DNA of 64,000 bases from a candidate division WOR-3 bacterium (GTDB lineage: Bacteria > Hydrothermota > Tepidihabitantia > Tepidihabitantales > Tepidihabitantaceae): positions 1 through 64,000 of the forward strand of contig JABLXZ010000004.1 of assembly GCA_013177935.1 (NCBI GenBank), in the 5' to 3' direction. The first letter of the stretch is position 1. Every line of letters starts with the position of its first letter. Positions 1 through 64,000 of the stretch are shown here, in pieces. The notes beneath the pieces are model-generated. The model was given only the letters and a program-made list of their open reading frames with translations. It was not told the origin of the DNA and ran no database searches. The position numbers were made by a program, and so were the translations under genes.

Positions 1-684
1 CGCAAAGGTGTCAAGGTAAATGGTGTCATTGAATATGGTGTCATTACCAACTATATTAAAAAGACCGATGTGCATATAAACCGTATCGCCATCGTTTGCT
101 GGCTGAGGTAAATGCTCTAAATTAAAGTGAAATGTGTCTGCTGAATTGTATTGCGGACCAAAGACCGTGTCTCTATTATAGGGGTCTTTTCTTAAATAGA
201 ACTCTACAAACTTTCTTGTATTAACGGGAGAAAAAACATTCCTTATAGAAATTGCATATGCTCTATTTGGAACAAGAGAACTGTCACAATAGATTTGTGG
301 AAGATATTGCCATAACTCTAATGTGTCTTCTGGTGTAACAACATGAACCGTGTTTGAACTATCTTGTGGTCTGTAACCATTATACAAATGAGCTATGATT
401 GTATCTCCGACATTAAATTGCCCTATTTCTGAAGCGTCAATACTATAAAGACCCCCGGTGTCTGGTGATATTGTTCTTGTTATGTCTGGTGGAATTTTTG
501 TGGCTCTTACTTGATATATAGCACCGTCAGCAGGTTGTCCAAGCGATGTTTTGGCAAAACCCCTATATTCAAGAAGACCGGCCTGTGGTCCGTTTTTAAT
601 ATTAGGGGTGGCGGAGAAAACAAAGTTGAAGGTTACCCAAACCGCAAAAATTAATCGCAAAAGATATAAGGCTCTCAAACCCAT
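1..684 (-). CDS. Secreted protein of unknown function, C-terminus cut by window edge
   Basis: The frame is open for 228 codons from an ATG at 684 to the first base of the window, so only the N-terminal part is present. Residues 1-24 form a signal peptide: a basic start (MGLRALYLLR), a hydrophobic core and a small-residue end (VFSA). The rest is rich in Asp, Thr, Asn and aromatics, with repeated D-T pairs, as in beta-rich extracellular domains. I recognise no family or catalytic motif. Codon use differs from most of the window: AGA for Arg, ATA for Ile and A/T in third positions are common, and the DNA is clearly more AT-rich than the hydrogenase operon beside it. It has its own promoter and stands apart from that operon. 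A cell-surface or Ig-like protein is possible, but no function can be assigned. Confidence 0.8.
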   Translation of the reverse strand, partial: MGLRALYLLRLIFAVWVTFNFVFSATPNIKNGPQAGLLEYRGFAKTSLGQPADGAIYQVRATKIPPDITRTISPDTGGLYSIDASEIGQFNVGDTIIAHLYNGYRPQDSSNTVHVVTPEDTLELWQYLPQIYCDSSLVPNRAYAISIRNVFSPVNTRKFVEFYLRKDPYNRDTVFGPQYNSADTFHFNLEHLPQPANDGDTVYMHIGLFNIVGNDTIFNDTIYLDTFA

Positions 685-702
685 AACATCAATATCTGAA
701 GA

Positions 703-730
703 ATGTTAGAACAAAATAACCTTATGTCAA
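703..730 (-). promoter_or_regulatory. Sigma70-type promoter for the edge gene
   Basis: On the minus strand TTGACA (730-725) is followed by a 16-bp spacer and TAACAT (708-703). Transcription would start about 10-12 bases before the ATG at 684. The short leader has no clear Shine-Dalgarno sequence. Confidence 0.6.
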
Positions 731-1191
731 TAAAAACGGACTAAGATAATCTCTGCTCTTGTATGCAGTTATATTATATACGAAAAATCACCAAAAAGTG
801 ACAAAACACGACCCACCCGATAGTCCGGGTACAGTTCTGGGGATTACCCCTGACTCGCCCTTGCTGACCCATTATGCAATAGCGCAGAAGTTTGATAGAG
901 CAGAAGTTAGAGGGGCGCATTTCGGCGCTATCTTATTGATAATTTATAAAGTTACGCCCCAAAACCTTTTTATCACCCCATCCCTAAAAGTAAACCCTTT
1001 AAAATCATCCCCGCTTTTAAACATCCATTAAACCTTTATTACCGGCTGTGCCTTAGATGTTATGTCCAAGAGTGCGGTGGCAAGCCCGTTCCAACTTCAT
1101 ATCAACCCTATAACACCGGTAGAACTCCGTAAATACTTACGGTTTATACAGTTAAGAACCGTTCAGGAGAAGAGTGTTTGAGTCAGGGTTT
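731..1191. other. Intergenic region, no convincing gene
   Basis: About 460 bases lie between the promoter of the edge gene and the 3' end of the hydrogenase operon. A 90-codon plus-strand frame (759-1031) lacks a ribosome binding site, family resemblance and coding-like composition. The only structure seen is a small inverted repeat, CCGTAA-ATAC-TTACGG, at 1127-1142. It lies about 50 bases beyond the operon stop and lacks a T-run, so it is at most a weak 3'-end hairpin. Confidence 0.5.
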
Positions 1192-1803
1192 TTAATAACC
1201 CCACTCTTCGTTCATATAGGTCTTGCGCCGACAGTCCGGACAGAGCACCCTTAATGTGCCAGAACGGTAAGGAACCGCACCGGCAGGCGCTTCCTGCGGC
1301 GCGGCAACACCCAGCGACTGGTAAAGGGTCAAAAACAGGGTCGGGTTGGAGTTGACCAAATCGCCAACCCGATGGGCAATCCATAAAAGGTGTGCCCGGG
1401 TGGCAAACGGTTCACCACAGATTTCACAGTAAACCAGTTCCTTTTCAACCGATGTTTCCCAGCCACCCCGTTCGGTCCGGGAAAGGTCAAACTCCGGTGT
1501 GTGGTAAATCGCATCGTTCGGGCAGTGCAGAACGCACTGGGCACAGTAGATGCAACGGTCCGCATGGTGGATGTTCCGCTTTACACCCTTCGCAAGGTCG
1601 GTGACAATCTCGCGGGCGTCGGTCGGGCAGACCTGAACACAGGCGCCACAGCAGATGCAGTTCTCTTCCCGGAATTTCAAAATCCCCCGGAAGTTGGGAT
1701 GAACCGAATCAACCTTTTTCGGAAACTGGGTGGTAAACGGACCTTTAACCACCGCCCGCACCGCTTCAATTAGTTCCCGCAGTTTTGGTAATGGAATCCT
1801 CAT
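1192..1803 (-). CDS. Hydrogenase ferredoxin-type subunit, NuoI/HycF/MbhN-like
   Basis: This 203-residue Fe-S subunit should carry electrons between the input module and the NiFe site of the membrane hydrogenase. Two 4Fe-4S motifs are visible: C49-x2-C52-x2-C55-x3-C59 and C84-x2-C87-x2-C90-x3-C94. This is the NuoI/TYKY arrangement. The C-terminal third adds two more pairs, C126-x2-C129 and C188-x2-C191, that look like a metal-binding knuckle. NuoI usually lacks these, whereas HycF/HyfH-type subunits can have such extensions. It is the last gene of the operon, overlaps mnhG by 4 bases, and is separated from the other hydrogenase genes by the whole antiporter block. The family is clear; the role of the extra cysteines is inferred. 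Confidence 0.88.
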   Translation of the reverse strand: MRIPLPKLRELIEAVRAVVKGPFTTQFPKKVDSVHPNFRGILKFREENCICCGACVQVCPTDAREIVTDLAKGVKRNIHHADRCIYCAQCVLHCPNDAIYHTPEFDLSRTERGGWETSVEKELVYCEICGEPFATRAHLLWIAHRVGDLVNSNPTLFLTLYQSLGVAAPQEAPAGAVPYRSGTLRVLCPDCRRKTYMNEEWGY

Positions 1804-2153
1804 TTTTCTTCCTCAATGATTGATTTGCCACCACGGTCTTCGGTAAACTTGTCCTTGACCGTACCCTTCCACAGTTTTACCCCGGCGATTAAGGAGCCGC
1901 GTGCCAGCGCGTGACTGGAAACCGGAACCGTGACCAAAATGAAAAGGGCACAGATGAGCGCCTTGATGCCGAGCGCCGAGAAACCGGTCTTCAGGAAAAC
2001 ACCGAGCATAATACCGCAAACCCCAAGGGTAACGCACTTGGTTGCTGCCTGCATACGGTTGTAGATGTCCGGAAACCGTGCCAGCCCAAGTGCGCCCAGA
2101 AGCACGAAAATCACGCCGAGCCAGAGCGAAATCAGTGCCAGTGCGCTAATCAT
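1800..2153 (-). CDS. mnhG: Mrp/Mnh Na+/H+ antiporter subunit G
   Basis: This 117-residue membrane protein has about three hydrophobic segments and the MnhG-type stretch GLARFPDIYNRMQAATK after the first. MnhG is a small subunit of the multisubunit Mrp cation/proton antiporter in the inner membrane. The ATG at 2153 is preferred over an upstream in-frame start because AAGGAG sits just before it and it overlaps the mnhF stop by 8 bases, a coupled arrangement. The C-terminal tail (KDKFTEDRGG...) is charged and probably cytoplasmic. It belongs to the E-F-G run at the distal end of the hydrogenase-antiporter operon. Confidence 0.92.
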   Translation of the reverse strand: MISALALISLWLGVIFVLLGALGLARFPDIYNRMQAATKCVTLGVCGIMLGVFLKTGFSALGIKALICALFILVTVPVSSHALARGSLIAGVKLWKGTVKDKFTEDRGGKSIIEEEK

Positions 2154-2397
2154 CAAGACTCCTTCCTTCGAGATACTTTGCCAGCGCCAGCGCGCCGATA
2201 AATGAGATGACCGCAAGCGCAATTGAGATGTCCAGAAGGTAACTCAGCCGGTACTGAAGCGCAACCAAGGCGGTAATCGCCGAGAACACAACACCCATCA
2301 TATCAACCGCAATCGCCCGGTCGGCAATTGATGGACCCTGAAGCGCCCGATACAGGCAGAAGAGCGCTGCCGGAATTAAAACGATAATCGGTATCAT
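2146..2397 (-). CDS. mnhF: Mrp/Mnh antiporter subunit F
   Basis: This 83-residue protein has three hydrophobic segments and the conserved MnhF motif SIADRAIAVDMMG (residues about 27-39), whose acidic residue lies near the membrane surface. It is a small structural subunit of the Mrp antiporter. It lies between mnhE (13-base gap) and mnhG (8-base overlap), the standard order in Mrp and Mbh gene clusters. Length and motif match the family closely. Confidence 0.92.
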   Translation of the reverse strand: MIPIIVLIPAALFCLYRALQGPSIADRAIAVDMMGVVFSAITALVALQYRLSYLLDISIALAVISFIGALALAKYLEGRSLDD

Positions 2398-2410
2398 CGC
2401 TCAAGCCTCC

Positions 2411-2899
2411 TTAATCAAATATCCGCGCGAGGAAAAACTCAAACGGTCCTTTAATCATCCGGGCGCACTCTTCCGGGTCGTCACTGCGCACTTCAATCCA
2501 GTGAATGTAGAGGTAGTCGTCCTTAATTTCCACTGTGAGTGTACCCGGGGTCATTGTGATTGAGTTTGCTAAAAACACCCGGGCGATGTCGCTCTTCAAG
2601 TTGGTCTTAATCTTAACAATTCCCGGTTTTAAGTTCATTCCCGGGGAAAGGACGCGCAGGGCAACATCAATGTTCGCCTTGAGACACTGCCAGATAAACA
2701 CCGGGATATACGCAATAAGCCAGAACCAGCGCACCGGATTCAAAAGTTTTCCTGCCTTCAGGGGTAGATAACCACCGAACATACCCGCGGTAATCGCCGA
2801 TACCGCAACACCGGCAAGGACCTCCTGATAGTGCAGGGTCCAGCTTAATAGTACCCAGACGATAAGTCCGGCAATGAAGTAAGCAATGCGCTTTGCCAT
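2411..2899 (-). CDS. mnhE: Mrp/Mnh antiporter subunit E
   Basis: At 162 residues this is the usual MnhE length. The first 90 residues contain hydrophobic segments. The soluble C-terminal half carries the MnhE signature NSITMTPGTL (about 112-121) followed by a beta-rich segment and the DPEE region. MnhE is a structural subunit of Mrp-type antiporters and of the membrane-bound hydrogenases derived from them. Its start follows the mnhD stop by one base, so translation is probably coupled. Confidence 0.93.
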   Translation of the reverse strand: MAKRIAYFIAGLIVWVLLSWTLHYQEVLAGVAVSAITAGMFGGYLPLKAGKLLNPVRWFWLIAYIPVFIWQCLKANIDVALRVLSPGMNLKPGIVKIKTNLKSDIARVFLANSITMTPGTLTVEIKDDYLYIHWIEVRSDDPEECARMIKGPFEFFLARIFD

Positions 2900-2900
2900 C

Positions 2901-4406
2901 TTATCCTCCGAGCATCAATCGGGCATAGTCAAGCCCGTTCAAAAGCACCTTTGCCGCCGGACCAACGAGATGGTCCAGAACGCCCTGAAAACCTATGCCA
3001 ACAACGAGGATTAAAACGACCAGAAGAACCATCGCCAGAACCATCGTCGCCGGTGACTCTTTTGCCCGGGTGGGCTCTTCGTTCTTTTTCACAAAGAAGG
3101 CGGTGTTGACAACCTTTGTTAAATAACTCAAAGTCACCGCGGAGAAGAGCGCGGCAAGGAACGCTAGCCAGTACATCCGGGCGGCAATCGCACCGATGAT
3201 GATGAACAACTTGGAGAAGAATCCGGCAAAAGGCGGCACTCCTGCCATTGAGAATGAGCCAAGAATGTGCGCCCAGGATGTGAAGGGCATTGACCGCTCC
3301 AGCCCTTTCAGATGGTCAAGTTCCCTTGTGCCCGCCTGCATCTCAACCGAACCACTGGCTAAGAACAAAGTACCCTTGCCTAAGGCGTGGGCAAGGATGT
3401 GAAACAGCGCACCGACAAACCCCCAGTAGTTGCCGATGCCGAGCGCAACAAGGATATAACCAATCTGGCTGATACTGGAGTAGGCAAGGAGCCGTTTGTA
3501 GTCGTTCTGGGAGTAGGCTAAAAGTCCACCCAGTACCATTGAGACTGCACCAAAGGCGATGAGCAGGTTGAAGAACGCCGGAGTTTCTGCCCGGGAAACA
3601 CCGAACACATTGAACATCAAACGGCACATTCCGTAAACACCGGTGACCTTGATAAACACACCGGAAAGCATCGCCGAGATGGGTGCCGGTGCTGAGAAGT
3701 GGGCATCAGCCAACCAGGCGTGGAACGGTTCCATACCCATCTTGATGGCAAATCCGATTAACAGGGTGGCAATTGCAAACCAGTAAAAGGGCGTTTTACC
3801 GGTAGTTGCCAGTGTCTGAGATAGGGTTGCCAGATTCAAAGTTGAAGCGTGGGCGTAGAGTAGTGCAATGCCAAAGAGGAGCACCGCCCCACCCACTTCA
3901 CCCAGTACCATATATTTGAACGCCGCCTCAACCTCTTCCTCTTCGGTGCCAAACGCCACCAGCGCATAACTGGCAATGGCAGAAATCTCAATGAAGACAA
4001 ACATATTGAACAGGTCACCAGATATCGCCAGCCCATTCAAACCGGCAACAAGGAGCAAGAACAGGGTGTAAAACTTCCAGCGGCCCGTGGTGTAGCGGTC
4101 CAGATACCGAATGGAATAAAGCATGGCACAGAAACCCACGATGTTAATCACCAGAACAACGAGTGCGGTCAGGGCGTCAAACCACATCGCGATGCCAATT
4201 ACCTTCCAGCCACCAACCCAGTAGTGCAGCGGCAGTCCACCCGCTTTCAAAATTAGCCAGGTGTAGACCGAAATAACGAGAAGCGCGGCACTGGCGATAC
4301 CAGCAATCAAATCGGCAAAACGGGACCACAGTTTTGACAGTAAGGGCACGAGAAAGGCGCCCGCTAAAGGCACCGCGATAAACAGTGGTAAAAACCTTGA
4401 CTCCAT
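2901..4406 (-). CDS. mnhD: Mrp/Mnh antiporter subunit D (NuoM/N-type proton channel)
   Basis: This 501-residue polytopic protein belongs to the NuoL/M/N-MrpA/D antiporter family. About fourteen hydrophobic segments are apparent. Conserved elements include a Glu in the fifth-helix region (FVFIEISAIASYAL), a Lys-bearing helix (FAIKMGMEPFHAWLADAH) and the APAPISAMLSG loop. These carry the proton or Na+ path in complex I-like enzymes. It is the third antiporter-fold subunit in the operon, with the 415- and 640-residue ones, and is followed by mnhE and preceded by mnhC as in Mrp operons. The identity is clear; the transported ion (H+ versus Na+) cannot be read from the sequence. Confidence 0.93.
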   Translation of the reverse strand: MESRFLPLFIAVPLAGAFLVPLLSKLWSRFADLIAGIASAALLVISVYTWLILKAGGLPLHYWVGGWKVIGIAMWFDALTALVVLVINIVGFCAMLYSIRYLDRYTTGRWKFYTLFLLLVAGLNGLAISGDLFNMFVFIEISAIASYALVAFGTEEEEVEAAFKYMVLGEVGGAVLLFGIALLYAHASTLNLATLSQTLATTGKTPFYWFAIATLLIGFAIKMGMEPFHAWLADAHFSAPAPISAMLSGVFIKVTGVYGMCRLMFNVFGVSRAETPAFFNLLIAFGAVSMVLGGLLAYSQNDYKRLLAYSSISQIGYILVALGIGNYWGFVGALFHILAHALGKGTLFLASGSVEMQAGTRELDHLKGLERSMPFTSWAHILGSFSMAGVPPFAGFFSKLFIIIGAIAARMYWLAFLAALFSAVTLSYLTKVVNTAFFVKKNEEPTRAKESPATMVLAMVLLVVLILVVGIGFQGVLDHLVGPAAKVLLNGLDYARLMLGG

Positions 4407-4412
4407 CGGCTC

Positions 4413-4766
4413 TTATCCTTTCAACTTTCGGAATTCCGAAACATCAAAGGTCTTGTGTTTCTCATAGAGACGGAGCGCAAGTGAGAGCATCAAAGCGGTG
4501 GTTGACAGTCCGATGACGATTGCGGTTAACACCAGCGCCTGGGGTACCGGGTCAACAAAGTTGCGGGCAACACCGAGCCGTAACTGGTCGGCACTGGTGA
4601 TAATCGGCGGCAAAGCACCCTTTTTAAACCCGACCAAGGCAAAGAAGAGATTGACCGCATACTCAATCAAACAGAAGCCAATCACAATTTTAATCAGGTT
4701 GCGCTTTGACACCACGACATAGAGACCGATGAGAAACAAAAGGACGCAGGCGATATAGGGTATCAT
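4413..4766 (-). CDS. mnhC: Mrp/Mnh antiporter subunit C (NuoK-like)
   Basis: This 117-residue protein has three hydrophobic helices and the NuoK/MnhC pattern. One helix carries an acidic residue (GFCLIEYAVNLFFAL) and is followed by a loop and the segment VDPVPQALVLTAIVIG. In complex I the matching glutamates lie on the proton route, and in Mrp this subunit packs against MrpA and MrpD. It sits between mnhB (2-base gap) and mnhD (6-base gap). Length and motifs are typical. Confidence 0.93.
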   Translation of the reverse strand: MIPYIACVLLFLIGLYVVVSKRNLIKIVIGFCLIEYAVNLFFALVGFKKGALPPIITSADQLRLGVARNFVDPVPQALVLTAIVIGLSTTALMLSLALRLYEKHKTFDVSEFRKLKG

Positions 4767-4768
4767 CT

Positions 4769-5209
4769 CTACTCCTTCATCACAAACCTTGAGGCGCCCA
4801 GCGCCAGAAAGATGGCAAAGAGACCGGCGCCAACCTTCATCCCAATAGCGATGTTTGCCAGAGGAATCAAACCACCAGAAACCAGTTGCAGGGGCTTGCC
4901 TAAATAAAACACACCCGTATTGCGGAAAAAGATGTCCGCAGCAAAGTAGCCGGCGAGCGCCAGCGCAAGGAAGAAAACACCGCCCAAACTTTCAAACACC
5001 GAGGAAAGGATATAGCGCCGTCGTTCTACCTGCTCCACCGAACCAAATGACAGCGAAATAAGAATCAACGCCGCGGCAACCAAAACTCCACCGGCAAATC
5101 CGCCGCCGGGCGTTAAATGACCATGGAGGATTATGTAGCCACCGTAGAGGAATAGCATTCCGGCGAGCAGTCCTGCCATTACCTGAACAATCAAAGACAT
5201 CCCGCGCAT
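4769..5209 (-). CDS. mnhB: Mrp/Mnh antiporter subunit B
   Basis: This 146-residue membrane protein has four hydrophobic segments and the family signature HGHLTPGGGFAGGVL (about residues 34-48). I place the start at the ATG at 5209, immediately after the upstream stop (TAGTATG). A longer start at 5242 would lie inside the upstream gene. MnhB is a structural subunit of the Mrp antiporter. The adjacent upstream gene supplies the MrpA C-terminal part, as in archaeal Mbh/Mrp clusters where MrpA is split. Confidence 0.9.
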   Translation of the reverse strand: MRGMSLIVQVMAGLLAGMLFLYGGYIILHGHLTPGGGFAGGVLVAAALILISLSFGSVEQVERRRYILSSVFESLGGVFFLALALAGYFAADIFFRNTGVFYLGKPLQLVSGGLIPLANIAIGMKVGAGLFAIFLALGASRFVMKE

Positions 5210-5210
5210 A

Positions 5211-5756
5211 CTAACTTCCCCCCGGTTTTTTCTTGGTGACAAATCGCATCACCGTCAATACACCAACCACCGCAGTGAACAAGACCGTTGCCTCACCTAA
5301 GGTGTCATAACCCCGGAAGTCCAGAATGATTGCCGCAACGATGTTCGCCGCTCCGGTCCGTTCCAGTCCAAACTGGATGTAGTCGGTCGCAAGCCGCATC
5401 AGGGGCTGACCAAAGACGGGTAACTCCCGGAACACACCGATGATGAGCGAAAGGAATAGCCCGCCAAAGGCAAGAAATGCGGCGATGAACATTGCAGTCT
5501 CCATCTTTAAACCGCCGCTTGCCGTGGTATCAATCTCAGTCGTGCGCAGAATCACCGCAGTAAATAACACAACCGTTAAGGTCTCAACCACAATCTGAAC
5601 AATCGCCAGGTCGGGCGCCTGGACTAAAATGAACATAATCGCAACGCTGAACCCGACCAAACCCAGCGCCACCGCTGCCGCCAGCAGATTCTTGGTCTCG
5701 CTGGCAACCAGCGCCGCTGCCAGCATCACACCTAAAAGAATGTAAAGTTCAACCAT
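5211..5756 (-). CDS. MrpA C-terminal domain protein (MbhD + MbhE fused)
   Basis: This 181-residue membrane protein matches the C-terminal part of MrpA/MnhA, which is two small genes, mbhD and mbhE, in archaeal membrane-bound hydrogenase. The first half has the DUF4040-type segment QAPDLAIVQIVVETLTVVLF (about 46-65). The second half has the MbhE-like motif DFRGYDTLGEATVLF near residues 145-159. The two parts are one reading frame here. The rest of MrpA is presumably supplied by the upstream 640-residue NuoL-like subunit. A three-base gap separates it from that gene. Confidence 0.88.
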   Translation of the reverse strand: MVELYILLGVMLAAALVASETKNLLAAAVALGLVGFSVAIMFILVQAPDLAIVQIVVETLTVVLFTAVILRTTEIDTTASGGLKMETAMFIAAFLAFGGLFLSLIIGVFRELPVFGQPLMRLATDYIQFGLERTGAANIVAAIILDFRGYDTLGEATVLFTAVVGVLTVMRFVTKKKPGGS

Positions 5757-5759
5757 CTT

Positions 5760-7682
5760 TTACCTCAAAAACAGCAGTAAATAGAATATCACCGCGCCTA
5801 AAAATACCCAGGAGAGGTACAGCGGTAGATTACCGGTATGAATCTTCGACAGACCGAGTCCGAAGTAGTAGACCAGTTTACCAATGAACTCTGCCAGCGC
5901 CTCAAGTACCCGGTCCACACCTTCGCGCAGACCAGAACCAACCACCTTGAAGATTCCCACCAGCCAGTTGTAAAAGTCAAAAGCACCCCGTTCGCCAAAG
6001 ACGAGCATCTCGCCAATTAAAGGCATATGCTTCACCGATGAGTAAAATGCGGTTCCGGGCACCCGGCTCTCCTCTTCATCAGCAATCTTCTCGCCACCGA
6101 CAAAGGTCTTTCCCGGCACCGGTCGGGCTGCAGTACCGAAAAGGTACAAAATGGCGCCAAAACCGAGCGCGGCAAATAGTAACAGGGTTGCCGGAATCGG
6201 ACTCCAGGCGCCGTAAAGTGTTACATCGTAAAACCCGAGCCCGGGTAAAATCAGCCCGACCAGCGGCAACTGGTAGGCAAACACGCCGAAAACCACACAG
6301 GCAAGTGCCAACAGGAAAGGTGGCAACCACATCGTCATACTCACCTCGCGCACCCGTTCCAGATTTGCCGGACGCTGACCAAAGAACAGCGCATGGAGCA
6401 TCTTCAAAAACGACGCCAGCGTCAAAACACTGCCCAGCATCGCCGCCACCAGGAAGATGGGAAACAGCCGGTTGCCTTCACTGCCAATTGATAAGACCCC
6501 CTGATAAACCATCCACTTTGAGAAAAACCCGTTGAGCGGTGGCACACCGGCAATCGCCAGAGCACAGATAAAGAACGAAATAAAGGTCAAGGGCATCTGC
6601 TTTGCCACACCACCCAGTTTTTCCAGTTCATCGGTCTTTGCCCAGTGTTCTACCGAACCACCCGCCAGGAAAAGTCCGGTCTTGTATATCGCATTGTTGA
6701 GCATATGGAAAAGACCACCCGCAATACCAACCGGAATCCCGGTACCAATTCCCAAAACCATATAACCAACCTGGGAGACCGCGTGAAATGCCAGTAGTTT
6801 CATCATCCGCTTCTGAACCAGCGCCATCATCACCGCCGCGATAATCGTCAAAGCGCCAATCGCCATCAATGAGTTGCGCAAAACCATATTGCTTGAGATG
6901 TCAAACATCGAGACGCAGAGCCGGGTCAAAAGGTAAATCCCGAGGAGTTTGTCCAGTGATGCCGGTATCAGCGCCATCACCGGTGCCGGTGCGGTCTCAG
7001 CTGCCTGCGGAATCCAGGTGTGCAAAGGCATCGCCCCGGCTTTGGCAAGGGCACCCGCTGTTACAAGCAAAAATCCGGCGATTATTATCGGGTCGTAAAG
7101 CGGTAGCGGCACCTTGGGCGCCAGGTCAATCCAGCCACCCGCAATGAATGTTCTGGTCAATAAAAGGACCACACCTAAAAGCATCGCAAAGTCGGACAGT
7201 CCGACGATAACCAGCGCCTTGCGCGCGGTAAGGAAGGTGTCGCCTTTGCCAATCAAAAGAATGCCATACAGGACAAAGAGCAGGGCGCCCCAGAAGAAGA
7301 ACAGGACCGCAAGGTTGGCGCTCAACACAACTCCGTTGGCAAAACCGAGAATCAAAAGGCAGTAGAGGTAATAACCCCTGGTTCCTTCCCGGCCTCGCAT
7401 ATAGCGGAAGGAGTAAAATACGATGAGCGCGGTAAAGACACTGACAAACAGGAGGACAAAACCGGACAACTGGTCAAGACGCAAAGCAATCTGAACCCCG
7501 GCAACCTCTCCAATCTTTAAAACCTGCTCGCTACCCCGAACTAAAAACAACCGGATGGCGTAGTAAAGTGAAGCAAGGACACCGATAAAACTGAACTCAT
7601 TGCGCAACCTGCCAACCAGATAGCCTAATACTCCCGCCGCTATCGGCGCAACGATGATTAACACAAAAGAATGAGCCAACAT
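5760..7682 (-). CDS. Antiporter-like subunit, NuoL/MbhH/MrpA-N type
   Basis: This 640-residue polytopic membrane protein is of the NuoL/MrpA N-terminal family. Visible features are the helix with Lys and the downstream loop (GALAKAGAMPLHTWIPQAAE), the APAPVMALIPASLDKLLG segment, and the GVPPLNGFFSKWM motif. A C-terminal extension of about 130 residues includes an amphipathic stretch and a final hydrophobic anchor, like the lateral helix region of NuoL-type proteins. It should pump H+ or Na+ when the hydrogenase module turns over. The ATG overlaps the neighbouring 415-residue gene's stop by one base (TAATG). Confidence 0.9.
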   Translation of the reverse strand: MLAHSFVLIIVAPIAAGVLGYLVGRLRNEFSFIGVLASLYYAIRLFLVRGSEQVLKIGEVAGVQIALRLDQLSGFVLLFVSVFTALIVFYSFRYMRGREGTRGYYLYCLLILGFANGVVLSANLAVLFFFWGALLFVLYGILLIGKGDTFLTARKALVIVGLSDFAMLLGVVLLLTRTFIAGGWIDLAPKVPLPLYDPIIIAGFLLVTAGALAKAGAMPLHTWIPQAAETAPAPVMALIPASLDKLLGIYLLTRLCVSMFDISSNMVLRNSLMAIGALTIIAAVMMALVQKRMMKLLAFHAVSQVGYMVLGIGTGIPVGIAGGLFHMLNNAIYKTGLFLAGGSVEHWAKTDELEKLGGVAKQMPLTFISFFICALAIAGVPPLNGFFSKWMVYQGVLSIGSEGNRLFPIFLVAAMLGSVLTLASFLKMLHALFFGQRPANLERVREVSMTMWLPPFLLALACVVFGVFAYQLPLVGLILPGLGFYDVTLYGAWSPIPATLLLFAALGFGAILYLFGTAARPVPGKTFVGGEKIADEEESRVPGTAFYSSVKHMPLIGEMLVFGERGAFDFYNWLVGIFKVVGSGLREGVDRVLEALAEFIGKLVYYFGLGLSKIHTGNLPLYLSWVFLGAVIFYLLLFLR

Positions 7683-8929
7683 TACCAGCCTCCGCCTAAC
7701 ATTGTCATCCCTAAACCGCTAAACCCCGCTTCGAGAAACCGCACCGGCATAAACCACAGGATGCCGGCTAAAACCGTTCCAATCGCCATCACTACTACGA
7801 GAAATACCACAAAACCCGGAACCTTGCCATAACCATTCGGGTTTGCACCCAAAAATATCCGGGAATAGAACCGGCTCAAATAAAGAATGGTGAACAGCGC
7901 CGCTACCAGGGCGCCAATGCCGAGCAGGATTGAACTGCGCACCTCACCAAGAACCACACCCAGTTTGGCAAAAAACCCTAAGGTCGGTGGTAACCCCATC
8001 ACCGAAAGCACCAGCACCGCAGTGGCACCGGCAAGCACCGGCGAGTTGCGGGCAAAACCACCCAGCCGGGACAGGTCTCCAGACCCGCTCACATCTTCAA
8101 CCACACCGGCCGCGAAAAAGATTCCCGACTTGGCAATGGCATGCGCCATAATGTAAAGCATCGCTCCCATCAAACCGTAATAACCAGCACTGGCTAATCC
8201 GAGTAAAACAAAACCCATCTGACCCACGGTTGAGTACGCCAGGGTCTCGCGAATGGTCTTGGTCGTCAACGCTACGCCGCCTGCAATTAAACTCGACGCA
8301 ACCGCAACAATCGCTACCGCGAGGAAAAGCGGTTTTGGCACCTGCATTGTCAACACATAAAGTTTCAAGAACAGAACCAGTCCCAGATTTTCTGCCACAC
8401 CTGAAAGCAGGGCGCAAACCGCGGCTGGTGCCTGTTGATAAGCCCGGGGTAACCAGATGTAAAGCGGCAGAGTTGCGGATTTGGCAACAATACCAATCAG
8501 GATAAGTATCGCAGGAAACAGGGGCAACGGTTTTCCTGCCAGCGCGGCAAGGTCCAGTGTCCCCTGCTCAAGTTGTATCAAAATAAGACCAAGAAGCATC
8601 ACCGCGGCTGCAACAAAGTTTAAGTACAGCGCCCAAGCACCGGCAAAAATACTCTCCTCCTTACGGAAATAACTCACCAGCCGCCAGAGCGCCACAGTTG
8701 CCAGTTCCCAGAACACATACAATAAGAGAAGGTTACCCGCAAACACCACACCCAGTGCCGCACCTGAAAGCACAAGGAAAAATATGTAGTACTCAGCGAT
8801 TTGCCCTCTACTGCCGCGCACCCGGGCAAACGAATACAAAAGCGTCATCAGCCCGATAAAACCGAACACCAGAGAGAGAAACACCTCAATCGGTCCGGTT
8901 GAGTAACTGGTCCAGGAACCGAAGTTCAT
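7682..8929 (-). CDS. Antiporter-like subunit, NuoM/NuoN/HyfB type
   Basis: This 415-residue polytopic protein is a second complex I-like antiporter homologue. It has the conserved GIVAKSATLPLYIWLPRAYQ helix-loop, the APAAVCALLSGVAENLG segment and a GLPPTLGFFAKLG motif near residue 315. It is shorter than MnhD (501) and the NuoL-like subunit (640) and lacks the C-terminal extension of the latter. It overlaps the hydrogenase large-subunit gene by 4 bases (ATGA), so it belongs to the hydrogenase-side membrane arm. Which homologue (NuoM, NuoN or HyfF) it equals cannot be decided by eye. Confidence 0.88.
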   Translation of the reverse strand: MNFGSWTSYSTGPIEVFLSLVFGFIGLMTLLYSFARVRGSRGQIAEYYIFFLVLSGAALGVVFAGNLLLLYVFWELATVALWRLVSYFRKEESIFAGAWALYLNFVAAAVMLLGLILIQLEQGTLDLAALAGKPLPLFPAILILIGIVAKSATLPLYIWLPRAYQQAPAAVCALLSGVAENLGLVLFLKLYVLTMQVPKPLFLAVAIVAVASSLIAGGVALTTKTIRETLAYSTVGQMGFVLLGLASAGYYGLMGAMLYIMAHAIAKSGIFFAAGVVEDVSGSGDLSRLGGFARNSPVLAGATAVLVLSVMGLPPTLGFFAKLGVVLGEVRSSILLGIGALVAALFTILYLSRFYSRIFLGANPNGYGKVPGFVVFLVVVMAIGTVLAGILWFMPVRFLEAGFSGLGMTMLGGGW

Positions 8930-10116
8930 TTGAATCGCTCCCTTATTTTCTCGGTTTTTTCCCAGGAAAGCCGCAACAACTCATTACCGGTAAATTTCAG
9001 TTTACCGTTCTCAAACGCCGCCATCCGTTCGGTGCAACAGTAACAGGGGTCAACCGCTGCCAGGGTGAGCGCCGCATCCGCAATTGAACCACCCCGAACC
9101 GCCACCACATTGGAAGCGATGTTCATATAACTTGGTGCCCGAATCTTATGGCGCAAGGGCCGGTTCGAACCGTCCGAACGGATGTAGTGGAACACCTCAC
9201 CCCGTGGTGCCTCGGTTCTGCCAATCCCTTCACCAGGCGGAACCTCATCAATCCTGATATCAATCGGTCCATCCGGCAAATTCTTCAGACAGCCACGAAT
9301 GATTTTAACCGACTCAAATATCTCCAGAAGCCGCACCTTTGCCTTGGCAAACACATCGCCTTCAGGCAAAACAATCACATTCCAGGGCACCTGGTCATAA
9401 GCGGCATGGGGGTCGTCGCGCCGAACATCAATATCCACGCCAGAAGCGCGTGCGGTTGGTCCAACAACCGACCAGTGCAGCGCCTGCTCTTTTGTCAGAA
9501 TCCCCACCCCTTCTAATCGGGCACGAATCACCGGGTCGTCAAGCACCGCCTTGGTAAGCATCATCGTCTTCTTTTCCACCACATCAAGCACCGCCTCAAT
9601 CTGGGGAATCTGCTCCGGCTTGATGTCCCAGCGCACACCACCCGGTTTATTAGCAGCGTAGTGGTTCCGGTTACCGGTAATCATCTCAAAAACCTCAAGG
9701 ATGTGCTCCCGGTAACGCCACGCCCACATCCAGACCGTGTTGTATCCGATGAAATGGCCCGCAAGACCAACCCAGAGTAAGTGCGAGTGAATCCGCTCCA
9801 GTTCATGGATGATGCTACGGATGTAGTTTGCCCGGGGTGGCGGTTTAATCCCGGCACAGTCTTCAATCGCCAGCACCGCTGCTAAGGGGTGCGAATTGGA
9901 ACAGATGCCGCAAATTCTTTCCACGAGAAACGGCACCTGCTCATAGGTCAACTCCGGTGAAATAAACTCATGACCCCGATGGTTGTAGCCAAGGTGAATC
10001 TCCAGGTCCACCACCGTCTCGCCTTCCACAATCAGTTTGAAAAACTCCGGCTCCTCCTGCAATGGATGATAGGGACCAATTGGGACAATACGCCGCTGCT
10101 TTTGCTCACCGCTCAT
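8926..10116 (-). CDS. Group 4 NiFe hydrogenase large subunit (NuoD-like)
   Basis: This 396-residue catalytic subunit of a membrane-bound NiFe hydrogenase should interconvert H+ and H2. Both NiFe-binding motifs are intact. L1 is R67-I-C69-G-I-C72-x3-H76. L2 is DPCYCCTER near the C-terminus, fitting DPCxxCxxR. This separates it from NuoD and Mbx-type subunits, which have lost these cysteines. After the L2 arginine, 32 residues remain, the same length as the tail removed from E. coli HycE by its maturation protease, so C-terminal processing is expected. The group 4/NuoD mark HLGYNHRGHE is at about 41-50. I chose the ATG at 10116, preceded by GGAGG and overlapping the upstream stop by 11 bases, over a longer start at 10224. 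Confidence 0.93.
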   Translation of the reverse strand: MSGEQKQRRIVPIGPYHPLQEEPEFFKLIVEGETVVDLEIHLGYNHRGHEFISPELTYEQVPFLVERICGICSNSHPLAAVLAIEDCAGIKPPPRANYIRSIIHELERIHSHLLWVGLAGHFIGYNTVWMWAWRYREHILEVFEMITGNRNHYAANKPGGVRWDIKPEQIPQIEAVLDVVEKKTMMLTKAVLDDPVIRARLEGVGILTKEQALHWSVVGPTARASGVDIDVRRDDPHAAYDQVPWNVIVLPEGDVFAKAKVRLLEIFESVKIIRGCLKNLPDGPIDIRIDEVPPGEGIGRTEAPRGEVFHYIRSDGSNRPLRHKIRAPSYMNIASNVVAVRGGSIADAALTLAAVDPCYCCTERMAAFENGKLKFTGNELLRLSWEKTEKIRERFK

Positions 10117-10558
10117 GGGCTTCACTCCTCCGTTCATAATCCCGGCGCAATGGGAAGCGGTCCGGTTCCCAATCGGTGTCCGAAGTGAGAAGCGGTGCCG
10201 GGTTCGGGTGGCCAATGAACTCAATCCCTAAAAGTTCGTGCATCTCGCGCTCAATCCATTGCGCCGCAGGAAACCAGCTGCCCTGAGCCTCAATCCGTGG
10301 GTCGTCTTTGGGCGCAAACACCTTTATTGTATAAATGATACCGGTTGTGTCTTCCGAAAAGTGGTACAACACCTCAAACCCGTCCCGAGTGTCGATACCG
10401 GTGGCGATTGAAAGCCTCATCCCCCGCTCTTCGTGGAGAAACCTTGCCGCCGCAGTCAGTTTTTCCCGCAGAATTGTCAGGTACAAACGCCGCGGATTTT
10501 TCTCAAACACCATGGTATCGGGAAACCGCTCCTGAAACAGTTTCAGTGATTCGCTCAT
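10106..10558 (-). CDS. Hydrogenase subunit, NuoC / HycE N-terminal-like
   Basis: This 150-residue soluble protein is of the 30-kDa NuoC family. The conserved signature lies near residues 100-125: SWFPAAQWIEREMHELLGIEF, then GHPNPAPLLTSD and a RFPLRRDY-like end. In complex I and group 4 hydrogenases this subunit contacts the large subunit; in E. coli HycE the two are fused, here they are separate genes. Four-base overlap with the upstream NuoB-like gene (ATGA) and 11-base overlap with the large-subunit gene indicate coupled synthesis. Confidence 0.9.
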   Translation of the reverse strand: MSESLKLFQERFPDTMVFEKNPRRLYLTILREKLTAAARFLHEERGMRLSIATGIDTRDGFEVLYHFSEDTTGIIYTIKVFAPKDDPRIEAQGSWFPAAQWIEREMHELLGIEFIGHPNPAPLLTSDTDWEPDRFPLRRDYERRSEAHER

Positions 10559-10971
10559 AGTTTACTCAACGCCTTTACCACACCCATTATCATCGCCTCG
10601 GGTTTTGGTGGACAGCCCGGAATGTAGGCATGAACCGGGATGTGTTTGTCATACGGTCCAACCGCATTGTACGAGTTCCGGAAGATGTGACAGTTACACG
10701 CACAGGTACCAATCGCAATCACCAGGCAGGGCTTGGGCGTCTGTTCGTAAACCTCAAGCACCCGGGGTAAAGATTTCCGATTGATGACCCCGGTAACAAG
10801 TAACGCATCCGCATGCCGGGGCGAGCCTACCAAAACAACCCCGAACCGTTCAACATCGTAGCGTGGTGTCAAAAGTTCCAGTATCTCAATGTCACAGTTG
10901 TTGCACGACGCCGCCGCCACATGGTAAACCCAAGGTGATTTTTTAAGTCCCCAGAGTCTTAAGTCTTTCAT
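10555..10971 (-). CDS. Hydrogenase small subunit, NuoB-like
   Basis: This 138-residue subunit should bind the 4Fe-4S cluster nearest the NiFe site. Candidate ligands are C23 and C26 (SCNNCDIE), C90 in the GTCACNC stretch (C92 and C94 are extra) and C120 in PGCPPKPEA. The CxxC spacing is the hydrogenase form rather than the adjacent-Cys form of complex I NuoB. It lacks the twin-arginine signal and the second and third clusters of periplasmic hydrogenase small subunits, so it is a cytoplasm-facing group 4 subunit. Gene overlaps on both sides are 4 bases. Confidence 0.92.
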   Translation of the reverse strand: MKDLRLWGLKKSPWVYHVAAASCNNCDIEILELLTPRYDVERFGVVLVGSPRHADALLVTGVINRKSLPRVLEVYEQTPKPCLVIAIGTCACNCHIFRNSYNAVGPYDKHIPVHAYIPGCPPKPEAMIMGVVKALSKL

Positions 10972-11924
10972 AAGCCAATAAATGCTAATACCACCGCAAT
11001 TATACCCAATGGAGCCAGAATGAACCAGAAAAACCCGAGCGCCTGGTCAATCCTGAGCCGGGGGTTGGTGTTCTTCATCAACACCACCAGAACCACAATC
11101 AAGAGAAACTTCAAAATTGCCCACCAATCGGTAATACCACCCCACAACACGGTGATTAAGAGAAGTGGCAGCAGGACAAACATCATCGCCCGGGTGATGC
11201 GAAATGCCGCAAGGGGCGCACCTGAATACTCCACCAGAACCCCGGACATTATCTCCTGTTCCGCCTCAGGAATGTCAAATGGTACATAACCCAGTTTTGC
11301 CTGAATCGTAAACAGGATAATCACCGCCGCAATCACACCGGAAACCGAATACAAAAATGGCCCATACTGTTGTTGATAGGCTACCAGTCCGCCAATTCTT
11401 AAAGCACTCGCCACATCCCAGCGCTGTGCCACCTTAACAATCGGCACGAGAAGCGCCAGTACAAAGGGCAGTTCGTAACCAAGATATAATGTCATCTCGC
11501 GGGACGCACCTACCGCGGCAACCGGGTTGCGTGATGCCGAGGCGCCCACGATAAAACTGAGCGGAACCAGTGCCAGGAGGTATAAAAGCACAATGATATC
11601 ACCGATAAACGATGTTTTCTGCGCTACGACCAAGCCCGTGTTGCTGAAGAAAAGAAGCAGCGCCACCAGACTCATCCCGGCTATGCCCACCAGGGGCGAC
11701 AGTAGAAACACCGTACGCGAAGCACCCTGAGGAACTATGGTCTGTTTTAATAGCAGTTTCAGGATGTCGGCAAATGGCTGATAAAAGGGCGGACCTTTCC
11801 GCCACTGCACCCGCGCCGAAACAAACCGGTCAACCCAGTTCAAAATCAGTCCGGCAACCGGTACAACAATCAGGGTACCGATAAACGCTATCACCAGACG
11901 CCATCCCGACAAAAATGAACTCAC
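10968..11924 (-). CDS. Membrane anchor subunit, NuoH/HycD/MbhM-like
   Basis: This 318-residue polytopic protein is of the NuoH family, which anchors the hydrogenase core and forms the entry of the ion path. Visible motifs are WVDRFVSARVQWRKGPPFYQPFADILKLL without its opening residues, i.e. the R-x-Q-x-R-x-GP element near residues 33-45, and the FDIPEAEQEIMSGVLVEYSG acidic loop. Both are hallmarks of the family. Length is typical for HycD/MbhM. It overlaps the neighbouring genes by 4 bases at both ends. Confidence 0.92.
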   Translation of the reverse strand: MSSFLSGWRLVIAFIGTLIVVPVAGLILNWVDRFVSARVQWRKGPPFYQPFADILKLLLKQTIVPQGASRTVFLLSPLVGIAGMSLVALLLFFSNTGLVVAQKTSFIGDIIVLLYLLALVPLSFIVGASASRNPVAAVGASREMTLYLGYELPFVLALLVPIVKVAQRWDVASALRIGGLVAYQQQYGPFLYSVSGVIAAVIILFTIQAKLGYVPFDIPEAEQEIMSGVLVEYSGAPLAAFRITRAMMFVLLPLLLITVLWGGITDWWAILKFLLIVVLVVLMKNTNPRLRIDQALGFFWFILAPLGIIAVVLAFIGL

Positions 11925-12409
11925 ACCCGCCTCCAGAATGGCAACCGGGAAAGCACCCGCTTCCCAACCATCAACTCTTTCATCTCCTCTTCATCAACAA
12001 ACTGTAACGCACCGGTGGGACAGGAAGCCGCACACCTTGGTCCAGCTTCCCGGTCCTCACAAAGGTTGCACTTCTGCGCAATCCGGCGCAACAAATCCTT
12101 GTCCAGAACCCCGAAAGGACAGGCAAGGATGCACGATTTGCAACCAACACAGTGAACACTGGACTGATATACAATCCCGTTCTCTTCATCCTTCTTTATC
12201 ACATCAAACGGGCACGCCGCAGCACATAAAGGCTCGGCGCAATGCCGGCAGGGCAGGGGTATGAAAACCGTCTCACCTACCGGCGCATAACGAATGCGCG
12301 CTTCACCTTTAAACCGACTCCGGCACGCCGCTTCGCAGGCGCGACAACCAATGCAGTAGTCCAGACGAACGACCAATCGCTTCTTAATCTTTACGCCGAC
12401 ACTCGCCAT
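11921..12409 (-). CDS. Four-cluster ferredoxin, HycB/HyfA/FdhB-like
   Basis: This 162-residue polyferredoxin has sixteen cysteines arranged for four 4Fe-4S clusters: C19/22/25/29, C54/57/62/66, C87/90/93/97 and C114/117/126/130. This is the pattern of HycB, HydN and formate dehydrogenase beta subunits, which shuttle electrons between a molybdopterin subunit and the hydrogenase. Its gene overlaps the end of the molybdopterin-fold gene by 19 bases, supporting a direct partnership. An AAAGGTCGAGAT ribosome binding site precedes the ATG. Confidence 0.92.
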   Translation of the reverse strand: MASVGVKIKKRLVVRLDYCIGCRACEAACRSRFKGEARIRYAPVGETVFIPLPCRHCAEPLCAAACPFDVIKKDEENGIVYQSSVHCVGCKSCILACPFGVLDKDLLRRIAQKCNLCEDREAGPRCAASCPTGALQFVDEEEMKELMVGKRVLSRLPFWRRV

Positions 12410-14007
12410 ATCTCGACCTTTGCTGGCGGAATTTTAGCCTCGCCCGTTCCGGCGTCAACTTCGACCGGAAACAGCGCCCGGTTTTGATGAACATTGACTC
12501 CGACGCTTGCGGTCCCAGGTGAAACTACCGGCAGAACCCTGACGCGGAATTGACGCTCACCGGTTTTACTTTTCACCCTAACAAAATCGTCTTCCCGAAC
12601 CGCAAGTTTCTCGGCATCGGCTGGATGTAATATAACCTCGTCCTCGGGTTCAAAGAAACCGCCCACACCAATCGCCTCTTTTCTGCCCAGAAGCCAGTAA
12701 AGATTCCCTTCGGTTGCGGCCGCGGCACCCAGATGTTTACTTAGCGCTTGAGGAAGTTGTGCCATCACCTCTTCCAGTTTTACAGGCTGGTAAAATTCAC
12801 CAGCCATCTCCTTCACCGTACCAAACTGGCTAACAATGTCCGCCAGCGTCCTGGTACCACTGACCGGATTCGCCAGCGGTTCGAATTTCACCTCACCCCA
12901 GACACTTTCGCCCCTGCCCGCCTTTTCAAATTCACTGGGCACCGGCAGTACCAAACCGGGGAGCGGTGTTGTCGGCCGGAATATGCTCGTTGCCACCCGG
13001 AACTGCACTTGATTTAACTCCGGGAACAACTCAGAATAACTGTAAGGATGTAGCCCACCGAACCAGAAGAGAAGTTTAATTCTCCCTGCGCCCACCGCCT
13101 CTTTAAACTTTCCGAACCCCATCTTCCCATCCGGTACCAGCGCCTCACCAAAACCAACAAAAGGCTTCTCCGCCTTTAACGCTAAAATCTGAGCACAGAT
13201 TGAGTGCCAGTAAGGTTCGGTTATCCGCCCGGCAGTTGCCGCACAGGCAACCAGACCATTAACCCCGGGCTTCAAAATCTTTGCCGCCTCTTCCATCTGT
13301 TTGCGCGGCACCCCAGTTCTGGTTGCAACCCCATCAATATCAACCTTCAACTTTGGGTCGATAAGTCCGGCAATGCCCGCAAGTACCAAAAACTCGGTGC
13401 CGGGTTTGGGTTGAATGAATATGTGCGCAAAACCTGCCTGCCGGATTTTTATTGAGTCAATCACCACCATCCGGCTTTGTTTATCCGCATAACGGGCTTC
13501 AATTATCCCCTTCGCTGCCACCGGTGATGTGCTGAACACATCGCCCACAAGCAGGGTCGCCCGGCTTGCTGTCACATCATCAACTGTTGCCGGTTTGACA
13601 CCAGCGAGCCGATACCGGAACGCATTTTCCGGCTCCAGATAACCACAAACGAGATTGTCTGTTCCCAGCGCCGCGGCAAAACCACGCACCAGCCCGATAT
13701 CAGCTGCACCCGCACCCCGGCTGTAAACAACCGCAATCTCCTCAGGCTTCACCATCTGATGCCAGTTTTTCATTAACGCAAACGCCTTTTCCCAGGTGAT
13801 TTCTTTGCCATCAAGTAGCGGATAACCGAGCCGCTTGGGATGGTCAATTACGACATTAGCGCTGTTACCACGGGGACAGGTTCGCCCATTGTTTGGCGCC
13901 ACATCAGCCAAATACTCCATTCGATACTGATACCCATCAAACACAATTCCCAGCTGACAACCATTACGGCACATTACGCAGGTCGAACGCTTAATCTCGT
14001 TCATCAC
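12391..14007 (-). CDS. Molybdopterin oxidoreductase-fold subunit, FdhA/NuoG-like, no evident Mo-ligand Cys/Sec
   Basis: This 538-residue protein belongs to the bis-MGD molybdopterin oxidoreductase superfamily. The N-terminal 4Fe-4S site is intact: C10-x2-C13-x3-C17 and C44 in TCPRG, nearly the spacing of formate dehydrogenase H. Downstream segments match the fold, including a C-terminal molydopterin dinucleotide-binding domain (EVILHPADAEKLAVREDDFVRV is the middle of it, about residues 456-477). Where formate dehydrogenases have the Mo-ligating Cys/Sec after a GTNN-like segment, this protein reads GTDNLVCGYLEPENAFRY, with no Cys or Sec in the expected position and no in-frame TGA. It is also shorter than FdhF-type enzymes (about 700). 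It may be a NuoG-like electron conduit rather than a formate dehydrogenase. The family is clear; loss of activity is inferred from a hand alignment. Confidence 0.85.
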   Translation of the reverse strand: MMNEIKRSTCVMCRNGCQLGIVFDGYQYRMEYLADVAPNNGRTCPRGNSANVVIDHPKRLGYPLLDGKEITWEKAFALMKNWHQMVKPEEIAVVYSRGAGAADIGLVRGFAAALGTDNLVCGYLEPENAFRYRLAGVKPATVDDVTASRATLLVGDVFSTSPVAAKGIIEARYADKQSRMVVIDSIKIRQAGFAHIFIQPKPGTEFLVLAGIAGLIDPKLKVDIDGVATRTGVPRKQMEEAAKILKPGVNGLVACAATAGRITEPYWHSICAQILALKAEKPFVGFGEALVPDGKMGFGKFKEAVGAGRIKLLFWFGGLHPYSYSELFPELNQVQFRVATSIFRPTTPLPGLVLPVPSEFEKAGRGESVWGEVKFEPLANPVSGTRTLADIVSQFGTVKEMAGEFYQPVKLEEVMAQLPQALSKHLGAAAATEGNLYWLLGRKEAIGVGGFFEPEDEVILHPADAEKLAVREDDFVRVKSKTGERQFRVRVLPVVSPGTASVGVNVHQNRALFPVEVDAGTGEAKIPPAKVEIWRVSA

Positions 14008-14819
14008 AGGAAAGGCTCCTCAATGTCCTTTATCTGTTCCCAGGTCAGAACCGGTCCATCTTTGCAGGTGAAATAGGGACCAAGCCGACAGTGTCCGCAC
14101 TGACCCAAGCCACAGGACATATTCATTTCCATCGAAAGATAAATTGACTTTCCCGGAAAACCGGCATCAAGCAGTTTCTTGGTTACAAACTTCATCATTA
14201 TCGGCGGACCGCATACGACCGCAACGCTCTTTTTCACATCGCAGGGTATTTCGTCCATCAGGCAGGTCACAACCCCAACCTTCCTTTCCCAGGGTTCATC
14301 AGCGCTGTCTACCGAAAGGTCGATATCCACCTTCTTTATCTTCTCCCACTCCTTCAACTGCTTCTTATAGACAATGTCTTTCGGTGTCCGGGCACCGTAA
14401 CGAAGGAAAATTCTACCATACTTATTTATTTCATGAACCAGTGCAAGAAACAGCGCCCGCAAAGGTGCCAGACCAACGCCGCCGCCCACGATGTAAATAT
14501 CCCTGCCCTCAAACTCTTTTAGCGGATACGGTTTGCCATAAGGTCCCCGAATGCCAAGCAGATCTCCGGGCTTCTTGGTAAAAAGCGCACCGGTCGCTCG
14601 ACCAACCCGCATTATCGTCATCTCAAGAACCTCGCGCTCGAAATGGGACGAAGACGGTGTGAACGGCGCCTCACCAAAGCCGGGTATGGTCAACTCAACA
14701 AACTGCCCGGCAAGAAACGGTATCTCCTTTTCGGGCTTCAAAACAAAAGTCCGGATATTGGGCGTTTCCTCAATAACATCCAAAATTTTGGTAGGAATTG
14801 GCTGGTATGGATTGTTCAT
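14004..14819 (-). CDS. FAD/NAD(P)-binding 2Fe-2S oxidoreductase, sulfhydrogenase gamma (HydG)/PyrK-like
   Basis: This 271-residue ferredoxin-NADP reductase-fold protein should exchange electrons with NAD(P)H. The FAD-binding barrel occupies the first ~100 residues (GQFVELTIPG, RVGRATGALF). The nucleotide-binding half starts at IVGGGVGLAPLRAL and includes CGPPIMM. A C-terminal 2Fe-2S site is formed by C236, C241, C244 and C252 (MSCGLGQCGHC ... TC). This is the layout of the gamma subunit of archaeal cytosolic hydrogenases and of dihydroorotate dehydrogenase electron-transfer subunits. With the next gene upstream it forms an NAD(P)H module. NAD versus NADP preference cannot be judged. Confidence 0.9.
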   Translation of the reverse strand: MNNPYQPIPTKILDVIEETPNIRTFVLKPEKEIPFLAGQFVELTIPGFGEAPFTPSSSHFEREVLEMTIMRVGRATGALFTKKPGDLLGIRGPYGKPYPLKEFEGRDIYIVGGGVGLAPLRALFLALVHEINKYGRIFLRYGARTPKDIVYKKQLKEWEKIKKVDIDLSVDSADEPWERKVGVVTCLMDEIPCDVKKSVAVVCGPPIMMKFVTKKLLDAGFPGKSIYLSMEMNMSCGLGQCGHCRLGPYFTCKDGPVLTWEQIKDIEEPFL

Positions 14820-15832
14820 AAGCGTCCTATAATATTCCTGATATCTATCTTACCCATACAAGCGGTAAAGCATCTGCCACAGCCCGAGCAGAAGTAAAAC
14901 CCGTGTTGATTCTTTCCATGCATAAACTTGCAGTGAAACCGGTTTATAAACCGTTTAATGAACTTTGCCCGGGGATTTGCACCGCCCCCAACTCGAGCAT
15001 ACATCGCCATATAACAGGCATCCCAAACTTTGGTGCGCTCCACTTTATCACCTTTTGCCTGGTCGTACAGTAAGAAACAGAAACAGGTCGGACAGGTCAT
15101 CAGACAGCCAAAACATTCGACGCAATCCTTTGCTGCTTCCGCCCAGAACTTTTCATCGTTGGTTCTTTCAGCAATCACCTGTGGTAAATTTGGATTCAGC
15201 GGTTTAGGATTGCGCTGCTGTAACACACCTTCTGCCTGCTGCCTTTGCGCATCCCGCTTGCTAATCTGCCTCTCAGCCGCAGGTTGCCAATTTTCGCCCT
15301 CAATCAGCTTTGCCCCTCTTTCCGACACAACCTCAACAAGCCAACCCTCATCAATTACACTGAGGACTAAATCCACCCCATCAACCGTATAAGGCTTCAG
15401 CCCAACAAGATTACAGAAGCAACTGTCTTTGGGCTCAGGACAATCTGCCCCGATAAGAACCGTCTCTTTTAATCGTTTAGAATAAAATGGGTCCGCAAAC
15501 TCACCCTCCAGGAACATCTTTTGATGAACCGCCAAACCTCTCAGGTCGCACCCCTTCACTCCAAAAAGAAGAGCCGGCTTTCCATCAGCCGGCTCCTCGA
15601 GTGGTTCGGGAAAGAGAGCAACCCGTTCCCGAGGGCTGAAAAGGAAAGATTTTATCGGCTCGGCCGCACGAATCTCCTTTAACGCCAGAGCATCTAAATC
15701 AACCTGTTCTTTTTCAAACCGCTGCCAGTGTACTCCATTACCAGCCTTAACCGGAATGAACAGGTTGTACCCGCCCGCAAGTCGGGCGAGCCAGTTGACG
15801 CGCCTTTCGTTTGGTAAGAAGTATATCGTCAA
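14816..15832 (-). CDS. 4Fe-4S dicluster subunit, sulfhydrogenase beta (HydB)/AsrA-like
   Basis: This 338-residue Fe-S protein resembles the beta subunit of sulfhydrogenase and anaerobic sulfite reductase subunit A. It starts with a domain containing GVKGCDLRGLAVHQKMF (about 93-109) and CPEPKDSCFCNLVG. It ends with two 4Fe-4S motifs, CVECFGCLMTCPTC and CSGCGRCFTACMGK. It should pass electrons between the flavin subunit encoded next and the rest of the complex. A linker rich in Gln/Arg/Ala lies around residues 185-215. The only plausible start is a TTG at 15832, 7 bases after a TAACTT -10 element, so the operon mRNA probably begins at its first codon. It is the first gene of the 18-gene operon. 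Confidence 0.88.
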   Translation of the reverse strand: MTIYFLPNERRVNWLARLAGGYNLFIPVKAGNGVHWQRFEKEQVDLDALALKEIRAAEPIKSFLFSPRERVALFPEPLEEPADGKPALLFGVKGCDLRGLAVHQKMFLEGEFADPFYSKRLKETVLIGADCPEPKDSCFCNLVGLKPYTVDGVDLVLSVIDEGWLVEVVSERGAKLIEGENWQPAAERQISKRDAQRQQAEGVLQQRNPKPLNPNLPQVIAERTNDEKFWAEAAKDCVECFGCLMTCPTCFCFLLYDQAKGDKVERTKVWDACYMAMYARVGGGANPRAKFIKRFINRFHCKFMHGKNQHGFYFCSGCGRCFTACMGKIDIRNIIGRL

Positions 15833-15839
15833 GAAAATA

Positions 15840-15867
15840 AAGTTATAAATTTAAAACCGCTTGTCAA
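15840..15867 (-). promoter_or_regulatory. Promoter of the hydrogenase-antiporter operon, leaderless geometry
   Basis: Minus strand: TTGACA (15867-15862), 16-bp spacer, TAACTT (15845-15840), then 7 bases to the TTG start at 15832. The predicted transcript start coincides with the start codon, and no Shine-Dalgarno sequence is present. Confidence 0.65.
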
Positions 15868-16079
15868 GAAAAACTTTCACATAAAATTCATTCCCCTATC
15901 AAAACCGAACATATCTTCCTATCTACCAGAAATTTCGCCTGTTATTAACTCCACAACATTTCGAAAATAAAGTGAATGTAACAATTATCTCCAAGAAAAA
16001 TGCTATCACGGAGAATAAGGGTGCTGTTTTGATGCCTGTCTGAAAAGCCAAAACGAACCGGGAACCGTTTCTCCCATCC

Positions 16080-16108
16080 TTGCAACTATTTCCCCATAAT
16101 AATATAAT
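16080..16108 (+). promoter_or_regulatory. thiL promoter, leaderless geometry
   Basis: TTGCAA (16080-16085), 17-bp spacer, perfect TATAAT (16103-16108), then 7 bases to the ATG at 16116. The expected transcription start falls on the A of the start codon. The rest of the 283-bp divergent gap (15833-16115) shows nothing else. Confidence 0.7.
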
Positions 16109-16115
16109 ATTGCCT

Positions 16116-17069
16116 ATGCGGATTAATCATTTAGGAGAGGCAAAAATAATCGAACTCATCGGTCAAACAGTAAAAAAGAGAAATAAAGTTTTGATTGGTA
16201 TCGGTGATGACGCCTGCGTCTTAAAGGATGGCCAAACAGTAGTCACAACCGACAGTTATGCCCAGGGTGTTCACTTTGACCTTTCTTATATGAGTTATCG
16301 TGATGTTGGGACACATTGTGCCTGTGCCTGCCTTTCCGATGTGGTGGCGATGGGTGCTCAACCCATTGCCCTGCTGGTTGCTCTGGCACTCCCGAGTAAT
16401 ATGCCGGTCGATGAATTACGACAGCTTTATAAAGGGTTAGACTTTGTTTGCAACAGATTAAACTGTGAGATTGTGGGCGGGGACATCATCGCATTTGACC
16501 AACCGGTTCTGACATTAACCGCACTGGGCAAAACCTCAAGACCTCTATTACGTGCTGCCGCCAAACCCAAAGACTTTCTCTGCATCACCGGTTTTGCCGG
16601 ATTGTCTGAAACCGGTCGGCTACTCCTTGCTCAAGGTAAAACCGCGTCGCGGTACCAGCGAGCGACAGTCCGCCACTTATGCCCCTTACCCCGAATCAAA
16701 GTGATGACACGCCTACGGCGCAGGATAAACGCCCTGATTGATACATCAGACGGCATCGCCACCGATGCCCGGCACATCGCTGAGATGAGCCGGGTGCGTA
16801 TCGTCATCCAGCCTGAACTTATCCCGATTCATCCTGTTACCCGGGCGCTCACAAAAAAACTTGGTATTGACACTGTTCGCTTCTGTCTTACTGCCGGCGA
16901 AGATTATGAACTGCTCTTCACAACAAATACAAAGCCGCCATCCCGCATCGACAACACACCAATCACTATTATTGGGAGAGTAGAAACCGGAACCGGCGTT
17001 TACCTCGAACAAAAAGGCACCATTACCCCATTGCCACTGCACGGCTATGACCATTTTCAACACCCCTGA
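16116..17069 (+). CDS. thiL: Thiamine-monophosphate kinase
   Basis: This 317-residue ATP-dependent kinase converts thiamine monophosphate to thiamine diphosphate. ThiL/PurM-fold marks are visible: GIGDDACVL near residue 29, the TTDSYAQGVHF segment, LSDVVAMGAQP near 80 and the ISDTSDGIATD-like segment (LIDTSDGIATD, about 208-218). Late GEDYELLF motifs are also typical. The ATG at 16116 is chosen because alignment with ThiL begins there (residues MRINHLGE) and the promoter points to it. It is the first gene before nrdR-nrdD, but the 207-bp gap with its own promoter makes co-transcription uncertain. No other thiamine genes are in the window. Confidence 0.93.
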   Translation: MRINHLGEAKIIELIGQTVKKRNKVLIGIGDDACVLKDGQTVVTTDSYAQGVHFDLSYMSYRDVGTHCACACLSDVVAMGAQPIALLVALALPSNMPVDELRQLYKGLDFVCNRLNCEIVGGDIIAFDQPVLTLTALGKTSRPLLRAAAKPKDFLCITGFAGLSETGRLLLAQGKTASRYQRATVRHLCPLPRIKVMTRLRRRINALIDTSDGIATDARHIAEMSRVRIVIQPELIPIHPVTRALTKKLGIDTVRFCLTAGEDYELLFTTNTKPPSRIDNTPITIIGRVETGTGVYLEQKGTITPLPLHGYDHFQHP

Positions 17070-17072
17070 AAA

Positions 17073-17103
17073 TGTTGATAACCTGTGGATAAAATGTGGA
17101 TAA
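17073..17103 (+). promoter_or_regulatory. Three tandem DnaA boxes at 11-bp intervals
   Basis: Three same-orientation 9-mers occur at 17073-17081 (TGTTGATAA), 17084-17092 (TGTGGATAA) and 17095-17103 (TGTGGATAA). Read on the minus strand, two are perfect TTATCCACA boxes and one is TTATCAACA. Start-to-start spacing is exactly 11 bases, about one helical turn. They begin 4 bases after the thiL stop codon, and an AT-rich stretch follows to 17276. Confidence 0.8.
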
Positions 17104-17170
17104 ATCAGGGTAAAAACCCTAAAACCCACCTTTACAACTGCACTAAAAATTCACCGCCGATTTATTCGGC

Positions 17171-17218
17171 AGTGTTAATGTAATTTACTATTTTAAAAAT
17201 AGTTATAAAATTAACACT
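17171..17218. repeat. 48-bp interrupted palindrome upstream of nrdR
   Basis: Outer arms AGTGTTAAT (17171-17179) and ATTAACACT (17210-17218) are perfect complements. Inner arms ACTATTTT (17187-17194) and AAAATAGT (17196-17203) are also perfect, around a single central A. The two arm pairs share almost the same axis (17194.5 and 17195). It lies between the DnaA boxes and the nrdR promoter. It could be a dimeric regulator site, a cruciform element or a hairpin. Confidence 0.7.
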
Positions 17219-17233
17219 AAATTTACATTTTCA

Positions 17234-17261
17234 TTGACACTGCTATATATAGTATTATATT
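17234..17261 (+). promoter_or_regulatory. nrdR-nrdD promoter
   Basis: TTGACA (17234-17239), 16-bp spacer and TATATT (17256-17261), giving a leader of roughly 8 bases before the ATG at 17277. The 16-bp spacer is filled exactly by an NrdR-box-like sequence. Confidence 0.7.
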
Positions 17262-17285
17262 TAGAACCATCACTATATGAAGTGC
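17240..17285. promoter_or_regulatory. Pair of NrdR boxes over the nrdR promoter and start codon
   Basis: Box 1 at 17240-17255 has the core CTATATATAG, matching the NrdR core CwAtATaTwG at all ten positions. Box 2 at 17270-17285 has the core CTATATGAAG (8 of 10) with flanks TCA and TGC close to the ACA/TGT consensus. Their starts are 30 bases apart, near three helical turns. Box 1 occupies the promoter spacer and box 2 covers the start codon, a layout suited to autorepression of nrdR-nrdD. Confidence 0.65.
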
Positions 17286-17771
17286 CCTTTTTGCGAAAGT
17301 GTTGAAGACCGGGTTCTTGACTCCCGCCCTTCTCAAGACGGAACTGCTATTAGGCGTCGCCGGGAGTGCGCGCATTGCGGTAAAAGATTTACCACATATG
17401 AGTATGTTGAACAGATGCCATTGATGGTTGTGAAACGCGACGGACGCCGCGAACCTTATGACCGGCAAAAACTGCTGAATGGTATTTTGCTCGCCTGCCG
17501 TAAACGGCCCGTAAGCCGAACCGATATTGAAAAGCTCATCGACGCAGTTGAAACAAAACTAACCGCAGACAGTCGGGTGGAAGTCAGTTCCACGGAACTC
17601 GGAGAACTGGTACTTGAGCAGTTACTATCAATTGACCCGGTAGCGTATGTCCGTTTTGCCTCGGTCTACCGGCAATTTAATAGTCCTGAACAGTTTGTGG
17701 AGGAGTTAAAAAATCTCAAGAAAGGAGTGCAGTGTGGGAAAACCGGTAAAACGGGCTCGCAAGAAAGTTGA
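17277..17771 (+). CDS. nrdR: Transcriptional repressor NrdR
   Basis: This 164-residue nucleotide-sensing repressor of ribonucleotide reductase genes has the family layout. The zinc ribbon is C3-x2-C6 ... C31-x2-C34. An ATP-cone follows from about residue 49 (VVKRDGRREPYDRQKLLNGI) to 139. The GTAIRRRREC segment and RFASVYRQF are also family marks. The C-terminal ~20 residues (KKGVQCGKTGKTGSQES) are an extra tail that overlaps the start of nrdD by 38 bases. The gene directly precedes nrdD, its likely target, and its promoter carries NrdR-box-like sites. No Shine-Dalgarno sequence precedes the ATG. Confidence 0.95.
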   Translation: MKCPFCESVEDRVLDSRPSQDGTAIRRRRECAHCGKRFTTYEYVEQMPLMVVKRDGRREPYDRQKLLNGILLACRKRPVSRTDIEKLIDAVETKLTADSRVEVSSTELGELVLEQLLSIDPVAYVRFASVYRQFNSPEQFVEELKNLKKGVQCGKTGKTGSQES

Positions 17772-20217
17772 CAATCCGCCAGATGCCACTGGACCGTCAC
17801 CCTATCCATTCCGAAAGGTACAAAAACGGTCTGGAGACTTGGTGGATTTCAATATTGAAAAGATTGCCGCCGCAATTTTTAAAGCGGCAAGGTCAGTAGG
17901 TGGCGAAGATTACACACGTGCCCGCGAACTTGCCGAAAAGGTGGTAAACTTCCTTTATGAACAGCGCGGTCCCCATATTCCAACCGTAGATGAGATTGGC
18001 GATGCGGTTGAAAAGGTGTTGATTGAACATGGACACGCGCAAACCGCCAAAGCCTACATCATTTATCGAGAAAAGCGTGCTCAGGCTCGGCGAAGGCATG
18101 CCGCAATGCTTAAACCCCGGGTTGGGGTAAATCGGGATACTACAGAGTTTGCTCTTTTCGTCCGGTCTTCGGACGACACTATCCGACAGTGGGACCGAAC
18201 CCGAATTAGTCGCGCCCTGGTCCGCGAAGCGAGCCTCGACCCGGACACCGCCGAAGAAATCGCCCGCGAAGTTGAAGAGATTATCATCGCCTCAAATGTC
18301 CGCCGTGTGACCTCGAGCCTCGTGCGGGAACTGGTCAATGCCAAACTGGTTGAGCATGGCCTTGAGGACCATCGGCGCCGTCACACCCGACTTGGCGTAC
18401 CGCTGAATGATGTCGAGAACCTCATCCTTTACAAAAACCGCGAGAATGCCAACACCCCTCACAACCCCGAAGCGACGAATATGACCCTCGCCGAATGGAC
18501 CCTGAAACAGTTCGCTCTCTCCTCGGTGTTTGACCCGGATATTGCCGATGCCCACACCTGGGGTGACATTCATCTCCACGATTTGGGATTTATAAATCGG
18601 CCCTACTGCTCGGGCCAGTCGCTCGAATATGTAAAGAAGTTTGGTCTTAATCTCCCCAACGCCTTATCGATGGCAAAACCGGCTCGTCACCCCGAAACGC
18701 TACTCGCCCATATGGTGAAATTCTCAGCCGCGCTTCAGGGCCACTTTGCCGGTGCCATTGGCTGGGATGCGGTCAACATATTCTTCGCTCCGTTTTTGGT
18801 CGGAATGAGCGATAAAGACATCCATCAACTTGCCCAGATGCTGGTGTTTGAATACTCCCAGCAGAATGTCGCCCGGGGCGGACAGGCAATCTTTTCCGAC
18901 ATAAACCTTTACTGGGAAATTCCACCGCACTTTGCCGATGTTGACGCCATCGGTCCCGGAGGAAATTATACTGGCAAAAAATACCGGGACTATCTGCCCG
19001 AGGCACAGCGTTTTGTTCGGGCGATATTCGATGTCTACCTTGATGGTGACGGTTCGGGCCGACCATTCTTCTTTCCCAAGCCGCTGGTGCATCTTACAGA
19101 CAACTTCTTCAAAACCGAAGGCGCTCTCGACTTTCTCTACCATATTTCCGATGTAGCGGCGGAAAAGGGCAACACCTATTTCGTATTTGACCGGGGTAAA
19201 ACCGCAAAGGTTAGCGAATGTTGCCGGCTCAGTTTCCGCCTGGACGAAAACGACCTGAATGATGCCAGAACACCCTGGAAGATGCGCTACTGTGCCCTGC
19301 AGAATGTGACGCTGAATTTGCCCCGGGTGGCGTTTTTAGCCAATCATGACGATGCTACCCTGTTCTCGCTGCTCCGTCAACGATTGGAGATGGTGGTGCG
19401 GGCACACCTGGAAAAAAAGACATTCCTCGAAAAACTGTTGTCTTTAAAATCAGAGGGACCACTGGCACTTTTAACAATGGACCCGGACGGCGAGCCTTAT
19501 CTCCGACTCCATCGGGCGACTTTTTTGGTCGGGGTCCTGGGATTAAACGAAATGGTGCAATACCACCTAGGACAGGAACTGCACGAAAGTGAAGCGGCGT
19601 TAAAATTCGGTCTCAAGGTGATTGCCTTTCTCAACCTTGAGTGCCAGCGTCTGGCAAAAGAGAACAACATCCGGCTGGTGATTGAACAAACACCTGCTGA
19701 GTCAACCGCCTACCGGCTTGCTAAACTGGACCTTGAGTTCTACCCGGAACAGGCACAGCGAGTGGTAAAAGGTGATATCAGCTCCGGCTCAATTTACTAC
19801 ACCAACTCCACTTACCTGAATGTCTCACTTCCCATTGATCCCATTGACCGTGTCTACCTGGAAGGTAAGTTCCACGACATGATTGAAGCCGGCGCCCTCA
19901 CCCATGTGTGGCTTGCCGACTCCCGGCCACCGAAAGAGTCAATTGCGAACTTTGTTCTCAAAACCTATCACAATACCAGGAACGCGCAAATCGCCTTCTC
20001 GCCCGAATTCACTACCTGTAGCCGATGCCACCGCACCAGCCGCGGCATCGCTGACACCTGTCCTTACTGCCACTCCTCTGATGTTGACTACATCACCCGG
20101 GTGACCGGCTACTTTTCAAGGGTGTCGGGCTGGAATGCGGGCAAGCGGCAGGAACTCAAAGACCGTTTCAAAACCGACTTGAGCGCTACGGCACGGCGAT
20201 TGGCACAGGCGGGTTAA
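17734..20217 (+). CDS. nrdD: Anaerobic (class III) ribonucleoside-triphosphate reductase
   Basis: This 827-residue glycyl-radical enzyme makes deoxyribonucleotides without oxygen. An ATP-cone occupies about 27-115 (VQKRSGDLVDFNIEKIAAAI). A second cone-like segment follows at about 140-220 (IRQWDRTRISRALVREASL). The catalytic barrel is next, with LHDLGFINRPYCSGQSL near 280. The C-terminus has the zinc site C762/C765/C776/C779 and the glycyl-radical motif RVTGYF with Gly at about 792. The GTG start at 17734 has AAAGGAG 7 bases upstream and lies inside the nrdR end, implying coupled translation. The activase gene nrdG is not in the window. Length is above the E. coli enzyme (712) mainly because of the extra N-terminal segment. 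Confidence 0.94.
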   Translation: MGKPVKRARKKVDNPPDATGPSPYPFRKVQKRSGDLVDFNIEKIAAAIFKAARSVGGEDYTRARELAEKVVNFLYEQRGPHIPTVDEIGDAVEKVLIEHGHAQTAKAYIIYREKRAQARRRHAAMLKPRVGVNRDTTEFALFVRSSDDTIRQWDRTRISRALVREASLDPDTAEEIAREVEEIIIASNVRRVTSSLVRELVNAKLVEHGLEDHRRRHTRLGVPLNDVENLILYKNRENANTPHNPEATNMTLAEWTLKQFALSSVFDPDIADAHTWGDIHLHDLGFINRPYCSGQSLEYVKKFGLNLPNALSMAKPARHPETLLAHMVKFSAALQGHFAGAIGWDAVNIFFAPFLVGMSDKDIHQLAQMLVFEYSQQNVARGGQAIFSDINLYWEIPPHFADVDAIGPGGNYTGKKYRDYLPEAQRFVRAIFDVYLDGDGSGRPFFFPKPLVHLTDNFFKTEGALDFLYHISDVAAEKGNTYFVFDRGKTAKVSECCRLSFRLDENDLNDARTPWKMRYCALQNVTLNLPRVAFLANHDDATLFSLLRQRLEMVVRAHLEKKTFLEKLLSLKSEGPLALLTMDPDGEPYLRLHRATFLVGVLGLNEMVQYHLGQELHESEAALKFGLKVIAFLNLECQRLAKENNIRLVIEQTPAESTAYRLAKLDLEFYPEQAQRVVKGDISSGSIYYTNSTYLNVSLPIDPIDRVYLEGKFHDMIEAGALTHVWLADSRPPKESIANFVLKTYHNTRNAQIAFSPEFTTCSRCHRTSRGIADTCPYCHSSDVDYITRVTGYFSRVSGWNAGKRQELKDRFKTDLSATARRLAQAG

Positions 20218-20221
20218 CCTT

Positions 20222-20443
20222 TTGCACCTGCGTGTCTTTGTCAAACCCAAAAGCCGGAAAGAGTCGGTAACTCGTAACCCCGATGGCACCTTGACCATTG
20301 CGGTCCGTGCCGCACCGGTAGAAGACAAGGCGAACCAGGCGGTGATTGCCGCCCTTGCCCAATTTCTGCACCGGCCGAAAACGAGTATCCGTCTCGTGCA
20401 GGGAAGAACGAGCCGCTGGAAGTTGTTTGAAGTTCTCGATTAA
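20222..20443 (+). CDS. DUF167/YggU (UPF0235) family protein
   Basis: This 73-residue protein has the full YggU-fold pattern: a first strand LRVFVKPKSRKESV, the DGTLTIAVRAAPVEDKANQAV core and the RTSRWKLFEV end. The family is widespread but its biochemical role is not settled. The start is a TTG four bases after the nrdD stop; no better start exists and the first strand begins immediately. Its stop overlaps the stop of the convergent RNase gene by four bases, leaving no room for a terminator between them. Confidence 0.85.
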   Translation: MHLRVFVKPKSRKESVTRNPDGTLTIAVRAAPVEDKANQAVIAALAQFLHRPKTSIRLVQGRTSRWKLFEVLD

Positions 20444-21927
20444 ACCGACTCTGCCAGCAACTTAAATTCCGTTGGTGCCAGTTGATAGTCGGTTTTCACA
20501 TCTATCGCCAGTTCATACCGTCGGGCAAACTCAGCCAGACGCTCATACCACTCGGTGGTAAGAAATTCGGCAAGGGATGGTGCCGCCAGAATTCGCACGC
20601 GCCGGCCCCGGAGTTTGGGCAATCGGTTGATTATCATCCGCTCAACCTGCATTGCGACATCAGCGCGGGAGCGCACCCGGCCCGTGCCATTACAGGTCGG
20701 GCAAGTCTCGCACAACAGATACATCATTCCCGGACGGGTTCTTTCGCGGGTCATCTCCAATAACCCAAAACGGCTCATCTTGGAAAAGTCCGCCTTTGCC
20801 CGGTCATTGGAAAGGTGTGCCTTTAACTCTTGAACTACCCGTTCGGTGTTCTTCTGGTCCTCCATATCAATAAAGTCAATAATAATCAGCCCGGCGAGGT
20901 CCCGAAGCCTTATCTGGCGGGCAATTTCCGCTGCTGCCTCAAGGTTGGTTTCAAATATCAACTTCTCCGGGTCCTCCTCCTGGGCGGAACGGCCGGTGTT
21001 GACATCGATAACCACCATCGCCTCGGTTTGGTCAATGGTAATAAACCCGCCGGACTTCAGCCAGACCCGTTTCTGAAACAGCCCTGCCAGCTCCGCTTCG
21101 GCACCGGTGTACTCAAATAACGGGGTGTCACCCCGATAAAACTCCAGCCGGCGTCGAAAACGGGGCGCCAGACGCATAAGGTATTCGCCCAGCTGTTTAT
21201 AAACCGCTTCATTATCAACGGTAATCTTCTCGACATTCTCATTCAAAAGGTCCCGCACCACTTTGATTGCGATTGACGGCTCCTCATACAGAACGGCGGG
21301 CGAACGGGCTTTCTCCGCCTTAGACCGGACCTCTTCCCAGACCCGCTCCAGCTCCTGGTACTCCAGTTTAAGGTCATCGCTCGACGCCTCTGCCGCTGCG
21401 GTGCGGATGATCAATCCCGCATGCGGACTTTTAAACTGCCGTACCACATCCCGCAACCGGGCGCGCTCCCGCCGGTCGGCAATCCGCCGTGATATCCCGA
21501 TGCGCTGGGCATTGGGAAAGTAAACTAAAAACCGCCCCGGAATCGAAACGAACGATGTCAACCGTGCACCCTTCTCCGCAAACGGGTCCTTAACCACCTG
21601 AACAAGAATCTCTTCTCCTTCCCGCAGGGTAATTGTCCGGGGCTGAACCTTCCCCTTCTCCAGTTCATCAATTTCATCCCCTTCCAGGGTGTCAAACTCC
21701 GGAATCTCGGTCAAGGGCAGAAAACCGTTCTTGCGCAGACCGATGTTCACAAACGCCCCCCGCAAACCCTTTACAACATTTTCTACCCTTCCTTTGTAAA
21801 TCCTACCTACAAGGTTCTGCTGTTCGGCACGTTCAACATAAAATTCCACCAGTCGGTCATTTTCAAACACCGCCACCCTCGTTTCCCATTCATTGGCGCT
21901 GATGGCAATTTTGGTCTTGACCTTCAT
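20440..21927 (-). CDS. rng: Ribonuclease G/E family endoribonuclease
   Basis: This 495-residue RNase G-type enzyme is for rRNA maturation and mRNA decay. The S1 domain is in the first ~130 residues (GRIYKGRVENVVKGLRGAFVN is its centre, about 42-62). The catalytic core includes VVIDVNTGR (about 310-318) and IIIDFIDM (about 351-358), whose aspartates bind Mg2+. A CPTCNGTGRV motif near 408 is the zinc-link. The length fits RNase G, without the long degradosome tail of RNase E. It lies 18 bases after the radical SAM/DUF2344 gene, a pairing common in bacteria, with a GGGAGGT ribosome binding site. Confidence 0.94.
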   Translation of the reverse strand: MKVKTKIAISANEWETRVAVFENDRLVEFYVERAEQQNLVGRIYKGRVENVVKGLRGAFVNIGLRKNGFLPLTEIPEFDTLEGDEIDELEKGKVQPRTITLREGEEILVQVVKDPFAEKGARLTSFVSIPGRFLVYFPNAQRIGISRRIADRRERARLRDVVRQFKSPHAGLIIRTAAAEASSDDLKLEYQELERVWEEVRSKAEKARSPAVLYEEPSIAIKVVRDLLNENVEKITVDNEAVYKQLGEYLMRLAPRFRRRLEFYRGDTPLFEYTGAEAELAGLFQKRVWLKSGGFITIDQTEAMVVIDVNTGRSAQEEDPEKLIFETNLEAAAEIARQIRLRDLAGLIIIDFIDMEDQKNTERVVQELKAHLSNDRAKADFSKMSRFGLLEMTRERTRPGMMYLLCETCPTCNGTGRVRSRADVAMQVERMIINRLPKLRGRRVRILAAPSLAEFLTTEWYERLAEFARRYELAIDVKTDYQLAPTEFKLLAESV

Positions 21928-21945
21928 TTTACCTCCCTCACTTTT

Positions 21946-24384
21946 CTATCGCACCACATCGCCAAAAGGCGACCGCAATTCACCCTCTATCAGAACGAAA
22001 CAGTCTTTCCGTTTAACCGTGAGACACCGGACTTCGTTGCCTTCTCGGCCCAAAAGCTGCCCCAGCACATCAAACAATTTCACCCCGGGACCAATCGTCA
22101 GGTCCACAAGTAACTTTTCCCGGTCAAGAGGCACAACCGCGTGCACACCAGGAATCTCCTTTCCCTTCACCAGTGCCTGCTGCAATGCCTCTTCATCCGG
22201 CACCACTACTTCATATCGGCCCAGGTTGATGGTGCCACCTAAAGTCGGCATACTGTTGGGCACCAACCGCGCTGCTACCACTCTGATTCCGCGCGGCAGG
22301 AACTGCCCGATGTCCCGGACAATATTCCCCGAATATTGATAAGAAAGATAGATATCAACATACTCGCCGTCCGATGTCAAACCCACCGGTAACGGCGGTC
22401 CGAAAGAGAGCATCGGTTTCGGCGCAAACCCCTTGGTGTAAACCACCGGCAACTCACTGCGCCGTAAAGTACGGTAAAATGCCCGCACCCGGTCCAGGTG
22501 CGCGGCAAATTGGAACGGCTCTTCCACCAGGTACTTCAAACGAAACCGGCTCTTTAACTCCTCATAAGCCTGAACCCTTCGGGGTTTTCGGCCAAACCGC
22601 TCCGGCACCTCATCCTTTATTTCTACCGGAGCCGGAGGAACTACCGGTTTTGGTCCCGGACAGGCACCGCAATTAGTACACCCTCCTTGCATACAATCCG
22701 GTGTTCTTTCCCCTTGCTGTGCCCGCCGGTACTCCTCAATGAGAAAGCCCTTTGTCACACCAACATCGATAAAATCCCACGGTAAGGTGTCCTCTACCGC
22801 CCTGCTGCTTAAATAAGTTGCCGGGTCAACCCCGGATTTGCTACAGGCATCCAACCAAGCCGAAAAGTTAAAGAATTCGGTCCACTCCTGAAAAATCCCA
22901 CCCTGCTCATAAACCCGCTCAATCACCCGGCCGATTTTCTCGTCGCCCCGCGCAATCAGTGCCTGGACAAAAGAAGCCTCCGGATTCTCCCACTTGGGCT
23001 TGATATTACGCCGATTCAGCATCTCCTTCAAGAGCGCCATCTTTTCCCGGGTCTCCTCAATTGAGCCAAAACCGGCCCATTGCAATGGGGTGTGAGGCTT
23101 GGGTATGAAAGGCGTCAGGTTAAACCGCACCGTCCGCCCCCGACAAAGTCGCGCCACCTCGGTTACAAACCTCCCGATCTCCTTGACATCCGCTTCGGTC
23201 TCGCCCGGCAACCCAATCATAAAATACAGTTTCACCCCGGCCCAGCCCGCATCAAGTGCATTACGCACCGACTCAAGAATTTTTTCTTCGGCGATGTGCT
23301 TGTTGAGCAGATTGCGCAACCGCGGCGCTGCCGTCTCCGGAGCGAATGTCAACCCCGCCTTTTTTATCTCTTGCAAAGAAAACGCCAGTTCCGGAGTAAA
23401 ATCCTCACCCCGGGTGGAAGGTAAAGAAATCGCCACCCGGCGCTCTCGCAACCGCTTGTTCAGCCGTTCCACCAGTTCTAATAGATAAGGATAGTCAAGG
23501 GCGGAAAGTGCCAGAAGCGAAACCTCTTCCCAACCACTTGACCTGATGCCGCGCTCGGCAATGCGCACCACCTGTTCCACATCCCGGAACCGCACCGGAC
23601 GATTGATTATCCCGGCCTGACAGAATCGGCATCCCCGGGTACAACCGCGGGCAATCTCCACGGTAAGACGGTCATGGGTTATCTCGCATATCGGAACCAG
23701 GGGCGGAAACGGAAAATCCTCTTCACGCAGCTCCGACACCACCCGCCGTATCACCCGAGCTTTCCCGGTATCAGTAAAGCCGGGTACATACAATCCAGGT
23801 AAACGGGCAAGGTTTTCTAACAGCCCCTCCCGTGACCGTTGATTCCAGCCTTCGTATACCGCGGTAATTTCCCGCACCGCCTCTTCCCCATCACCAACCA
23901 CAAACACATCCACGAAATCAGCCATGGGCAGCGGATTCACCGTTCCCGGACCACCGGCAACAACCAGCGGGTCGTTACATCCCCGCTCGGTCCGATAACG
24001 CGGAATTCCAGCAAGGTCGAGGAGATAAAGTAAATTGGTATAGGTAAGTTCGCTCTGCAACGAGACGCCAAGAATGTTAAACTCCTTAACCGGCCGCCGT
24101 GACTCTAAGGCGTAAAGCGGAATGCCCCGCGCCTTCAGAATTGCACCAAAATCGGGCCAGGGCGCATAGCACCGTTCACAACAACCGTTCGGTAATCGAT
24201 TGATAATTGAGTAGAGAATCCGCAACCCGTAATTGGACATCCCGATTTCGTACACATCGGGCATTGCCAGGACCCAGTTGACCCGTTTTGACCCGGGCTC
24301 AAAATAAAAAGAGTTGTATTCGCCACCGGTATAACGAATCGGTTTGGTGACGAGGGGTAGAACCTCGTTTAATCTTTCATGCAT
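21946..24384 (-). CDS. B12-binding radical SAM protein fused to DUF2344 (TIGR03960/TIGR03936 type)
   Basis: This 812-residue protein has an N-terminal cobalamin-binding-like region (MPDVYEIGMSNYGLRILYS start at 41; GGPGTVNP near 144). A radical SAM domain follows, with the cluster motif C248-x3-C252-x2-C255 (CTRGCRFCQAG). The C-terminal ~220 residues match DUF2344 (KGFAPKPMLSFGPPLPVG). A Cys-rich spacer (MQGGCTNCGACPG) near 560-575 could bind another cluster. The family is conserved next to RNase E/G genes and is suspected to act in RNA or ribosome modification, but its reaction is unknown to me. It leads a two-gene operon with rng, from a TTGACT-N16-TAATAT promoter. Confidence 0.9.
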   Translation of the reverse strand: MHERLNEVLPLVTKPIRYTGGEYNSFYFEPGSKRVNWVLAMPDVYEIGMSNYGLRILYSIINRLPNGCCERCYAPWPDFGAILKARGIPLYALESRRPVKEFNILGVSLQSELTYTNLLYLLDLAGIPRYRTERGCNDPLVVAGGPGTVNPLPMADFVDVFVVGDGEEAVREITAVYEGWNQRSREGLLENLARLPGLYVPGFTDTGKARVIRRVVSELREEDFPFPPLVPICEITHDRLTVEIARGCTRGCRFCQAGIINRPVRFRDVEQVVRIAERGIRSSGWEEVSLLALSALDYPYLLELVERLNKRLRERRVAISLPSTRGEDFTPELAFSLQEIKKAGLTFAPETAAPRLRNLLNKHIAEEKILESVRNALDAGWAGVKLYFMIGLPGETEADVKEIGRFVTEVARLCRGRTVRFNLTPFIPKPHTPLQWAGFGSIEETREKMALLKEMLNRRNIKPKWENPEASFVQALIARGDEKIGRVIERVYEQGGIFQEWTEFFNFSAWLDACSKSGVDPATYLSSRAVEDTLPWDFIDVGVTKGFLIEEYRRAQQGERTPDCMQGGCTNCGACPGPKPVVPPAPVEIKDEVPERFGRKPRRVQAYEELKSRFRLKYLVEEPFQFAAHLDRVRAFYRTLRRSELPVVYTKGFAPKPMLSFGPPLPVGLTSDGEYVDIYLSYQYSGNIVRDIGQFLPRGIRVVAARLVPNSMPTLGGTINLGRYEVVVPDEEALQQALVKGKEIPGVHAVVPLDREKLLVDLTIGPGVKLFDVLGQLLGREGNEVRCLTVKRKDCFVLIEGELRSPFGDVVR

Positions 24385-24396
24385 TGTCCGTTCACC

Positions 24397-24424
24397 ATAT
24401 TAAACCGGACCGCAGCAAAGTCAA
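24397..24424 (-). promoter_or_regulatory. Promoter of the radical SAM-rng operon
   Basis: Minus strand TTGACT (24424-24419), 16-bp spacer, TAATAT (24402-24397), then 12 bases to the ATG at 24384. The predicted leader is about 5 bases, with no Shine-Dalgarno sequence. Confidence 0.6.
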
Positions 24425-24482
24425 GAAAACCGCCCGGTTTCTCTCCACTCTTTGCCCATACCTACTAATCTCGCTTTTCCGC

Positions 24483-24510
24483 TTGACACCTCTCTTCTTA
24501 ATGTTAGCAT
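24483..24510 (+). promoter_or_regulatory. fusA promoter
   Basis: TTGACA (24483-24488), 16-bp spacer, TAGCAT (24505-24510), then 12 bases to the ATG. The predicted leader is about 5 bases and contains no Shine-Dalgarno sequence. Confidence 0.55.
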
Positions 24511-24522
24511 TACTTTTTATCT

Positions 24523-26601
24523 ATGTCCGATTACGACCTTAAACGAATTCGCAACATCGGCATTGCGGCGCACATCGATGCCGGCAAAACCACCACAACC
24601 GAACGCATCCTCTACTACACCGGCCGCATTCATCGGATGGGCGAAATTGACGAAGGCACAACCCAGATGGACTGGATGACGCAGGAACGGGAAAGGGGCA
24701 TCACCATCACCGCCGCCGCAACCAGTGTCCAATGGCTGGACCATCGTATCAACATCATCGACACCCCGGGTCATGTTGATTTTACCATTGAGGTTGAGCG
24801 TTCGCTCAAGGTTCTGGATGGCGCCATCATCGTCCTTTGCGGCGTGGGCGGTGTGGAACCGCAAACCGAAACGGTCTGGCGGCAGGCCGACCGTTACCAA
24901 GTGCCACGCATCGCCTTTGTCAACAAACTCGACCGGCTCGGTGCCGACTTCTATCGGGTGATAAAAATGATGGAAGAGAAGTTTGAACAAACCCCGCTGC
25001 CGGTGCAACTTCCCATCGGGGTCGAAGACCAATTTGTCGGCGTAATTGACCTGATAACTCAAGAAGCCTGTATCTGGCGCTCCGAAGACCTCGGCGCCAC
25101 CTTCGACACCGCACCCATCCCCGCCGAGTACCAAAAAGTGGTTGCCGAATACCGCCACCGGCTCCTCGATGTCCTCACAACATTTGATGAAACACTTCTC
25201 GACCGATACCTCAGCGGCACCGAACCAACACCTGAAGAGTTAAAGCACGCCATCCGGCGTGGTACCATCGAACGACGCATCGTTCCCGTCTTCTGTGGCG
25301 CCGCCTTTCGTAACAAAGGCATCCAGAAACTGCTTGACGGCATTGTCGAATATCTACCCTCACCCGTTGATATCCCGCCGGTAAAAGGCATCAATCCCAA
25401 AACCCAGAAAGCGGAGTCCAGGTCCGCGGACCCGAAAGCCCCTTTCTCCGGCTTGATTTTCAAACTTGCCTTTGACCCCCAGCGCGGGATGCTTTCCTAC
25501 ATCCGGGTATATTCAGGAAAGGTGGAAACCGGTGATGTTGTGTTTGCCGTTCCCGAAATGAAACGGTTACGGGTCCAGCGTCTGGCACTCGCCCATGCCA
25601 ATCGCTACGAAGAGGTTGACTCCCTTTCCGCTGGTGAAATCGGTGTGGTCATCGGATTAAAGGAAAGCCGCACCGGACAGACGCTCTGCGACCTTGCCCA
25701 TCCCATCGCCTTCGAACCAATCAAAGCACCGGAGCCGGTGGTATTCCTTGCCATCGAACCCCGGACCAGAGCCGATGACGAAAAACTGCAAACCGCCCTC
25801 CAAACAATGGCGCTCGAAGACCCGACCTTCAAAATCCGCACCGATGAAGAAACCGGCCAGTTAATCCTTTCGGGAATGGGCGAACTCCATCTCGAAATCC
25901 TGCTCGACCGGCTGCAGCGTGACTACGGAGTTGCGGTACATCCGGGAAAACCCCAGGTGTCCTATCGGGAAACGATAACCTCCACCGCCACTGCCGAAGG
26001 TAGATTTATCCGCCAGACCGGAGGTCGGGGACACTTTGCCGTGGTCAAACTGGCGCTCGAACCCGCACTCGATGGCAACTGGGTTGTCAACGAAATTCGG
26101 GAAGGCACCATCCCGAAACAGTTTCTACCACCAATTGAACAGGCGGTGGCAGAATGTTTTGAAACCGGGGTCCTTGCCGGTTATCCGATAATTAACACCA
26201 GGGTCCACATCATTGACGGTGCCTATCACGAGGTGGACTCTTCGGATGTCGACTTCAAGGTGGCGGCAGCGCAGGCATTCCGTGAAGCATTCCTTGCCGC
26301 CCAGCCGACATTTTTGGAGCCGATAATGGAACTGGAAGTGGTGACTCCGGAGCAGTATCTTGGTACCGTTCTTGCTGACATCAATGCCCGCGGCGGCAGA
26401 ATCATCCACCTCGATGCGGTTAAAGGTCACCAGATTATCACCGCTGAGATACCCCTTTCCAAAACCTTTGGCTACGCCACCAGCCTGCGTTCCCTCACCC
26501 AGGGTCGCGCCAGCCACTCAATGCAGTTCAAACGGTTTAGCCCGGTTGACGAGGAGACCAGAATCAAACTTTATCCCCTGTTCGGCGAAACAAAAAAATA
26601 A
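24523..26601 (+). CDS. fusA: Translation elongation factor G
   Basis: This 692-residue GTPase of the EF-G family drives translocation and ribosome recycling. G motifs are visible: [13 protein letters not shown] (about 16-28), RGITI (switch I end), [12 protein letters not shown] and a CGAAF G5 variant. Domain II-V segments follow, with the domain IV marks [10 protein letters not shown] and [14 protein letters not shown]. The C-terminal GRASHSMQF replaces the more usual GRA(T/S)xTMxF. The gene stands alone, away from rpsL-rpsG-tuf, so it could be a second EF-G paralogue (EF-G2 type) rather than the str-operon copy. Which of the two cannot be decided without the rest of the genome. Confidence 0.93.
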
Positions 26602-27045
26602 TACCGCAAAACCGGGAAAAAATCACCCCATCGCCCGTTACTGCTCAACAGACTAAAAACCCTGATACGACTCACTGAACCGTTGGGGGAACGGCTCCCC
26701 GATTAACTCCTTAAACCCTTTTCCCCACCCTGCCTGACCCCATCTTAAAAACCACATAATTGGCACTCCATTGTGCTATCTTATTGAAATTTTACGAGTT
26801 AACTTGCCAACTACTTTCCCTAACACTTTTCCCCGCATTTTAAACTACCCAATCTTGGCTCCTCTGGATGATTTTGGGGCAACCGGTTGTCAGGGAAAAT
26901 CGAAATGTGGCACCTATTCTACCTGCAATTATCACAACCCGGGGAACGATAGCCGAAGAACAAGCCGCTATGTCAACCAACGCGCACCTGCTTCTGGGAC
27001 TATCCCCGGCAGAAACAGATTACCATCGCCTCACCTATTTTTTCC
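26602..27045. other. Intergenic region, nothing recognised
   Basis: About 450 bases follow fusA. A short G/C-rich inverted repeat (GGGGA-ACGGC-TCCCC) lies at about 26683-26699 but has no T-run. Short frames here lack ribosome binding sites and family resemblance. Confidence 0.5.
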
Positions 27046-27073
27046 TTGACATTTAACATTTTTATATTAAATT
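27046..27073 (+). promoter_or_regulatory. Promoter of the lipoprotein gene
   Basis: TTGACA (27046-27051), 16-bp spacer, TAAATT (27068-27073). The leader is about 47 bases and ends in AAAGGAGG before the ATG at 27127, unlike the near-leaderless promoters elsewhere in the window. Confidence 0.55.
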
Positions 27074-27126
27074 AGTTACGGTATGAGAAGCCAAAGCAGC
27101 AAAGCCAAACCAAAAAGGAGGTAGTA

Positions 27127-27459
27127 ATGAAAAAAGCGCTGCTACTCGGTATCATCCCGCTCGTCTGCCTGACAATGATGACCGGATGTATCCCGGGATT
27201 CTACACTGTGGGAACACTTTACACTTCGGTAAAGACACCGGCATCGGCAGTCGCCTATTATGGTCCGCAGGCAACAAGTAATGCCAAAGTGGCAAAGGTA
27301 ACCGCAACCAACATCCTCGGACTCATTGCCACCGGCGATGCCAGCCTTGAAGCGGCAATGCGTGAAAGTGGAATCAAAAAGGTTCACCATATTGACCAGG
27401 AGGTAACCAGCATCCTCGGTTTGTGGTCAACCTACACGATTTACGTTTACGGCGAATAA
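27127..27459 (+). CDS. TRL-like family lipoprotein
   Basis: This 110-residue exported lipoprotein has a signal peptide with a basic start, a hydrophobic core and the lipobox MTGC, giving Cys21 as the lipidated residue. The mature part matches the TRL-like family: GLIATGDASLEAAMRESGI, then KVHHIDQEV and a final TIYVYGE. The function of the family is not known. Copies are usually small and abundant surface or periplasmic lipoproteins. It has a strong AAAGGAGG ribosome binding site and is followed by a very strong terminator, so it is a single-gene, probably highly expressed unit. Confidence 0.88.
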   Translation: MKKALLLGIIPLVCLTMMTGCIPGFYTVGTLYTSVKTPASAVAYYGPQATSNAKVAKVTATNILGLIATGDASLEAAMRESGIKKVHHIDQEVTSILGLWSTYTIYVYGE

Positions 27460-27476
27460 AACCTGATAACACCTTT

Positions 27477-27506
27477 GGGGGCGATTAACTCGCCCCCGTT
27501 TTTTTT
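27477..27506 (+). terminator. Rho-independent terminator
   Basis: Perfect 8-bp stem GGGGGCGA/TCGCCCCC with loop TTAAC, followed by G and eight Ts (27499-27506). It ends the lipoprotein transcript, and its T-run overlaps the -35 element of the next promoter. Confidence 0.92.
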
Positions 27507-27533
27507 GCCTGAAAAACAATTTTTTGCTAATAT
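27505..27533 (+). promoter_or_regulatory. Phosphohexomutase promoter, leaderless geometry
   Basis: TTGCCT (27505-27510), 17-bp spacer, TAATAT (27528-27533), then 7 bases to the ATG at 27541. The predicted start site coincides with the start codon. Confidence 0.6.
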
Positions 27534-27540
27534 TGAATTA

Positions 27541-28920
27541 ATGTTCAATCCGGCAATCTTTCGTGAGTACGATATCCGGGGCAAGGCGGCAACCGACCTT
27601 TCGGACGATGTTGTTTACCGTCTGGCTCAGGCTTTCGGCACCTACATCCAGCAGAAAGGTGTTTATCAATGTATCATCGGCAGGGATGTTCGCCTATCCG
27701 GACCAAGGATTGAAAAGGCGCTAACCGAAGGGTTGCTTGCTACCGGTGTTGATGTGATAAAGATTGGCGTAGTTCCCACACCGGTATTTTACTTCTCTTG
27801 TTTCCATCTGAATATCAACGCCGGCATAATGATTACCGCCAGCCACAACCCGCCAAATGAAAACGGCTTCAAAATTGGAATGTACAAAACCACCATCTAC
27901 GGTGAAGAAATTCAAATGCTGCGTCAAATAGGCGAAGAGGGCAAATTTGCCATTGGCAAAGGCAAACTGAGCGAGTGCGATGTGATTGAGCCTTACATTG
28001 CGATGTGTTTGTCGAAAGTAAAAATCTCTAAACCGCTCAAGGTGGTTTTTGACCCGGGTAACGGCACCGCTGGTGTTCTCCTTGAGAGACTTTTGGCAAA
28101 AACCCCGGTCCAGCCGATATTTATCAACTTAACACCCGACGGCAACTTTCCCGGTCACATACCAGACCCGACTGTGCCGGCGTATCTTGAACAGGCGATC
28201 AACCTGGTTAAAGAAACCAATGCCGATTGCGGCATCGGCTACGATGGTGATGCCGACCGAATCGGTGTCATCGACGAAACCGGTACCACCATTTATGGCG
28301 ACCGGCTTCTGGCGCTATTTGCCCGGGAGATTCTTGCCCGTCAGCCCGGAGCAAAGATTGTGTTTGAAGTCAAATGTTCTCAGGGGCTGGTGGAATACAT
28401 CAAAAAACTGGGCGGTGTACCGATAATGTGGAAAACGGGCCACTCGCTTATCAAAGCAAAGATGAAATCAGAAGGTGCCTTAATCGCCGGCGAGATGTCG
28501 GGCCATATGTTCTTTGCCGACGACTACTACGGCTATGACGACGCCATCTTCGCCTCCCTGCGGTTGCTACAACTCCTCGCCAGTTCGGGAAAACGGCTAT
28601 CAGAACTGGCAGCGGAAATTCCCTACTACTACGCCACACCCGAAATCCGGGTTAAAATCGAAAGCCCGGATGCCGACCATTGGAAATTTGAGGTGGTAGC
28701 GGCATTGAAAGAGCATTTCCGCAGCCGGTTTGAAACAATTGACATCGACGGCGTACGGGTTGTATTTCCGGATGGCTGGGGTCTGGTCCGCGCCTCCAAC
28801 ACCCAGCCGATTCTCGTTTTGCGCTTTGAAGCCAAAACCCCGGAAAGGCTCAAAGAAATCAGGCAACTGTTTTATGAACAGTTGCGCAGATTCCCGGAAG
28901 TTGTGCTACCCGAAGACTGA
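27541..28920 (+). CDS. manB: Phosphomannomutase/phosphoglucomutase
   Basis: This 459-residue alpha-D-phosphohexomutase interconverts hexose 1- and 6-phosphates for sugar-nucleotide and envelope synthesis. All four family loops are visible: catalytic phosphoserine loop TASHNPP (about 99-105), metal loop GYDGDADRIG (about 237-246), sugar-binding GEMSGHMFF (about 318-326) and phosphate-binding RASNTQPILVLRFEA (about 418-432). The length fits AlgC/ManB. The ATG at 27541 is used because homology begins there (FNPAIFREYDIRG) and the promoter points to it. Substrate preference (mannose versus glucose) is not certain. Confidence 0.93.
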   Translation: MFNPAIFREYDIRGKAATDLSDDVVYRLAQAFGTYIQQKGVYQCIIGRDVRLSGPRIEKALTEGLLATGVDVIKIGVVPTPVFYFSCFHLNINAGIMITASHNPPNENGFKIGMYKTTIYGEEIQMLRQIGEEGKFAIGKGKLSECDVIEPYIAMCLSKVKISKPLKVVFDPGNGTAGVLLERLLAKTPVQPIFINLTPDGNFPGHIPDPTVPAYLEQAINLVKETNADCGIGYDGDADRIGVIDETGTTIYGDRLLALFAREILARQPGAKIVFEVKCSQGLVEYIKKLGGVPIMWKTGHSLIKAKMKSEGALIAGEMSGHMFFADDYYGYDDAIFASLRLLQLLASSGKRLSELAAEIPYYYATPEIRVKIESPDADHWKFEVVAALKEHFRSRFETIDIDGVRVVFPDGWGLVRASNTQPILVLRFEAKTPERLKEIRQLFYEQLRRFPEVVLPED

Positions 28921-28935
28921 ACCCACCGTTTAAAA

Positions 28936-29676
28936 ATGCACCGTTCTGAACGGCTTCTCCGGGCGGCACTGAGCCCGAATCAACTCATTGAAGAAAATGA
29001 GAAGGTTGCGGTCGGGCTTTCCGGCGGTGCCGACAGCCTGTGTTTACTTTTAACCCTCTGGGAGTACAATCGCCGCCATCGAAAAAACTGGCAGATTTAT
29101 CCCATCCACATCAATCCCGGATTTCCCGGCTGGAAAACCGAGCGTATTGAGGCAATCTGCCAGCGGTTTGGGCTTACCTGTACGGTCAAAACGGTCAATG
29201 TTCCGGCAAAACTTCAGGCAACTGAAACCGACTCCTGCTTTTTCTGCGCCCATGAGCGGCGCAAAGCGCTCTTTTCATCCGCAGTTGAGCTGGGCTGCCA
29301 TAAAGTGGCGTTGGGTCATCATCTTGAAGATGTCAATGAGACCTTTCTGTTAAACCTCCTCTTCACATCCTCGGCACGAACGATTCTGCCCCGCCAACCA
29401 CTCTTTTCCGGCCGGCTTGTTGTTATTCGTCCCCTCTACTACTTCACCGAAGAGCTTATCCGCACCCGACTCAAAGCCGCTGCGCTTCGACCGGTGCGCA
29501 ACCGCTGTCCGTACGGAACGAAGAGCAAGCGTATGCTCATCCGCCGCATTCTTACCCGGCTCGCCCGCACCGACCCCCGCATCAAAACCAACATCTTCTG
29601 GGGTATCCACAACTTGAAGCCGGAATATTTGCCCGGGAAAACGATTTCTCGCCAACAACTTATGGACGATGTTTGA
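28936..29676 (+). CDS. TtcA-family PP-loop tRNA thiolase
   Basis: This 246-residue adenylating enzyme is of the TtcA group, which install sulfur in tRNA. The ATP PP-loop is GLSGGADS (27-34). A Cys pair C101-x2-C104 follows (SCFFCAHERRKAL) and a third Cys at 191 (NRCPYG), the positions where TtcA binds an Fe-S cluster. GHHLEDVNETFLLNLL is the typical second ATP motif. E. coli TtcA is longer (311). The target base (2-thiocytidine-32 or another) cannot be assigned. It follows manB by 15 bases without a Shine-Dalgarno sequence and may be co-transcribed. Confidence 0.87.
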   Translation: MHRSERLLRAALSPNQLIEENEKVAVGLSGGADSLCLLLTLWEYNRRHRKNWQIYPIHINPGFPGWKTERIEAICQRFGLTCTVKTVNVPAKLQATETDSCFFCAHERRKALFSSAVELGCHKVALGHHLEDVNETFLLNLLFTSSARTILPRQPLFSGRLVVIRPLYYFTEELIRTRLKAAALRPVRNRCPYGTKSKRMLIRRILTRLARTDPRIKTNIFWGIHNLKPEYLPGKTISRQQLMDDV

Positions 29677-29700
29677 CAGTCAAAACAAAATGGTTATGAT
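29673..29700 (+). promoter_or_regulatory. Promoter of the TPR-solute-binding protein pair
   Basis: TTGACA (29673-29678), 16-bp spacer, TATGAT (29695-29700). The -35 element overlaps the stop codon of the TtcA-like gene. The leader is about 28 bases and carries AGGAGG before the ATG at 29735. Confidence 0.75.
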
Positions 29701-29734
29701 TTTTTGTTTATTATAAAATCTCAGGAGGATAAAA

Positions 29735-31351
29735 ATGTTAACTTTTCGTCGGTTTGCAATACTGCTTGCCGTCCTAAGTGCGGTCGTCTTCGCCCAGAAA
29801 GTACCGCTCGACGCCCTGTTAAGAGGGGGACGCATCCATTATCAAGGTGGCCGCTATGAACGCGCCCGCGAACAGTTTGAGAAGGCGCTTGACCAGTACG
29901 GCACGACCGTTGACAACACCACCCTCGCCAGTATTCATCTCTGGCTCGGGTTGTGCGAAGCCCAGTTAAACCGGCTCACACCTGCGGCTGACCACTTCCT
30001 CAAAGCAATCGAGAACGACTCCCTGCTCATAACCACGATTCGCAACGATGAACAGCAGGAGTACTGGGTCTGGACCGCCTTTATCACCGCCAGCCGGGGC
30101 AATTACACCGCGGGTGATTATGAGAAGGCAATAACCTATGCCCGTGCCGCCCTTAAAATTCATCCGGACCGCTCTCAGCCCTATTCGCTCATTGCCAACG
30201 CCTACAGCACAATGGGAAAGTACGAAGATATGCTTACCACCGCCCGGCAAATGCTTGCCCTCAACACCGCCAGCGCCGAAGCCTACTCACTCATTGGCCT
30301 TTACTTCTTCCAGAAACCGGACAGTGCCTGGACAACACCCCAGGCAAAGCGAGCCCGCTGGGACTCGGTCTATTATTATTACAGTGAGGCGCTGAAGATT
30401 TATCGCGCCCGCCTTGATAGCGCCGTCACCGAACTGGGTAACCTTCTTAAAACCACCGATACCAGCCGCATCCGCTCGGTTGCTGAACAACTGGTCGAAA
30501 AACAGCGATTCTTCCCGCCCGAAGAGCTGAAGCGCTACATCGAAAAGGAGTTACAGGGTGGTAAGCAACTGGAAAAGTTTGCTCAGATTACTTCCCGGCT
30601 TTTTTATGCCGAGAACAATCTCAATGTCACTTCCGCCCGGCTCGGTACCGCCTTGCTTCGGGCATCAGCCGAAGCCAAACGGGATACCGCCGAGCGATAT
30701 CGAGCCTTAGCCGAATCTCTTTTCGCCCAGGCGCTACTATACGACCGGTTTGACTTTACGACGATGTTCAACCTTGGTATCGCCCAATACCAGGGTCGCA
30801 ATGACAGCCTTGCTGCCGCCACCTTTTCCCGGGTTATTGCCGGAACGGTCGTTCCGCTCACTGTACTACCACAAAATGTAATCACTCAACTCATCTCGCA
30901 AATCTCGCCTGAGGCGGCAAAAACCGGCTATCTCCAACTAACCGGTGACCTCCTCGCAATTGTTGATAGCACACTTTTCACCCTTGGCTATCGTGGTGGC
31001 AGTTACGCCTGGTTCTACTTCCCGGACAAAAGGGAACAAAAGGAATTCCCTTTGAGCCCTTCTGATACCGCCGGGATGTTTTTAAGTGTTGAAAGCCCGG
31101 TCCAGCTGGAAAACATCTACCTCCTCTACGGCATAAGTCAAACCGGCTTTGGCCTTGCCCAGATTGAAGCCTCGCGGGCAGAACTGGGAAAATCGGTGCT
31201 TAATCAGGCGATTCCCAATCTGATAATGACCACAAAAATCAACCCCAAAAATGCCGAAGCCTACCTCAATCTTGTTCACTGCTATCGGGAAACCGGCAAT
31301 AAAGAAAAAGCGGCATGGGCTTACGAGATGTATAAAAAATTGAGTAAATAA
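29735..31351 (+). CDS. Secreted tetratricopeptide-repeat protein
   Basis: This 538-residue exported protein has residues 1-21 as a signal peptide (LAVLSAVVFAQ end). TPR-like helical pairs start at about 28 (ALLRGGRIHYQGGRYERA is their centre), recur near 65-95, 115-160 and 165-195, and appear again near 480-536 (AEAYLNLVHCYRETGNKEKA). The middle part is predicted helical with few recognisable repeats. Such proteins scaffold assemblies in the periplasm or outer membrane. Function is unknown. It is 9 bases upstream of an orphan solute-binding protein with which it shares a promoter, suggesting they act together. Confidence 0.85.
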   Translation: MLTFRRFAILLAVLSAVVFAQKVPLDALLRGGRIHYQGGRYERAREQFEKALDQYGTTVDNTTLASIHLWLGLCEAQLNRLTPAADHFLKAIENDSLLITTIRNDEQQEYWVWTAFITASRGNYTAGDYEKAITYARAALKIHPDRSQPYSLIANAYSTMGKYEDMLTTARQMLALNTASAEAYSLIGLYFFQKPDSAWTTPQAKRARWDSVYYYYSEALKIYRARLDSAVTELGNLLKTTDTSRIRSVAEQLVEKQRFFPPEELKRYIEKELQGGKQLEKFAQITSRLFYAENNLNVTSARLGTALLRASAEAKRDTAERYRALAESLFAQALLYDRFDFTTMFNLGIAQYQGRNDSLAAATFSRVIAGTVVPLTVLPQNVITQLISQISPEAAKTGYLQLTGDLLAIVDSTLFTLGYRGGSYAWFYFPDKREQKEFPLSPSDTAGMFLSVESPVQLENIYLLYGISQTGFGLAQIEASRAELGKSVLNQAIPNLIMTTKINPKNAEAYLNLVHCYRETGNKEKAAWAYEMYKKLSK

Positions 31352-31360
31352 GGAGAAAAG

Positions 31361-32326
31361 ATGACGAAACTTTTAACCGCAATTATCATTGTCCTCAGTC
31401 TGGTTCTGGTAGGTGTAATCCTGTACCCCCAATTACAGGAAAATCGGCCCCAGCATCTTCGTTTCGCCTGTGACAGTTCGGTTGCGGCTTTGCCATTCAT
31501 CGTTGCGGTTCAGGATACCCTGTTTACAAAAAACCGCATTGACCCCGAACTGGTATTCTACTCCGACCCGGAAAAAGCCCTTGATGAACTGTTTGCCGGC
31601 AACATCGATGTCGGCATCTTCCCCTGGAGTACGGTATTTAAACGCATCGCGGCTAAAGGTGAAACTCTTAAGGTGTTTATGGCGGTTGAATTTCGACCCA
31701 CCTTACCGGTCGATGCAATCGCCAAACCGGCAAAAGGGAAAATCAAAACGGTCAACGACCTTAAAGACAAAAGACTTGGTTATCCACCGGTGCTGCGTGA
31801 CTATCTACCGCTCCTCCTCGCCAGTGCCAACCTGCTGCCGGCAAATGTTAAACTTACCGAAGTTCCGCTCACGACATTACCATCCCGTCTCGCTGCCGGC
31901 GAGTTTGATGCGGTGTGGGTTCTGGAACCATACATCACCCTTATTGACTTTACGAAATTCGATACGCTGAGTGCCCTGACAACAAAGTATATCACCAGTC
32001 CATTTCCCGCCTATGCGATTGGTTTCAGCCCCGAGTTCTTGAAGAAAACCACCAAGAATCAGCGCACCAGGCTCAAAATCGCACTTGATGCGGCGGTTGA
32101 CCGTATTGATGCTCAACCCAACGAGGTAAAGAAAGTGCTTAGTCGATTCTTCTTCGGCAACGACACCACCGGCACAGGCGCTCGTCTACCACTGTTTCAG
32201 AAAATCGCCGAGATTAACAAACCTGGAATCCAGACCCTCGCGAGCCGGATGCTTACGCTCGGCATTTTGACCGATACCCTTGATACCCGGGGCATATTTG
32301 CCCAGCCGGCACAGCTGATGCGTTAA
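31361..32326 (+). CDS. SsuA/THI5 (NMT1)-like substrate-binding protein, orphan
   Basis: This 321-residue protein is of the ABC transporter periplasmic binding fold used for sulfonates, nitrate and thiamine precursors. An N-terminal hydrophobic segment (about 5-23) serves as signal or anchor, without a lipobox Cys. Typical elements are LRFACDSSVAALPFIVA, DELFAGNIDVGIFPWST and LAAGEFDAVWVLEPY. No permease or ATPase gene lies nearby. It follows the TPR gene with an AAGGAGAAA ribosome binding site. The ligand cannot be predicted. It may be a sensor or scaffold component rather than a transporter part. Confidence 0.82.
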   Translation: MTKLLTAIIIVLSLVLVGVILYPQLQENRPQHLRFACDSSVAALPFIVAVQDTLFTKNRIDPELVFYSDPEKALDELFAGNIDVGIFPWSTVFKRIAAKGETLKVFMAVEFRPTLPVDAIAKPAKGKIKTVNDLKDKRLGYPPVLRDYLPLLLASANLLPANVKLTEVPLTTLPSRLAAGEFDAVWVLEPYITLIDFTKFDTLSALTTKYITSPFPAYAIGFSPEFLKKTTKNQRTRLKIALDAAVDRIDAQPNEVKKVLSRFFFGNDTTGTGARLPLFQKIAEINKPGIQTLASRMLTLGILTDTLDTRGIFAQPAQLMR

Positions 32327-32349
32327 TGATTGCCCGGGAATTGCCTTTT

Positions 32350-32624
<275 letters not shown>

Positions 32625-32639
32625 ATTTGTCGCCGATTG

Positions 32640-34121
32640 ATGCTCACTCGTAAAGTTTTAACACTTAAGTATCGGCCCCAGACTTTCGCTGAACTTCTGA
32701 TTCAAGACCATGTCCGCAATACCCTGACCCGTGCCATTGAACTCAACCGGCTTGCCAATGCCTATCTCTTCAGTGGACCGCGTGGTGTCGGCAAAACAAC
32801 GACCGCTCGCATACTGGCAAAAAGTCTCAACTGTCTTTCCTTTGACAAACCAACGACCACACCCTGCAACCAGTGTTCCGCTTGCGTCGAAATCGCTGAA
32901 TCCCGAAGTATGGATGTTCTGGAAATCGACGGTGCCTCCAACCGGGGAATTGACCAGGTGCGGGAACTGCGAGAAAACATAAAGTACTCTCCGGCCAGCC
33001 TGCGCTACAAAATTTACATCATCGATGAAGTGCATATGCTGACGACTGAGGCTTTCAATGCTTTACTTAAAACGCTGGAAGAACCACCTGCCCATGCGAA
33101 ATTTATCCTTGCAACGACCGCCGCCCACAAAGTACCGCCCACCATTACCTCGCGCTGTCAGCGGTTTGATTTTCGCAAAGCGACCCCGGCAGAAATTGTT
33201 CAGCGCCTCACCTGGATTGCCGAAAGAGAAAACATCAAAATTAGCCCGGAGGCATTGACCGCTATTGCTCGTCGAGCCGATGGCGCAATCCGGGATGCTG
33301 AAGGACTATTGGAACAACTCGCCACCTATAGTCCGGAAGGGGTCGAACTTTCTCACGCTGAGGAACTTCTTGGCCTTGTCCCAGCAAACCTTTTTTTCGA
33401 ATACGCTGAACTACTGGCAACCGGAAACGCCCGCGGCTTGTTTGAGTTTATCGACCGGCTCTTTACATCAGGCTACGACTTTATCGAGTTTTACTCTGGA
33501 GCGGTCACCCACTTCCGCAACCTGCTTGTCGCTAAACTGAATGGCTTACCTCCTGAGGCGGGCTTCTCCGCTGAAGAGCTCGACCGAATAAATAAACAAG
33601 CCGCCCGGTTCTCCCGCGAACAACTTATGGAGATTCTCAAACTGTTAAGTGAAAACGAAACAGCGGCTCGTTACTCTCAGATTCCCCGCTTGCTGCTGGA
33701 AATTGTGTCGCTGAAACTCCTGGGAGAAAACCTCGTACCCACGGCTCAAAATCAACACCTTGCCCGTGAAAAAACGAACGACCCATCACCAACGCCTCCC
33801 AATCCGCCCCCAGCCAACGAACTTGAGCAGGTCTATTGCCAGCTGTGTTCCCGGCTCGCAGCGCAAAAAGCACCCCTCGCCGCCCTTCTTAAACTCGGCA
33901 CGCCAACCGCCTACGACTCATCAATCTTCAAAGTAACCTTCCCTCGTGAACACAAAGGCATAATCCTCCAGATAGAAAAACACCAAAAACTGATCGACTC
34001 GATACTTTCCGAAATTACCGGGAAACCTACTCGTCTTAACGCCTGTGTCCGGCAGGAAAACAAACCTGACCACTTGAAAGATAAACTCAAAAAACATTTT
34101 GGTGAGGTTGAAGAACAGTGA
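32640..34121 (+). CDS. dnaX: DNA polymerase III gamma/tau subunit
   Basis: This 493-residue clamp-loader ATPase has Walker A GPRGVGKT (46-53), zinc-binding C65, C76, C79 and C82, Walker B IIDEVH (about 127-132) and the sensor/Arg-finger region TITSRCQRFDF (about 172-182). Residues after ~370 form a Pro-rich linker (PSPTPPNPPPANELEQ) and a short tau-like C-terminal domain, so the protein is between E. coli gamma and tau in length. The ATG at 32640 is where DnaX homology begins (LTLKYRPQTFAELL). No Shine-Dalgarno sequence precedes it. It overlaps recR by four bases. Confidence 0.95.
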   Translation: MLTRKVLTLKYRPQTFAELLIQDHVRNTLTRAIELNRLANAYLFSGPRGVGKTTTARILAKSLNCLSFDKPTTTPCNQCSACVEIAESRSMDVLEIDGASNRGIDQVRELRENIKYSPASLRYKIYIIDEVHMLTTEAFNALLKTLEEPPAHAKFILATTAAHKVPPTITSRCQRFDFRKATPAEIVQRLTWIAERENIKISPEALTAIARRADGAIRDAEGLLEQLATYSPEGVELSHAEELLGLVPANLFFEYAELLATGNARGLFEFIDRLFTSGYDFIEFYSGAVTHFRNLLVAKLNGLPPEAGFSAEELDRINKQAARFSREQLMEILKLLSENETAARYSQIPRLLLEIVSLKLLGENLVPTAQNQHLAREKTNDPSPTPPNPPPANELEQVYCQLCSRLAAQKAPLAALLKLGTPTAYDSSIFKVTFPREHKGIILQIEKHQKLIDSILSEITGKPTRLNACVRQENKPDHLKDKLKKHFGEVEEQ

Positions 34122-34705
34122 GTCAAACCCTGGAAAAACTGATAACTGTTCTTTCCCGCCTCCCCGGTATCGGCAAAAAGTCCGCTCAGCGTATCGCATT
34201 CCATCTGCTTAAGAACCCTAGTTTGAGTCAGGAGCTTGAAGAATCACTCACCCGGGCGCGCCAGCACCTCCGGCTCTGCTCCATCTGTTTCAACATCACC
34301 GAAGATGAGGTCTGCGCAATATGCGCCGATGCAAACCGGAATCCCAGAACGATATGTGTGGTTGAAGAACCGGCTGATGTGCTGGTCATCGAACAAACCG
34401 GACAATACCGGGGTCGTTACCACATCCTTGGCGGTGTGATTTCACCTCTGGACAATGTTCCGCCGGAGAGTCTCCACATCAAAGAGCTACTGGCACGGGT
34501 CCAGAAAGAAGGAATTACCGAGGTGATTATCGCCACCAACCCAACAACCGAAGGTGAGGCATCGGCGATTTACATTGCCCAGCTTCTCAAACCTCTAAAC
34601 ATCCAGGTTACACGCATCGCCCGGGGTTTACCGGTTGGCAGCGACCTGGAACTTGCCGACCGTGAGACCATCGCCCGTGCCTTAGAAGGACGCCAAGCAA
34701 TCTAA
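34118..34705 (+). CDS. recR: Recombination mediator protein RecR
   Basis: This 195-residue protein loads RecA with RecO/RecF at gaps. It has the helix-hairpin-helix RLPGIGKKSAQRIAFHLL (about 14-31), zinc finger C54/C57/C66/C69 and a Toprim domain starting at ICVVEEPADVLVIEQTG (about 79-95). The C-terminal segment with TRIARGLPVGSDLELADRET is standard. Length is typical (E. coli 201). The GTG start overlaps the dnaX stop (GTGA), and dnaX-recR pairing is a common operon. Confidence 0.95.
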   Translation: MSQTLEKLITVLSRLPGIGKKSAQRIAFHLLKNPSLSQELEESLTRARQHLRLCSICFNITEDEVCAICADANRNPRTICVVEEPADVLVIEQTGQYRGRYHILGGVISPLDNVPPESLHIKELLARVQKEGITEVIIATNPTTEGEASAIYIAQLLKPLNIQVTRIARGLPVGSDLELADRETIARALEGRQAI

Positions 34706-34723
34706 CAGCCCCATTGCTCTTCT

Positions 34724-34751
34724 TTGCCTGTTAATAGATTTCCCCTAAAAT
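34724..34751 (+). promoter_or_regulatory. Promoter of the PflX-like gene, leaderless geometry
   Basis: TTGCCT (34724-34729), 16-bp spacer, TAAAAT (34746-34751), then 6 bases to the GTG start at 34758. No Shine-Dalgarno sequence. Confidence 0.6.
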
Positions 34752-34757
34752 TTAATC

Positions 34758-35636
34758 GTGCTTTGCAACGCTTGCCCTTTTGAATGTTCTGTAGACCGCT
34801 CGGTTCAACCCGGACGGTGTCGAGCAACTGCGGAAATTGAAGTCGCCCAAGCGCAACTGCACTATTGGGAAGAACCGCCCATTTCAGGAACCCGGGGTTC
34901 CGGAACTATTTTCTTTACCCATTGTAATCTTGCCTGCAAATTCTGCCAGAACTACGACATCTCGCAAGAAGGATACGGTAACAAAGTTACACCTCAACGC
35001 TTGGAGGAGATTATTTTCGAACTCCATGACCGTGGTGCCCACAATATAAACCTTGTTACTCCGACCCATTACTCCCAACAACTTATTCCGATTCTTGAAA
35101 AGGTAAAACCGAGACTTAAAATCCCTATTGTCTGGAACTCAAATGCTTACGAAAAAGTTGAAACCTTGCGTGCGCTCGAAGGCTTAGTCGACATCTATTT
35201 GCCCGATTTCAAATACTTCTCCGATGAACTAGCGCGCAAATACTCCGCTGCCCCGAACTACTTCCAATTTGCCACGCAAGCGATAATCGAAATGAAACGT
35301 CAAACCGGGCAAATCATCTACGACGACCAGGGCATTATGAAAAAAGGGCTAATAATCCGTCACCTTGTCTTGCCGGGTCAGGTGGAAGATTCAAAAAAAA
35401 TACTCCTCTGGATAAAAGAAAACCTTGGCACCTATACGCCACTCAGCCTTATGGCACAGTACTACCCCACCTACCGTGCCCAAGAACTCGAAGGAATGAA
35501 CCGCCGGCTTCGACCCTCAGAATACGAAACAATCCGTCAGTTCTTTATTGAACTGGGTTTTGAGCAAGGTTTTTGCCAGGAACTTTCCTCCGCCTCGGGC
35601 GATTTTACCCCTGATTTTGAGGGACGTGGAGTTTGA
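34758..35636 (+). CDS. pflX: PflX-family radical SAM protein (COG1313 type)
   Basis: This 292-residue homologue of pyruvate formate-lyase activating enzymes has the radical SAM cluster C56-x3-C60-x2-C63 (CNLACKFCQNY). An extra N-terminal Cys set (C3, C6, C10, C21) may bind metal. Family segments NLVTPTHYSQQLIPI, GLVDIYLPDFKYF and LIIRHLVLPGQ are present. COG1313 members have no settled substrate. Here no glycyl-radical enzyme is adjacent. The nearest, nrdD, is 15 kb away, so a role as its activase is possible but unsupported. The start is a GTG placed 6 bases after the -10 element. Confidence 0.88.
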   Translation: MLCNACPFECSVDRSVQPGRCRATAEIEVAQAQLHYWEEPPISGTRGSGTIFFTHCNLACKFCQNYDISQEGYGNKVTPQRLEEIIFELHDRGAHNINLVTPTHYSQQLIPILEKVKPRLKIPIVWNSNAYEKVETLRALEGLVDIYLPDFKYFSDELARKYSAAPNYFQFATQAIIEMKRQTGQIIYDDQGIMKKGLIIRHLVLPGQVEDSKKILLWIKENLGTYTPLSLMAQYYPTYRAQELEGMNRRLRPSEYETIRQFFIELGFEQGFCQELSSASGDFTPDFEGRGV

Positions 35637-35692
35637 CCATCGCATGGCACTTAAGCGACAGACATGATTCTTGAGTCTTTAACAACGTTAAT

Positions 35693-35720
35693 TTGACTTA
35701 AATCAAACCCTATTTACAAT
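35693..35720 (+). promoter_or_regulatory. purF promoter, leaderless geometry
   Basis: TTGACT (35693-35698), 16-bp spacer, TACAAT (35715-35720), then 6 bases (AAAAGG) to the ATG at 35727. The AAGG is too close to the ATG to act as a normal ribosome binding site. Confidence 0.65.
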
Positions 35721-35726
35721 AAAAGG

Positions 35727-37178
35727 ATGTGCGGCGTATTAGGACTCTTCTATGAAAAGGGCCCGGTTGCGATGGATTTGCTTGAAGGACTCCTTGCCCT
35801 CCAGCACCGGGGACAAAATTCTGCTGGCATCCTCACCTCAGACATCACTCTGCATCTGAAAAAAGGCAACGGTCTCGTAACACAAGTATTTAATGAAAAA
35901 AACCTTGCCCGTTTAACTGGCTCGCTGGGTATCGGCCATACACGTTACCCGACAATTGGTCCGGGCTCGAGCGAAGATGCACAGCCATTCTATGTCAACT
36001 ACCCCTATGGCATTGCAATGGCACATAATGGCAATGTTACCAACTATTTTCATCTCCGTGAAGAACTTAAGAAAAAAGACCGCCGACAGTTAACAAGCTT
36101 CTGTGACCTCGAACCCATCCTCCATATCTTCGCCGGTGAACTGGAAAAGACGAAGGGGACACGAGTAAAACCCGATGATGTGTTTCGGGCAATTCAGGCG
36201 GTTTTCCGCCGCACTCAGGGCGCCTACTCAGTTGTTGGTCTAATCCATCGTCAGGGGCTTTTTGCCTTCCGTGATGCTAAAGGCATCAGACCACTTGTAA
36301 TTGCCCGGGACGGCCGAAGTTTTGCCGTAGCATCAGAAAGCGTGGCGCTCGATATCCTCGGTTTCAAACAGTTTCGTGACATCCGCCCCGGCGAAGCGAT
36401 CTTCATCGATGCCCAACACCGATTGCACCGTCGGGAGATAAAAAAGGGTGAACTCTACACCTGCATATTTGAATTTGTTTATTTCGCACGCCCCGATTCT
36501 GTAATCGACAATATCGAAGTTTATGAAGCCCGCCTGCGCCTCGGTGAAAAACTCGCCGCTGAAGTTCGACGCCGGGGATTAAAGCCCGATATGGTTATCG
36601 CCGTTCCTGATACCGCACGACCGGCTGGCGTCGCCCTTGCCCGGATGCTGGGGCTCGAACTGCGGGAGGGCTTGATTAAAAACCGCTACATCGCCCGCAC
36701 CTTCATTATGCCCTGGCAGTCCAACCGTTCCCACTCGGTAAGACAGAAGTTGAATCCCGTCCGCTCGCAAATCCAGGGCAAAGATGTCCTTTTGGTTGAC
36801 GATTCCATTGTCCGCGGCACAACTTCAAAGGAGATTGTCCAGATGATTCGGGAAGCCGGCGCCCGCAAGGTTTTCTTGGCAATTACCGCGCCGCCACTTC
36901 GCTACCCGTGTGTGTACGGAATCGATATGATGACTCGTGGTGAATTCATCGCCAAAGGCCGAACCGAAGAAGAAGTCTGTCAAATCATCGGTTCCGATGC
37001 ACTAATTTATCAGACCTATGACGGGTTGATTGAAGCGGTACGCGGTGAACAGTCCTCCCGCCACTTCTGCACCGCCTGTTTTAAAGGGGTTTATCCAACT
37101 GGTATAACCCGCAAAGATTTGAAACTCTTAGAGGCAGAACGAACCTACTGGATGCGAACCGCTGTTGAAAAAATTTGA
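35727..37178 (+). CDS. purF: Amidophosphoribosyltransferase
   Basis: This 483-residue enzyme performs the first committed step of purine synthesis, PRPP + glutamine to phosphoribosylamine. The N-terminus MCGVLGLF makes Cys2 the glutaminase nucleophile after Met removal, and no propeptide precedes it. The glutaminase domain runs to about 240 (GIGHTRYPTIGPGSSEDAQP near 70). The PRTase domain has the PRPP loop VLLVDDSIVRGTTSKEIV (about 353-370). Late cysteines (HFCTACFKG, plus C396) may bind an Fe-S cluster as in the Bacillus-type enzyme. It is a single-gene unit facing ftsZ, with prs about 28 kb away. Confidence 0.95.
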   Translation: MCGVLGLFYEKGPVAMDLLEGLLALQHRGQNSAGILTSDITLHLKKGNGLVTQVFNEKNLARLTGSLGIGHTRYPTIGPGSSEDAQPFYVNYPYGIAMAHNGNVTNYFHLREELKKKDRRQLTSFCDLEPILHIFAGELEKTKGTRVKPDDVFRAIQAVFRRTQGAYSVVGLIHRQGLFAFRDAKGIRPLVIARDGRSFAVASESVALDILGFKQFRDIRPGEAIFIDAQHRLHRREIKKGELYTCIFEFVYFARPDSVIDNIEVYEARLRLGEKLAAEVRRRGLKPDMVIAVPDTARPAGVALARMLGLELREGLIKNRYIARTFIMPWQSNRSHSVRQKLNPVRSQIQGKDVLLVDDSIVRGTTSKEIVQMIREAGARKVFLAITAPPLRYPCVYGIDMMTRGEFIAKGRTEEEVCQIIGSDALIYQTYDGLIEAVRGEQSSRHFCTACFKGVYPTGITRKDLKLLEAERTYWMRTAVEKI

Positions 37179-37200
37179 ATTCCAAATCATGTAAAAATTA

Positions 37201-37259
37201 ACAAAAAGAAGTAGGTTCCAGCCGGCAGGAGGCTTGAATATCACCGACTGGAACCTACT
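37201..37259 (-). terminator. Terminator of the dcw operon
   Basis: Perfect 12-bp arms AGTAGGTTCCAG (37210-37221) and CTGGAACCTACT (37248-37259) enclose a 26-base loop that can pair further near the base. On the minus strand the hairpin is followed by TTCTTTTTG, a T-rich tail fitting termination after ftsZ. In the plus direction there is no T-run, so it probably serves mainly the ftsZ side. Confidence 0.75.
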
Positions 37260-37273
37260 GAGAGCCTGCGCCT

Positions 37274-38368
37274 TCAGTCAAGTTGTTTTCTAATAAATGT
37301 CGGCACCTCCAGATTAGTTGGGTCAACTGTGCGCTCACCGCGCTTTATTCCTGTCCCGCGAATTAGGGACTCGTCTAAGTTATTTAACAAATCACTGACA
37401 TCTTCAAACCTTGGTAACGGCTCATTGAGTCCAGTGGCAATTAGCGTCACCTTTAACGCCGACTTCATACCCTCCAAACGCGCCGCCCCCATTCTGATAT
37501 CTGCCTGACCATTGGTCGCGTGAAAGATAATTGACGCCGCTTCATCTACCTCCTTGAGGGTCATAGTCTCATCGCCCGAAATATTGAGCAGTACCCGGCG
37601 GGCGCTTTCAATCGATACATCCTCAATCAACGGTGAGCGCAGCGCCCGATGCGCCGCTTCCGTAGCACGCCCTTCACCCTGCGCAATACCAACCGACATT
37701 ACCGCGCCCCCTCGTTCGCTCATCACAGTCCGGACATCAGCGAAATCAATGTTGATTAGCTGCCGCGTGGTAACGATTTCGGAAATGCCACTAACTGCGT
37801 TTAACAAAACCTCGTCCGCCAATCGAAACGCCTCAAAACAGGGTTGTGCACCATAGACTTCTAAAATTCGCTGATTAGGCAGCACAATCAGCGTGTCGAC
37901 ATGCGGGCGTAGCATATCAATCCCCATCCGTGCCTTTTCCTGGCGCTGTTTACCTTCAAAATCAAACGGCCGCGTAACCACCGCCACAACCAGGGCACCC
38001 TGTTGCTTTGCCTCCTGCGCGATAACCGGTGCTGCACCAGTGCCAGTACCTCCCCCCTCTCCCGCTGCAATGAACACCATGTCGAAACCGGCAAGGTGCT
38101 CTCGTAATGTTTGAATCGACTCCTCTGCTGCCTGACGCCCAATTTTGGGGTCACCACCCGAACCCAACCCGCCGGTCAACTGTGCTCCGATTTGAATCTT
38201 ATTAGGTACCAGACACATCGACAAAGCCTGCAGGTCGGTATTTACTGCGTAGAGCTCAACACCGCCCAGCTTAACTTCACACATATGATTTACCGCATTA
38301 CAACCAGCGCCTCCTACCCCGAACACGCCAATCCGGGTTAGATTTCTTTCTTCTACTGGTTCAATCAT
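37274..38368 (-). CDS. ftsZ: Cell division GTPase FtsZ
   Basis: This 364-residue tubulin homologue polymerises into the division ring. GTP-binding GGGTGTG is at 105-111 with flanking EGGGTGTGAAPVIA. VGGAGCNAVNHM (18-29) and the T7-loop segment NIDFADVRTV (about 205-214) are present. The C-terminal linker is short and ends in EVPTFIRKQLD, the conserved peptide that binds FtsA. The ATG has AAAGGAGG 7 bases upstream. It is the last gene of the division cluster, 24 bases after ftsA. Confidence 0.96.
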   Translation of the reverse strand: MIEPVEERNLTRIGVFGVGGAGCNAVNHMCEVKLGGVELYAVNTDLQALSMCLVPNKIQIGAQLTGGLGSGGDPKIGRQAAEESIQTLREHLAGFDMVFIAAGEGGGTGTGAAPVIAQEAKQQGALVVAVVTRPFDFEGKQRQEKARMGIDMLRPHVDTLIVLPNQRILEVYGAQPCFEAFRLADEVLLNAVSGISEIVTTRQLINIDFADVRTVMSERGGAVMSVGIAQGEGRATEAAHRALRSPLIEDVSIESARRVLLNISGDETMTLKEVDEAASIIFHATNGQADIRMGAARLEGMKSALKVTLIATGLNEPLPRFEDVSDLLNNLDESLIRGTGIKRGERTVDPTNLEVPTFIRKQLD

Positions 38369-38392
38369 CTTGCCTCCTTTTATTTTATAGCC

Positions 38393-39619
38393 TCACGAAA
38401 ACCATCCTTTAATATCATCCCAGAGCCTTTGCCCCAGACCCAGGGGCGGCAACTGGTGAAACTGTCTTCCCCTTCCTTCAACAGCACACTTTATCAACCC
38501 TGCTGCCGTACTGAAAGCAGGATTCTGAGTAACCTCCCGCGGTCCGTTAATACGGTCCGGCCTTCCAATCTTTACCGGCATACCGCAAATTTGCTCTGCA
38601 AGAATATCGATTCCAGGGAGCAACGCACCGCCCCCAGTTAAAACCACCCCCGCGGAAAGACCATCACCCAGTCCGGACTTTCGCACTTCACTATCAGCCA
38701 GATTTAGCAACTCTTCAACCCGCGGTTCAATTATCGACGCCAGCAATCGGCGGGAAACCTCTTTGGGACCTCGGCCCGAAGCATCCTCAATCGTCAGTGC
38801 CTCGTCGCGTTCCACCATTGCCGCCATCGCCACACCTTTCTCCCGTTTTACCCGCTCCGCTTCCTGGTAGGAAGTTCGAAGCCCAATTGCAACATCCTTC
38901 GTAATGTTCGCCGCGCCGACCGGTAGCAATTTGGTGAATCTTATCTCGCCCTCACGATAGATCGAAATGTCCATCACCCCACCGATGTCAATTACCGCAA
39001 CTCCCAGCTCCTTATCCTGCTCATCACATACCGCAAATGAAGTCGCAAGCGACTGCAACACTAACACCCGGGAACGTATCTCCAGGCGTTCCAGCACCCG
39101 ATACACATTTTCAATTGCGGTAACCGCACCAATCACAAGTAACGCTTCCACCTCAAGCCGAACCCCGAAAAGCCCCAGTGGATTACGAACCCCTTTCTGG
39201 CCATCAACGATAAACTGCGTCGGTATCACATGAAGAATCTGCTCATCGTTCGGCAACCGAATCGTCTGTGCCTGCCGAATCACATCTTCAACATCTCGTG
39301 GTTGAATTCCCTTTGTTGGTCGGCTAACTGGTACCGCACCCAGACCGGACAGGTACTTAATATGGTCACCCGTAATGCCGGTAAAAACCTGACAGTTTCG
39401 AAACCGGCACTGTGCCATCTTCTCCGCATCTTCCATTGCCCGAGCAACAGAATCAATCGCTTTATCAAGACTGATTACAACGCCCAACCGGAACCCATCA
39501 GGCGGTGCCGTTCCAAATCCTTTGATTTCAATCTTCCCCACCGAGTCGACTTCGGCGATCATACAGCAAATTTTGGTACTACCAATATCAACGGCCGCAA
39601 TTCGCTTCAACTTTGACAT
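38393..39619 (-). CDS. ftsA: Cell division protein FtsA
   Basis: This 408-residue actin-like ATPase tethers FtsZ to the membrane. Phosphate-1 motif AAVDIGSTKICCMIAE starts at about residue 7, VIDIGGVMDIS at about 208, and adenosine motif VVLTGGGALLPGI at about 334. The C-terminal LGQRLWDDIKGWFS is an amphipathic membrane-targeting helix. The ATG at 39619 is chosen over one at 39670 because AAGGAGGT precedes it and homology begins at KLKRIAAVDIG. A 19-codon frame lies between murB and this gene and contains the ribosome binding site. Confidence 0.95.
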   Translation of the reverse strand: MSKLKRIAAVDIGSTKICCMIAEVDSVGKIEIKGFGTAPPDGFRLGVVISLDKAIDSVARAMEDAEKMAQCRFRNCQVFTGITGDHIKYLSGLGAVPVSRPTKGIQPRDVEDVIRQAQTIRLPNDEQILHVIPTQFIVDGQKGVRNPLGLFGVRLEVEALLVIGAVTAIENVYRVLERLEIRSRVLVLQSLATSFAVCDEQDKELGVAVIDIGGVMDISIYREGEIRFTKLLPVGAANITKDVAIGLRTSYQEAERVKREKGVAMAAMVERDEALTIEDASGRGPKEVSRRLLASIIEPRVEELLNLADSEVRKSGLGDGLSAGVVLTGGGALLPGIDILAEQICGMPVKIGRPDRINGPREVTQNPAFSTAAGLIKCAVEGRGRQFHQLPPLGLGQRLWDDIKGWFS

Positions 39620-39623
39620 AAAC

Positions 39624-39683
39624 CTACCTCCTTTTCTCCTCCAACTTACCCCGACATTTAATCGGTTCACATTTCACCTTCAT
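39624..39683 (-). CDS. Possible 19-codon coupling peptide between murB and ftsA
   Basis: An ATG overlapping the murB stop as TGATG opens a frame of 19 codons (MKVKCEPIKCRGKLEEKRR) that stops 4 bases before the ftsA ATG. The ftsA Shine-Dalgarno sequence lies inside its last codons. Ribosomes finishing murB could reinitiate here and deliver translation to ftsA. It occupies the place where ftsQ normally lies. The peptide has two Cys and is very basic. It may be chance, as no homologue is recognised. Confidence 0.3.
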   Translation of the reverse strand: MKVKCEPIKCRGKLEEKRR

Positions 39684-40627
39684 CAATTAAACCCTCCTCC
39701 CCCATCTTCAAATTTCGGCAGCAACTGAACCTCCTCATCAAGTTCGATTCCGGTTTTTTCCTCAACCACCGCCTTAATCAACTGAGCCAATTCATAAACA
39801 TCAGCAAACTTAGCCCCTCCAATATTGACAATAAAATTGGCGTGCTTTTCGGAAACCTTCGCTCCTCCCACCTGTACTCCCTTTAAGCCGCAACGCTCGA
39901 TTAATGCACCGGCCGGCGTATCACGAGCTGGGTTCTTGAAAAAAGAACCGGCTGATGGCTCATTGGGATGTTTGTGCCAGCGGCTCTCCCGAATCGCTTT
40001 AACACTTTGCTCACTGCGTCCCGTTGACAGTCGTAACACCGTATCGACTGCAATGAATGAACTGTCCATCACCGGGCTACGATACTCATTCCGCAGCTCC
40101 GCTTTTTCCAGAACTCGAAATGCACCATACCTATCCATTACCCTCACCCTAACAACAAGTTCACCCAAACAACGACCAAATGCCCCGGCGTTACTTAAAA
40201 GTCCACCACCTACGGTTCCGGGAATACCAGCGAGAAAATCCGCTCCTTTCAACTCGTGTTCCTCGGCAAATTCGGCAATATGGTCTAATCGAACACCCGC
40301 TCCGGCGGCTACCAGAACTCCTCCCTCCCCATCCGGTCCAATTACTTCAATCCGGGCAAAATCTCCCCCCAATTTTACCACTACGCCCCTTAAACCCTGG
40401 TCAGAAACAACTACATTGGTCCCTTGACCCATTACATTCATCTTGATCTGATAATCCACGACTAAAGAACGCAGCGCCGTCAACTGTCTTTCATTCTTGA
40501 CAACCACCAACACATCGGCTGGTCCACCAATCCGAAAACTGGTCCACTGCGCCAGCGGTTCATCAAACTTCAACACCGCATCACTACCTTCCAACAAGCG
40601 CACCAACTCTGCGCGCCACCCCTTCAC
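39683..40627 (-). CDS. murB: UDP-N-acetylenolpyruvoylglucosamine reductase
   Basis: This 314-residue flavoenzyme reduces the enolpyruvyl group to give UDP-MurNAc. The FAD-binding segment is TSFRIGGPADVLVVV (29-43). Others are MGQGTNVVVSDQGLRG (about 75-90), AGIPGTVGGGLLSNAGAFG (about 138-156) and the catalytic Ser region PSAGSFFKNP (about 223-232). The last fits type II (Bacillus-like) MurB. It overlaps murC by four bases. The stop overlaps a possible 19-codon frame leading to ftsA. Confidence 0.95.
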   Translation of the reverse strand: MKGWRAELVRLLEGSDAVLKFDEPLAQWTSFRIGGPADVLVVVKNERQLTALRSLVVDYQIKMNVMGQGTNVVVSDQGLRGVVVKLGGDFARIEVIGPDGEGGVLVAAGAGVRLDHIAEFAEEHELKGADFLAGIPGTVGGGLLSNAGAFGRCLGELVVRVRVMDRYGAFRVLEKAELRNEYRSPVMDSSFIAVDTVLRLSTGRSEQSVKAIRESRWHKHPNEPSAGSFFKNPARDTPAGALIERCGLKGVQVGGAKVSEKHANFIVNIGGAKFADVYELAQLIKAVVEEKTGIELDEEVQLLPKFEDGGGGFN

Positions 40628-42045
40628 CTTTTCTCCTTTCTATCGTCGGGGTCCGCCGCACCGGTTCCCTCTCTTAACATCTGTAATATCTCTCCTGCCA
40701 GGTGCGTAATGCTGCCTGCTCCTAATGTCAGTACGACATTGTTGCGCTGCAACCGCTTTCGAAGAAATTCTGGGACCAAACTTAGGTCAGAAATATGATG
40801 GACAATTAACCCGGGACGGCTCTTGTTTTTCACCGCATCAACTATCAACTTTTCATCCACTCCAGGAATTGGTGACTCCCCTGCCGGATAAATTCCCGTG
40901 ATAATCACCTCATCGGCGCTGTCAAAACTTGTTCCAAACTCCTCAGCCAGCAGTTTCGTGCGCGTGAAACGATGGGGTTGAAATACCACCAGTATTCGTT
41001 CGTTAGGATAGGCGTGGCGCAGTGTTTCTACCGTTACCCTGATTTCAGTTGGATGGTGACCGTAGTCATCATAAATAACAATTCCATCCACTTCCCCCCG
41101 TTTTTCCAGCCTCCGATGTACCCCAGAAAATGTTGCCAGTGCCTGCTCGATTGTCTTAAAATCAATCCCCAGCTCTATACCAACAGCAATCGCGGCTAAC
41201 GCATTCTGAACATTATGCCTTCCTGCCATTCCCAGACTGAACCGGCCCACCTCTTTACCCCCATAAAGCAGAGAAAATGCCGAACTCCAGCGATAAAGCT
41301 GGACATCTTTTGCCTGAAAATCAGCCGGATTATCAATTGCATAGGTCACCACTCGTCGCATTATTCGAGAACGAATTGCCCGCACCGCTGGCGAATCAAC
41401 CCCAAGAATTACACTGCCGTAAAATGGGACGCGATTAACAAATCGAACAAATTCCCGTTTCAAATCTGACAGGTCGCGATAGAAATCAAGGTGTTCTGGT
41501 TCAATGTTGGTAACAACGGCAATTGAAGGATAAAGGAGGAGAAACGACCGGTCACTCTCATCTGCCTCCGCAACCAGGTACTCCGACTGTCCGAGACGCG
41601 CTCCGGCGTCGGCTCCCATTATGATACCACCAATCACTGCCGTTGGGTCAAACCCCGCCCGTGTCAAAATGTGAGTCACAAGCGAGGTCGTCGTTGTCTT
41701 CCCGTGACTACCAGAAATTGCAATTGAAAACTTCAACCGCATCAACTCCGCCAGCATTTCCGCCCGTCTGATCACCGGTACCCCCCTTGCCAGCGCAGCC
41801 ACGAGTTCCGGATTATCTTCTTTGACCGCCGTAGAATAAACCACCACTTCGGCATCACCGCAGTTTGCGGCATCGTGTCCGATAAAGACTGTAATTCCCG
41901 CCTCGCGCAACTTGTTTGTAACCTCGCTCTCCTTCAAATCCGAACCCGAAACCTCAAACCCCAAATTCTTCAGGACCAGTGCAATTCCTGACATTCCACT
42001 TCCACCAATGCCCACAAAATGAACCCGTTTTAGTTTGCCAAACAC
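40624..42045 (-). CDS. murC: UDP-N-acetylmuramate-L-alanine ligase
   Basis: This 473-residue ligase adds L-Ala to UDP-MurNAc. N-terminal VHFVGIGGSGMSGIA binds the nucleotide sugar, the ATP loop is ISGSHGKTTTTSL (about 111-123), and a later DDYGHHPTEI (about 330-339) and FQPHRFTRT are MurC-specific. I choose the GTG at 42045, preceded by AGGATGGAG, giving a start (VFGKLKRVHFVGIGG) that fits the family; a start at 42105 would add 20 residues. It overlaps murG by 16 bases. Confidence 0.95.
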   Translation of the reverse strand: MFGKLKRVHFVGIGGSGMSGIALVLKNLGFEVSGSDLKESEVTNKLREAGITVFIGHDAANCGDAEVVVYSTAVKEDNPELVAALARGVPVIRRAEMLAELMRLKFSIAISGSHGKTTTTSLVTHILTRAGFDPTAVIGGIIMGADAGARLGQSEYLVAEADESDRSFLLLYPSIAVVTNIEPEHLDFYRDLSDLKREFVRFVNRVPFYGSVILGVDSPAVRAIRSRIMRRVVTYAIDNPADFQAKDVQLYRWSSAFSLLYGGKEVGRFSLGMAGRHNVQNALAAIAVGIELGIDFKTIEQALATFSGVHRRLEKRGEVDGIVIYDDYGHHPTEIRVTVETLRHAYPNERILVVFQPHRFTRTKLLAEEFGTSFDSADEVIITGIYPAGESPIPGVDEKLIVDAVKNKSRPGLIVHHISDLSLVPEFLRKRLQRNNVVLTLGAGSITHLAGEILQMLREGTGAADPDDRKEKR

Positions 42046-43070
42046 CGCTCCATCCTTTCGGTAATTTCCCGTGCCGCTCCGGGTTTTGCCAGCGCTTTGG
42101 CACATCGCTCCATCTCCTGACGCCGCTGTTTGTCCGCGATTAAAGTACGGACCAAACTCGTCAAACCGGAAATCTGATTCTGCTCAAGAACAATTGCCGC
42201 ACCATGGGAAGAGACAAAATGTGCATTTGCCTCCTGGTGCCGGTCCGCCGCGCCGGGAAACGGAATCAGAATCATCGGGATACCGAAAACAAGCAATTCG
42301 TTAATTACCATGCCGCCCGCCCGGGATACAGCAATTGTTGCCCGCCGATAAAGCTCTTCCGGGTGGTCTGTCCATTCAACCAGCTCGCAGTTTGCTGACC
42401 GCACGAGTGCTTTTATCGCGGCGTAATCGCGCCGGCCCGTCAGTATAATAAAATTGAGATTGGTCAAAGCCGCTGCGGTATCAAGTGCTGCAAGATTCAA
42501 CACTCTTGCTCCCTGACTACCACCAAGGATAAGAACCGTCTTACCATCATCCTGCCGATGCCCATTGACAATTTCTTCTCGCAGTGGGGTCCCGGTAATC
42601 GAAAACCGCCCTGGGAAAGGCTTTTCCGGCGGAAAGGTAAGAAACGACTCCCGGGCATGAGGGGCAAAAAATCTCGTCACCCTACCGGGTATTCGATTCT
42701 GCTCCAGAAGGAAAAATTGCCTTCCCTGCAGCCACGCGGCAAGTAGAATCGGGGCCGAAACAAATCCTCCGCTTGCAACAATCGCATCAGGTTGTTCTTT
42801 TGTCAAAACTCTCATACTTTGAAAAAAACCTTGTACCAGTCGTGCCAGATTTATAATCTTACCTCCAACTCCTTTTCCAGAAAATTTCCCGGCGCTAACG
42901 GGCTCAAAAACATAGCCCGCCTTTGTTACGATATCTCGCTCCATACCTTCTAACCTTCCCGCCCACACCACCTCAACGCCACGCTGCGTTAATTCACGGG
43001 CGAGGGCGAGCGCCGGAAAGATATGGCCACCGGTTCCACCCGCGACGATTAACACCTTCTTCAATTCCAC
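42030..43070 (-). CDS. murG: Lipid II synthase MurG
   Basis: This 346-residue glycosyltransferase (GT28) transfers GlcNAc to lipid I at the cytoplasmic membrane face. It has VLIVAGGTGGHIFPALALA (about 6-24), VLILGGSQGARVLN (about 182-195) and the C-terminal donor site SRAGGMVINELLVFGIPMILIPFP (SRAGGMVINELLVFG shown, about 248-262). The start is a GTG at 43070 with GGAGAA upstream. It lies 77 bases inside the end of ftsW, a larger overlap than elsewhere in the cluster. Confidence 0.95.
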   Translation of the reverse strand: MELKKVLIVAGGTGGHIFPALALARELTQRGVEVVWAGRLEGMERDIVTKAGYVFEPVSAGKFSGKGVGGKIINLARLVQGFFQSMRVLTKEQPDAIVASGGFVSAPILLAAWLQGRQFFLLEQNRIPGRVTRFFAPHARESFLTFPPEKPFPGRFSITGTPLREEIVNGHRQDDGKTVLILGGSQGARVLNLAALDTAAALTNLNFIILTGRRDYAAIKALVRSANCELVEWTDHPEELYRRATIAVSRAGGMVINELLVFGIPMILIPFPGAADRHQEANAHFVSSHGAAIVLEQNQISGLTSLVRTLIADKQRRQEMERCAKALAKPGAAREITERMERCLAN

Positions 43071-44220
43071 TTCTCCGATATTTTGAAATCTTCAACACCA
43101 TTCCCGCAGCGAAAAGGTTCGCCATTAATGCTGAACCACCGTACGATATGAAAGGTAATGGCTGACCCGTCGTTGGGATGATACTCAATGCCACCGCCTG
43201 ATGCACAAAGGCATATAGAATAATCACTACTCCAATGCCACAACCCAGAAGATGCCCGAATTCAGTTGTTGTCCGCTGCGCGATGCGCAAACTTCGCAGG
43301 AAAAAAATCAGATAAAGCACCATTACCCCAAAACAGCCTAAGAAACCCATCTCTTCACCAATTGCACAGAAGATAAAATCCTTATGTAACTTCGGCAAAA
43401 AATAGTATTTCTGGCGACCTTCGCCCAGACCGCGTCCCACCAGTCCTCCTGAACCCAGGGCAATCAAAGCCTGTTCCTGTTGATACCGGTCGCCGGCACG
43501 AAACTTGTCCCACCGCTCGACAATGTACTGATACTTACTGTTCCGTAGTACCGGTAACATCAGTAACCCTGCTCCAATGACCAGCATCACCACCAAACCA
43601 GCAGTAAGCAGATAACGCCACTTTACTCCCGCAACAACAAATAGGACTCCGCTCGAAAGGGCGATAATAAAACTTGTTCCCACCGCCGGTTGCATAAGTG
43701 TCAGCATTACAATCATCCCGACAACGAGCCCCGGCTTCAACAAGGAATTTAGAAAAGTTGGCTTTTTGCCCGAAGCATTGAGTTCGGCAAAATAGCCGGC
43801 AAGCCAGATAACCACAACAAACTTGGCAAACTCTGCCGGTTGAAATGCACCAAGAATATTGCGTTTGGTAACGCCGACCAACTCACCCAAAAACAGCGTT
43901 GCGATGAGTGCACCTACAGTTAGTATTAGTAAAAACCGTCGCGCGCCCGGACTGGCAAGCCGGAAGATATTTAACTTCGTTCCCACCCATAACGCTAAGA
44001 TGCCAATTATCGCTCTTAATAACTGCCACTTCAGGTAGTGGAATCCCCAATGATAGGTTGAGGCATAGACCATCACCACACCGAGCAGTGTCAATGTAAC
44101 CACGACGGCCAAAAGGGCGTAATCAATGGGAGCATTAGGACGCTCGACACTCTCCCTCGCAAATGAACTTGCTGCAAGCACACCGTTGGTTGTTGGTCTA
44201 TGCCAGTTTACCGACCTCAT
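42994..44220 (-). CDS. ftsW: Lipid II polymerase/division protein FtsW
   Basis: This 408-residue SEDS-family membrane glycosyltransferase builds septal glycan with FtsI. About ten hydrophobic segments follow a 30-residue cytoplasmic start. Family marks are LGVVMVYASTY, FQPAEFAKFVVVIWLA (about 118-133), GEEMGFLGCFGVM and the late PTTGQPLPFISYGGSAL. The ATG at 44220 overlaps the murD end by 23 bases; a longer start at 44415 lies deep inside murD and is unlikely. The C-terminal tail reads 26 residues into murG. Confidence 0.94.
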   Translation of the reverse strand: MRSVNWHRPTTNGVLAASSFARESVERPNAPIDYALLAVVVTLTLLGVVMVYASTYHWGFHYLKWQLLRAIIGILALWVGTKLNIFRLASPGARRFLLILTVGALIATLFLGELVGVTKRNILGAFQPAEFAKFVVVIWLAGYFAELNASGKKPTFLNSLLKPGLVVGMIVMLTLMQPAVGTSFIIALSSGVLFVVAGVKWRYLLTAGLVVMLVIGAGLLMLPVLRNSKYQYIVERWDKFRAGDRYQQEQALIALGSGGLVGRGLGEGRQKYYFLPKLHKDFIFCAIGEEMGFLGCFGVMVLYLIFFLRSLRIAQRTTTEFGHLLGCGIGVVIILYAFVHQAVALSIIPTTGQPLPFISYGGSALMANLFAAGMVLKISKYRRSGIEEGVNRRGWNRWPYLSGARPRP

Positions 44221-45580
44221 TTTTGAACGCCTTTCCCCTTTCCTGAAAATTGCGGAACATATCAAAACTGGCAAATCCGGGTGAAAATAGCACAATGTCT
44301 CCCTTAATCGCTCTTGCCGATGCCAGATGAACTGCTTCACGCATGGTCGTGGCGAATTCAAACCGCTTGAAACCCAATCGGGAAAGTCCTTGTGCCAGCC
44401 TCGCGGTGTTTTCACCTAAAAGAACAACCCACTTCGCATGTCTTTTCATCGCTTTCAGATACTCATCCGGTTCTACCCCTTTGTCCTTGCCGCCGGCAAT
44501 CAATATCACCTTCTTCGTAAAAGCCTCGATTGACCGAACCCCGGCTCGAGGATTAGTGCACATCGAATTGTTTATATAGAGAACTCCTGCTATCTTTTTT
44601 ACGAACTCAAGTCTGTGCTCCAATCCTTGAAAATTCTTTAGCGCCGTCCTGATTGCATTGTGAGAAACACCCAGAATTTTTGCCACACAAACCGCAGCTA
44701 GGGCGTTTTCAATATTGTGTTTGCCCGGTATCTTGATTTCTCCCACCGGTGCCACCCGCTCCTTTTGAAAATAGAGCCAGCCGCCTGAGAGATAGCTACC
44801 CTTAACCTGCTTCGCGAACGAGAAAAATAACTTTTCTGCCCTGCCCCGGCTTCTCATTGAACGGACCCTCGGGTCGTCATAGTTCAGCACCGCCCAATCA
44901 CCCTCCTGCTGCCGTTCGAAAATTCGCGCCTTAGCTTCAACATAACAACGCAGTGTCTGATGCCGGTCAAGATGGTCTGGGCTGATATTGAGTACTACTG
45001 CGACCCTCGGTGCCAGATACTTTGCCCGTTCTAACTGAAAACTCGACACCTCAACGCAGTAGAATTCCTTCGGTGCCATAATCAGGGCGGTTGAAAGCGG
45101 TTTACCCGGTGCGATATTGCCGCCCAGAAAAACCTGCCTTTTGTCCGACTTGAGCATCGCGGCGATCAACGCCGTGGTTGTTGACTTACCATTAGTTCCG
45201 GTAACCGCAATCAGTACCCCGGATAAAAAGCGACTTGCGAAATCCAGTTCATCAACAATCGGCACATTACGCCCGTGAAAAAATTGTACCAACGGGTGTT
45301 TTTCCGGTATTCCCGGGCTGACAACAACCAAATCGACGGTCTGGCGCCGCCATTTTTTCAAACCTGTTTCAATCAATCTTTCTATCGCCGGTTCCTTCCA
45401 GACCTGTTCGTTGTCATCGTTGCCATAAACAACCGCGCCCGATTTTATAAGAAATCTACTCACCGCTTTTCCTGCCCGACCCAAACCAAGAACCAGAATG
45501 CGCCTACCTTTCAAGATACTCGCAGTAAAATTTCCGCTTCGGGAAACGCCCGTCCTCAGTCGGCCAGTATCTAACAACAT
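44198..45580 (-). CDS. murD: UDP-N-acetylmuramoylalanine-D-glutamate ligase
   Basis: This 460-residue ligase adds D-Glu. The N-terminal Rossmann segment is ILVLGLGRAGKAVSRFL (28-44), ATP loop AVTGTNGKSTTTALIA (about 128-143), NISPDHLDRH (about 197-206) and IPGKHNIENALAA (about 283-295), with a late INNSMCTNPRAGVRSIEAF in place of the usual DDSKATN. The Asp-Asp-Ser-Lys to Asn-Asn-Ser-Met change in that motif is unusual and worth noting, though the rest is canonical. The gene begins one base after mraY. Confidence 0.92.
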   Translation of the reverse strand: MLLDTGRLRTGVSRSGNFTASILKGRRILVLGLGRAGKAVSRFLIKSGAVVYGNDDNEQVWKEPAIERLIETGLKKWRRQTVDLVVVSPGIPEKHPLVQFFHGRNVPIVDELDFASRFLSGVLIAVTGTNGKSTTTALIAAMLKSDKRQVFLGGNIAPGKPLSTALIMAPKEFYCVEVSSFQLERAKYLAPRVAVVLNISPDHLDRHQTLRCYVEAKARIFERQQEGDWAVLNYDDPRVRSMRSRGRAEKLFFSFAKQVKGSYLSGGWLYFQKERVAPVGEIKIPGKHNIENALAAVCVAKILGVSHNAIRTALKNFQGLEHRLEFVKKIAGVLYINNSMCTNPRAGVRSIEAFTKKVILIAGGKDKGVEPDEYLKAMKRHAKWVVLLGENTARLAQGLSRLGFKRFEFATTMREAVHLASARAIKGDIVLFSPGFASFDMFRNFQERGKAFKNEVGKLA

Positions 45581-45581
45581 T

Positions 45582-46670
45582 TCACCGTACCTTTAAACTT
45601 GCCACCGCCATCATTCCAAAAAGCACCGCCAGGATCATAAAACGAGTTACAATTTTGGGTTCAGGCCAACCCTCAAGCTCATAGTGATGGTGCAATGGTG
45701 TCATCTTGAAAACCCGCTTGCCGCCGGTCGTTCGGAATACAATAATCTGCAAAAGTGTTGTCGCCGCCTCAAGCACAAAAACCCCTCCTACCAGCGGCAA
45801 TAAAAGCTCTTGCTTGGACAAAACCGCTGCCAGTGCCAGTGCACCACCAAGCGGCAATGACCCGGTATCACCCATAAAGATGTCTGCGGGGTGACAGTTG
45901 AACCAGAGAAAACCAAGACAGGCACCGGTAAGGGCGAAGCAGAACACCGTCATTTCCCCGCTTACCGGTACATACTGAATGTTTAAATACTGGGCAATTT
46001 TGCTGTGGCCGGAAACATAACACAACACCGTGTAAGCAGCAAATGCCACGGACAGTAGTCCCGCCGCAAGACCATCCAGTCCGTCACTTAAATTAACAGC
46101 ATTAGATGTTGCCACGATGATAAACATCACCAGTGGGATATAAAACACCCCAAAATCAACCACAACATTTTTCAGAAAAAGAAAATTGGTTTTAGTCTTC
46201 ATTGCCGGGTCAACCGGAGCGAAGTACAGGACCGCACCGACGCCGAGGGCAACCAGAAACTGAAAAAGCAGCTTTGTTCTTTTATTGATACCCCGCGCTT
46301 TACCCCCCCGAACTTTCACATAATCATCCCATAACCCCAAAAGTCCCAGCGCGATCAGCACGCCAAGCCCGAGCTGAATACCGCGGTTTGTCAAATCACC
46401 AAACAACACCACACCGATTATCGCGGAAAACAGCATCAAAACACCACCCATCGTCGGCGTTCCGGCCTTTGCTTTATGCCGTTCCGGCACCTCTTCCCGG
46501 ATGTTCTGACCTATCTGCAACCGCTTCACCAGATTAATCAATGGCTTGCCCATCGCCAGGGTAAGTATAATCGCCAGGGCACCGGCAATGGCCGCCCGAA
46601 AAGTGATGTAACGAAATAAATTTAAAGGACTAAAGTAAGGTTGGAGCGATGTCAACCAGTGGTAAAGCAT
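45582..46670 (-). CDS. mraY: Phospho-N-acetylmuramoyl-pentapeptide transferase
   Basis: This 362-residue polytopic enzyme makes lipid I from UDP-MurNAc-pentapeptide and undecaprenyl phosphate. It has GTPTMGGVLML (about 70-80), LGLWDDYVKV (about 114-123) with the catalytic Asp pair, NAVNLSDGLDGLAAG (about 190-204), FMGDTGSLPLGGALA (about 268-282) and the HHHYELEGWPE segment near the end. Length and order match E. coli MraY (360). It overlaps murE by one base; in most bacteria murF would lie between them but is absent here. Confidence 0.96.
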   Translation of the reverse strand: MLYHWLTSLQPYFSPLNLFRYITFRAAIAGALAIILTLAMGKPLINLVKRLQIGQNIREEVPERHKAKAGTPTMGGVLMLFSAIIGVVLFGDLTNRGIQLGLGVLIALGLLGLWDDYVKVRGGKARGINKRTKLLFQFLVALGVGAVLYFAPVDPAMKTKTNFLFLKNVVVDFGVFYIPLVMFIIVATSNAVNLSDGLDGLAAGLLSVAFAAYTVLCYVSGHSKIAQYLNIQYVPVSGEMTVFCFALTGACLGFLWFNCHPADIFMGDTGSLPLGGALALAAVLSKQELLLPLVGGVFVLEAATTLLQIIVFRTTGGKRVFKMTPLHHHYELEGWPEPKIVTRFMILAVLFGMMAVASLKVR

Positions 46671-48151
46671 TATTCCATCTCCCTCAACACTCTGCGTACC
46701 ACTTCCCGGTCATCAAAATGGCTCTTCTCTCCGCCGACAATCTGATAGTCCTCATGCCCCTTCCCGGCAATAATTACCGTATCACCACTCTGTGCCCGCT
46801 GCAATGCCTGACGAATCGCCTCCTCGCGGTCGACTTCAACAATCACATTAGAACCAGGAGTTCCTATCCCCTGTAAAATTTCGGCGATTATCTGTTTTGG
46901 GTCTTCACTCCTCGGGTTATCAGAAGTGACGACGACGATATCGGCGCGCTGAACCGCAACCTTTCCCATCAAAGGTCTTTTCCCCCGGTCCCGGTCGCCA
47001 CCACATCCGAACACCACTATAATTTTTCCTTTTGTCCATTCGCGGGCTGTTTCCAGTACCCGTTGGAGGGCATCCGGCGTATGGGCATAGTCAACAAAAA
47101 CCGAAAAACCTAACCTGTTCGGTACCGCCTCCAATCGACCAGGTACCCGGTCCAGTTTACTCACACCCTCGGCAACCACTTCTGGCTCCCATCCCATCGC
47201 CTTTGCCACGCCAAAAGTCGCCAGAAGATTCAGGAGATTGTGGCGCCCTGGAATCTTGATTTCAACTGGTATTGTTTTGCCATCAATTCGCACTTCACAC
47301 CGACTTCCTGCGGGATACAACGCCGTAATTACCCCTGATATGTCCGGACGAGGCTCTACTTCGGGCATCGTTCCATACGAAATTACTTTTGCCCGAGTCA
47401 AGTACGGTATTTCCCTGCCAACACGGTCGTCAAAATTTACCACCGCAAACGCGTTTGGTGCAAGACCCTCAAACAGTTTCATCTTTGCCTTTTTGTAATT
47501 CTCCATCGTCCGGTGAAAATCAAGATGGTCCTGTGTAAAATTCGTAAAAACTCCTACCCGAAAATCAAGGTCAAAAACCCGGTCCAGTTCCAGTGAGTGG
47601 GAAGAAACCTCGGCAACGCACACCGGAACACCGTTTTCAACCATCCGGCTAAGCATCCGAACGAAATCCAGGCTCTCTGGCGTTGTTTGACTCGCCGGCT
47701 TTCTCTCCTGACCGTCGAAGTGCTCAATCGTTCCGATAAAACCCGGTTCAAAACCTAACTGCTGGCAGACTGAACGTATCATAAAACAGGTCGTAGTTTT
47801 TCCGTTGGTTCCGGTTACCCCAATCAGGCTTAACTTCCGAGCGGGAAAATCGTAAAACCGATTGGCAACTTGGGCAAGAAACCTCCGGGGGAACTTGGTG
47901 CCAATCGCTGTGACCCACCCTTTTTTCACTTCCCGAACATCAACCGTTGCCACCGCCACTGCTCCCCGATGAATCGCGTCGTCGATAAACTCCCGACCCG
48001 AAACCTTAAAGCCTTCAATCGCCACAAACAAATAACCCGGCTTGACATCTGCCGAATGATAGGCGATTCCTTTAATCTCCACTTCGGAATTGCCCTTAAT
48101 TTCGCAGGGCACTCCCCGCACCACATCGGTAAGCTTCTTTACTCGACTCAT
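46670..48151 (-). CDS. murE: UDP-MurNAc-tripeptide synthetase, meso-DAP type
   Basis: This 493-residue ligase adds the third stem-peptide residue. ATP loop GVTGTNGKTTTCFMI (about 108-122), AEVSSHSLELDR (about 181-192) and NFTQDHLDFH (about 205-214) are standard. The C-terminal motif TSDNPRSEDP (DNPR) is the known mark of meso-diaminopimelate use, as opposed to lysine enzymes. This points to Gram-negative-type peptidoglycan chemistry. It overlaps ftsI by four bases. Confidence 0.95.
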   Translation of the reverse strand: MSRVKKLTDVVRGVPCEIKGNSEVEIKGIAYHSADVKPGYLFVAIEGFKVSGREFIDDAIHRGAVAVATVDVREVKKGWVTAIGTKFPRRFLAQVANRFYDFPARKLSLIGVTGTNGKTTTCFMIRSVCQQLGFEPGFIGTIEHFDGQERKPASQTTPESLDFVRMLSRMVENGVPVCVAEVSSHSLELDRVFDLDFRVGVFTNFTQDHLDFHRTMENYKKAKMKLFEGLAPNAFAVVNFDDRVGREIPYLTRAKVISYGTMPEVEPRPDISGVITALYPAGSRCEVRIDGKTIPVEIKIPGRHNLLNLLATFGVAKAMGWEPEVVAEGVSKLDRVPGRLEAVPNRLGFSVFVDYAHTPDALQRVLETAREWTKGKIIVVFGCGGDRDRGKRPLMGKVAVQRADIVVVTSDNPRSEDPKQIIAEILQGIGTPGSNVIVEVDREEAIRQALQRAQSGDTVIIAGKGHEDYQIVGGEKSHFDDREVVRRVLREME

Positions 48152-49848
48152 CGCCTAACGACCTTATCCATTTGTTCCAATACCAGCAGTCGCTCGCCGA
48201 TTTCTTTAAAAACCGGGCATGCCGCTGCTGAAGCAAACCGAACCGTTTTCGGTTCATCAATCATCACCGCAATCACATAGCGCGGATTGTCTTTGGGTAA
48301 AAAGCCAACAAAACTCATCAAAGAACGGGTGCTTGAATATCCGCCCCAGGGTTCCACCTTCTGAGCAGTGCCTGTTTTCCCGCAAACCGCCACACCGGGA
48401 ATTGCCGCAAGCTTACCCGTGCCGTTGATGACCACCCTTTCCAAGATGTCCTTCATCCTTTTTGCCGTGGACTTCTTCACCGCCTGACGGATTGCTTTAC
48501 CTCCACCATTTGCCCTAACGCCAACGCCATTTGCCAACCCTTCAATCAAATAAGGCTTGAGATACAATCCGTCATTGGCAATGCAAAGATATGCGGCTGC
48601 CATTTGCAATAGTGTCGCCGTCACCCCCTGACCAAAAGAGATTGTCGCAAACCGCAACCGATTCCGTAAAAGGCGTGGAGAATCAAGATAACCGGCACCC
48701 TCATCAGGCAAGCCAATACCCACCTTCTCCCCAAAACCGAGATACCGCGCCACCGAATAGAACGACTCCGGTTCTATCTCAAACGACATCAATGCGCATG
48801 CCGGATTCGAAGAGTTAATAAATACGCTGTCAAACGAAAGCACCCCATTCGGATGAACATCCTTAATCTTTTTCTTGCCAATCTCAATATAACCGCATGA
48901 CACATCATAAACCCGGTCCGTGAACCGTTCCGGATGGGAATCCTCCAGCGCCGCAGCACATATCACAATCTTAAAACTCGACCCCGGCTCAAACTGGTCT
49001 GCTACTGCCGCACTCTTAAACAAATTTTTGGGGAAATTTTTAAAATTGTTGGGGTCGTATCCCGGGTAATCAACCAGCGCCCGAATCGCTCCGGTTCGGG
49101 CATCAAGCACCACAACCGAACCCTGTTTTGCCCCGGTTTGAATAACCCCTTTTTCCAGCGCCCGATAACAAATCTCCTGCACATCAACATCAATCGTCAG
49201 GTGAATATCCTTTCCCGGTTTTGGTTCCTTGCGGGGATAGCCAGGCGATGGATAGGCAAACCCCTTTGCATCCTTCTGCATCATAATCCAGCCCGGCTCA
49301 CCCTTTAAAACCCGGTCAAACTCCCATTCAATCCCGGCAAGCCCACCTTCGGCGCCAACAAATCCCACCACATCGGCACACACCTCTTTATACGGATAAA
49401 CCCGCTGATAGTCATTCTCGACCAGAACCGCGTTCCGAAATCTCCGCCTCACCAGAACCGAACGCAACGAATCGCCCAGCGCAAAATCAACCCGGCGGCG
49501 AAACCAGAACAGCCTTTTGTGTTCATCTAAAAGACGACGATTCTCGGAATATGTCCCCAACCCGAAGTCAGCGAAAATCTGTGCCAGGGTATCTTTGTTC
49601 CGCACCCATTGGGGAAGAACTCTTATTGAACAGGTGGAACGGTTAAGCGTCAACAGCCTTCCCTTGCAGTCGTAGATTTTTCCCCGTTCCCCCAGTAACT
49701 CTACCCGACTAAAATGAAGGCGGTCTGCCTCCCGTTCGTAAAAGCGCCAGCGGACAATCTGCACACCAACGAGCCGGTAAACCAGCCCGCCCCACACCAG
49801 CAGTACAATAACCTCAACAATTTTGCTGCGTTTTCCTGCTGATGCCAT
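48148..49848 (-). CDS. ftsI: Division-specific D,D-transpeptidase (penicillin-binding protein, FtsI-like)
   Basis: This 566-residue class B penicillin-binding protein cross-links septal peptidoglycan with FtsW. A single N-terminal membrane helix lies at about 10-30. A dimerisation/pedestal domain follows. The transpeptidase domain has S290-S-F-K293 (EPGSSFKI), an SSN motif (NSSNPACAL, about 346-354) and KTGTAQ (about 484-489). No PASTA domain follows, so it is FtsI-like rather than SpoVD/PBP2x-like. The start is one base from the ftsL stop, and the end overlaps murE by four bases. Confidence 0.94.
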   Translation of the reverse strand: MASAGKRSKIVEVIVLLVWGGLVYRLVGVQIVRWRFYEREADRLHFSRVELLGERGKIYDCKGRLLTLNRSTCSIRVLPQWVRNKDTLAQIFADFGLGTYSENRRLLDEHKRLFWFRRRVDFALGDSLRSVLVRRRFRNAVLVENDYQRVYPYKEVCADVVGFVGAEGGLAGIEWEFDRVLKGEPGWIMMQKDAKGFAYPSPGYPRKEPKPGKDIHLTIDVDVQEICYRALEKGVIQTGAKQGSVVVLDARTGAIRALVDYPGYDPNNFKNFPKNLFKSAAVADQFEPGSSFKIVICAAALEDSHPERFTDRVYDVSCGYIEIGKKKIKDVHPNGVLSFDSVFINSSNPACALMSFEIEPESFYSVARYLGFGEKVGIGLPDEGAGYLDSPRLLRNRLRFATISFGQGVTATLLQMAAAYLCIANDGLYLKPYLIEGLANGVGVRANGGGKAIRQAVKKSTAKRMKDILERVVINGTGKLAAIPGVAVCGKTGTAQKVEPWGGYSSTRSLMSFVGFLPKDNPRYVIAVMIDEPKTVRFASAAACPVFKEIGERLLVLEQMDKVVRR

Positions 49849-50180
49849 TACCTCTCACTATTTGCCCGCATCCCTGCCACGGCAACCGCTTCTTCCTTCA
49901 TCACTCTCGTGGCAACACTGTCCACAGTCTCGCTTTCAAATTTTGCTATCTGCTTTCCATTGTCCACCCAGAGCGACTCAAGCCGGCAGAAACTCTGCAA
50001 CTTAAAAAGTTCCACCTCAAGACTATCAACCCTCTCCTCTAACAGCCGGCGTTCCTCGGTCAACTGAACCTCAGCCCGTGTCAGCTGAACGCTCCACCAG
50101 TGTTGATACAGATATGCCAATGCTATTCCGGAAAGCACCACCACAACTACAATTGCCCTTACACTACCTCTTGAACTCAT
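49848..50180 (-). CDS. ftsL: FtsL-like bitopic division protein
   Basis: This 110-residue protein has one membrane helix (about 9-25) followed by a periplasmic coiled-coil-like stretch (LTRAEVQLTEERRLLEERVDS is within it, about 33-53). The form and position between rsmH and ftsI identify FtsL, a partner of FtsB and FtsQ in activating FtsW-FtsI. Sequence conservation of FtsL is very low, so the call rests on topology and context. It overlaps rsmH by four bases. FtsQ is absent from this cluster. Confidence 0.8.
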   Translation of the reverse strand: MSSRGSVRAIVVVVVLSGIALAYLYQHWWSVQLTRAEVQLTEERRLLEERVDSLEVELFKLQSFCRLESLWVDNGKQIAKFESETVDSVATRVMKEEAVAVAGMRANSER

Positions 50181-51247
50181 GCCACCACCTCCAGAACCCT
50201 TAAACGGGCGCTCCGTGCCCGGGGATTAATCTGCACCTCTTCTGCGCACGGTCTTATTGGTTTCGGATTCAAAACCCGTACCCGCCGTGTCCATTCACCA
50301 TGCTCACCTGTTGTTTCAACTTTCTCTTTCTTGCCCTTTTCTTGACCCTTCCAGCGCCGGTACACCTCCTTAAAACACCGGTCTTCGCCTGACTGATAAC
50401 AAATTACCGCCAGCCTCCCGCCCGGAGCAAGAACCCTTACCGCCGCCTCAAGTCCGGCTGCAACATTTTCCAGCTCGCGGTTTACCACTATCCGCAGCGC
50501 CTGAAACACCCGCGCCAGACTCTTCCGAACATTAAATCCTGGCACAGCGCTCCGCACCACATCCGCCAACTCCCGGCTTGTTCTTATCCGTTCCTTATGC
50601 TGGTGAATCTTTCGGGCAATTCTACCGCTAAATCGCTCCTCTCCGTACTTGCGTAACCATCCGCGCAACTCCTGCTCCGAAGCCCGACGCAAGATTTCCA
50701 GTGCGGTTGGACCTGACCCTTCCGGGTCAAAACGCATATCAAGTAAACCATCCCTATCAAAAGAAAAACCCCGCTCTCCATTAAGTTGAAAAGATGAAAC
50801 GCCTAAATCCATCAACACCGCAGTCACTGGCTTAACTCCAAGCCGTTCTACCACTTCACCCATATTCACATAACTGGTCCGCACCAGAAAAATCATCGCA
50901 TCCTGTGGTAGTTGGTTCTGCTTTTCATTTCCGCTTTCTCCGCGCTGTCTTCTTTCATCAAAATCCACCACACGGCAACCAAAATCTTTCAACCTTTCCG
51001 CCGCAAACCTTATCGCTGCCGGGTCCAAATCCAGGCCAACTATCCGACTATTTACCCCTAACTCCTTTATCCGACAGGCAATCGCTTCAGTATGGCCTCC
51101 CCCTCCTACCGTTCCATCAATAACCGTCCCGGCTTTGATGCACGGCTCGAGCAACTCTAACACCTCATTTACCAGAACCGGGGTGTGGAAAGCCTCCGCC
51201 GCTGCCAAACTGTCGCATCCACTCCCAACCCTGCCGGGTCGCTTCAT
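50177..51247 (-). CDS. rsmH: 16S rRNA m4C1402 methyltransferase RsmH
   Basis: This 356-residue SAM-dependent methyltransferase (MraW) has HTPVLVNEVLELL (about 21-33), the SAM loop DGTVGGGGHTEAI (about 43-55), VLMDLGVSSFQLN (about 126-138), GFSFDRDGLLDMRFD (about 142-156) and the C-terminal RVLNPKPIRP. An extra charged segment (DERRQRGESGNEKQNQ) occurs near residue 92. The ATG at 51247 has AGGAGG 7 bases upstream, a strong signal, although it lies 83 bases inside mraZ. A TTG at 51208 with GGAGTGG is an alternative. Confidence 0.94.
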   Translation of the reverse strand: MKRPGRVGSGCDSLAAAEAFHTPVLVNEVLELLEPCIKAGTVIDGTVGGGGHTEAIACRIKELGVNSRIVGLDLDPAAIRFAAERLKDFGCRVVDFDERRQRGESGNEKQNQLPQDAMIFLVRTSYVNMGEVVERLGVKPVTAVLMDLGVSSFQLNGERGFSFDRDGLLDMRFDPEGSGPTALEILRRASEQELRGWLRKYGEERFSGRIARKIHQHKERIRTSRELADVVRSAVPGFNVRKSLARVFQALRIVVNRELENVAAGLEAAVRVLAPGGRLAVICYQSGEDRCFKEVYRRWKGQEKGKKEKVETTGEHGEWTRRVRVLNPKPIRPCAEEVQINPRARSARLRVLEVVA

Positions 51248-51674
51248 CTCTATCCTCCTGATACCGCGCCATCCACTCATTAACAAACTTACGGAATCGT
51301 TCGGGTTGCCAGATCAGAAAAGACCTTCCAGCACCGGTAACAATCACATCCTGCTCAATACCTGCCCACTCCCTCAGATGCTTTGGTAAAAGGATTCTTC
51401 CCTGGACATCAAGCACCGCTTCACCAGACTGTGAATACAACAAAATTCGGAACCGCTGCGCTGCTTCGGTATATTCCGGCTGATGACGCAACACCCTTTC
51501 TTCATAGTCGTTCCATTCGCTATAGGGATAAACCTCGATAGTTTGATAGCGCCCGGGTGCAAAAATAAAAGTGTCCTCTTCAGGCCCAAGTTTTTTTCGA
51601 AACGCCACCGGCACCGCCAACCTGCCTTTGGCATCTATCGTATATTCAAAGGTCCCGAAAAATCTACCCCTCAT
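51165..51674 (-). CDS. mraZ: MraZ, transcriptional regulator of the dcw cluster
   Basis: This 169-residue AbrB-fold protein has two copies of the MraZ unit: GTFEYTIDAKGRLAVPVAFRK without the last residues (about 7-25) and VLDVQGRILLPKHLREWAG (about 76-94). MraZ binds its own promoter as a ring-shaped oligomer and controls division genes in other bacteria. The C-terminal ~20 residues (QFGSGGGFPHPGSGK) are an added Gly-rich tail that coincides with the rsmH overlap. The start at 51674 best fits the family; an in-frame ATG at 51680 adds two residues. It is the first gene of the division operon. Confidence 0.93.
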   Translation of the reverse strand: MRGRFFGTFEYTIDAKGRLAVPVAFRKKLGPEEDTFIFAPGRYQTIEVYPYSEWNDYEERVLRHQPEYTEAAQRFRILLYSQSGEAVLDVQGRILLPKHLREWAGIEQDVIVTGAGRSFLIWQPERFRKFVNEWMARYQEDRDEATRQGWEWMRQFGSGGGFPHPGSGK

Positions 51675-51697
51675 ACCCATACCAGCACCACACCCTA

Positions 51698-51716
51698 TTT
51701 TCCACACTTATCCACA
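51698..51716. promoter_or_regulatory. Two tandem DnaA boxes in the mraZ leader
   Basis: TTTTCCACA (51698-51706) and the perfect box TTATCCACA (51708-51716), read on the plus strand, start 10 bases apart. They lie about 25-40 bases upstream of the mraZ ATG and downstream of its promoter, where bound DnaA would block or sense transcription of the division operon. Confidence 0.65.
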
Positions 51717-51745
51717 TATTTAAACACAATGCCATCTCAGTCATT

Positions 51746-51773
51746 ACTATATCCCCACAACTGTTCCTGTCAA
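51746..51773 (-). promoter_or_regulatory. Promoter of the dcw (mraZ) operon
   Basis: Minus strand TTGACA (51773-51768), 16-bp spacer, TATAGT (51751-51746). The leader is about 65 bases, long for this genome, and contains the DnaA boxes. Ribosome binding near the mraZ ATG is weak (GGTGCTGGT). Confidence 0.75.
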
Positions 51774-52108
51774 GAAAAACCTTCTTATTTTATATAATAT
51801 TATTACAATTTCTTAAACATCTGAATTATTGAGACTTAACACATTATTCAACCTTAAAAATCAAAAAAAGTCTAAAACCTCTGTTAATTTTTATATGAAG
51901 GGGTTGGATTTTTGCCCCACTCGGTACAATGTTGCTGTGCTTCGGCAAAATCACACATTTAAACAAAGTTAGTTGTCTTTCATGCCGGTGAAATCAGAGG
52001 CACATTGTCACAACAACAAAAAGAACACCCGCAAAGTTAGATAGTGACAGTGGAAATACATCGTGGTTTTAGTGCGCCAAATCAACTAAATGGTGTTTTC
52101 AGGTTTGC
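51774..52108. other. AT-rich divergent intergenic region
   Basis: About 335 bases between the mraZ promoter and the promoter of the next plus-strand gene. It begins with a very AT-rich stretch (51781-51900). An imperfect pair, ATTTTTGCC (about 51909-51917) and GGCAAAAT (about 51944-51951), could form a hairpin. No gene or named RNA is recognised. Confidence 0.5.
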
Positions 52109-52137
52109 TTGACACTTCGGCTTTTGTTTAATATCCT
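52109..52137 (+). promoter_or_regulatory. Promoter of the KOW/hybrid-fold protein operon
   Basis: TTGACA (52109-52114), 17-bp spacer, TATCCT (52132-52137), then 8 bases to the ATG at 52146. A competing TAATAT at 52129-52134 is too close to the -35. Leaderless or near-leaderless geometry. Confidence 0.55.
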
Positions 52138-52145
52138 TTTTGTGT

Positions 52146-53267
52146 ATGGCACATGCATATACACCTGGATTAAAGGTCACCAGTAGAACCCACATCAGAA
52201 AGATTCGCCGTTTACCTTTGCCTGGAGAAATCCTTGTGGAAAAGGGGCAGCGGGTCAAAGGTGATGACATCGTCGCCCGAACCGAGGTTCCGGGCAATGT
52301 TCAAACGGTAAATGTCGCCGGAATACTGGGCGTTCCGCCGGAAGATATCCCCCATCTTATGCTCAAAAAAGCCGGTGACCCGGTTAAGAAAGACGAGGTT
52401 ATCGCCCGTTCCAAAGGGCTCTTTGGACTGTTCAAGTCCGAAGTCCGCTCGCCGGTAACAGGTACGATTGAAAACATCTCGCCGGTAACCGGTCAGGTCA
52501 TCGTCCGGGAACCGCCCCAGCCAGTACAGGTTGACGCTTATATTGAAGGGGTTGTTGATGAACTCCTCCCTAAGGAAGGGGTCGTTGTTGCCAACGAAGC
52601 CAGTCTGATTCAGGGAATTTTCGGTGTCGGTGGCGAAACGCGCGGCGTGTTAAAACTTGTTGTCAAAACTCCGGATGAAGTCCTGACCGCCGATAAAATC
52701 AACGGCGACTGTCAGGGCAAAATTATCATCGGTGGGTCGCTTGTTACCTATGAAGCGATTGAGCAGGCACTAAAGGTCGGCGCGCGTGGCATCGTCGGCG
52801 GTGGTGTCGAAGATTCAACCCTCCGGAAATTTCTCGGTTACGACATTGGTGTTGCCATCACCGGTTCAGAAAAACGGGGGCTGACCATCATCATCACCGA
52901 AGGTTTCGGTGAGATGCGCATGGCGAAGCGGACATTTGAACTCCTGCAGTCGCTCGAGAACAAAATGGCTTCAGCAAATGGTGCCACCCAGATTCGTGCC
53001 GGTGTTATCCGTCCTGAGATAATCGTGCCGTGCAACGGTTCCGCCGGCGAAATAAAACCGAGCAGTTCCGAAGGTGGTCTGGCAATCGGTATGGCGGTGC
53101 GCATCATTCGTCAACCTCATTTTGGCAAAATCGGCAACGTTACCGCCCTCCCGGTCGAACTTCAGACCATTGAAACCGAAGCAAAAGTCCGGGTTCTTGA
53201 GGTCGAACTGGAAACGGGTGAACGGGTTACCTTACCCCGGGCAAATGTCGAAATAATTGAGGAGTAA
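52146..53267 (+). CDS. Unrecognised cytoplasmic protein with biotinyl-lipoyl-like and KOW-like segments
   Basis: This 373-residue protein has no signal peptide and no membrane helix. The start (RTHIRKIRRLPLPGEILVEKGQRVKGDDIVARTE) resembles a barrel-sandwich hybrid domain, with a second similar half at about 95-130 (SPVTGTIENISPVTGQVIVR). The middle contains Gly-rich alternating strands (GKIIIGGSLVTYEAIEQALK; GARGIVGGGVED). The last 70 residues hold a KOW-like strand set (GMAVRIIRQPHFGKIGNV) ending ETGERVTLPRANVEIIEE. It is reminiscent of RnfC-type N-terminal folds but lacks Fe-S cysteines. It precedes a PorV-like gene by 6 bases. Function is not assignable by eye. The ATG at 52146 is used, as a TTG at 52140 is less likely. 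Confidence 0.8.
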   Translation: MAHAYTPGLKVTSRTHIRKIRRLPLPGEILVEKGQRVKGDDIVARTEVPGNVQTVNVAGILGVPPEDIPHLMLKKAGDPVKKDEVIARSKGLFGLFKSEVRSPVTGTIENISPVTGQVIVREPPQPVQVDAYIEGVVDELLPKEGVVVANEASLIQGIFGVGGETRGVLKLVVKTPDEVLTADKINGDCQGKIIIGGSLVTYEAIEQALKVGARGIVGGGVEDSTLRKFLGYDIGVAITGSEKRGLTIIITEGFGEMRMAKRTFELLQSLENKMASANGATQIRAGVIRPEIIVPCNGSAGEIKPSSSEGGLAIGMAVRIIRQPHFGKIGNVTALPVELQTIETEAKVRVLEVELETGERVTLPRANVEIIEE

Positions 53268-53273
53268 AAAACA

Positions 53274-54212
53274 ATGCCCGTGTTTAGAAAACCGCTGCTG
53301 TTCAGCAGCCTCCTTTTAGTTTTTGTCTTCGCCCTCGGTTATGGAGCAGAAGAACGGCTTGTGGGCAACGCCTGGTTGACCATTCCGGTCGGCACCCGCG
53401 AAGCGGCTCTTGCCGGCGCCGCTACCGCCACTTCCTATGGACCACAGGGAATCTTCTACAACCCGGCAGCAACCGCTCATAGTACGCCTTTCACCGCTCA
53501 GGTTGAGTATACCAAATGGTTTCTTGACACTCACCATCAGTCGCTTTTTATTGCCCGCAACTTCAAACATTTTGTCCTTGGACTCGGTGTTGTCTCTTTC
53601 GCCAGCGGCAAATTTGAATACCGGGAAGAAATCCCCACGGAAGCGCCCTTAGGCACATTTTCGCCCCTTGACCTTACCGGCTATCTCAACATCGCCCGCA
53701 ACTTTTCTCCCTGGGCAAATGCCGGCATATCGTGCCGTTACTTCTATTCTAAGATAATGAGCAACGAACTTTCCGGATTCGGGGTTGACATCGGCGCCCG
53801 ATTCCACCCCCTGAAAAACCTGTCAACCGGAGTTGCCATTATCGACTTTGGTCGCACGATGTCCTATAAGTATCAACTTATCTGGCTTCCGACCCGGGTA
53901 CGCGGCGGCATCGCCTACAACCTGCCGTTGGGCAAAAACCGTCTCCTCCTTGTTACTGACGGCTCCTGGTTTTTCTACTCCAAAAAGGCAGAGGCTCAAG
54001 TCGGCACCGAATTCCAGTTAGGTAAAATCCTTTCCCTGCGTACCGGTTACGACCTGTTAAACCCGGCAAACCATCTCAACTTCGGCCTGGGAGTTGCTGT
54101 AAACCGCTTCCGGTTTGACTATGCCTTTTCGCCCCTCCAGTTTGGACTCGGTTCGTCGCACCGCTTCGGCGTCGCTTACGGCATATCCGCCCCTGAATCT
54201 GACCAACAATAA
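53274..54212 (+). CDS. PorV/UPF0164-like outer-membrane beta-barrel protein
   Basis: This 312-residue exported protein has a signal peptide at about 1-24 (LLVFVFALGYGAEE). The mature start WLTIPVGTREAALAGAATATSYGPQGIFYNPAA is the PorV/PorQ/UPF0164 signature region (about 34-66; key part GTREAALAGA). Alternating amphipathic strands follow to the end, fitting an outer-membrane barrel. In Bacteroidota, PorV is part of type IX secretion; in other phyla such proteins occur without that system, so secretion is only a possibility. The ribosome binding site GAGGAG is within the preceding stop region. It implies the cell has an outer membrane. Confidence 0.85.
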   Translation: MPVFRKPLLFSSLLLVFVFALGYGAEERLVGNAWLTIPVGTREAALAGAATATSYGPQGIFYNPAATAHSTPFTAQVEYTKWFLDTHHQSLFIARNFKHFVLGLGVVSFASGKFEYREEIPTEAPLGTFSPLDLTGYLNIARNFSPWANAGISCRYFYSKIMSNELSGFGVDIGARFHPLKNLSTGVAIIDFGRTMSYKYQLIWLPTRVRGGIAYNLPLGKNRLLLVTDGSWFFYSKKAEAQVGTEFQLGKILSLRTGYDLLNPANHLNFGLGVAVNRFRFDYAFSPLQFGLGSSHRFGVAYGISAPESDQQ

Positions 54213-54219
54213 TTAAACT

Positions 54220-55197
54220 ATGCCCTCTCCTTCCCAGGGCTGGCTCGACTTCGAGCAACCGCTTGCCGAACTTTTTGATCGTCTGGAAGAGGTCACCGCG
54301 CTCGGTGCCGAGTCCGAGATAAAACGCATCCAGAAACAGATTGAAGAACTCAAAGCCAAACTTTATGCCGACCTCACCCCCTGGCAACGGGTCCTGCTTG
54401 CCCGCCACCCAAGGCGTCCTTACACCCTTGACTACATCGACCGGATTGTCACCGACTTTGTCGAATTGCACGGCGACCGGGCATTTGCCGATGACCCGGC
54501 AATCGTTGCCGGTCTGGGCAAAATCGACCAAGTCCCCTTTGCCATCATCGGTCAGCAAAAGGGTCGGGACACAAAAGAAAAACTGGCACGCAACTTTGGT
54601 ATGCCCCATCCCGAAGGCTATCGCAAGGCGCTGCGGGTAATGGAACTTGCCGCCCGGCACAATGTGCCAATCCTCTGCCTTGTTGACACCCCTGGTGCCT
54701 ATCCGGGCATCGGCGCTGAGGAACGCGGCCAGGCAGAGGCGATTGCCCGCAACCTGCGCGAAATGTCACTCTTTGAAGTGCCGATTATCGTCGTCGTCAC
54801 CGGTGAAGGTGGTTCGGGCGGCGCACTTGCAATTGCCGTTGGCGACCGGATTTTGATGCAGGAAAATGCGGTATATTCGGTCATCTCACCCGAAGGTTGT
54901 GCTGCCATCCTCTGGCGTGATGGTTCGCGCGCGGAACAAGCCGCCGAAGTCTTAAAAATCACCGCCCCGGACTTGCTCAGCCTTGGCGTCATTGACGAAA
55001 TCGTTCAAGAACCGCTGGGCGGTGCCCATCACGACTGGGACGAAGCCGCCCGCCTGCTCAAAAAGGCGGTTCTGGCGAACTATTATGTCCTCAACACCCT
55101 GCCCGGTGATGAACTGGTGCGCCGGCGCATCGAAAAATTCCGCGCCATCGGCGTATTTCAGGAGTTACCAGTTTCCCCGGACGGGTCGTCCCGTTAA
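54220..55197 (+). CDS. accA: Acetyl-CoA carboxylase carboxyltransferase subunit alpha
   Basis: This 325-residue subunit transfers CO2 from carboxybiotin to acetyl-CoA with AccD. It has the AccA N-terminal helix region, then RHPRRPYTLDYIDRIV (about 66-81), FVELHGDRAFADDPAIVAGLG (FVELHGDRAFADD, about 86-98), GYRKALRVMELAARHNVP and the oxyanion segment GEGGSGGALAIAVGDRI (about 197-213). Length matches E. coli AccA (319). AccD, AccB and AccC are not in the window, although a biotin-dependent carboxyltransferase lies 3 kb away. Its stop overlaps the era start (TAATG). No Shine-Dalgarno sequence is evident. Confidence 0.95.
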   Translation: MPSPSQGWLDFEQPLAELFDRLEEVTALGAESEIKRIQKQIEELKAKLYADLTPWQRVLLARHPRRPYTLDYIDRIVTDFVELHGDRAFADDPAIVAGLGKIDQVPFAIIGQQKGRDTKEKLARNFGMPHPEGYRKALRVMELAARHNVPILCLVDTPGAYPGIGAEERGQAEAIARNLREMSLFEVPIIVVVTGEGGSGGALAIAVGDRILMQENAVYSVISPEGCAAILWRDGSRAEQAAEVLKITAPDLLSLGVIDEIVQEPLGGAHHDWDEAARLLKKAVLANYYVLNTLPGDELVRRRIEKFRAIGVFQELPVSPDGSSR

Positions 55198-56069
55198 TGG
55201 CTAATCAACCCTTTCGCGCCGGCTATGTTGCTATCATCGGTCGGCCCAACGCCGGCAAATCAACCCTTTTGAACCGGCTCCTTGGTCATCGTCTTGCCAT
55301 CGTCACCCCGAAACCGCAGACAACCCGGCATCGGATATTGGGCATCCTGAATGGCCCTGACTATCAGGCGCTCCTCCTTGACACACCCGGCATCCTTGAC
55401 CCGAAATACACCCTGCACAAATTTATGAAAGAAGAGATTAAAAAGGCGCTGGACGATAGCGATGTTGTCCTCTTGGTCATCGATGCCACCGAGCCCGAAT
55501 TAACCGACCTGAAACTACTTGCGGGCCGCCGCGCCCTTGTCGCCCTGAACAAAATTGACGCCGTCCCCAAACAAAACCTTTTGCCCTTGACCGCGGAGTG
55601 TGCTCAGGCTGGCATTGAAAAGGTGTTTATGATTTCCGCCTTAAAAGGTGATGGCGTTGACGACCTGAAAAAGGGCATTGTCGAACTTTTGCCGGAGGGC
55701 GCACCTTTCTATCCACCCGATTCCCTTTCCGAGCGGCCCGAGCGCTTCTTTGTTGCGGAACTCATACGCGAGGCGGTTTTCAACCGCTACGGTGCTGAAA
55801 TCCCTTACTCCACAACCGTCGTGATTGAAGAGTTTCGGGAACGGCCCAACCGCAAAGACTACATCCGGGCGGTGATTTATGTGGAAAAGGAGTCGCAGAA
55901 GGGGATTTTAATCGGTGAAGGAGGCCGGGCGTTAAAAAAAGTGGGCGAAATCGCCCGGGAATCAATTGAGCAATTTTTAGGTCGGCCCGTCTATCTTGAA
56001 CTCTGGGTCAAAGTTACCAAATCCTGGCGCCAGGACGAAAACTTCATCCGCCAGAACCTTTACTTCTGA
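55197..56069 (+). CDS. era: GTPase Era
   Basis: This 290-residue GTPase assists 16S rRNA maturation and 30S assembly. GTP motifs are GRPNAGKST (16-24), DTPG (about 61-64) and NKID (about 120-123). The C-terminal KH domain has KGILIGEGGRALKKVGEIAR (GEGGRALKK, about 241-249). Length is typical (E. coli 301). The ATG overlaps the accA stop as TAATG. The gene ends convergently with the epimerase gene, the stops overlapping by 10 bases with no terminator between them. Confidence 0.95.
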   Translation: MANQPFRAGYVAIIGRPNAGKSTLLNRLLGHRLAIVTPKPQTTRHRILGILNGPDYQALLLDTPGILDPKYTLHKFMKEEIKKALDDSDVVLLVIDATEPELTDLKLLAGRRALVALNKIDAVPKQNLLPLTAECAQAGIEKVFMISALKGDGVDDLKKGIVELLPEGAPFYPPDSLSERPERFFVAELIREAVFNRYGAEIPYSTTVVIEEFRERPNRKDYIRAVIYVEKESQKGILIGEGGRALKKVGEIARESIEQFLGRPVYLELWVKVTKSWRQDENFIRQNLYF

Positions 56070-56473
56070 CCCTTTGCCGGTTGGTTCAGTTCAATCAGCA
56101 CGCCACCGGTTGCTTTGGGATGGATGAAGAAGGTTTTGGTACCGTCGGCACCGGGCTGTGGTGCCGGGTCAACGATTTTAACCCCGGCTTCGGAAAGCCG
56201 CTGGAATTCAGCATCAACATCGTCAACTTCAAAACAGATGTGATGGAGCCCTGGTCCCCGCTCGGCAATAAATTTGGCAACAGGCGCATCGGGTGAATCC
56301 GGTTGCACCAGTTCAATCTTCGTCTCGCCAATCTGGATGAATCCGACCGTCACCTTGCGGTGTGGCACCGTCTCCTTACCGGTCAACTTCAATCCCAGTT
56401 GTTCGGCGTAAAATTTTGCTGCCGCCTCTAAATCGGGCACCGCAATTGCGATATGGGCAATCTTTTTTATCAT
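56060..56473 (-). CDS. mce: Methylmalonyl-CoA epimerase
   Basis: This 137-residue vicinal-oxygen-chelate enzyme interconverts (R)- and (S)-methylmalonyl-CoA. It has KIAHIAIAVPDLEAAAKFY (start; metal His in AHIAI), LVQPDSPDAPVAKFIAERG, PGLHHICFEVDDV (second metal His) and a late GGVLIELNQ with the metal Glu. Length fits the family. The ATG at 56473 is used because homology begins there and GGAAAGGAGATGAG precedes it; a longer start at 56566 lies inside the mutase gene. It follows the mutase gene by one base and completes the methylmalonyl-CoA set. Confidence 0.93.
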   Translation of the reverse strand: MIKKIAHIAIAVPDLEAAAKFYAEQLGLKLTGKETVPHRKVTVGFIQIGETKIELVQPDSPDAPVAKFIAERGPGLHHICFEVDDVDAEFQRLSEAGVKIVDPAPQPGADGTKTFFIHPKATGGVLIELNQPAKGQK

Positions 56474-56474
56474 C

Positions 56475-58142
56475 TCATCTCCTTTCCCGGTCATATTCAC
56501 CAAACACGGTGCGCAGCGCATCGCTGATTTCTCCCACCGTCGCACCAACGCGCACCGCTGCCACAATCACCGGCATCAAATTTTCTTCGGTACGAGCAAC
56601 CCGTTCTACATCTGCCAGCGCCTGCTGTACCGACCTCGCGTCGCGCCGCGCCCGAAATGCGGCAAGTTCCTGGCACCGTTTCTCTGCCAGCGCCTCGTCA
56701 ACCCGCAACAGCCGCAGTTTCGGTTCAACCGCGTCACTGAACCGGTTCACGCCAACCACAATCCGCTTACCCTCCTCCACCTCACGCTGATATCGCCAGG
56801 CGCTTTCCGCAATCCGCTCCTGAATAAACCCCTGCTCAATTGCACTCACCGCGCCGCCCCGTTTTTCCACCTCATCAATCAGCGCCCGTGCCCGGTGTTC
56901 AATCTCATCGGTCAAACTCTCAATAAAGTAGGAACCGGCAAGCGGGTCAACGGTGTCAGTCACACCCGTCTCATAACCGAGAATCTGCTGGGTACGCAAA
57001 GCAATCGTCACCGACTCCTCAGTCGGCAAAGACAGCGCCTCGTCACGCGAGTTGGTGTGCAAACTCTGGGTCCCTCCCAAAACCGCGGCGAGCGCCTGAT
57101 ACGCCACCCTGATAACATTGTTCTCCGGCTGCTGGGCGGTTAAAGTTACGCCTCCGGTCTGGGTATGGAAGCGCAACTTGCACGACTCGTCTGACGCGCC
57201 AAAACGCTCTTTCAGCAGGCGCGCCCACAACCGCCGTGCCGCCCGGAACTTTGCCACCTCCTCAAAGATGTTGGTATGGGCAGCAAAGAAAAACGACAGC
57301 CGGGGCGCAAACCGGTCCACTTCCAGCCCGCGCGCCTTTGCCGCCTTGACATACTCCAGACCGTTTGATAGGGTAAACGCCACCTCCTCAACTGCGGTTG
57401 CGCCTGCCTCGCGAATGTGGTAGCCGGAAATCGATATCGTATTCCATTTCGGTACCTCAGCGGCACACCAGGCGATGATATCGGTCACCAGTCGCAACGA
57501 GGGCCGGGGTGGAAATATGTAAGTCCCCCGTGCCACATACTCCTTCAGAACATCGTTCTGAATCGTTCCCTGTAACTTTTTCCACTCTACGCCCTGCCGC
57601 TCGGCGATAACACAGTACATCGCCAGCAGAATCGCCGCGGTCGAGTTAATCGTCATCGAGGTTGACACCCGGTCCAGCGGAATCCCGGCAAACAACCGCT
57701 CCATATCCTCAAGCGTTGAAATCGCTACGCCAACCTTGCCCACCTCGCCCCGCGCCATCGGATGGTCCGAATCGTAACCCATCTGGGTCGGCAAATCAAA
57801 CGCCACCGAAAGTCCGGTCTGACCCTGCTTCAAAAGGTAGTGATAACGGGCGTTGGTCTCCTCTGCCGAACCAAACCCCGCATACTGGCGCATCGTCCAC
57901 AGCCGCGACCGGTACATTGTCGGCTGAACCCCGCGCGTAAATGGGAAACTTCCCGGCAAACCCTGCTGTTCAAGGTAATCTTCCCCTTCCCGTTCCAGCG
58001 GCGTGTAAACCCGCTTCAACGGTATGCCCGAAACTGTCGCCCAATCGTCCTTCTGTTCGGGCGCCTTTTCCAGCGCCGGCTTTAAAACCTCTGCCTCCCA
58101 CCGCTCAAGTGCCCGTTTCAACCTTTCTTTATCTTCTGCCAT
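56475..58142 (-). CDS. Methylmalonyl-CoA mutase, catalytic (large) subunit without B12-binding domain
   Basis: This 555-residue protein is of the alpha/large-subunit catalytic barrel type. It has [24 protein letters not shown] (RGVQPTMYR, about 69-77), the substrate region [31 protein letters not shown] (about 113-128) and [20 protein letters not shown] (about 328-347). The protein ends shortly after the linker ([10 protein letters not shown]) and has no C-terminal DxHxxG cobalamin-binding domain. This matches split mutases of archaea and many thermophiles, where a ~140-residue B12 subunit is separate. That subunit is not in the window. It sits between the carboxyltransferase and epimerase genes in a propionate-type operon. 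Confidence 0.93.
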
Positions 58143-58158
58143 CGCTACCCCTTATCGG

Positions 58159-59712
58159 TTACAATGGTATGCAACCGTGCTTCTTCCACGGATTACGCAA
58201 CTCCTTGTTTTCAAGAATCCGCAAACCGGAAATTATCTTGCGCCGCGTATCCTTGAACTCAATCACCTCATCCACATAACCCAGTTCTGCCGCCTTAAAC
58301 GGATTGCCAAACTTTGCCTCGTACTCTGCCACCAGCTGGCGCCGCCGCTCCTCCGGGTTTGACGCCTCGCTTATCTCCTTGCGGAAGATGATGTTCACCG
58401 CACCTTCTGACCCCATTACCGCAATCTCGGCCGTGGGCCAGGCAAAGTTAAAGTCGCCCCGGATGTGCTTGGAAGACATCACATCGTAGGCACCACCATA
58501 AGCCTTACGGGTAATTACCGTTATCTTTGGCACCGTCGCCTCACAGTAGGCATAAAGCAACTTTGCGCCGTGCCGGATGATGCCACCGTACTCCTGTGCC
58601 GTACCGGGCAAAAATCCAGGCACATCAACAAAGGTGACAATCGGGATGTTAAACGCATCACAGAACCGCACAAACCGCGCGCCCTTGACCGAGGCGTCAA
58701 TGTCCAGACAGCCGGCAAGAAACTTTGGCTGATTGCCCACAACACCCACCACCATCCCATCCATCCGGGCAAACCCGATAATTATATTCTTTGCCCAGTG
58801 CTGCTGGACCTCAAAAAAACTCCCCTGGTCAACAACCCTTTGAATTATCGCCAGCATATCGTAAGGCTTGCGCGGGTCATCGGGCATAATCTCCTCAATC
58901 CCTTCAACATCCCGGTCTGCCCGGTCCCGCGATTCAATACGCGGTGGCTTCTCCCGGTTGTTCTGGGGCAGATAGGTCATTAACTTCCGAATCCGCTCCA
59001 GCAAATCCCGGTCGTCAATGTCTTTGAAATGGGCGACCCCGGAAACCGCATTGTGTGTATCCGCCCCACCCAATTTCTCCTTGGTCACCTCCTCTTTGGT
59101 TACCGCTTTTATCACCTCCGGACCGGTGATGAACATATAACTGGTCCGCTCGGTCATAAAGATAAAATCGGTCAATGCCGGCGAATAAACCGCACCCCCA
59201 GCACAGGGACCCATCACCGCTGAAATCTGCGGTATAACCCCGGATGCCAGGGTGTTGCGCAAAAAGATGTCCGCATAACCACCTAAACTCTCCACCCCCT
59301 CCTGAATCCTTGCCCCACCGGAATCGTTCAAGCCGATAACCGGCATCCCAACCTTCATCGCCAGGTCCATAATCTTACACACCTTCTCAGCGAACACCTT
59401 AGAAAGCGTGCCGCCAAATACGGTAAAATCCTGGGAAAACACCGCCACGGGCCGGTTGTGAATCCTGCCATAACCGGTAACCACCGCATCACCCGGAATC
59501 TTCTTCTTATCCATCCCGAAGTCAACGCAACTGTGGACCCGCAGCCGGTCCAATTCCACAAAACTCCCTTTGTCCAGAAGCAGGTCAATCCGCTCCCTGG
59601 CGGTCAGTTTCCCTTCCTCATGCTGCTTTTTAATTCGCTCCTCGCCGCCACCCTTCAACGCCTCTGCGGTCCGACGGCGCAACTCCTCCATCACACGCTC
59701 ATAATTTGACAT
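58159..59712 (-). CDS. Methylmalonyl/propionyl-CoA carboxyltransferase subunit (MmdA/PccB/12S type)
   Basis: This 517-residue carboxyltransferase moves CO2 between biotin and propionyl/methylmalonyl-CoA. It has the crotonase-like two-domain pattern: [27 protein letters not shown] ([13 protein letters not shown], about 115-127), [17 protein letters not shown] (about 151-167), [28 protein letters not shown] ([16 protein letters not shown] shown) and a late [13 protein letters not shown]. It could work with a decarboxylase membrane complex (Na+ pump), in propionyl-CoA carboxylase, or in a transcarboxylase. No biotin carrier or carboxylase gene is adjacent. The ATG at 59712, 9 bases after a TACTAT -10 element, is chosen over one at 59739. 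Confidence 0.92.
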
Positions 59713-59721
59713 ATATAACTG

Positions 59722-59750
59722 ATAGTAAAAACATCTCAACCCCCTGTCAA
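59722..59750 (-). promoter_or_regulatory. Promoter of the methylmalonyl-CoA operon
   Basis: Minus strand TTGACA (59750-59745), 17-bp spacer, TACTAT (59727-59722), then 9 bases to the ATG at 59712. The predicted leader is 0-3 bases. Confidence 0.7.
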
Positions 59751-60148
59751 CTGATTACGATTTACCAGCCGATTATGAGCCCAATTTTAGCCGGAAAATC
59801 CATCCTGTTCAGAATAACTATAATCACCCCTTTAATCTTAGCCATTACAGTCATCCTCAGAAAACCGGCTATCTCCTCGATAACACTTGACTAATCATAC
59901 CCTGCCACTTCACCCTTTTCTGGACCAGATTTTACTTCACCTATCAGCACCAGAAATGCGGGACAGGTACCCGCTCCTTGAACCTAAGCTTTGAACCCAA
60001 AAACCGTCCCGGGAACGGCTCATTGGCAAGCCCTGTGCTGGCGGGCTGAAATCCAATAACATTTTGTAATTTAGACGCTTACAGGGCGTCTTTACAACTG
60101 CACCGTGAGATTTTTCAATTTCCGGGCTCTAAATATAGGGACCTATCC
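59751..60148. other. Intergenic region, nothing recognised
   Basis: About 400 bases of divergent intergenic DNA. A weak hairpin AGACGC/GCGTCT lies at about 60073-60091 followed by only three Ts. Short frames have no ribosome binding site or family resemblance. Confidence 0.5.
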
Positions 60149-60176
60149 TTGACCAGCATCATCACAGGGTTAAACT
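60149..60176 (+). promoter_or_regulatory. Promoter of the secreted esterase-like gene
   Basis: TTGACC (60149-60154), 16-bp spacer, TAAACT (60171-60176), then 10 bases to the ATG at 60187. The predicted leader is 3-4 bases and has no Shine-Dalgarno sequence. Confidence 0.5.
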
Positions 60177-60186
60177 ATATCCGATT

Positions 60187-62694
60187 ATGAGAAAAATTTT
60201 ACCCCTTGTTATTGTCCTGTGTTGCCCTTTTTTTATCCAGGCAGATGAAATCCCTTCAATAAAAGACACGATTGTGATTAAAGAATGGCTGGTCTGCGGT
60301 CCGTTCTCGGTTGGGGTGCGTGAAGGTATAACCGAAGCGATTGAAGATGTTGCTAACCTTGCGCCCCGGGAAGGTGACACCCTGCGCTCCAGTCTAATTC
60401 AGGGTGGAGTGGTAAACTGGCACAAAGTAACCGCCGACTCATCCGGCTGGCTAAAAACCGATTACCAGCAGGTGCGCTGGGACACAATCGCCGACTACTA
60501 CGGCATTGCCGGCATAATGGCAACCGGCTACGCCTATGCCGCACTGAATCTACCCAATCGGTGCCGGGCTCTTGTTGTCCCGACCAAACTGGGCGGATTT
60601 ATTTTGAATGGCAAAGGGTATATAGGTGATGTCTATGCCAACAACTGGTTCAAAGTACCGGTGACTCTTGACTCGGGCACAAATCGAATCATTTTGCGCC
60701 TTTCCGGTTTTGGGGACCAGCGGGTCCGATTCCTGTTGGTGCCCGTTGCCGAACCGATTATCACCATAACCGAAGATATTACCATCTGCGACCTCATCGC
60801 CGACTCCGGGTTTGTCACCTGGTGCGGACTGCCCCTCCTCAATACCACAACCGAACCAGTTGACCAAGTTCGGGTTTCGATGAAGATTGACACATTTGTT
60901 CTAACCGACACCGTCCTCAAAAACATCCCGGCACAGGGTGTAAAAAAGCCGGCGCTTAAACTGCAACTTCCCCCGCTCCCTTTTGACAGCGCGGGCTATC
61001 CAATGGTCATCTCCCTGCATTATCAGAACTGGACCCGCACCGACACCATAACCTTACGCTCCCGCAAAATCACCCAAGCCCACAAAATAACATTCCTTTC
61101 CGAGATTGACTCCTCGTGCCAGTACTATGCGGTTCTCTATCCGGAGAATTACGACCCGAAAAAAAGTTATGGGTTAATCCTTTCCCTGCATGGCGCCGGA
61201 GTTGAGGCGTCAGGCCTTGCCGAATGTTTCAAGCCCAAAGATTGGGCGTTTATTGTCTGTCCCACCAACCGCCGGCCTTACGGTTTTGACTGGCAGGACT
61301 GGGGCAGACTGGATGCGCTTGAGGTTTTACAGCAGGCGAAAAAAAGTTTCCCGATTGACCCGGACCGGGTGGTTTTGACGGGCCATTCTATGGGCGGACA
61401 CGGCACCTGGCACATCGGACTTGCCCATTGTGACCAGTTTGCCGCGATTGCACCGGCTGCAGGCTGGCCCTCCTTACCCCTCTATGTACCAACCTTCCTG
61501 CAAAAGAGCAATACTTTTGCTGAACCGGCAAAACTGATGGTGCGTGATATGGCAATGCGACCCGACAATGTCCCGGCGTTTCTGGAAAACGCCCGGAACC
61601 TGCCGGTCTTTATCCTTCACGGTGGCGATGATGACAATGTACCCGCCCTGCACGGACGAAACTTTGCCCTCTGGCTCGATGCCCTTAACTACAACTACGA
61701 GTATAAAGAGGTACCTGGCCAGAAACACTGGTGGAGTTATGAGGATGGCACGGTCTGTGTTGACGACACCAGTTTGATGCGCTTCTTAAAGCAAACCCGC
61801 CGAAACCAAGGTCCCAGGCACATCAGATTCCGCACCGCGGACATCGCTCAGTCTAACTCCTGTTACTGGGTAAAAATCGACCGGGTCGAAAATGTTGGCT
61901 ACGACGCCTGCCTTGAAGGGTTTGCCACCGACTCAGTGGTCAAACTTTTCACCGCAAACATCAAGCAGTTAACCCTCAACTTTGACCAGCAACTGTTTTT
62001 CTCCGGCACCATCCGGCTGGAGATTGACGGCAAAACTGTGCTCGCCAATCTAACTCTTCCCCGTACCATCGTCGTCCATAAAACCCGGCACGGCTGGAAA
62101 ATAGGTCCAATTCGAACCGCAAAACTTCACAAAACCCCGGAACTTTACGGTCCGGCAAAACAGGTAATGATGAAGCCGTTTACCATCGTGTATGGCACAC
62201 AGAATCCCGAAGTTGCTGACTTTTTGCATCACGCGGCAAATCAGGAGGCGCTGCGCTGGTTTTTAATTGGCAACGGCAACACCGAAATCGTCCCGGACAC
62301 CGCACCCATCCCCTTGAACCGTAACCTGATTCTGTTGGGCGGACCAGAAGAAAACCGGTTCACCAGCCGCATTGCCAAGCAGTTGCCGCTAACCGTCAGG
62401 GATGGCAAACTGCGCTCTTCTCTACCCGGTCTGCAAGAAGAAAGTGTTGCGGTTGTTCTCTCCTATCCCAATCCGCTCAACCCGGAAAAACTTGTCCTTA
62501 TCCGGATGGGCACTGACCCGCAATCAACCAAACTGTCCTTTTTCTGGGGTGTAATCGGTTCCGGCACCGCAATCCCTGACTTTTTGGTTTTCGACCGCCG
62601 GGTAAGAAGGTACGGCTGGGCAGGAGTTCGGGCTGCCGGCTTCTTTGACCCGGACTGGAAGTTTGACCCAAAGACCACATTTATCGGAAAATAG
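60187..62694 (+). CDS. Secreted alpha/beta-hydrolase (prolyl oligopeptidase/esterase-like)
   Basis: This 835-residue exported protein has a signal peptide at about 1-19 (LVIVLCCPFFIQADE). Residues ~20-290 are beta-rich and unassigned. A hydrolase core follows: ILSLHGAGVEASGL oxyanion region (about 329-342), nucleophile motif GHSMGG with Ser401, acid candidate in FILHGGDDDNVPALHG (about 476-491) and His in QKHWW (about 516-520). This order fits polyhydroxybutyrate-depolymerase-like or prolyl oligopeptidase-type esterases. The last ~280 residues form another domain of unknown role. The substrate is unknown. The gene directly abuts ispE, whose ATG follows its TAG without a gap. Confidence 0.85.
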   Translation: MRKILPLVIVLCCPFFIQADEIPSIKDTIVIKEWLVCGPFSVGVREGITEAIEDVANLAPREGDTLRSSLIQGGVVNWHKVTADSSGWLKTDYQQVRWDTIADYYGIAGIMATGYAYAALNLPNRCRALVVPTKLGGFILNGKGYIGDVYANNWFKVPVTLDSGTNRIILRLSGFGDQRVRFLLVPVAEPIITITEDITICDLIADSGFVTWCGLPLLNTTTEPVDQVRVSMKIDTFVLTDTVLKNIPAQGVKKPALKLQLPPLPFDSAGYPMVISLHYQNWTRTDTITLRSRKITQAHKITFLSEIDSSCQYYAVLYPENYDPKKSYGLILSLHGAGVEASGLAECFKPKDWAFIVCPTNRRPYGFDWQDWGRLDALEVLQQAKKSFPIDPDRVVLTGHSMGGHGTWHIGLAHCDQFAAIAPAAGWPSLPLYVPTFLQKSNTFAEPAKLMVRDMAMRPDNVPAFLENARNLPVFILHGGDDDNVPALHGRNFALWLDALNYNYEYKEVPGQKHWWSYEDGTVCVDDTSLMRFLKQTRRNQGPRHIRFRTADIAQSNSCYWVKIDRVENVGYDACLEGFATDSVVKLFTANIKQLTLNFDQQLFFSGTIRLEIDGKTVLANLTLPRTIVVHKTRHGWKIGPIRTAKLHKTPELYGPAKQVMMKPFTIVYGTQNPEVADFLHHAANQEALRWFLIGNGNTEIVPDTAPIPLNRNLILLGGPEENRFTSRIAKQLPLTVRDGKLRSSLPGLQEESVAVVLSYPNPLNPEKLVLIRMGTDPQSTKLSFFWGVIGSGTAIPDFLVFDRRVRRYGWAGVRAAGFFDPDWKFDPKTTFIGK

Positions 62695-63588
62695 ATGGAA
62701 CAGGTCACACTTTTAGCACCGGCGAAACTCAATCTTGGATTATGGGTTGGCAAGAAGCGAAGCGACGGGTTTCATGAGATTGTGACCACTATGGTACCGC
62801 TTGAATTCGGGGATACGGTGCAAATTAAAAAGAACCGCTCCGGACTCACATTGAAAATCACGGGCATCCAGTTAAACATCACGCCGGAACAGAACCTTGC
62901 ATACAGGGCGGCAAACCTGTTTTTTCGGCAAATAAAAATCCCGCCCTGCTGTTCCATTAAAATCCACAAGCGCATCCCACCCGGTTCCGGCCTTGGTGGT
63001 GGTTCCAGCGATGCCGCTGCCGTACTACTCGGGCTGTCTGCGCTGTTTGATTTCCCCATCGCACCGAAAACCCTGCACCGCCTTGCTTCCCAGCTGGGCA
63101 GTGATGTCCCATTTTTTCTGCGCGGTTCCGCCTGTGTTGCCCGGGGCAGAGGCGAACGGCTACGAAAAATCCGCCTTCCCCTGTTGAACTTCATGCTCTT
63201 AATCCCCAAATTTGGCATCAATACCGCCTGGGCTTATCAGGCTCTTGACCGGCAACGGCGACATTTGACACCATCGCCGATTTCCCCTAAAATACTGGCG
63301 TTAAAGTTGAGGCGCAATGAACCGGCAGGGGTCGCAGCGCAACTTTACAACAGTTTTGAACCGGTAGTTTGCCGCCGGTTTCCAGAACTGAAACGGGCAA
63401 AAGCCCTGCTTTTAAAAAAAGGCGCCTGTGCGGCAAGCCTGTCCGGTTCCGGCAGTACGGTCTATGGCCTGTTTATAGGACCTGACCCGATGGCCGTGTT
63501 GAAGTTGACGAAACGAGAACTCGCTAGTTTCTCCGCAATTTTCACCCGGTCAAGACCGAATTGCCGCAACAATTGGGGTGTTGTCTAA
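62695..63588 (+). CDS. ispE: 4-diphosphocytidyl-2-C-methyl-D-erythritol kinase
   Basis: This 297-residue GHMP kinase is in the MEP isoprenoid pathway. It has the N-terminal substrate segment PAKLNLGLWVGKKRSDGFHEI (PAKLNLGLWVGKKRSDGF, about 9-26), the ATP loop PPGSGLGGGSSDAAAVLLGL (GLGGGSSDAA, about 99-108) and the C-terminal SLSGSGSTVYGLF (about 249-261). Length is typical. The ATG immediately follows the stop of the hydrolase gene. The last five codons including the stop (63574-63588) are also the first 15 bases of a tRNA-Gln gene on the same strand. The rest of the MEP pathway is not in the window. Confidence 0.94.
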   Translation: MEQVTLLAPAKLNLGLWVGKKRSDGFHEIVTTMVPLEFGDTVQIKKNRSGLTLKITGIQLNITPEQNLAYRAANLFFRQIKIPPCCSIKIHKRIPPGSGLGGGSSDAAAVLLGLSALFDFPIAPKTLHRLASQLGSDVPFFLRGSACVARGRGERLRKIRLPLLNFMLLIPKFGINTAWAYQALDRQRRHLTPSPISPKILALKLRRNEPAGVAAQLYNSFEPVVCRRFPELKRAKALLLKKGACAASLSGSGSTVYGLFIGPDPMAVLKLTKRELASFSAIFTRSRPNCRNNWGVV

Positions 63589-63645
63589 CTGGCAGGACAC
63601 AGGACTTTGGATCCTGGCGTGAAGGTTCGACTCCTTCCACCCCAG
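63574..63645 (+). tRNA. tRNA-Gln (anticodon TTG)
   Basis: 72 nt folding as a full cloverleaf. Acceptor TGGGGTG (63574-63580) pairs with CACCCCA (63638-63644), with discriminator G at 63645. The D stem is GTC/GAC. The anticodon stem is CAGGA/TCCTG (63600-63604, 63612-63616), with loop CTTTGGA giving anticodon TTG, reading CAA. The T arm is GAAGG-TTCGACT-CCTTC. CCA is not encoded (CGT follows). Its first 15 bases are also the end of ispE, whose stop codon lies in the D region. It lies just upstream of prs. Confidence 0.95.
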
Positions 63646-63681
63646 CGTACTAAACCGTAAACCCGGTTGCGGGAGGAAAGG

Positions 63682-64000
63682 ATGGCAGAAGAGTTGAAAC
63701 TGTTTTCGGGACGGGCAAACCGGCCCCTGGCAGAAAAGATTTCCCGGCATCTTGATATTCCTCTCGGTGCCGCTGAGATAACTAACTTTGCCGATGGTGA
63801 AATCCGTATCACCATCAATGAGAATGTTCGAGGTAAAGATGTGTTTGTTCTTCAACCGACCCCGCCGCCTGGAGACAACATCCTCGAACTACTTCTGATG
63901 GTTGACGCCCTGAAGCGCGCCTCAGCCCGCCGTATCACCGCGGTTATCCCTTATTACGGTTATGCCCGACAGGACCGAAAAGACAAACCCCGGGTTCCGC
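63682..64000 (+). CDS. prs: Ribose-phosphate pyrophosphokinase, N-terminal part (runs off window)
   Basis: The first 106 codons of PRPP synthetase; the frame is open at the window edge. The translated start is [20 protein letters not shown], followed by [24 protein letters not shown] without a break (NFADGEIRI, about 35-43). [21 protein letters not shown] (about 52-72) and the ATP loop [14 protein letters not shown] (about 91-104) follow. These are the hallmark Prs segments, and the enzyme makes PRPP for nucleotide synthesis, including the PurF reaction encoded earlier in the window. GGGAGGAAAGG is directly upstream of the ATG. Confidence 0.95.

Follow-up and report, generated by a model that had tools for sequence, protein, structure and literature searches.

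Within the window, by which we mean the whole 64,000-nucleotide stretch of a candidate division WOR-3 genome that was analysed, the operon described in the earlier note is real: all 18 of its open reading frames were recovered on the minus strand, running from position 15832 to 1192 (Table 1). Adjacent genes are spaced by -19 to +13 bases, and the Pfam and NCBIfam assignments agree with the gene identities given previously, with better starts at about 10116 for NuoD, 5209 for MnhB and 2153 for MnhG. The earlier note placed all the genes behind one promoter. Promoter-like matches occur at chance level, and neither consensus promoters nor terminators gave a signal above shuffles in the operon, but a single promoter is likely because the genes are so tightly packed.

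Table 1. Genes of the hydrogenase operon, listed from its 5′ end
Feature	Position	Strand	Family match or note
HydB-like two-[4Fe-4S] electron-transfer subunit, 338 aa, TTG start	14816..15832	-	PF17179
HydG-like FAD/NAD(P)/[2Fe-2S] subunit, 271 aa	14004..14819	-	PF00175, PF00970, PF10418
Molybdopterin-fold (MPT) subunit, 538 aa	12391..14007	-	TIGR01591, 83.8 bits (cut-off 666)
Four-cluster ferredoxin, CooF/HycB-like, 162 aa, 16 Cys	11921..12409	-	PF13247
NuoH-like membrane subunit	10968..11924	-	PF00146, 6.8e-59
NuoB-like small subunit, proximal [4Fe-4S]	10555..10971	-	PF01058, 3.7e-29
NuoC-like subunit	10106..10558	-	PF00329, 5.2e-25
NuoD-like NiFe hydrogenase large subunit	8926..10116	-	PF00346, PF00374
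Antiporter-like subunit 1	7682..8929	-	PF00361
Antiporter-like subunit 2, NuoL/MrpA-like	5760..7682	-	PF00361/PF00662
MbhD-MbhE fusion	5211..5756	-	PF13244, PF20501
MnhB	4769..5209	-	PF04039; start = Met 5209
MnhC	4413..4766	-	PF00420
MnhD, third PF00361 subunit	2901..4406	-	PF00361, 1.6e-70
MnhE	2411..2899	-	PF01899
MnhF	2146..2397	-	PF04066
MnhG	1800..2153	-	PF03334; start = Met 2153
NuoI-like two-cluster ferredoxin subunit	1192..1803	-	NCBIfam HycF/HyfH/NuoI family, Fer4_7

The arrangement is not a product of chance, because 38 of 40 loci in other genomes of this class have the complete operon head (HydB-HydG-MPT-CooF-NuoH-B-C-D), and a search for the same gene order, as the earlier note had suggested, recovered all 18 genes at 23 other loci (sets of 8 and 15, which share some genomes). 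A search of genome contigs with the single MPT protein gave no match, and it was a NuoD profile that recovered the loci. Apparent loss of operon parts in the CP07 ‘chromosome’ MAGs was set aside, as these are likely artificial joins that cut genes.

Both Cys pairs of the NiFe site are retained in the L1 (RICGICSNSH) and L2 (DPCYCCTER) motifs of the NuoD-like subunit, which had been read as intact before and are also present in all 39 relatives read. The subunit carries a C-terminal extension of about 35 residues, and its best PDB matches are Mbh (6cfw_L, 3e-78) and HycE (7z0s_E, 1.1e-75). The nickel ligands, NuoB, NuoC and NuoD together with NuoH and antiporter-like subunits, and the Hyp genes identify a group 4 [NiFe] enzyme; in place of the HydA/HydD pair that goes with HydBG in group 3b sulfhydrogenases, the operon has the group 4 NuoB/NuoD. 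The CooF-like ferredoxin best matches HDCR HycB3 (7qv7_A) and also E. coli HycB (7z0s_B). HypD, HypE and HypF score above cut-off in the window genome (98.6% complete), in which no further NiFe or FeFe hydrogenase was found. In a NuoD tree with MbhL and HycE, the reference branches are very long and the position among groups 4a-4i is not given by the tree. The window NuoD does group with that of Ca. Saelkia tenebricola, named 4g (PMC8542988), an indirect assignment to HydDB group 4g, which is the probable group of the window enzyme.

We then considered the two subunits that head the operon. HydB scores 155, 152 and 103 bits against the NCBIfam models for ShyB, HydB and AsrA, all below the equivalog cut-offs, and the best PDB matches of HydB and HydG are the beta and gamma subunits of the P. 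furiosus sulfhydrogenase SHI (9nez_B, 6.8e-41; 9nez_C, 1.6e-49). Across 28 sequences drawn from several phyla, the flavin, NAD-loop and 2Fe-2S residues of HydG do not vary. At loci with enough upstream sequence, HydG is in place in 27 of 28 cases in WOR-3 and 31 of 32 in other phyla, mainly Omnitrophota and Elusimicrobiota, and its distances track those of NuoD as closely as NuoH distances do (r 0.85 and 0.81 for HydG). The union of HydB/HydG with a membrane Mrp hydrogenase, claimed earlier from one locus, is thus kept in WOR-3 and in other phyla. These data support the view that HydBG is a constant component of a membrane-bound group 4 NiFe hydrogenase that has Mrp subunits, and several uncultured phyla have this front end fixed to the same enzyme type. 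The earlier note would have been refuted by homologous operons that always encode a Cys/Sec formate dehydrogenase and never link the HydBG pair; we found HydBG fixed and no such dehydrogenase in that position. The HydG loop after the NAD-binding motif (YGARTPKD) resembles that of 4ylf, an Nfn-small/PyrK homolog (LGARTKDY), and is unlike that of NADPH-linked SHI (NTARYGKD). A choice between NADH and NADPH based on this loop was dropped, the signal being too weak.

Sister lineages have putative operators for the NADH sensor Rex, which suggests a connection with the NADH pool. Perfect TTGTGA-N6-TCACAA palindromes precede HydB at 16 of 29 non-WOR-3 loci (19 of 29 have one near HydB with at most one mismatch), usually directly downstream of a sigma-70-like promoter, and no perfect copy was found in 1.93 Mb of other sequence. 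A Rex gene adjoins the operon at four loci (L110, L119, L130 and L133). CRP-type sites have a core similar to the Rex-type motif. Rex motifs are also found before CODH/ECH operons whose enzymes make no use of NADH (PMC13077300). No perfect operator was found among 66 WOR-3 loci, so the window’s link to NADH rests on homology.

We propose, with a probability of roughly two in three, that the operon encodes a reversible NAD(P)H:H+ oxidoreductase complex coupled to Na+/H+ translocation; we infer assembly as one complex, the electron path, coupling and direction (as the earlier note did for these last two), and the use of NADH over NADPH. Electrons would pass from NAD(P)H to FAD and [2Fe-2S] in HydG and on to two [4Fe-4S] in HydB, then through the single [4Fe-4S] of the MPT subunit, a NuoG-like relay, to the four CooF clusters, and finally via NuoI and NuoB to the NiFe site of NuoD. 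Charge would move via NuoH and the membrane part, in which three antiporter-like PF00361 subunits accompany the MbhD-MbhE fusion and MnhB-C-E-F-G; antiporter-like subunit 1 has conserved E92 and K167 and is missing the usual TM8 Lys. NAD(P)H and H2 have near-equal potentials, and the complex should therefore work close to equilibrium, with a calculated break-even for NADH to H2 near 66 Pa H2 at 25 °C. At very low H2, NADH would be disposed of as H2 with little gain; at higher H2, the ion gradient could be spent to do so, and the complex could reverse. In favour of this proposal, the window genome also encodes RnfC, which offers a candidate ferredoxin-NADH link. Against it, making H2 from NADH releases little energy with which to drive three antiporter modules.

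A bigger energy gap, better suited to three antiporter-like subunits, would be available to a ferredoxin-coupled Mbh-like hydrogenase, in which reduced ferredoxin would be the main donor and HydBG would only branch off to the side or shuttle electrons between ferredoxin and NAD(P)+. We consider this unlikely but credible: the nearest solved relative of NuoD is the ferredoxin-linked Mbh, HydDB has group 4g as putatively ferredoxin-coupled with its role listed as undetermined, and soluble ferredoxin could enter via CooF or NuoI. Against it, HydBG is linked and co-inherited as tightly as the core subunits and heads the operon in almost all of the lineages covered, and the Rex-type operators of sister lineages suggest a tie to NADH. 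As judged from these gene associations, HydBG argues for NAD(P)H rather than ferredoxin as the donor of 4g-type enzymes.

Flavin-based bifurcation or confurcation, which would combine electrons from NAD(P)H and ferredoxin for H2, would ease the energetics of making H2 from NADH, and a flavin subunit does stand alongside several ferredoxin-like subunits. We nonetheless regard it as improbable, as HydG is an FAD subunit of the Nfn-small/PyrK/SHI-gamma type, a type that in Nfn does not carry out the bifurcation, and the operon has no second flavin or NuoF-like subunit. More doubtful still is that in some lineages the complex is no longer a hydrogenase, or that HydBG forms an enzyme apart from the hydrogenase with which it shares an operon. 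Four related genomes from two families do keep the operon with no HypD, HypE or HypF found, yet it is exactly their loci that retain intact NiFe motifs and the C-terminal extension, and in the window genome, which has all three Hyp genes, the operon encodes the only NiFe hydrogenase.

The MPT subunit was modelled with a formate dehydrogenase fold (pLDDT 90.6; TMq 0.75-0.82) and scores 83.8 bits against FdhA versus 23.7 bits against NuoG. Its four [4Fe-4S] Cys are invariant in 41 of 41 sequences, and the catalytic Cys/Sec-His is missing in 41 of 41. MoaC was not found in 60 of 61 genomes, and MoeA had no match above cut-off in any of the 61. Because the catalytic residues are missing and MoaC and MoeA are essentially absent, the subunit almost certainly contains no molybdenum and is very likely a cofactor-free electron relay, and formate would not be the donor here; a role as formate dehydrogenase was rejected on the same grounds. 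A formate hydrogenlyase-type enzyme, its MPT subunit oxidising formate or another substrate and HydBG letting NAD(P)+ share the electrons, is thus very improbable despite the family and fold matches and a full-length formate dehydrogenase gene close to HydBG at three Clostridia-labelled loci, as the operon has no competent Mo/W formate dehydrogenase subunit and in Omnitrophota and Elusimicrobiota the homologous complex has no MPT subunit at all. The MPT subunit was gained once, in WOR-3, by an older complex whose core is HydBG-CooF-hydrogenase-Mrp; the molybdopterin-fold subunit of the earlier note is present with the expected fold, but as a late, WOR-3-specific and noncatalytic addition.

Several known systems are close to the proposed NAD(P)H-linked complex. 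SHI (group 3b, 9nez) shares HydB and HydG but is soluble, with HydD/HydA in place of NuoB/NuoD and no known membrane part. The group 4d Mbh of Pyrococcus furiosus (6cfw) shares the nearest solved large subunit, the Mrp-type membrane part and MbhD/E; it is not known to have an NAD(P)H module, MPT subunit or HycB-like ferredoxin, whereas the window operon has a dedicated HydBG-MPT-CooF head. Respiratory complex I likewise combines an NADH module, a Mo-free FDH-fold subunit (NuoG), NuoBCDHI and three antiporter-like subunits. In the window operon neither a NuoE/NuoF module nor a quinone site was found; HydBG stands for the former and NiFe ligands for the latter, and the MPT subunit is nearer FdhA than NuoG. 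The formate- and CO-driven Mrp hydrogenases of Thermococcus (group 4b) also join an input oxidoreductase, NiFe and Mrp subunits in one long operon (16 genes for the CODH cluster; PMC4731540), but their input is a catalytic FDH or CODH and not a pyridine-nucleotide module.

If our proposal is correct, HydDB group 4g gains a testable NAD(P)H-linked function, and genome annotation is probably mistaken where it has ferredoxin driving 4g enzymes or calls the MPT subunit a formate dehydrogenase; ferredoxin is usually assumed as the donor in several uncultured phyla with this front end. It would also account for H2 production from NADH in fermenters that lack a bifurcating FeFe hydrogenase, this WOR-3 bacterium among them. 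Membrane hydrogenases and complex I would then be joined by a modular intermediate that, for a second time, took on an FDH-fold subunit and lost its cofactor. We give even odds to the broader view that a widespread ion-translocating NADH:H+ oxidoreductase, in effect a complex I with a proton acceptor and a respiratory complex type not described before, serves WOR-3, Omnitrophota and related uncultured phyla as a main redox valve, with the Mo-free FDH-fold subunit of WOR-3 an independent re-invention of NuoG.

Among named relatives, the Omnitrophota 4g locus of Ca. Saelkia tenebricola (L114) shares a NuoD of 62% identity, Mrp genes and HydB-HydG with the window but, unlike it, has no MPT subunit. 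Omnitrophota 4g enzymes have been described as ferredoxin-coupled or redox-balancing, in passages where we found no mention of HydBG (PMC8542988, PMC10066038). The gene combination, taken as possibly new in the earlier note, had in fact been reported once, from the single Saganbacteria genome RX5A (2019, Matheus Carnevali et al., PMC6349859). As in the window, NiFe and Mrp-like subunits, cooF, asrA and asrB lie there in one region with a molybdopterin oxidoreductase that could not be assigned to the formate dehydrogenases. That paper calls the group 4 cluster enigmatic, guesses that it resembles Mbh and reports the closest relatives from Zixibacteria and Omnitrophica; the main-text passages covered make no mention of NAD(P)H coupling, active-site loss, spread across phyla or control by Rex.

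The earlier note had described 18 genes running in order from HydB to NuoI, and all 18 open reading frames are present in that order, with overlaps of at most 19 bases or gaps of at most 13 bases between neighbors and with each gene identity matched by domain searches. The NuoD-like large subunit, whose NiFe motifs had been called intact, does retain both Cys pairs of the NiFe site, and its closest solved structures are the Pyrococcus furiosus membrane hydrogenase Mbh (3e-78) and HycE of Escherichia coli formate hydrogenlyase (1.1e-75); subunits of complex I rank below both. HydB and HydG are nearest to the beta and gamma subunits, respectively, of P. furiosus sulfhydrogenase I, and score too low to pass the curated thresholds for the named families of sulfhydrogenases and sulfite reductases. 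Three antiporter-like subunits, one missing the usual TM8 lysine, would form a complex-I-like membrane arm.

Positions of the operon, two of its genes and other features
Feature	Sequence	Position	Strand
18-gene operon, HydB to NuoI	window	15832 to 1192	-
Molybdopterin-fold (MPT) subunit	window	12391..14007	-
CooF, four-cluster ferredoxin	window	11921..12409	-
SRP RNA	window	32351-32623	+
NuoC-NuoD-NuoI trio	locus L096	9568-11899	
NuoC-NuoD-NuoI trio	locus L097	2428-4792	

A relative of the MPT subunit is encoded in 58 of 61 genomes of the class, and a search for the same gene order elsewhere, as the earlier note had proposed, found the full eight-gene head (HydB-HydG-MPT-CooF-NuoH-B-C-D) in 38 of 40 loci, drawn from 40 of those 58 genomes. 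A profile scan of public genomes gave 475 NuoD relatives, and the best 80 were retained. In loci with enough upstream DNA, HydG and CooF are in place in 27/28 from WOR-3 and 31/32 from other groups, the latter mainly from Omnitrophota and Elusimicrobiota, with one Aerophobetes and some Clostridia-labelled bins. The sole WOR-3 exception is a locus broken inside CooF, in a suspicious assembly. HydG distances also track NuoD distances as closely as NuoH distances do, both in WOR-3 (0.85 for HydG, 0.82 for NuoH) and elsewhere (0.81 and 0.80). Given this fixed position and tracking, HydB and HydG (HydBG) are most likely a subunit pair of the hydrogenase rather than mere neighbors. Separately, L096 and L097 hold an isolated NuoC-NuoD-NuoI trio that falls within the WOR-3 group on the tree, with no HydBG, NuoH, NuoB or Mrp genes adjacent; in L096, genes resembling LarB and LarC, with AIR carboxylase and nickel-insertion domains, are found directly upstream. 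In L050, L082, L089, L092 and L113, the operon is cut mid-gene at odd places, suggesting artificial contig joining in this set of assemblies, of which the named ones are CP07 ‘chromosome’ MAGs.

The structure of the MPT subunit was predicted with confidence (mean pLDDT 90.6). Its fold is that of formate dehydrogenase, with TM-scores by query length of 0.75-0.82 versus 0.69-0.73 for NuoG, and the subunit is ~180 residues shorter than FdhF. All 41 MPT sequences compared keep the four Cys ligands of the N-terminal [4Fe-4S] cluster, and all 41 lack the active-site Cys/Sec-His. MoaC is needed for molybdopterin synthesis; it had no match in 60/61 genomes of the class, the single match being a 35-position fragment at a contig edge in a 760-contig bin, and MoeA had no match over the cut-off in any of the 61. 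Both were found in 11/14 control genomes, and HypD was detected in 50 of the same 61. An enzymatic role for the MPT subunit is thus very unlikely, and the simplest reading is that it would serve as a cofactor-free electron relay and scaffold, like the C-terminal part of NuoG in complex I.

In Omnitrophota and Elusimicrobiota loci, a CooF-like gene directly follows HydG, with no MPT gene between the two, and on the NuoD tree one change of state separates MPT-bearing loci from HydG+CooF loci that lack an intervening MPT gene. A true formate dehydrogenase alpha gene does occur in three Clostridia-labelled loci (842-868 bits against a cut-off of 666 in the two scanned), but upstream of HydB and separated from it by several genes. 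From these MPT-less sister loci, the single tree change and the distant formate dehydrogenase genes, HydBG-CooF-hydrogenase-Mrp appears to be the older complex, with the MPT subunit gained once, in WOR-3. In L110, L130 and L133, HydBG and the group 4 hydrogenase are preceded by Rex and by a formate dehydrogenase alpha gene of full length, a grouping that may be a supercluster linking formate, NADH and H2; FdhD is also upstream in L110, where it was checked.

A palindrome, TTGTGA-N6-TCACAA, came to light in the DNA ahead of HydB in sister lineages. Published work gives the Rex site as TTGTGAA-W4-TTCACAA and reports that Rex senses NADH, not NADPH (PMC2883068); CODH/ECH operons are also preceded by Rex motifs (PMC13077300). 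Between -300 and +80 relative to HydB, perfect palindromes occur in 16/29 non-WOR-3 loci (19/29 allowing one mismatch) and in 0 of 66 WOR-3 loci; the remaining 1.93 Mb of sequence holds 0 perfect and 10 single-mismatch copies. The palindrome usually lies just past a sigma-70-like -10 box, the position expected for a repressor site. In L110, L119, L130 and L133, the operon has a Rex gene beside it. Since CRP-type sites have the same core and CODH/ECH operons carry Rex motifs too, the operators point to a link between NADH excess and expression rather than to NADH as substrate. Operators of this type stand ahead of the homologous operons in Omnitrophota, Endomicrobia and Clostridia-labelled bins, with perfect copies in L119, L117, L126, L131, L110 and others.

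The working that we infer goes beyond gene content: NAD(P)H electrons would pass through the FAD and [2Fe-2S] of HydG to HydB, and from there via the MPT subunit, CooF, NuoI and NuoB to the NiFe site. Because NADH oxidation to H2, calculated from standard potentials, breaks even at ~66 Pa H2 at 25°C and 143 Pa at 60°C, the complex would be expected to be reversible, spending or gaining ion gradient depending on H2.

This kind of complex is already known. HydDB lists the role of group 4g as undetermined, putatively ferredoxin-coupled, and two Omnitrophota papers assign 4g with HydBG unmentioned in the portions compared (PMC8542988, PMC10066038); one of their species, Ca. Saelkia tenebricola, is our locus L114, where NuoD is 62% identical and HydB-HydG lie upstream. 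One genome, Saganbacteria RX5A, was reported to have the same gene set as the window operon, with asrA, asrB, cooF and a molybdopterin protein that could not be classified; the set was termed enigmatic (PMC6349859). As far as the literature compared shows, the class-wide conservation, non-catalytic subunit, assembly order and Rex-type operators are new.

The window genome (1.96 Mb, five contigs, 98.6% complete), whose near relatives' loci carry the label candidate division WOR-3 (Caldifarciminota at NCBI), has one NiFe hydrogenase match, the operon's own, and no FeFe hydrogenase was found in it; the operon's product thus looks like the cell's sole hydrogenase. HypD, HypE, HypF and an Rnf-type RnfC are also present. 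Four genomes from two families of one order (91-98% complete) have no HypD, no HypE over the cut-off and no full-length HypF, and retain the operon and further NiFe hydrogenases. Either binning dropped the Hyp genes on four separate occasions, or NiFe sites are matured differently in these lineages. Three of these genomes belong to one genus (G019, G022, G024) and one to another family (G021), and their operon loci (L057-L060) have intact NiFe motifs. Elsewhere in the window, the SRP RNA of this bacterial host best fits the archaeal Rfam model (101.2 bits, above the gathering score).
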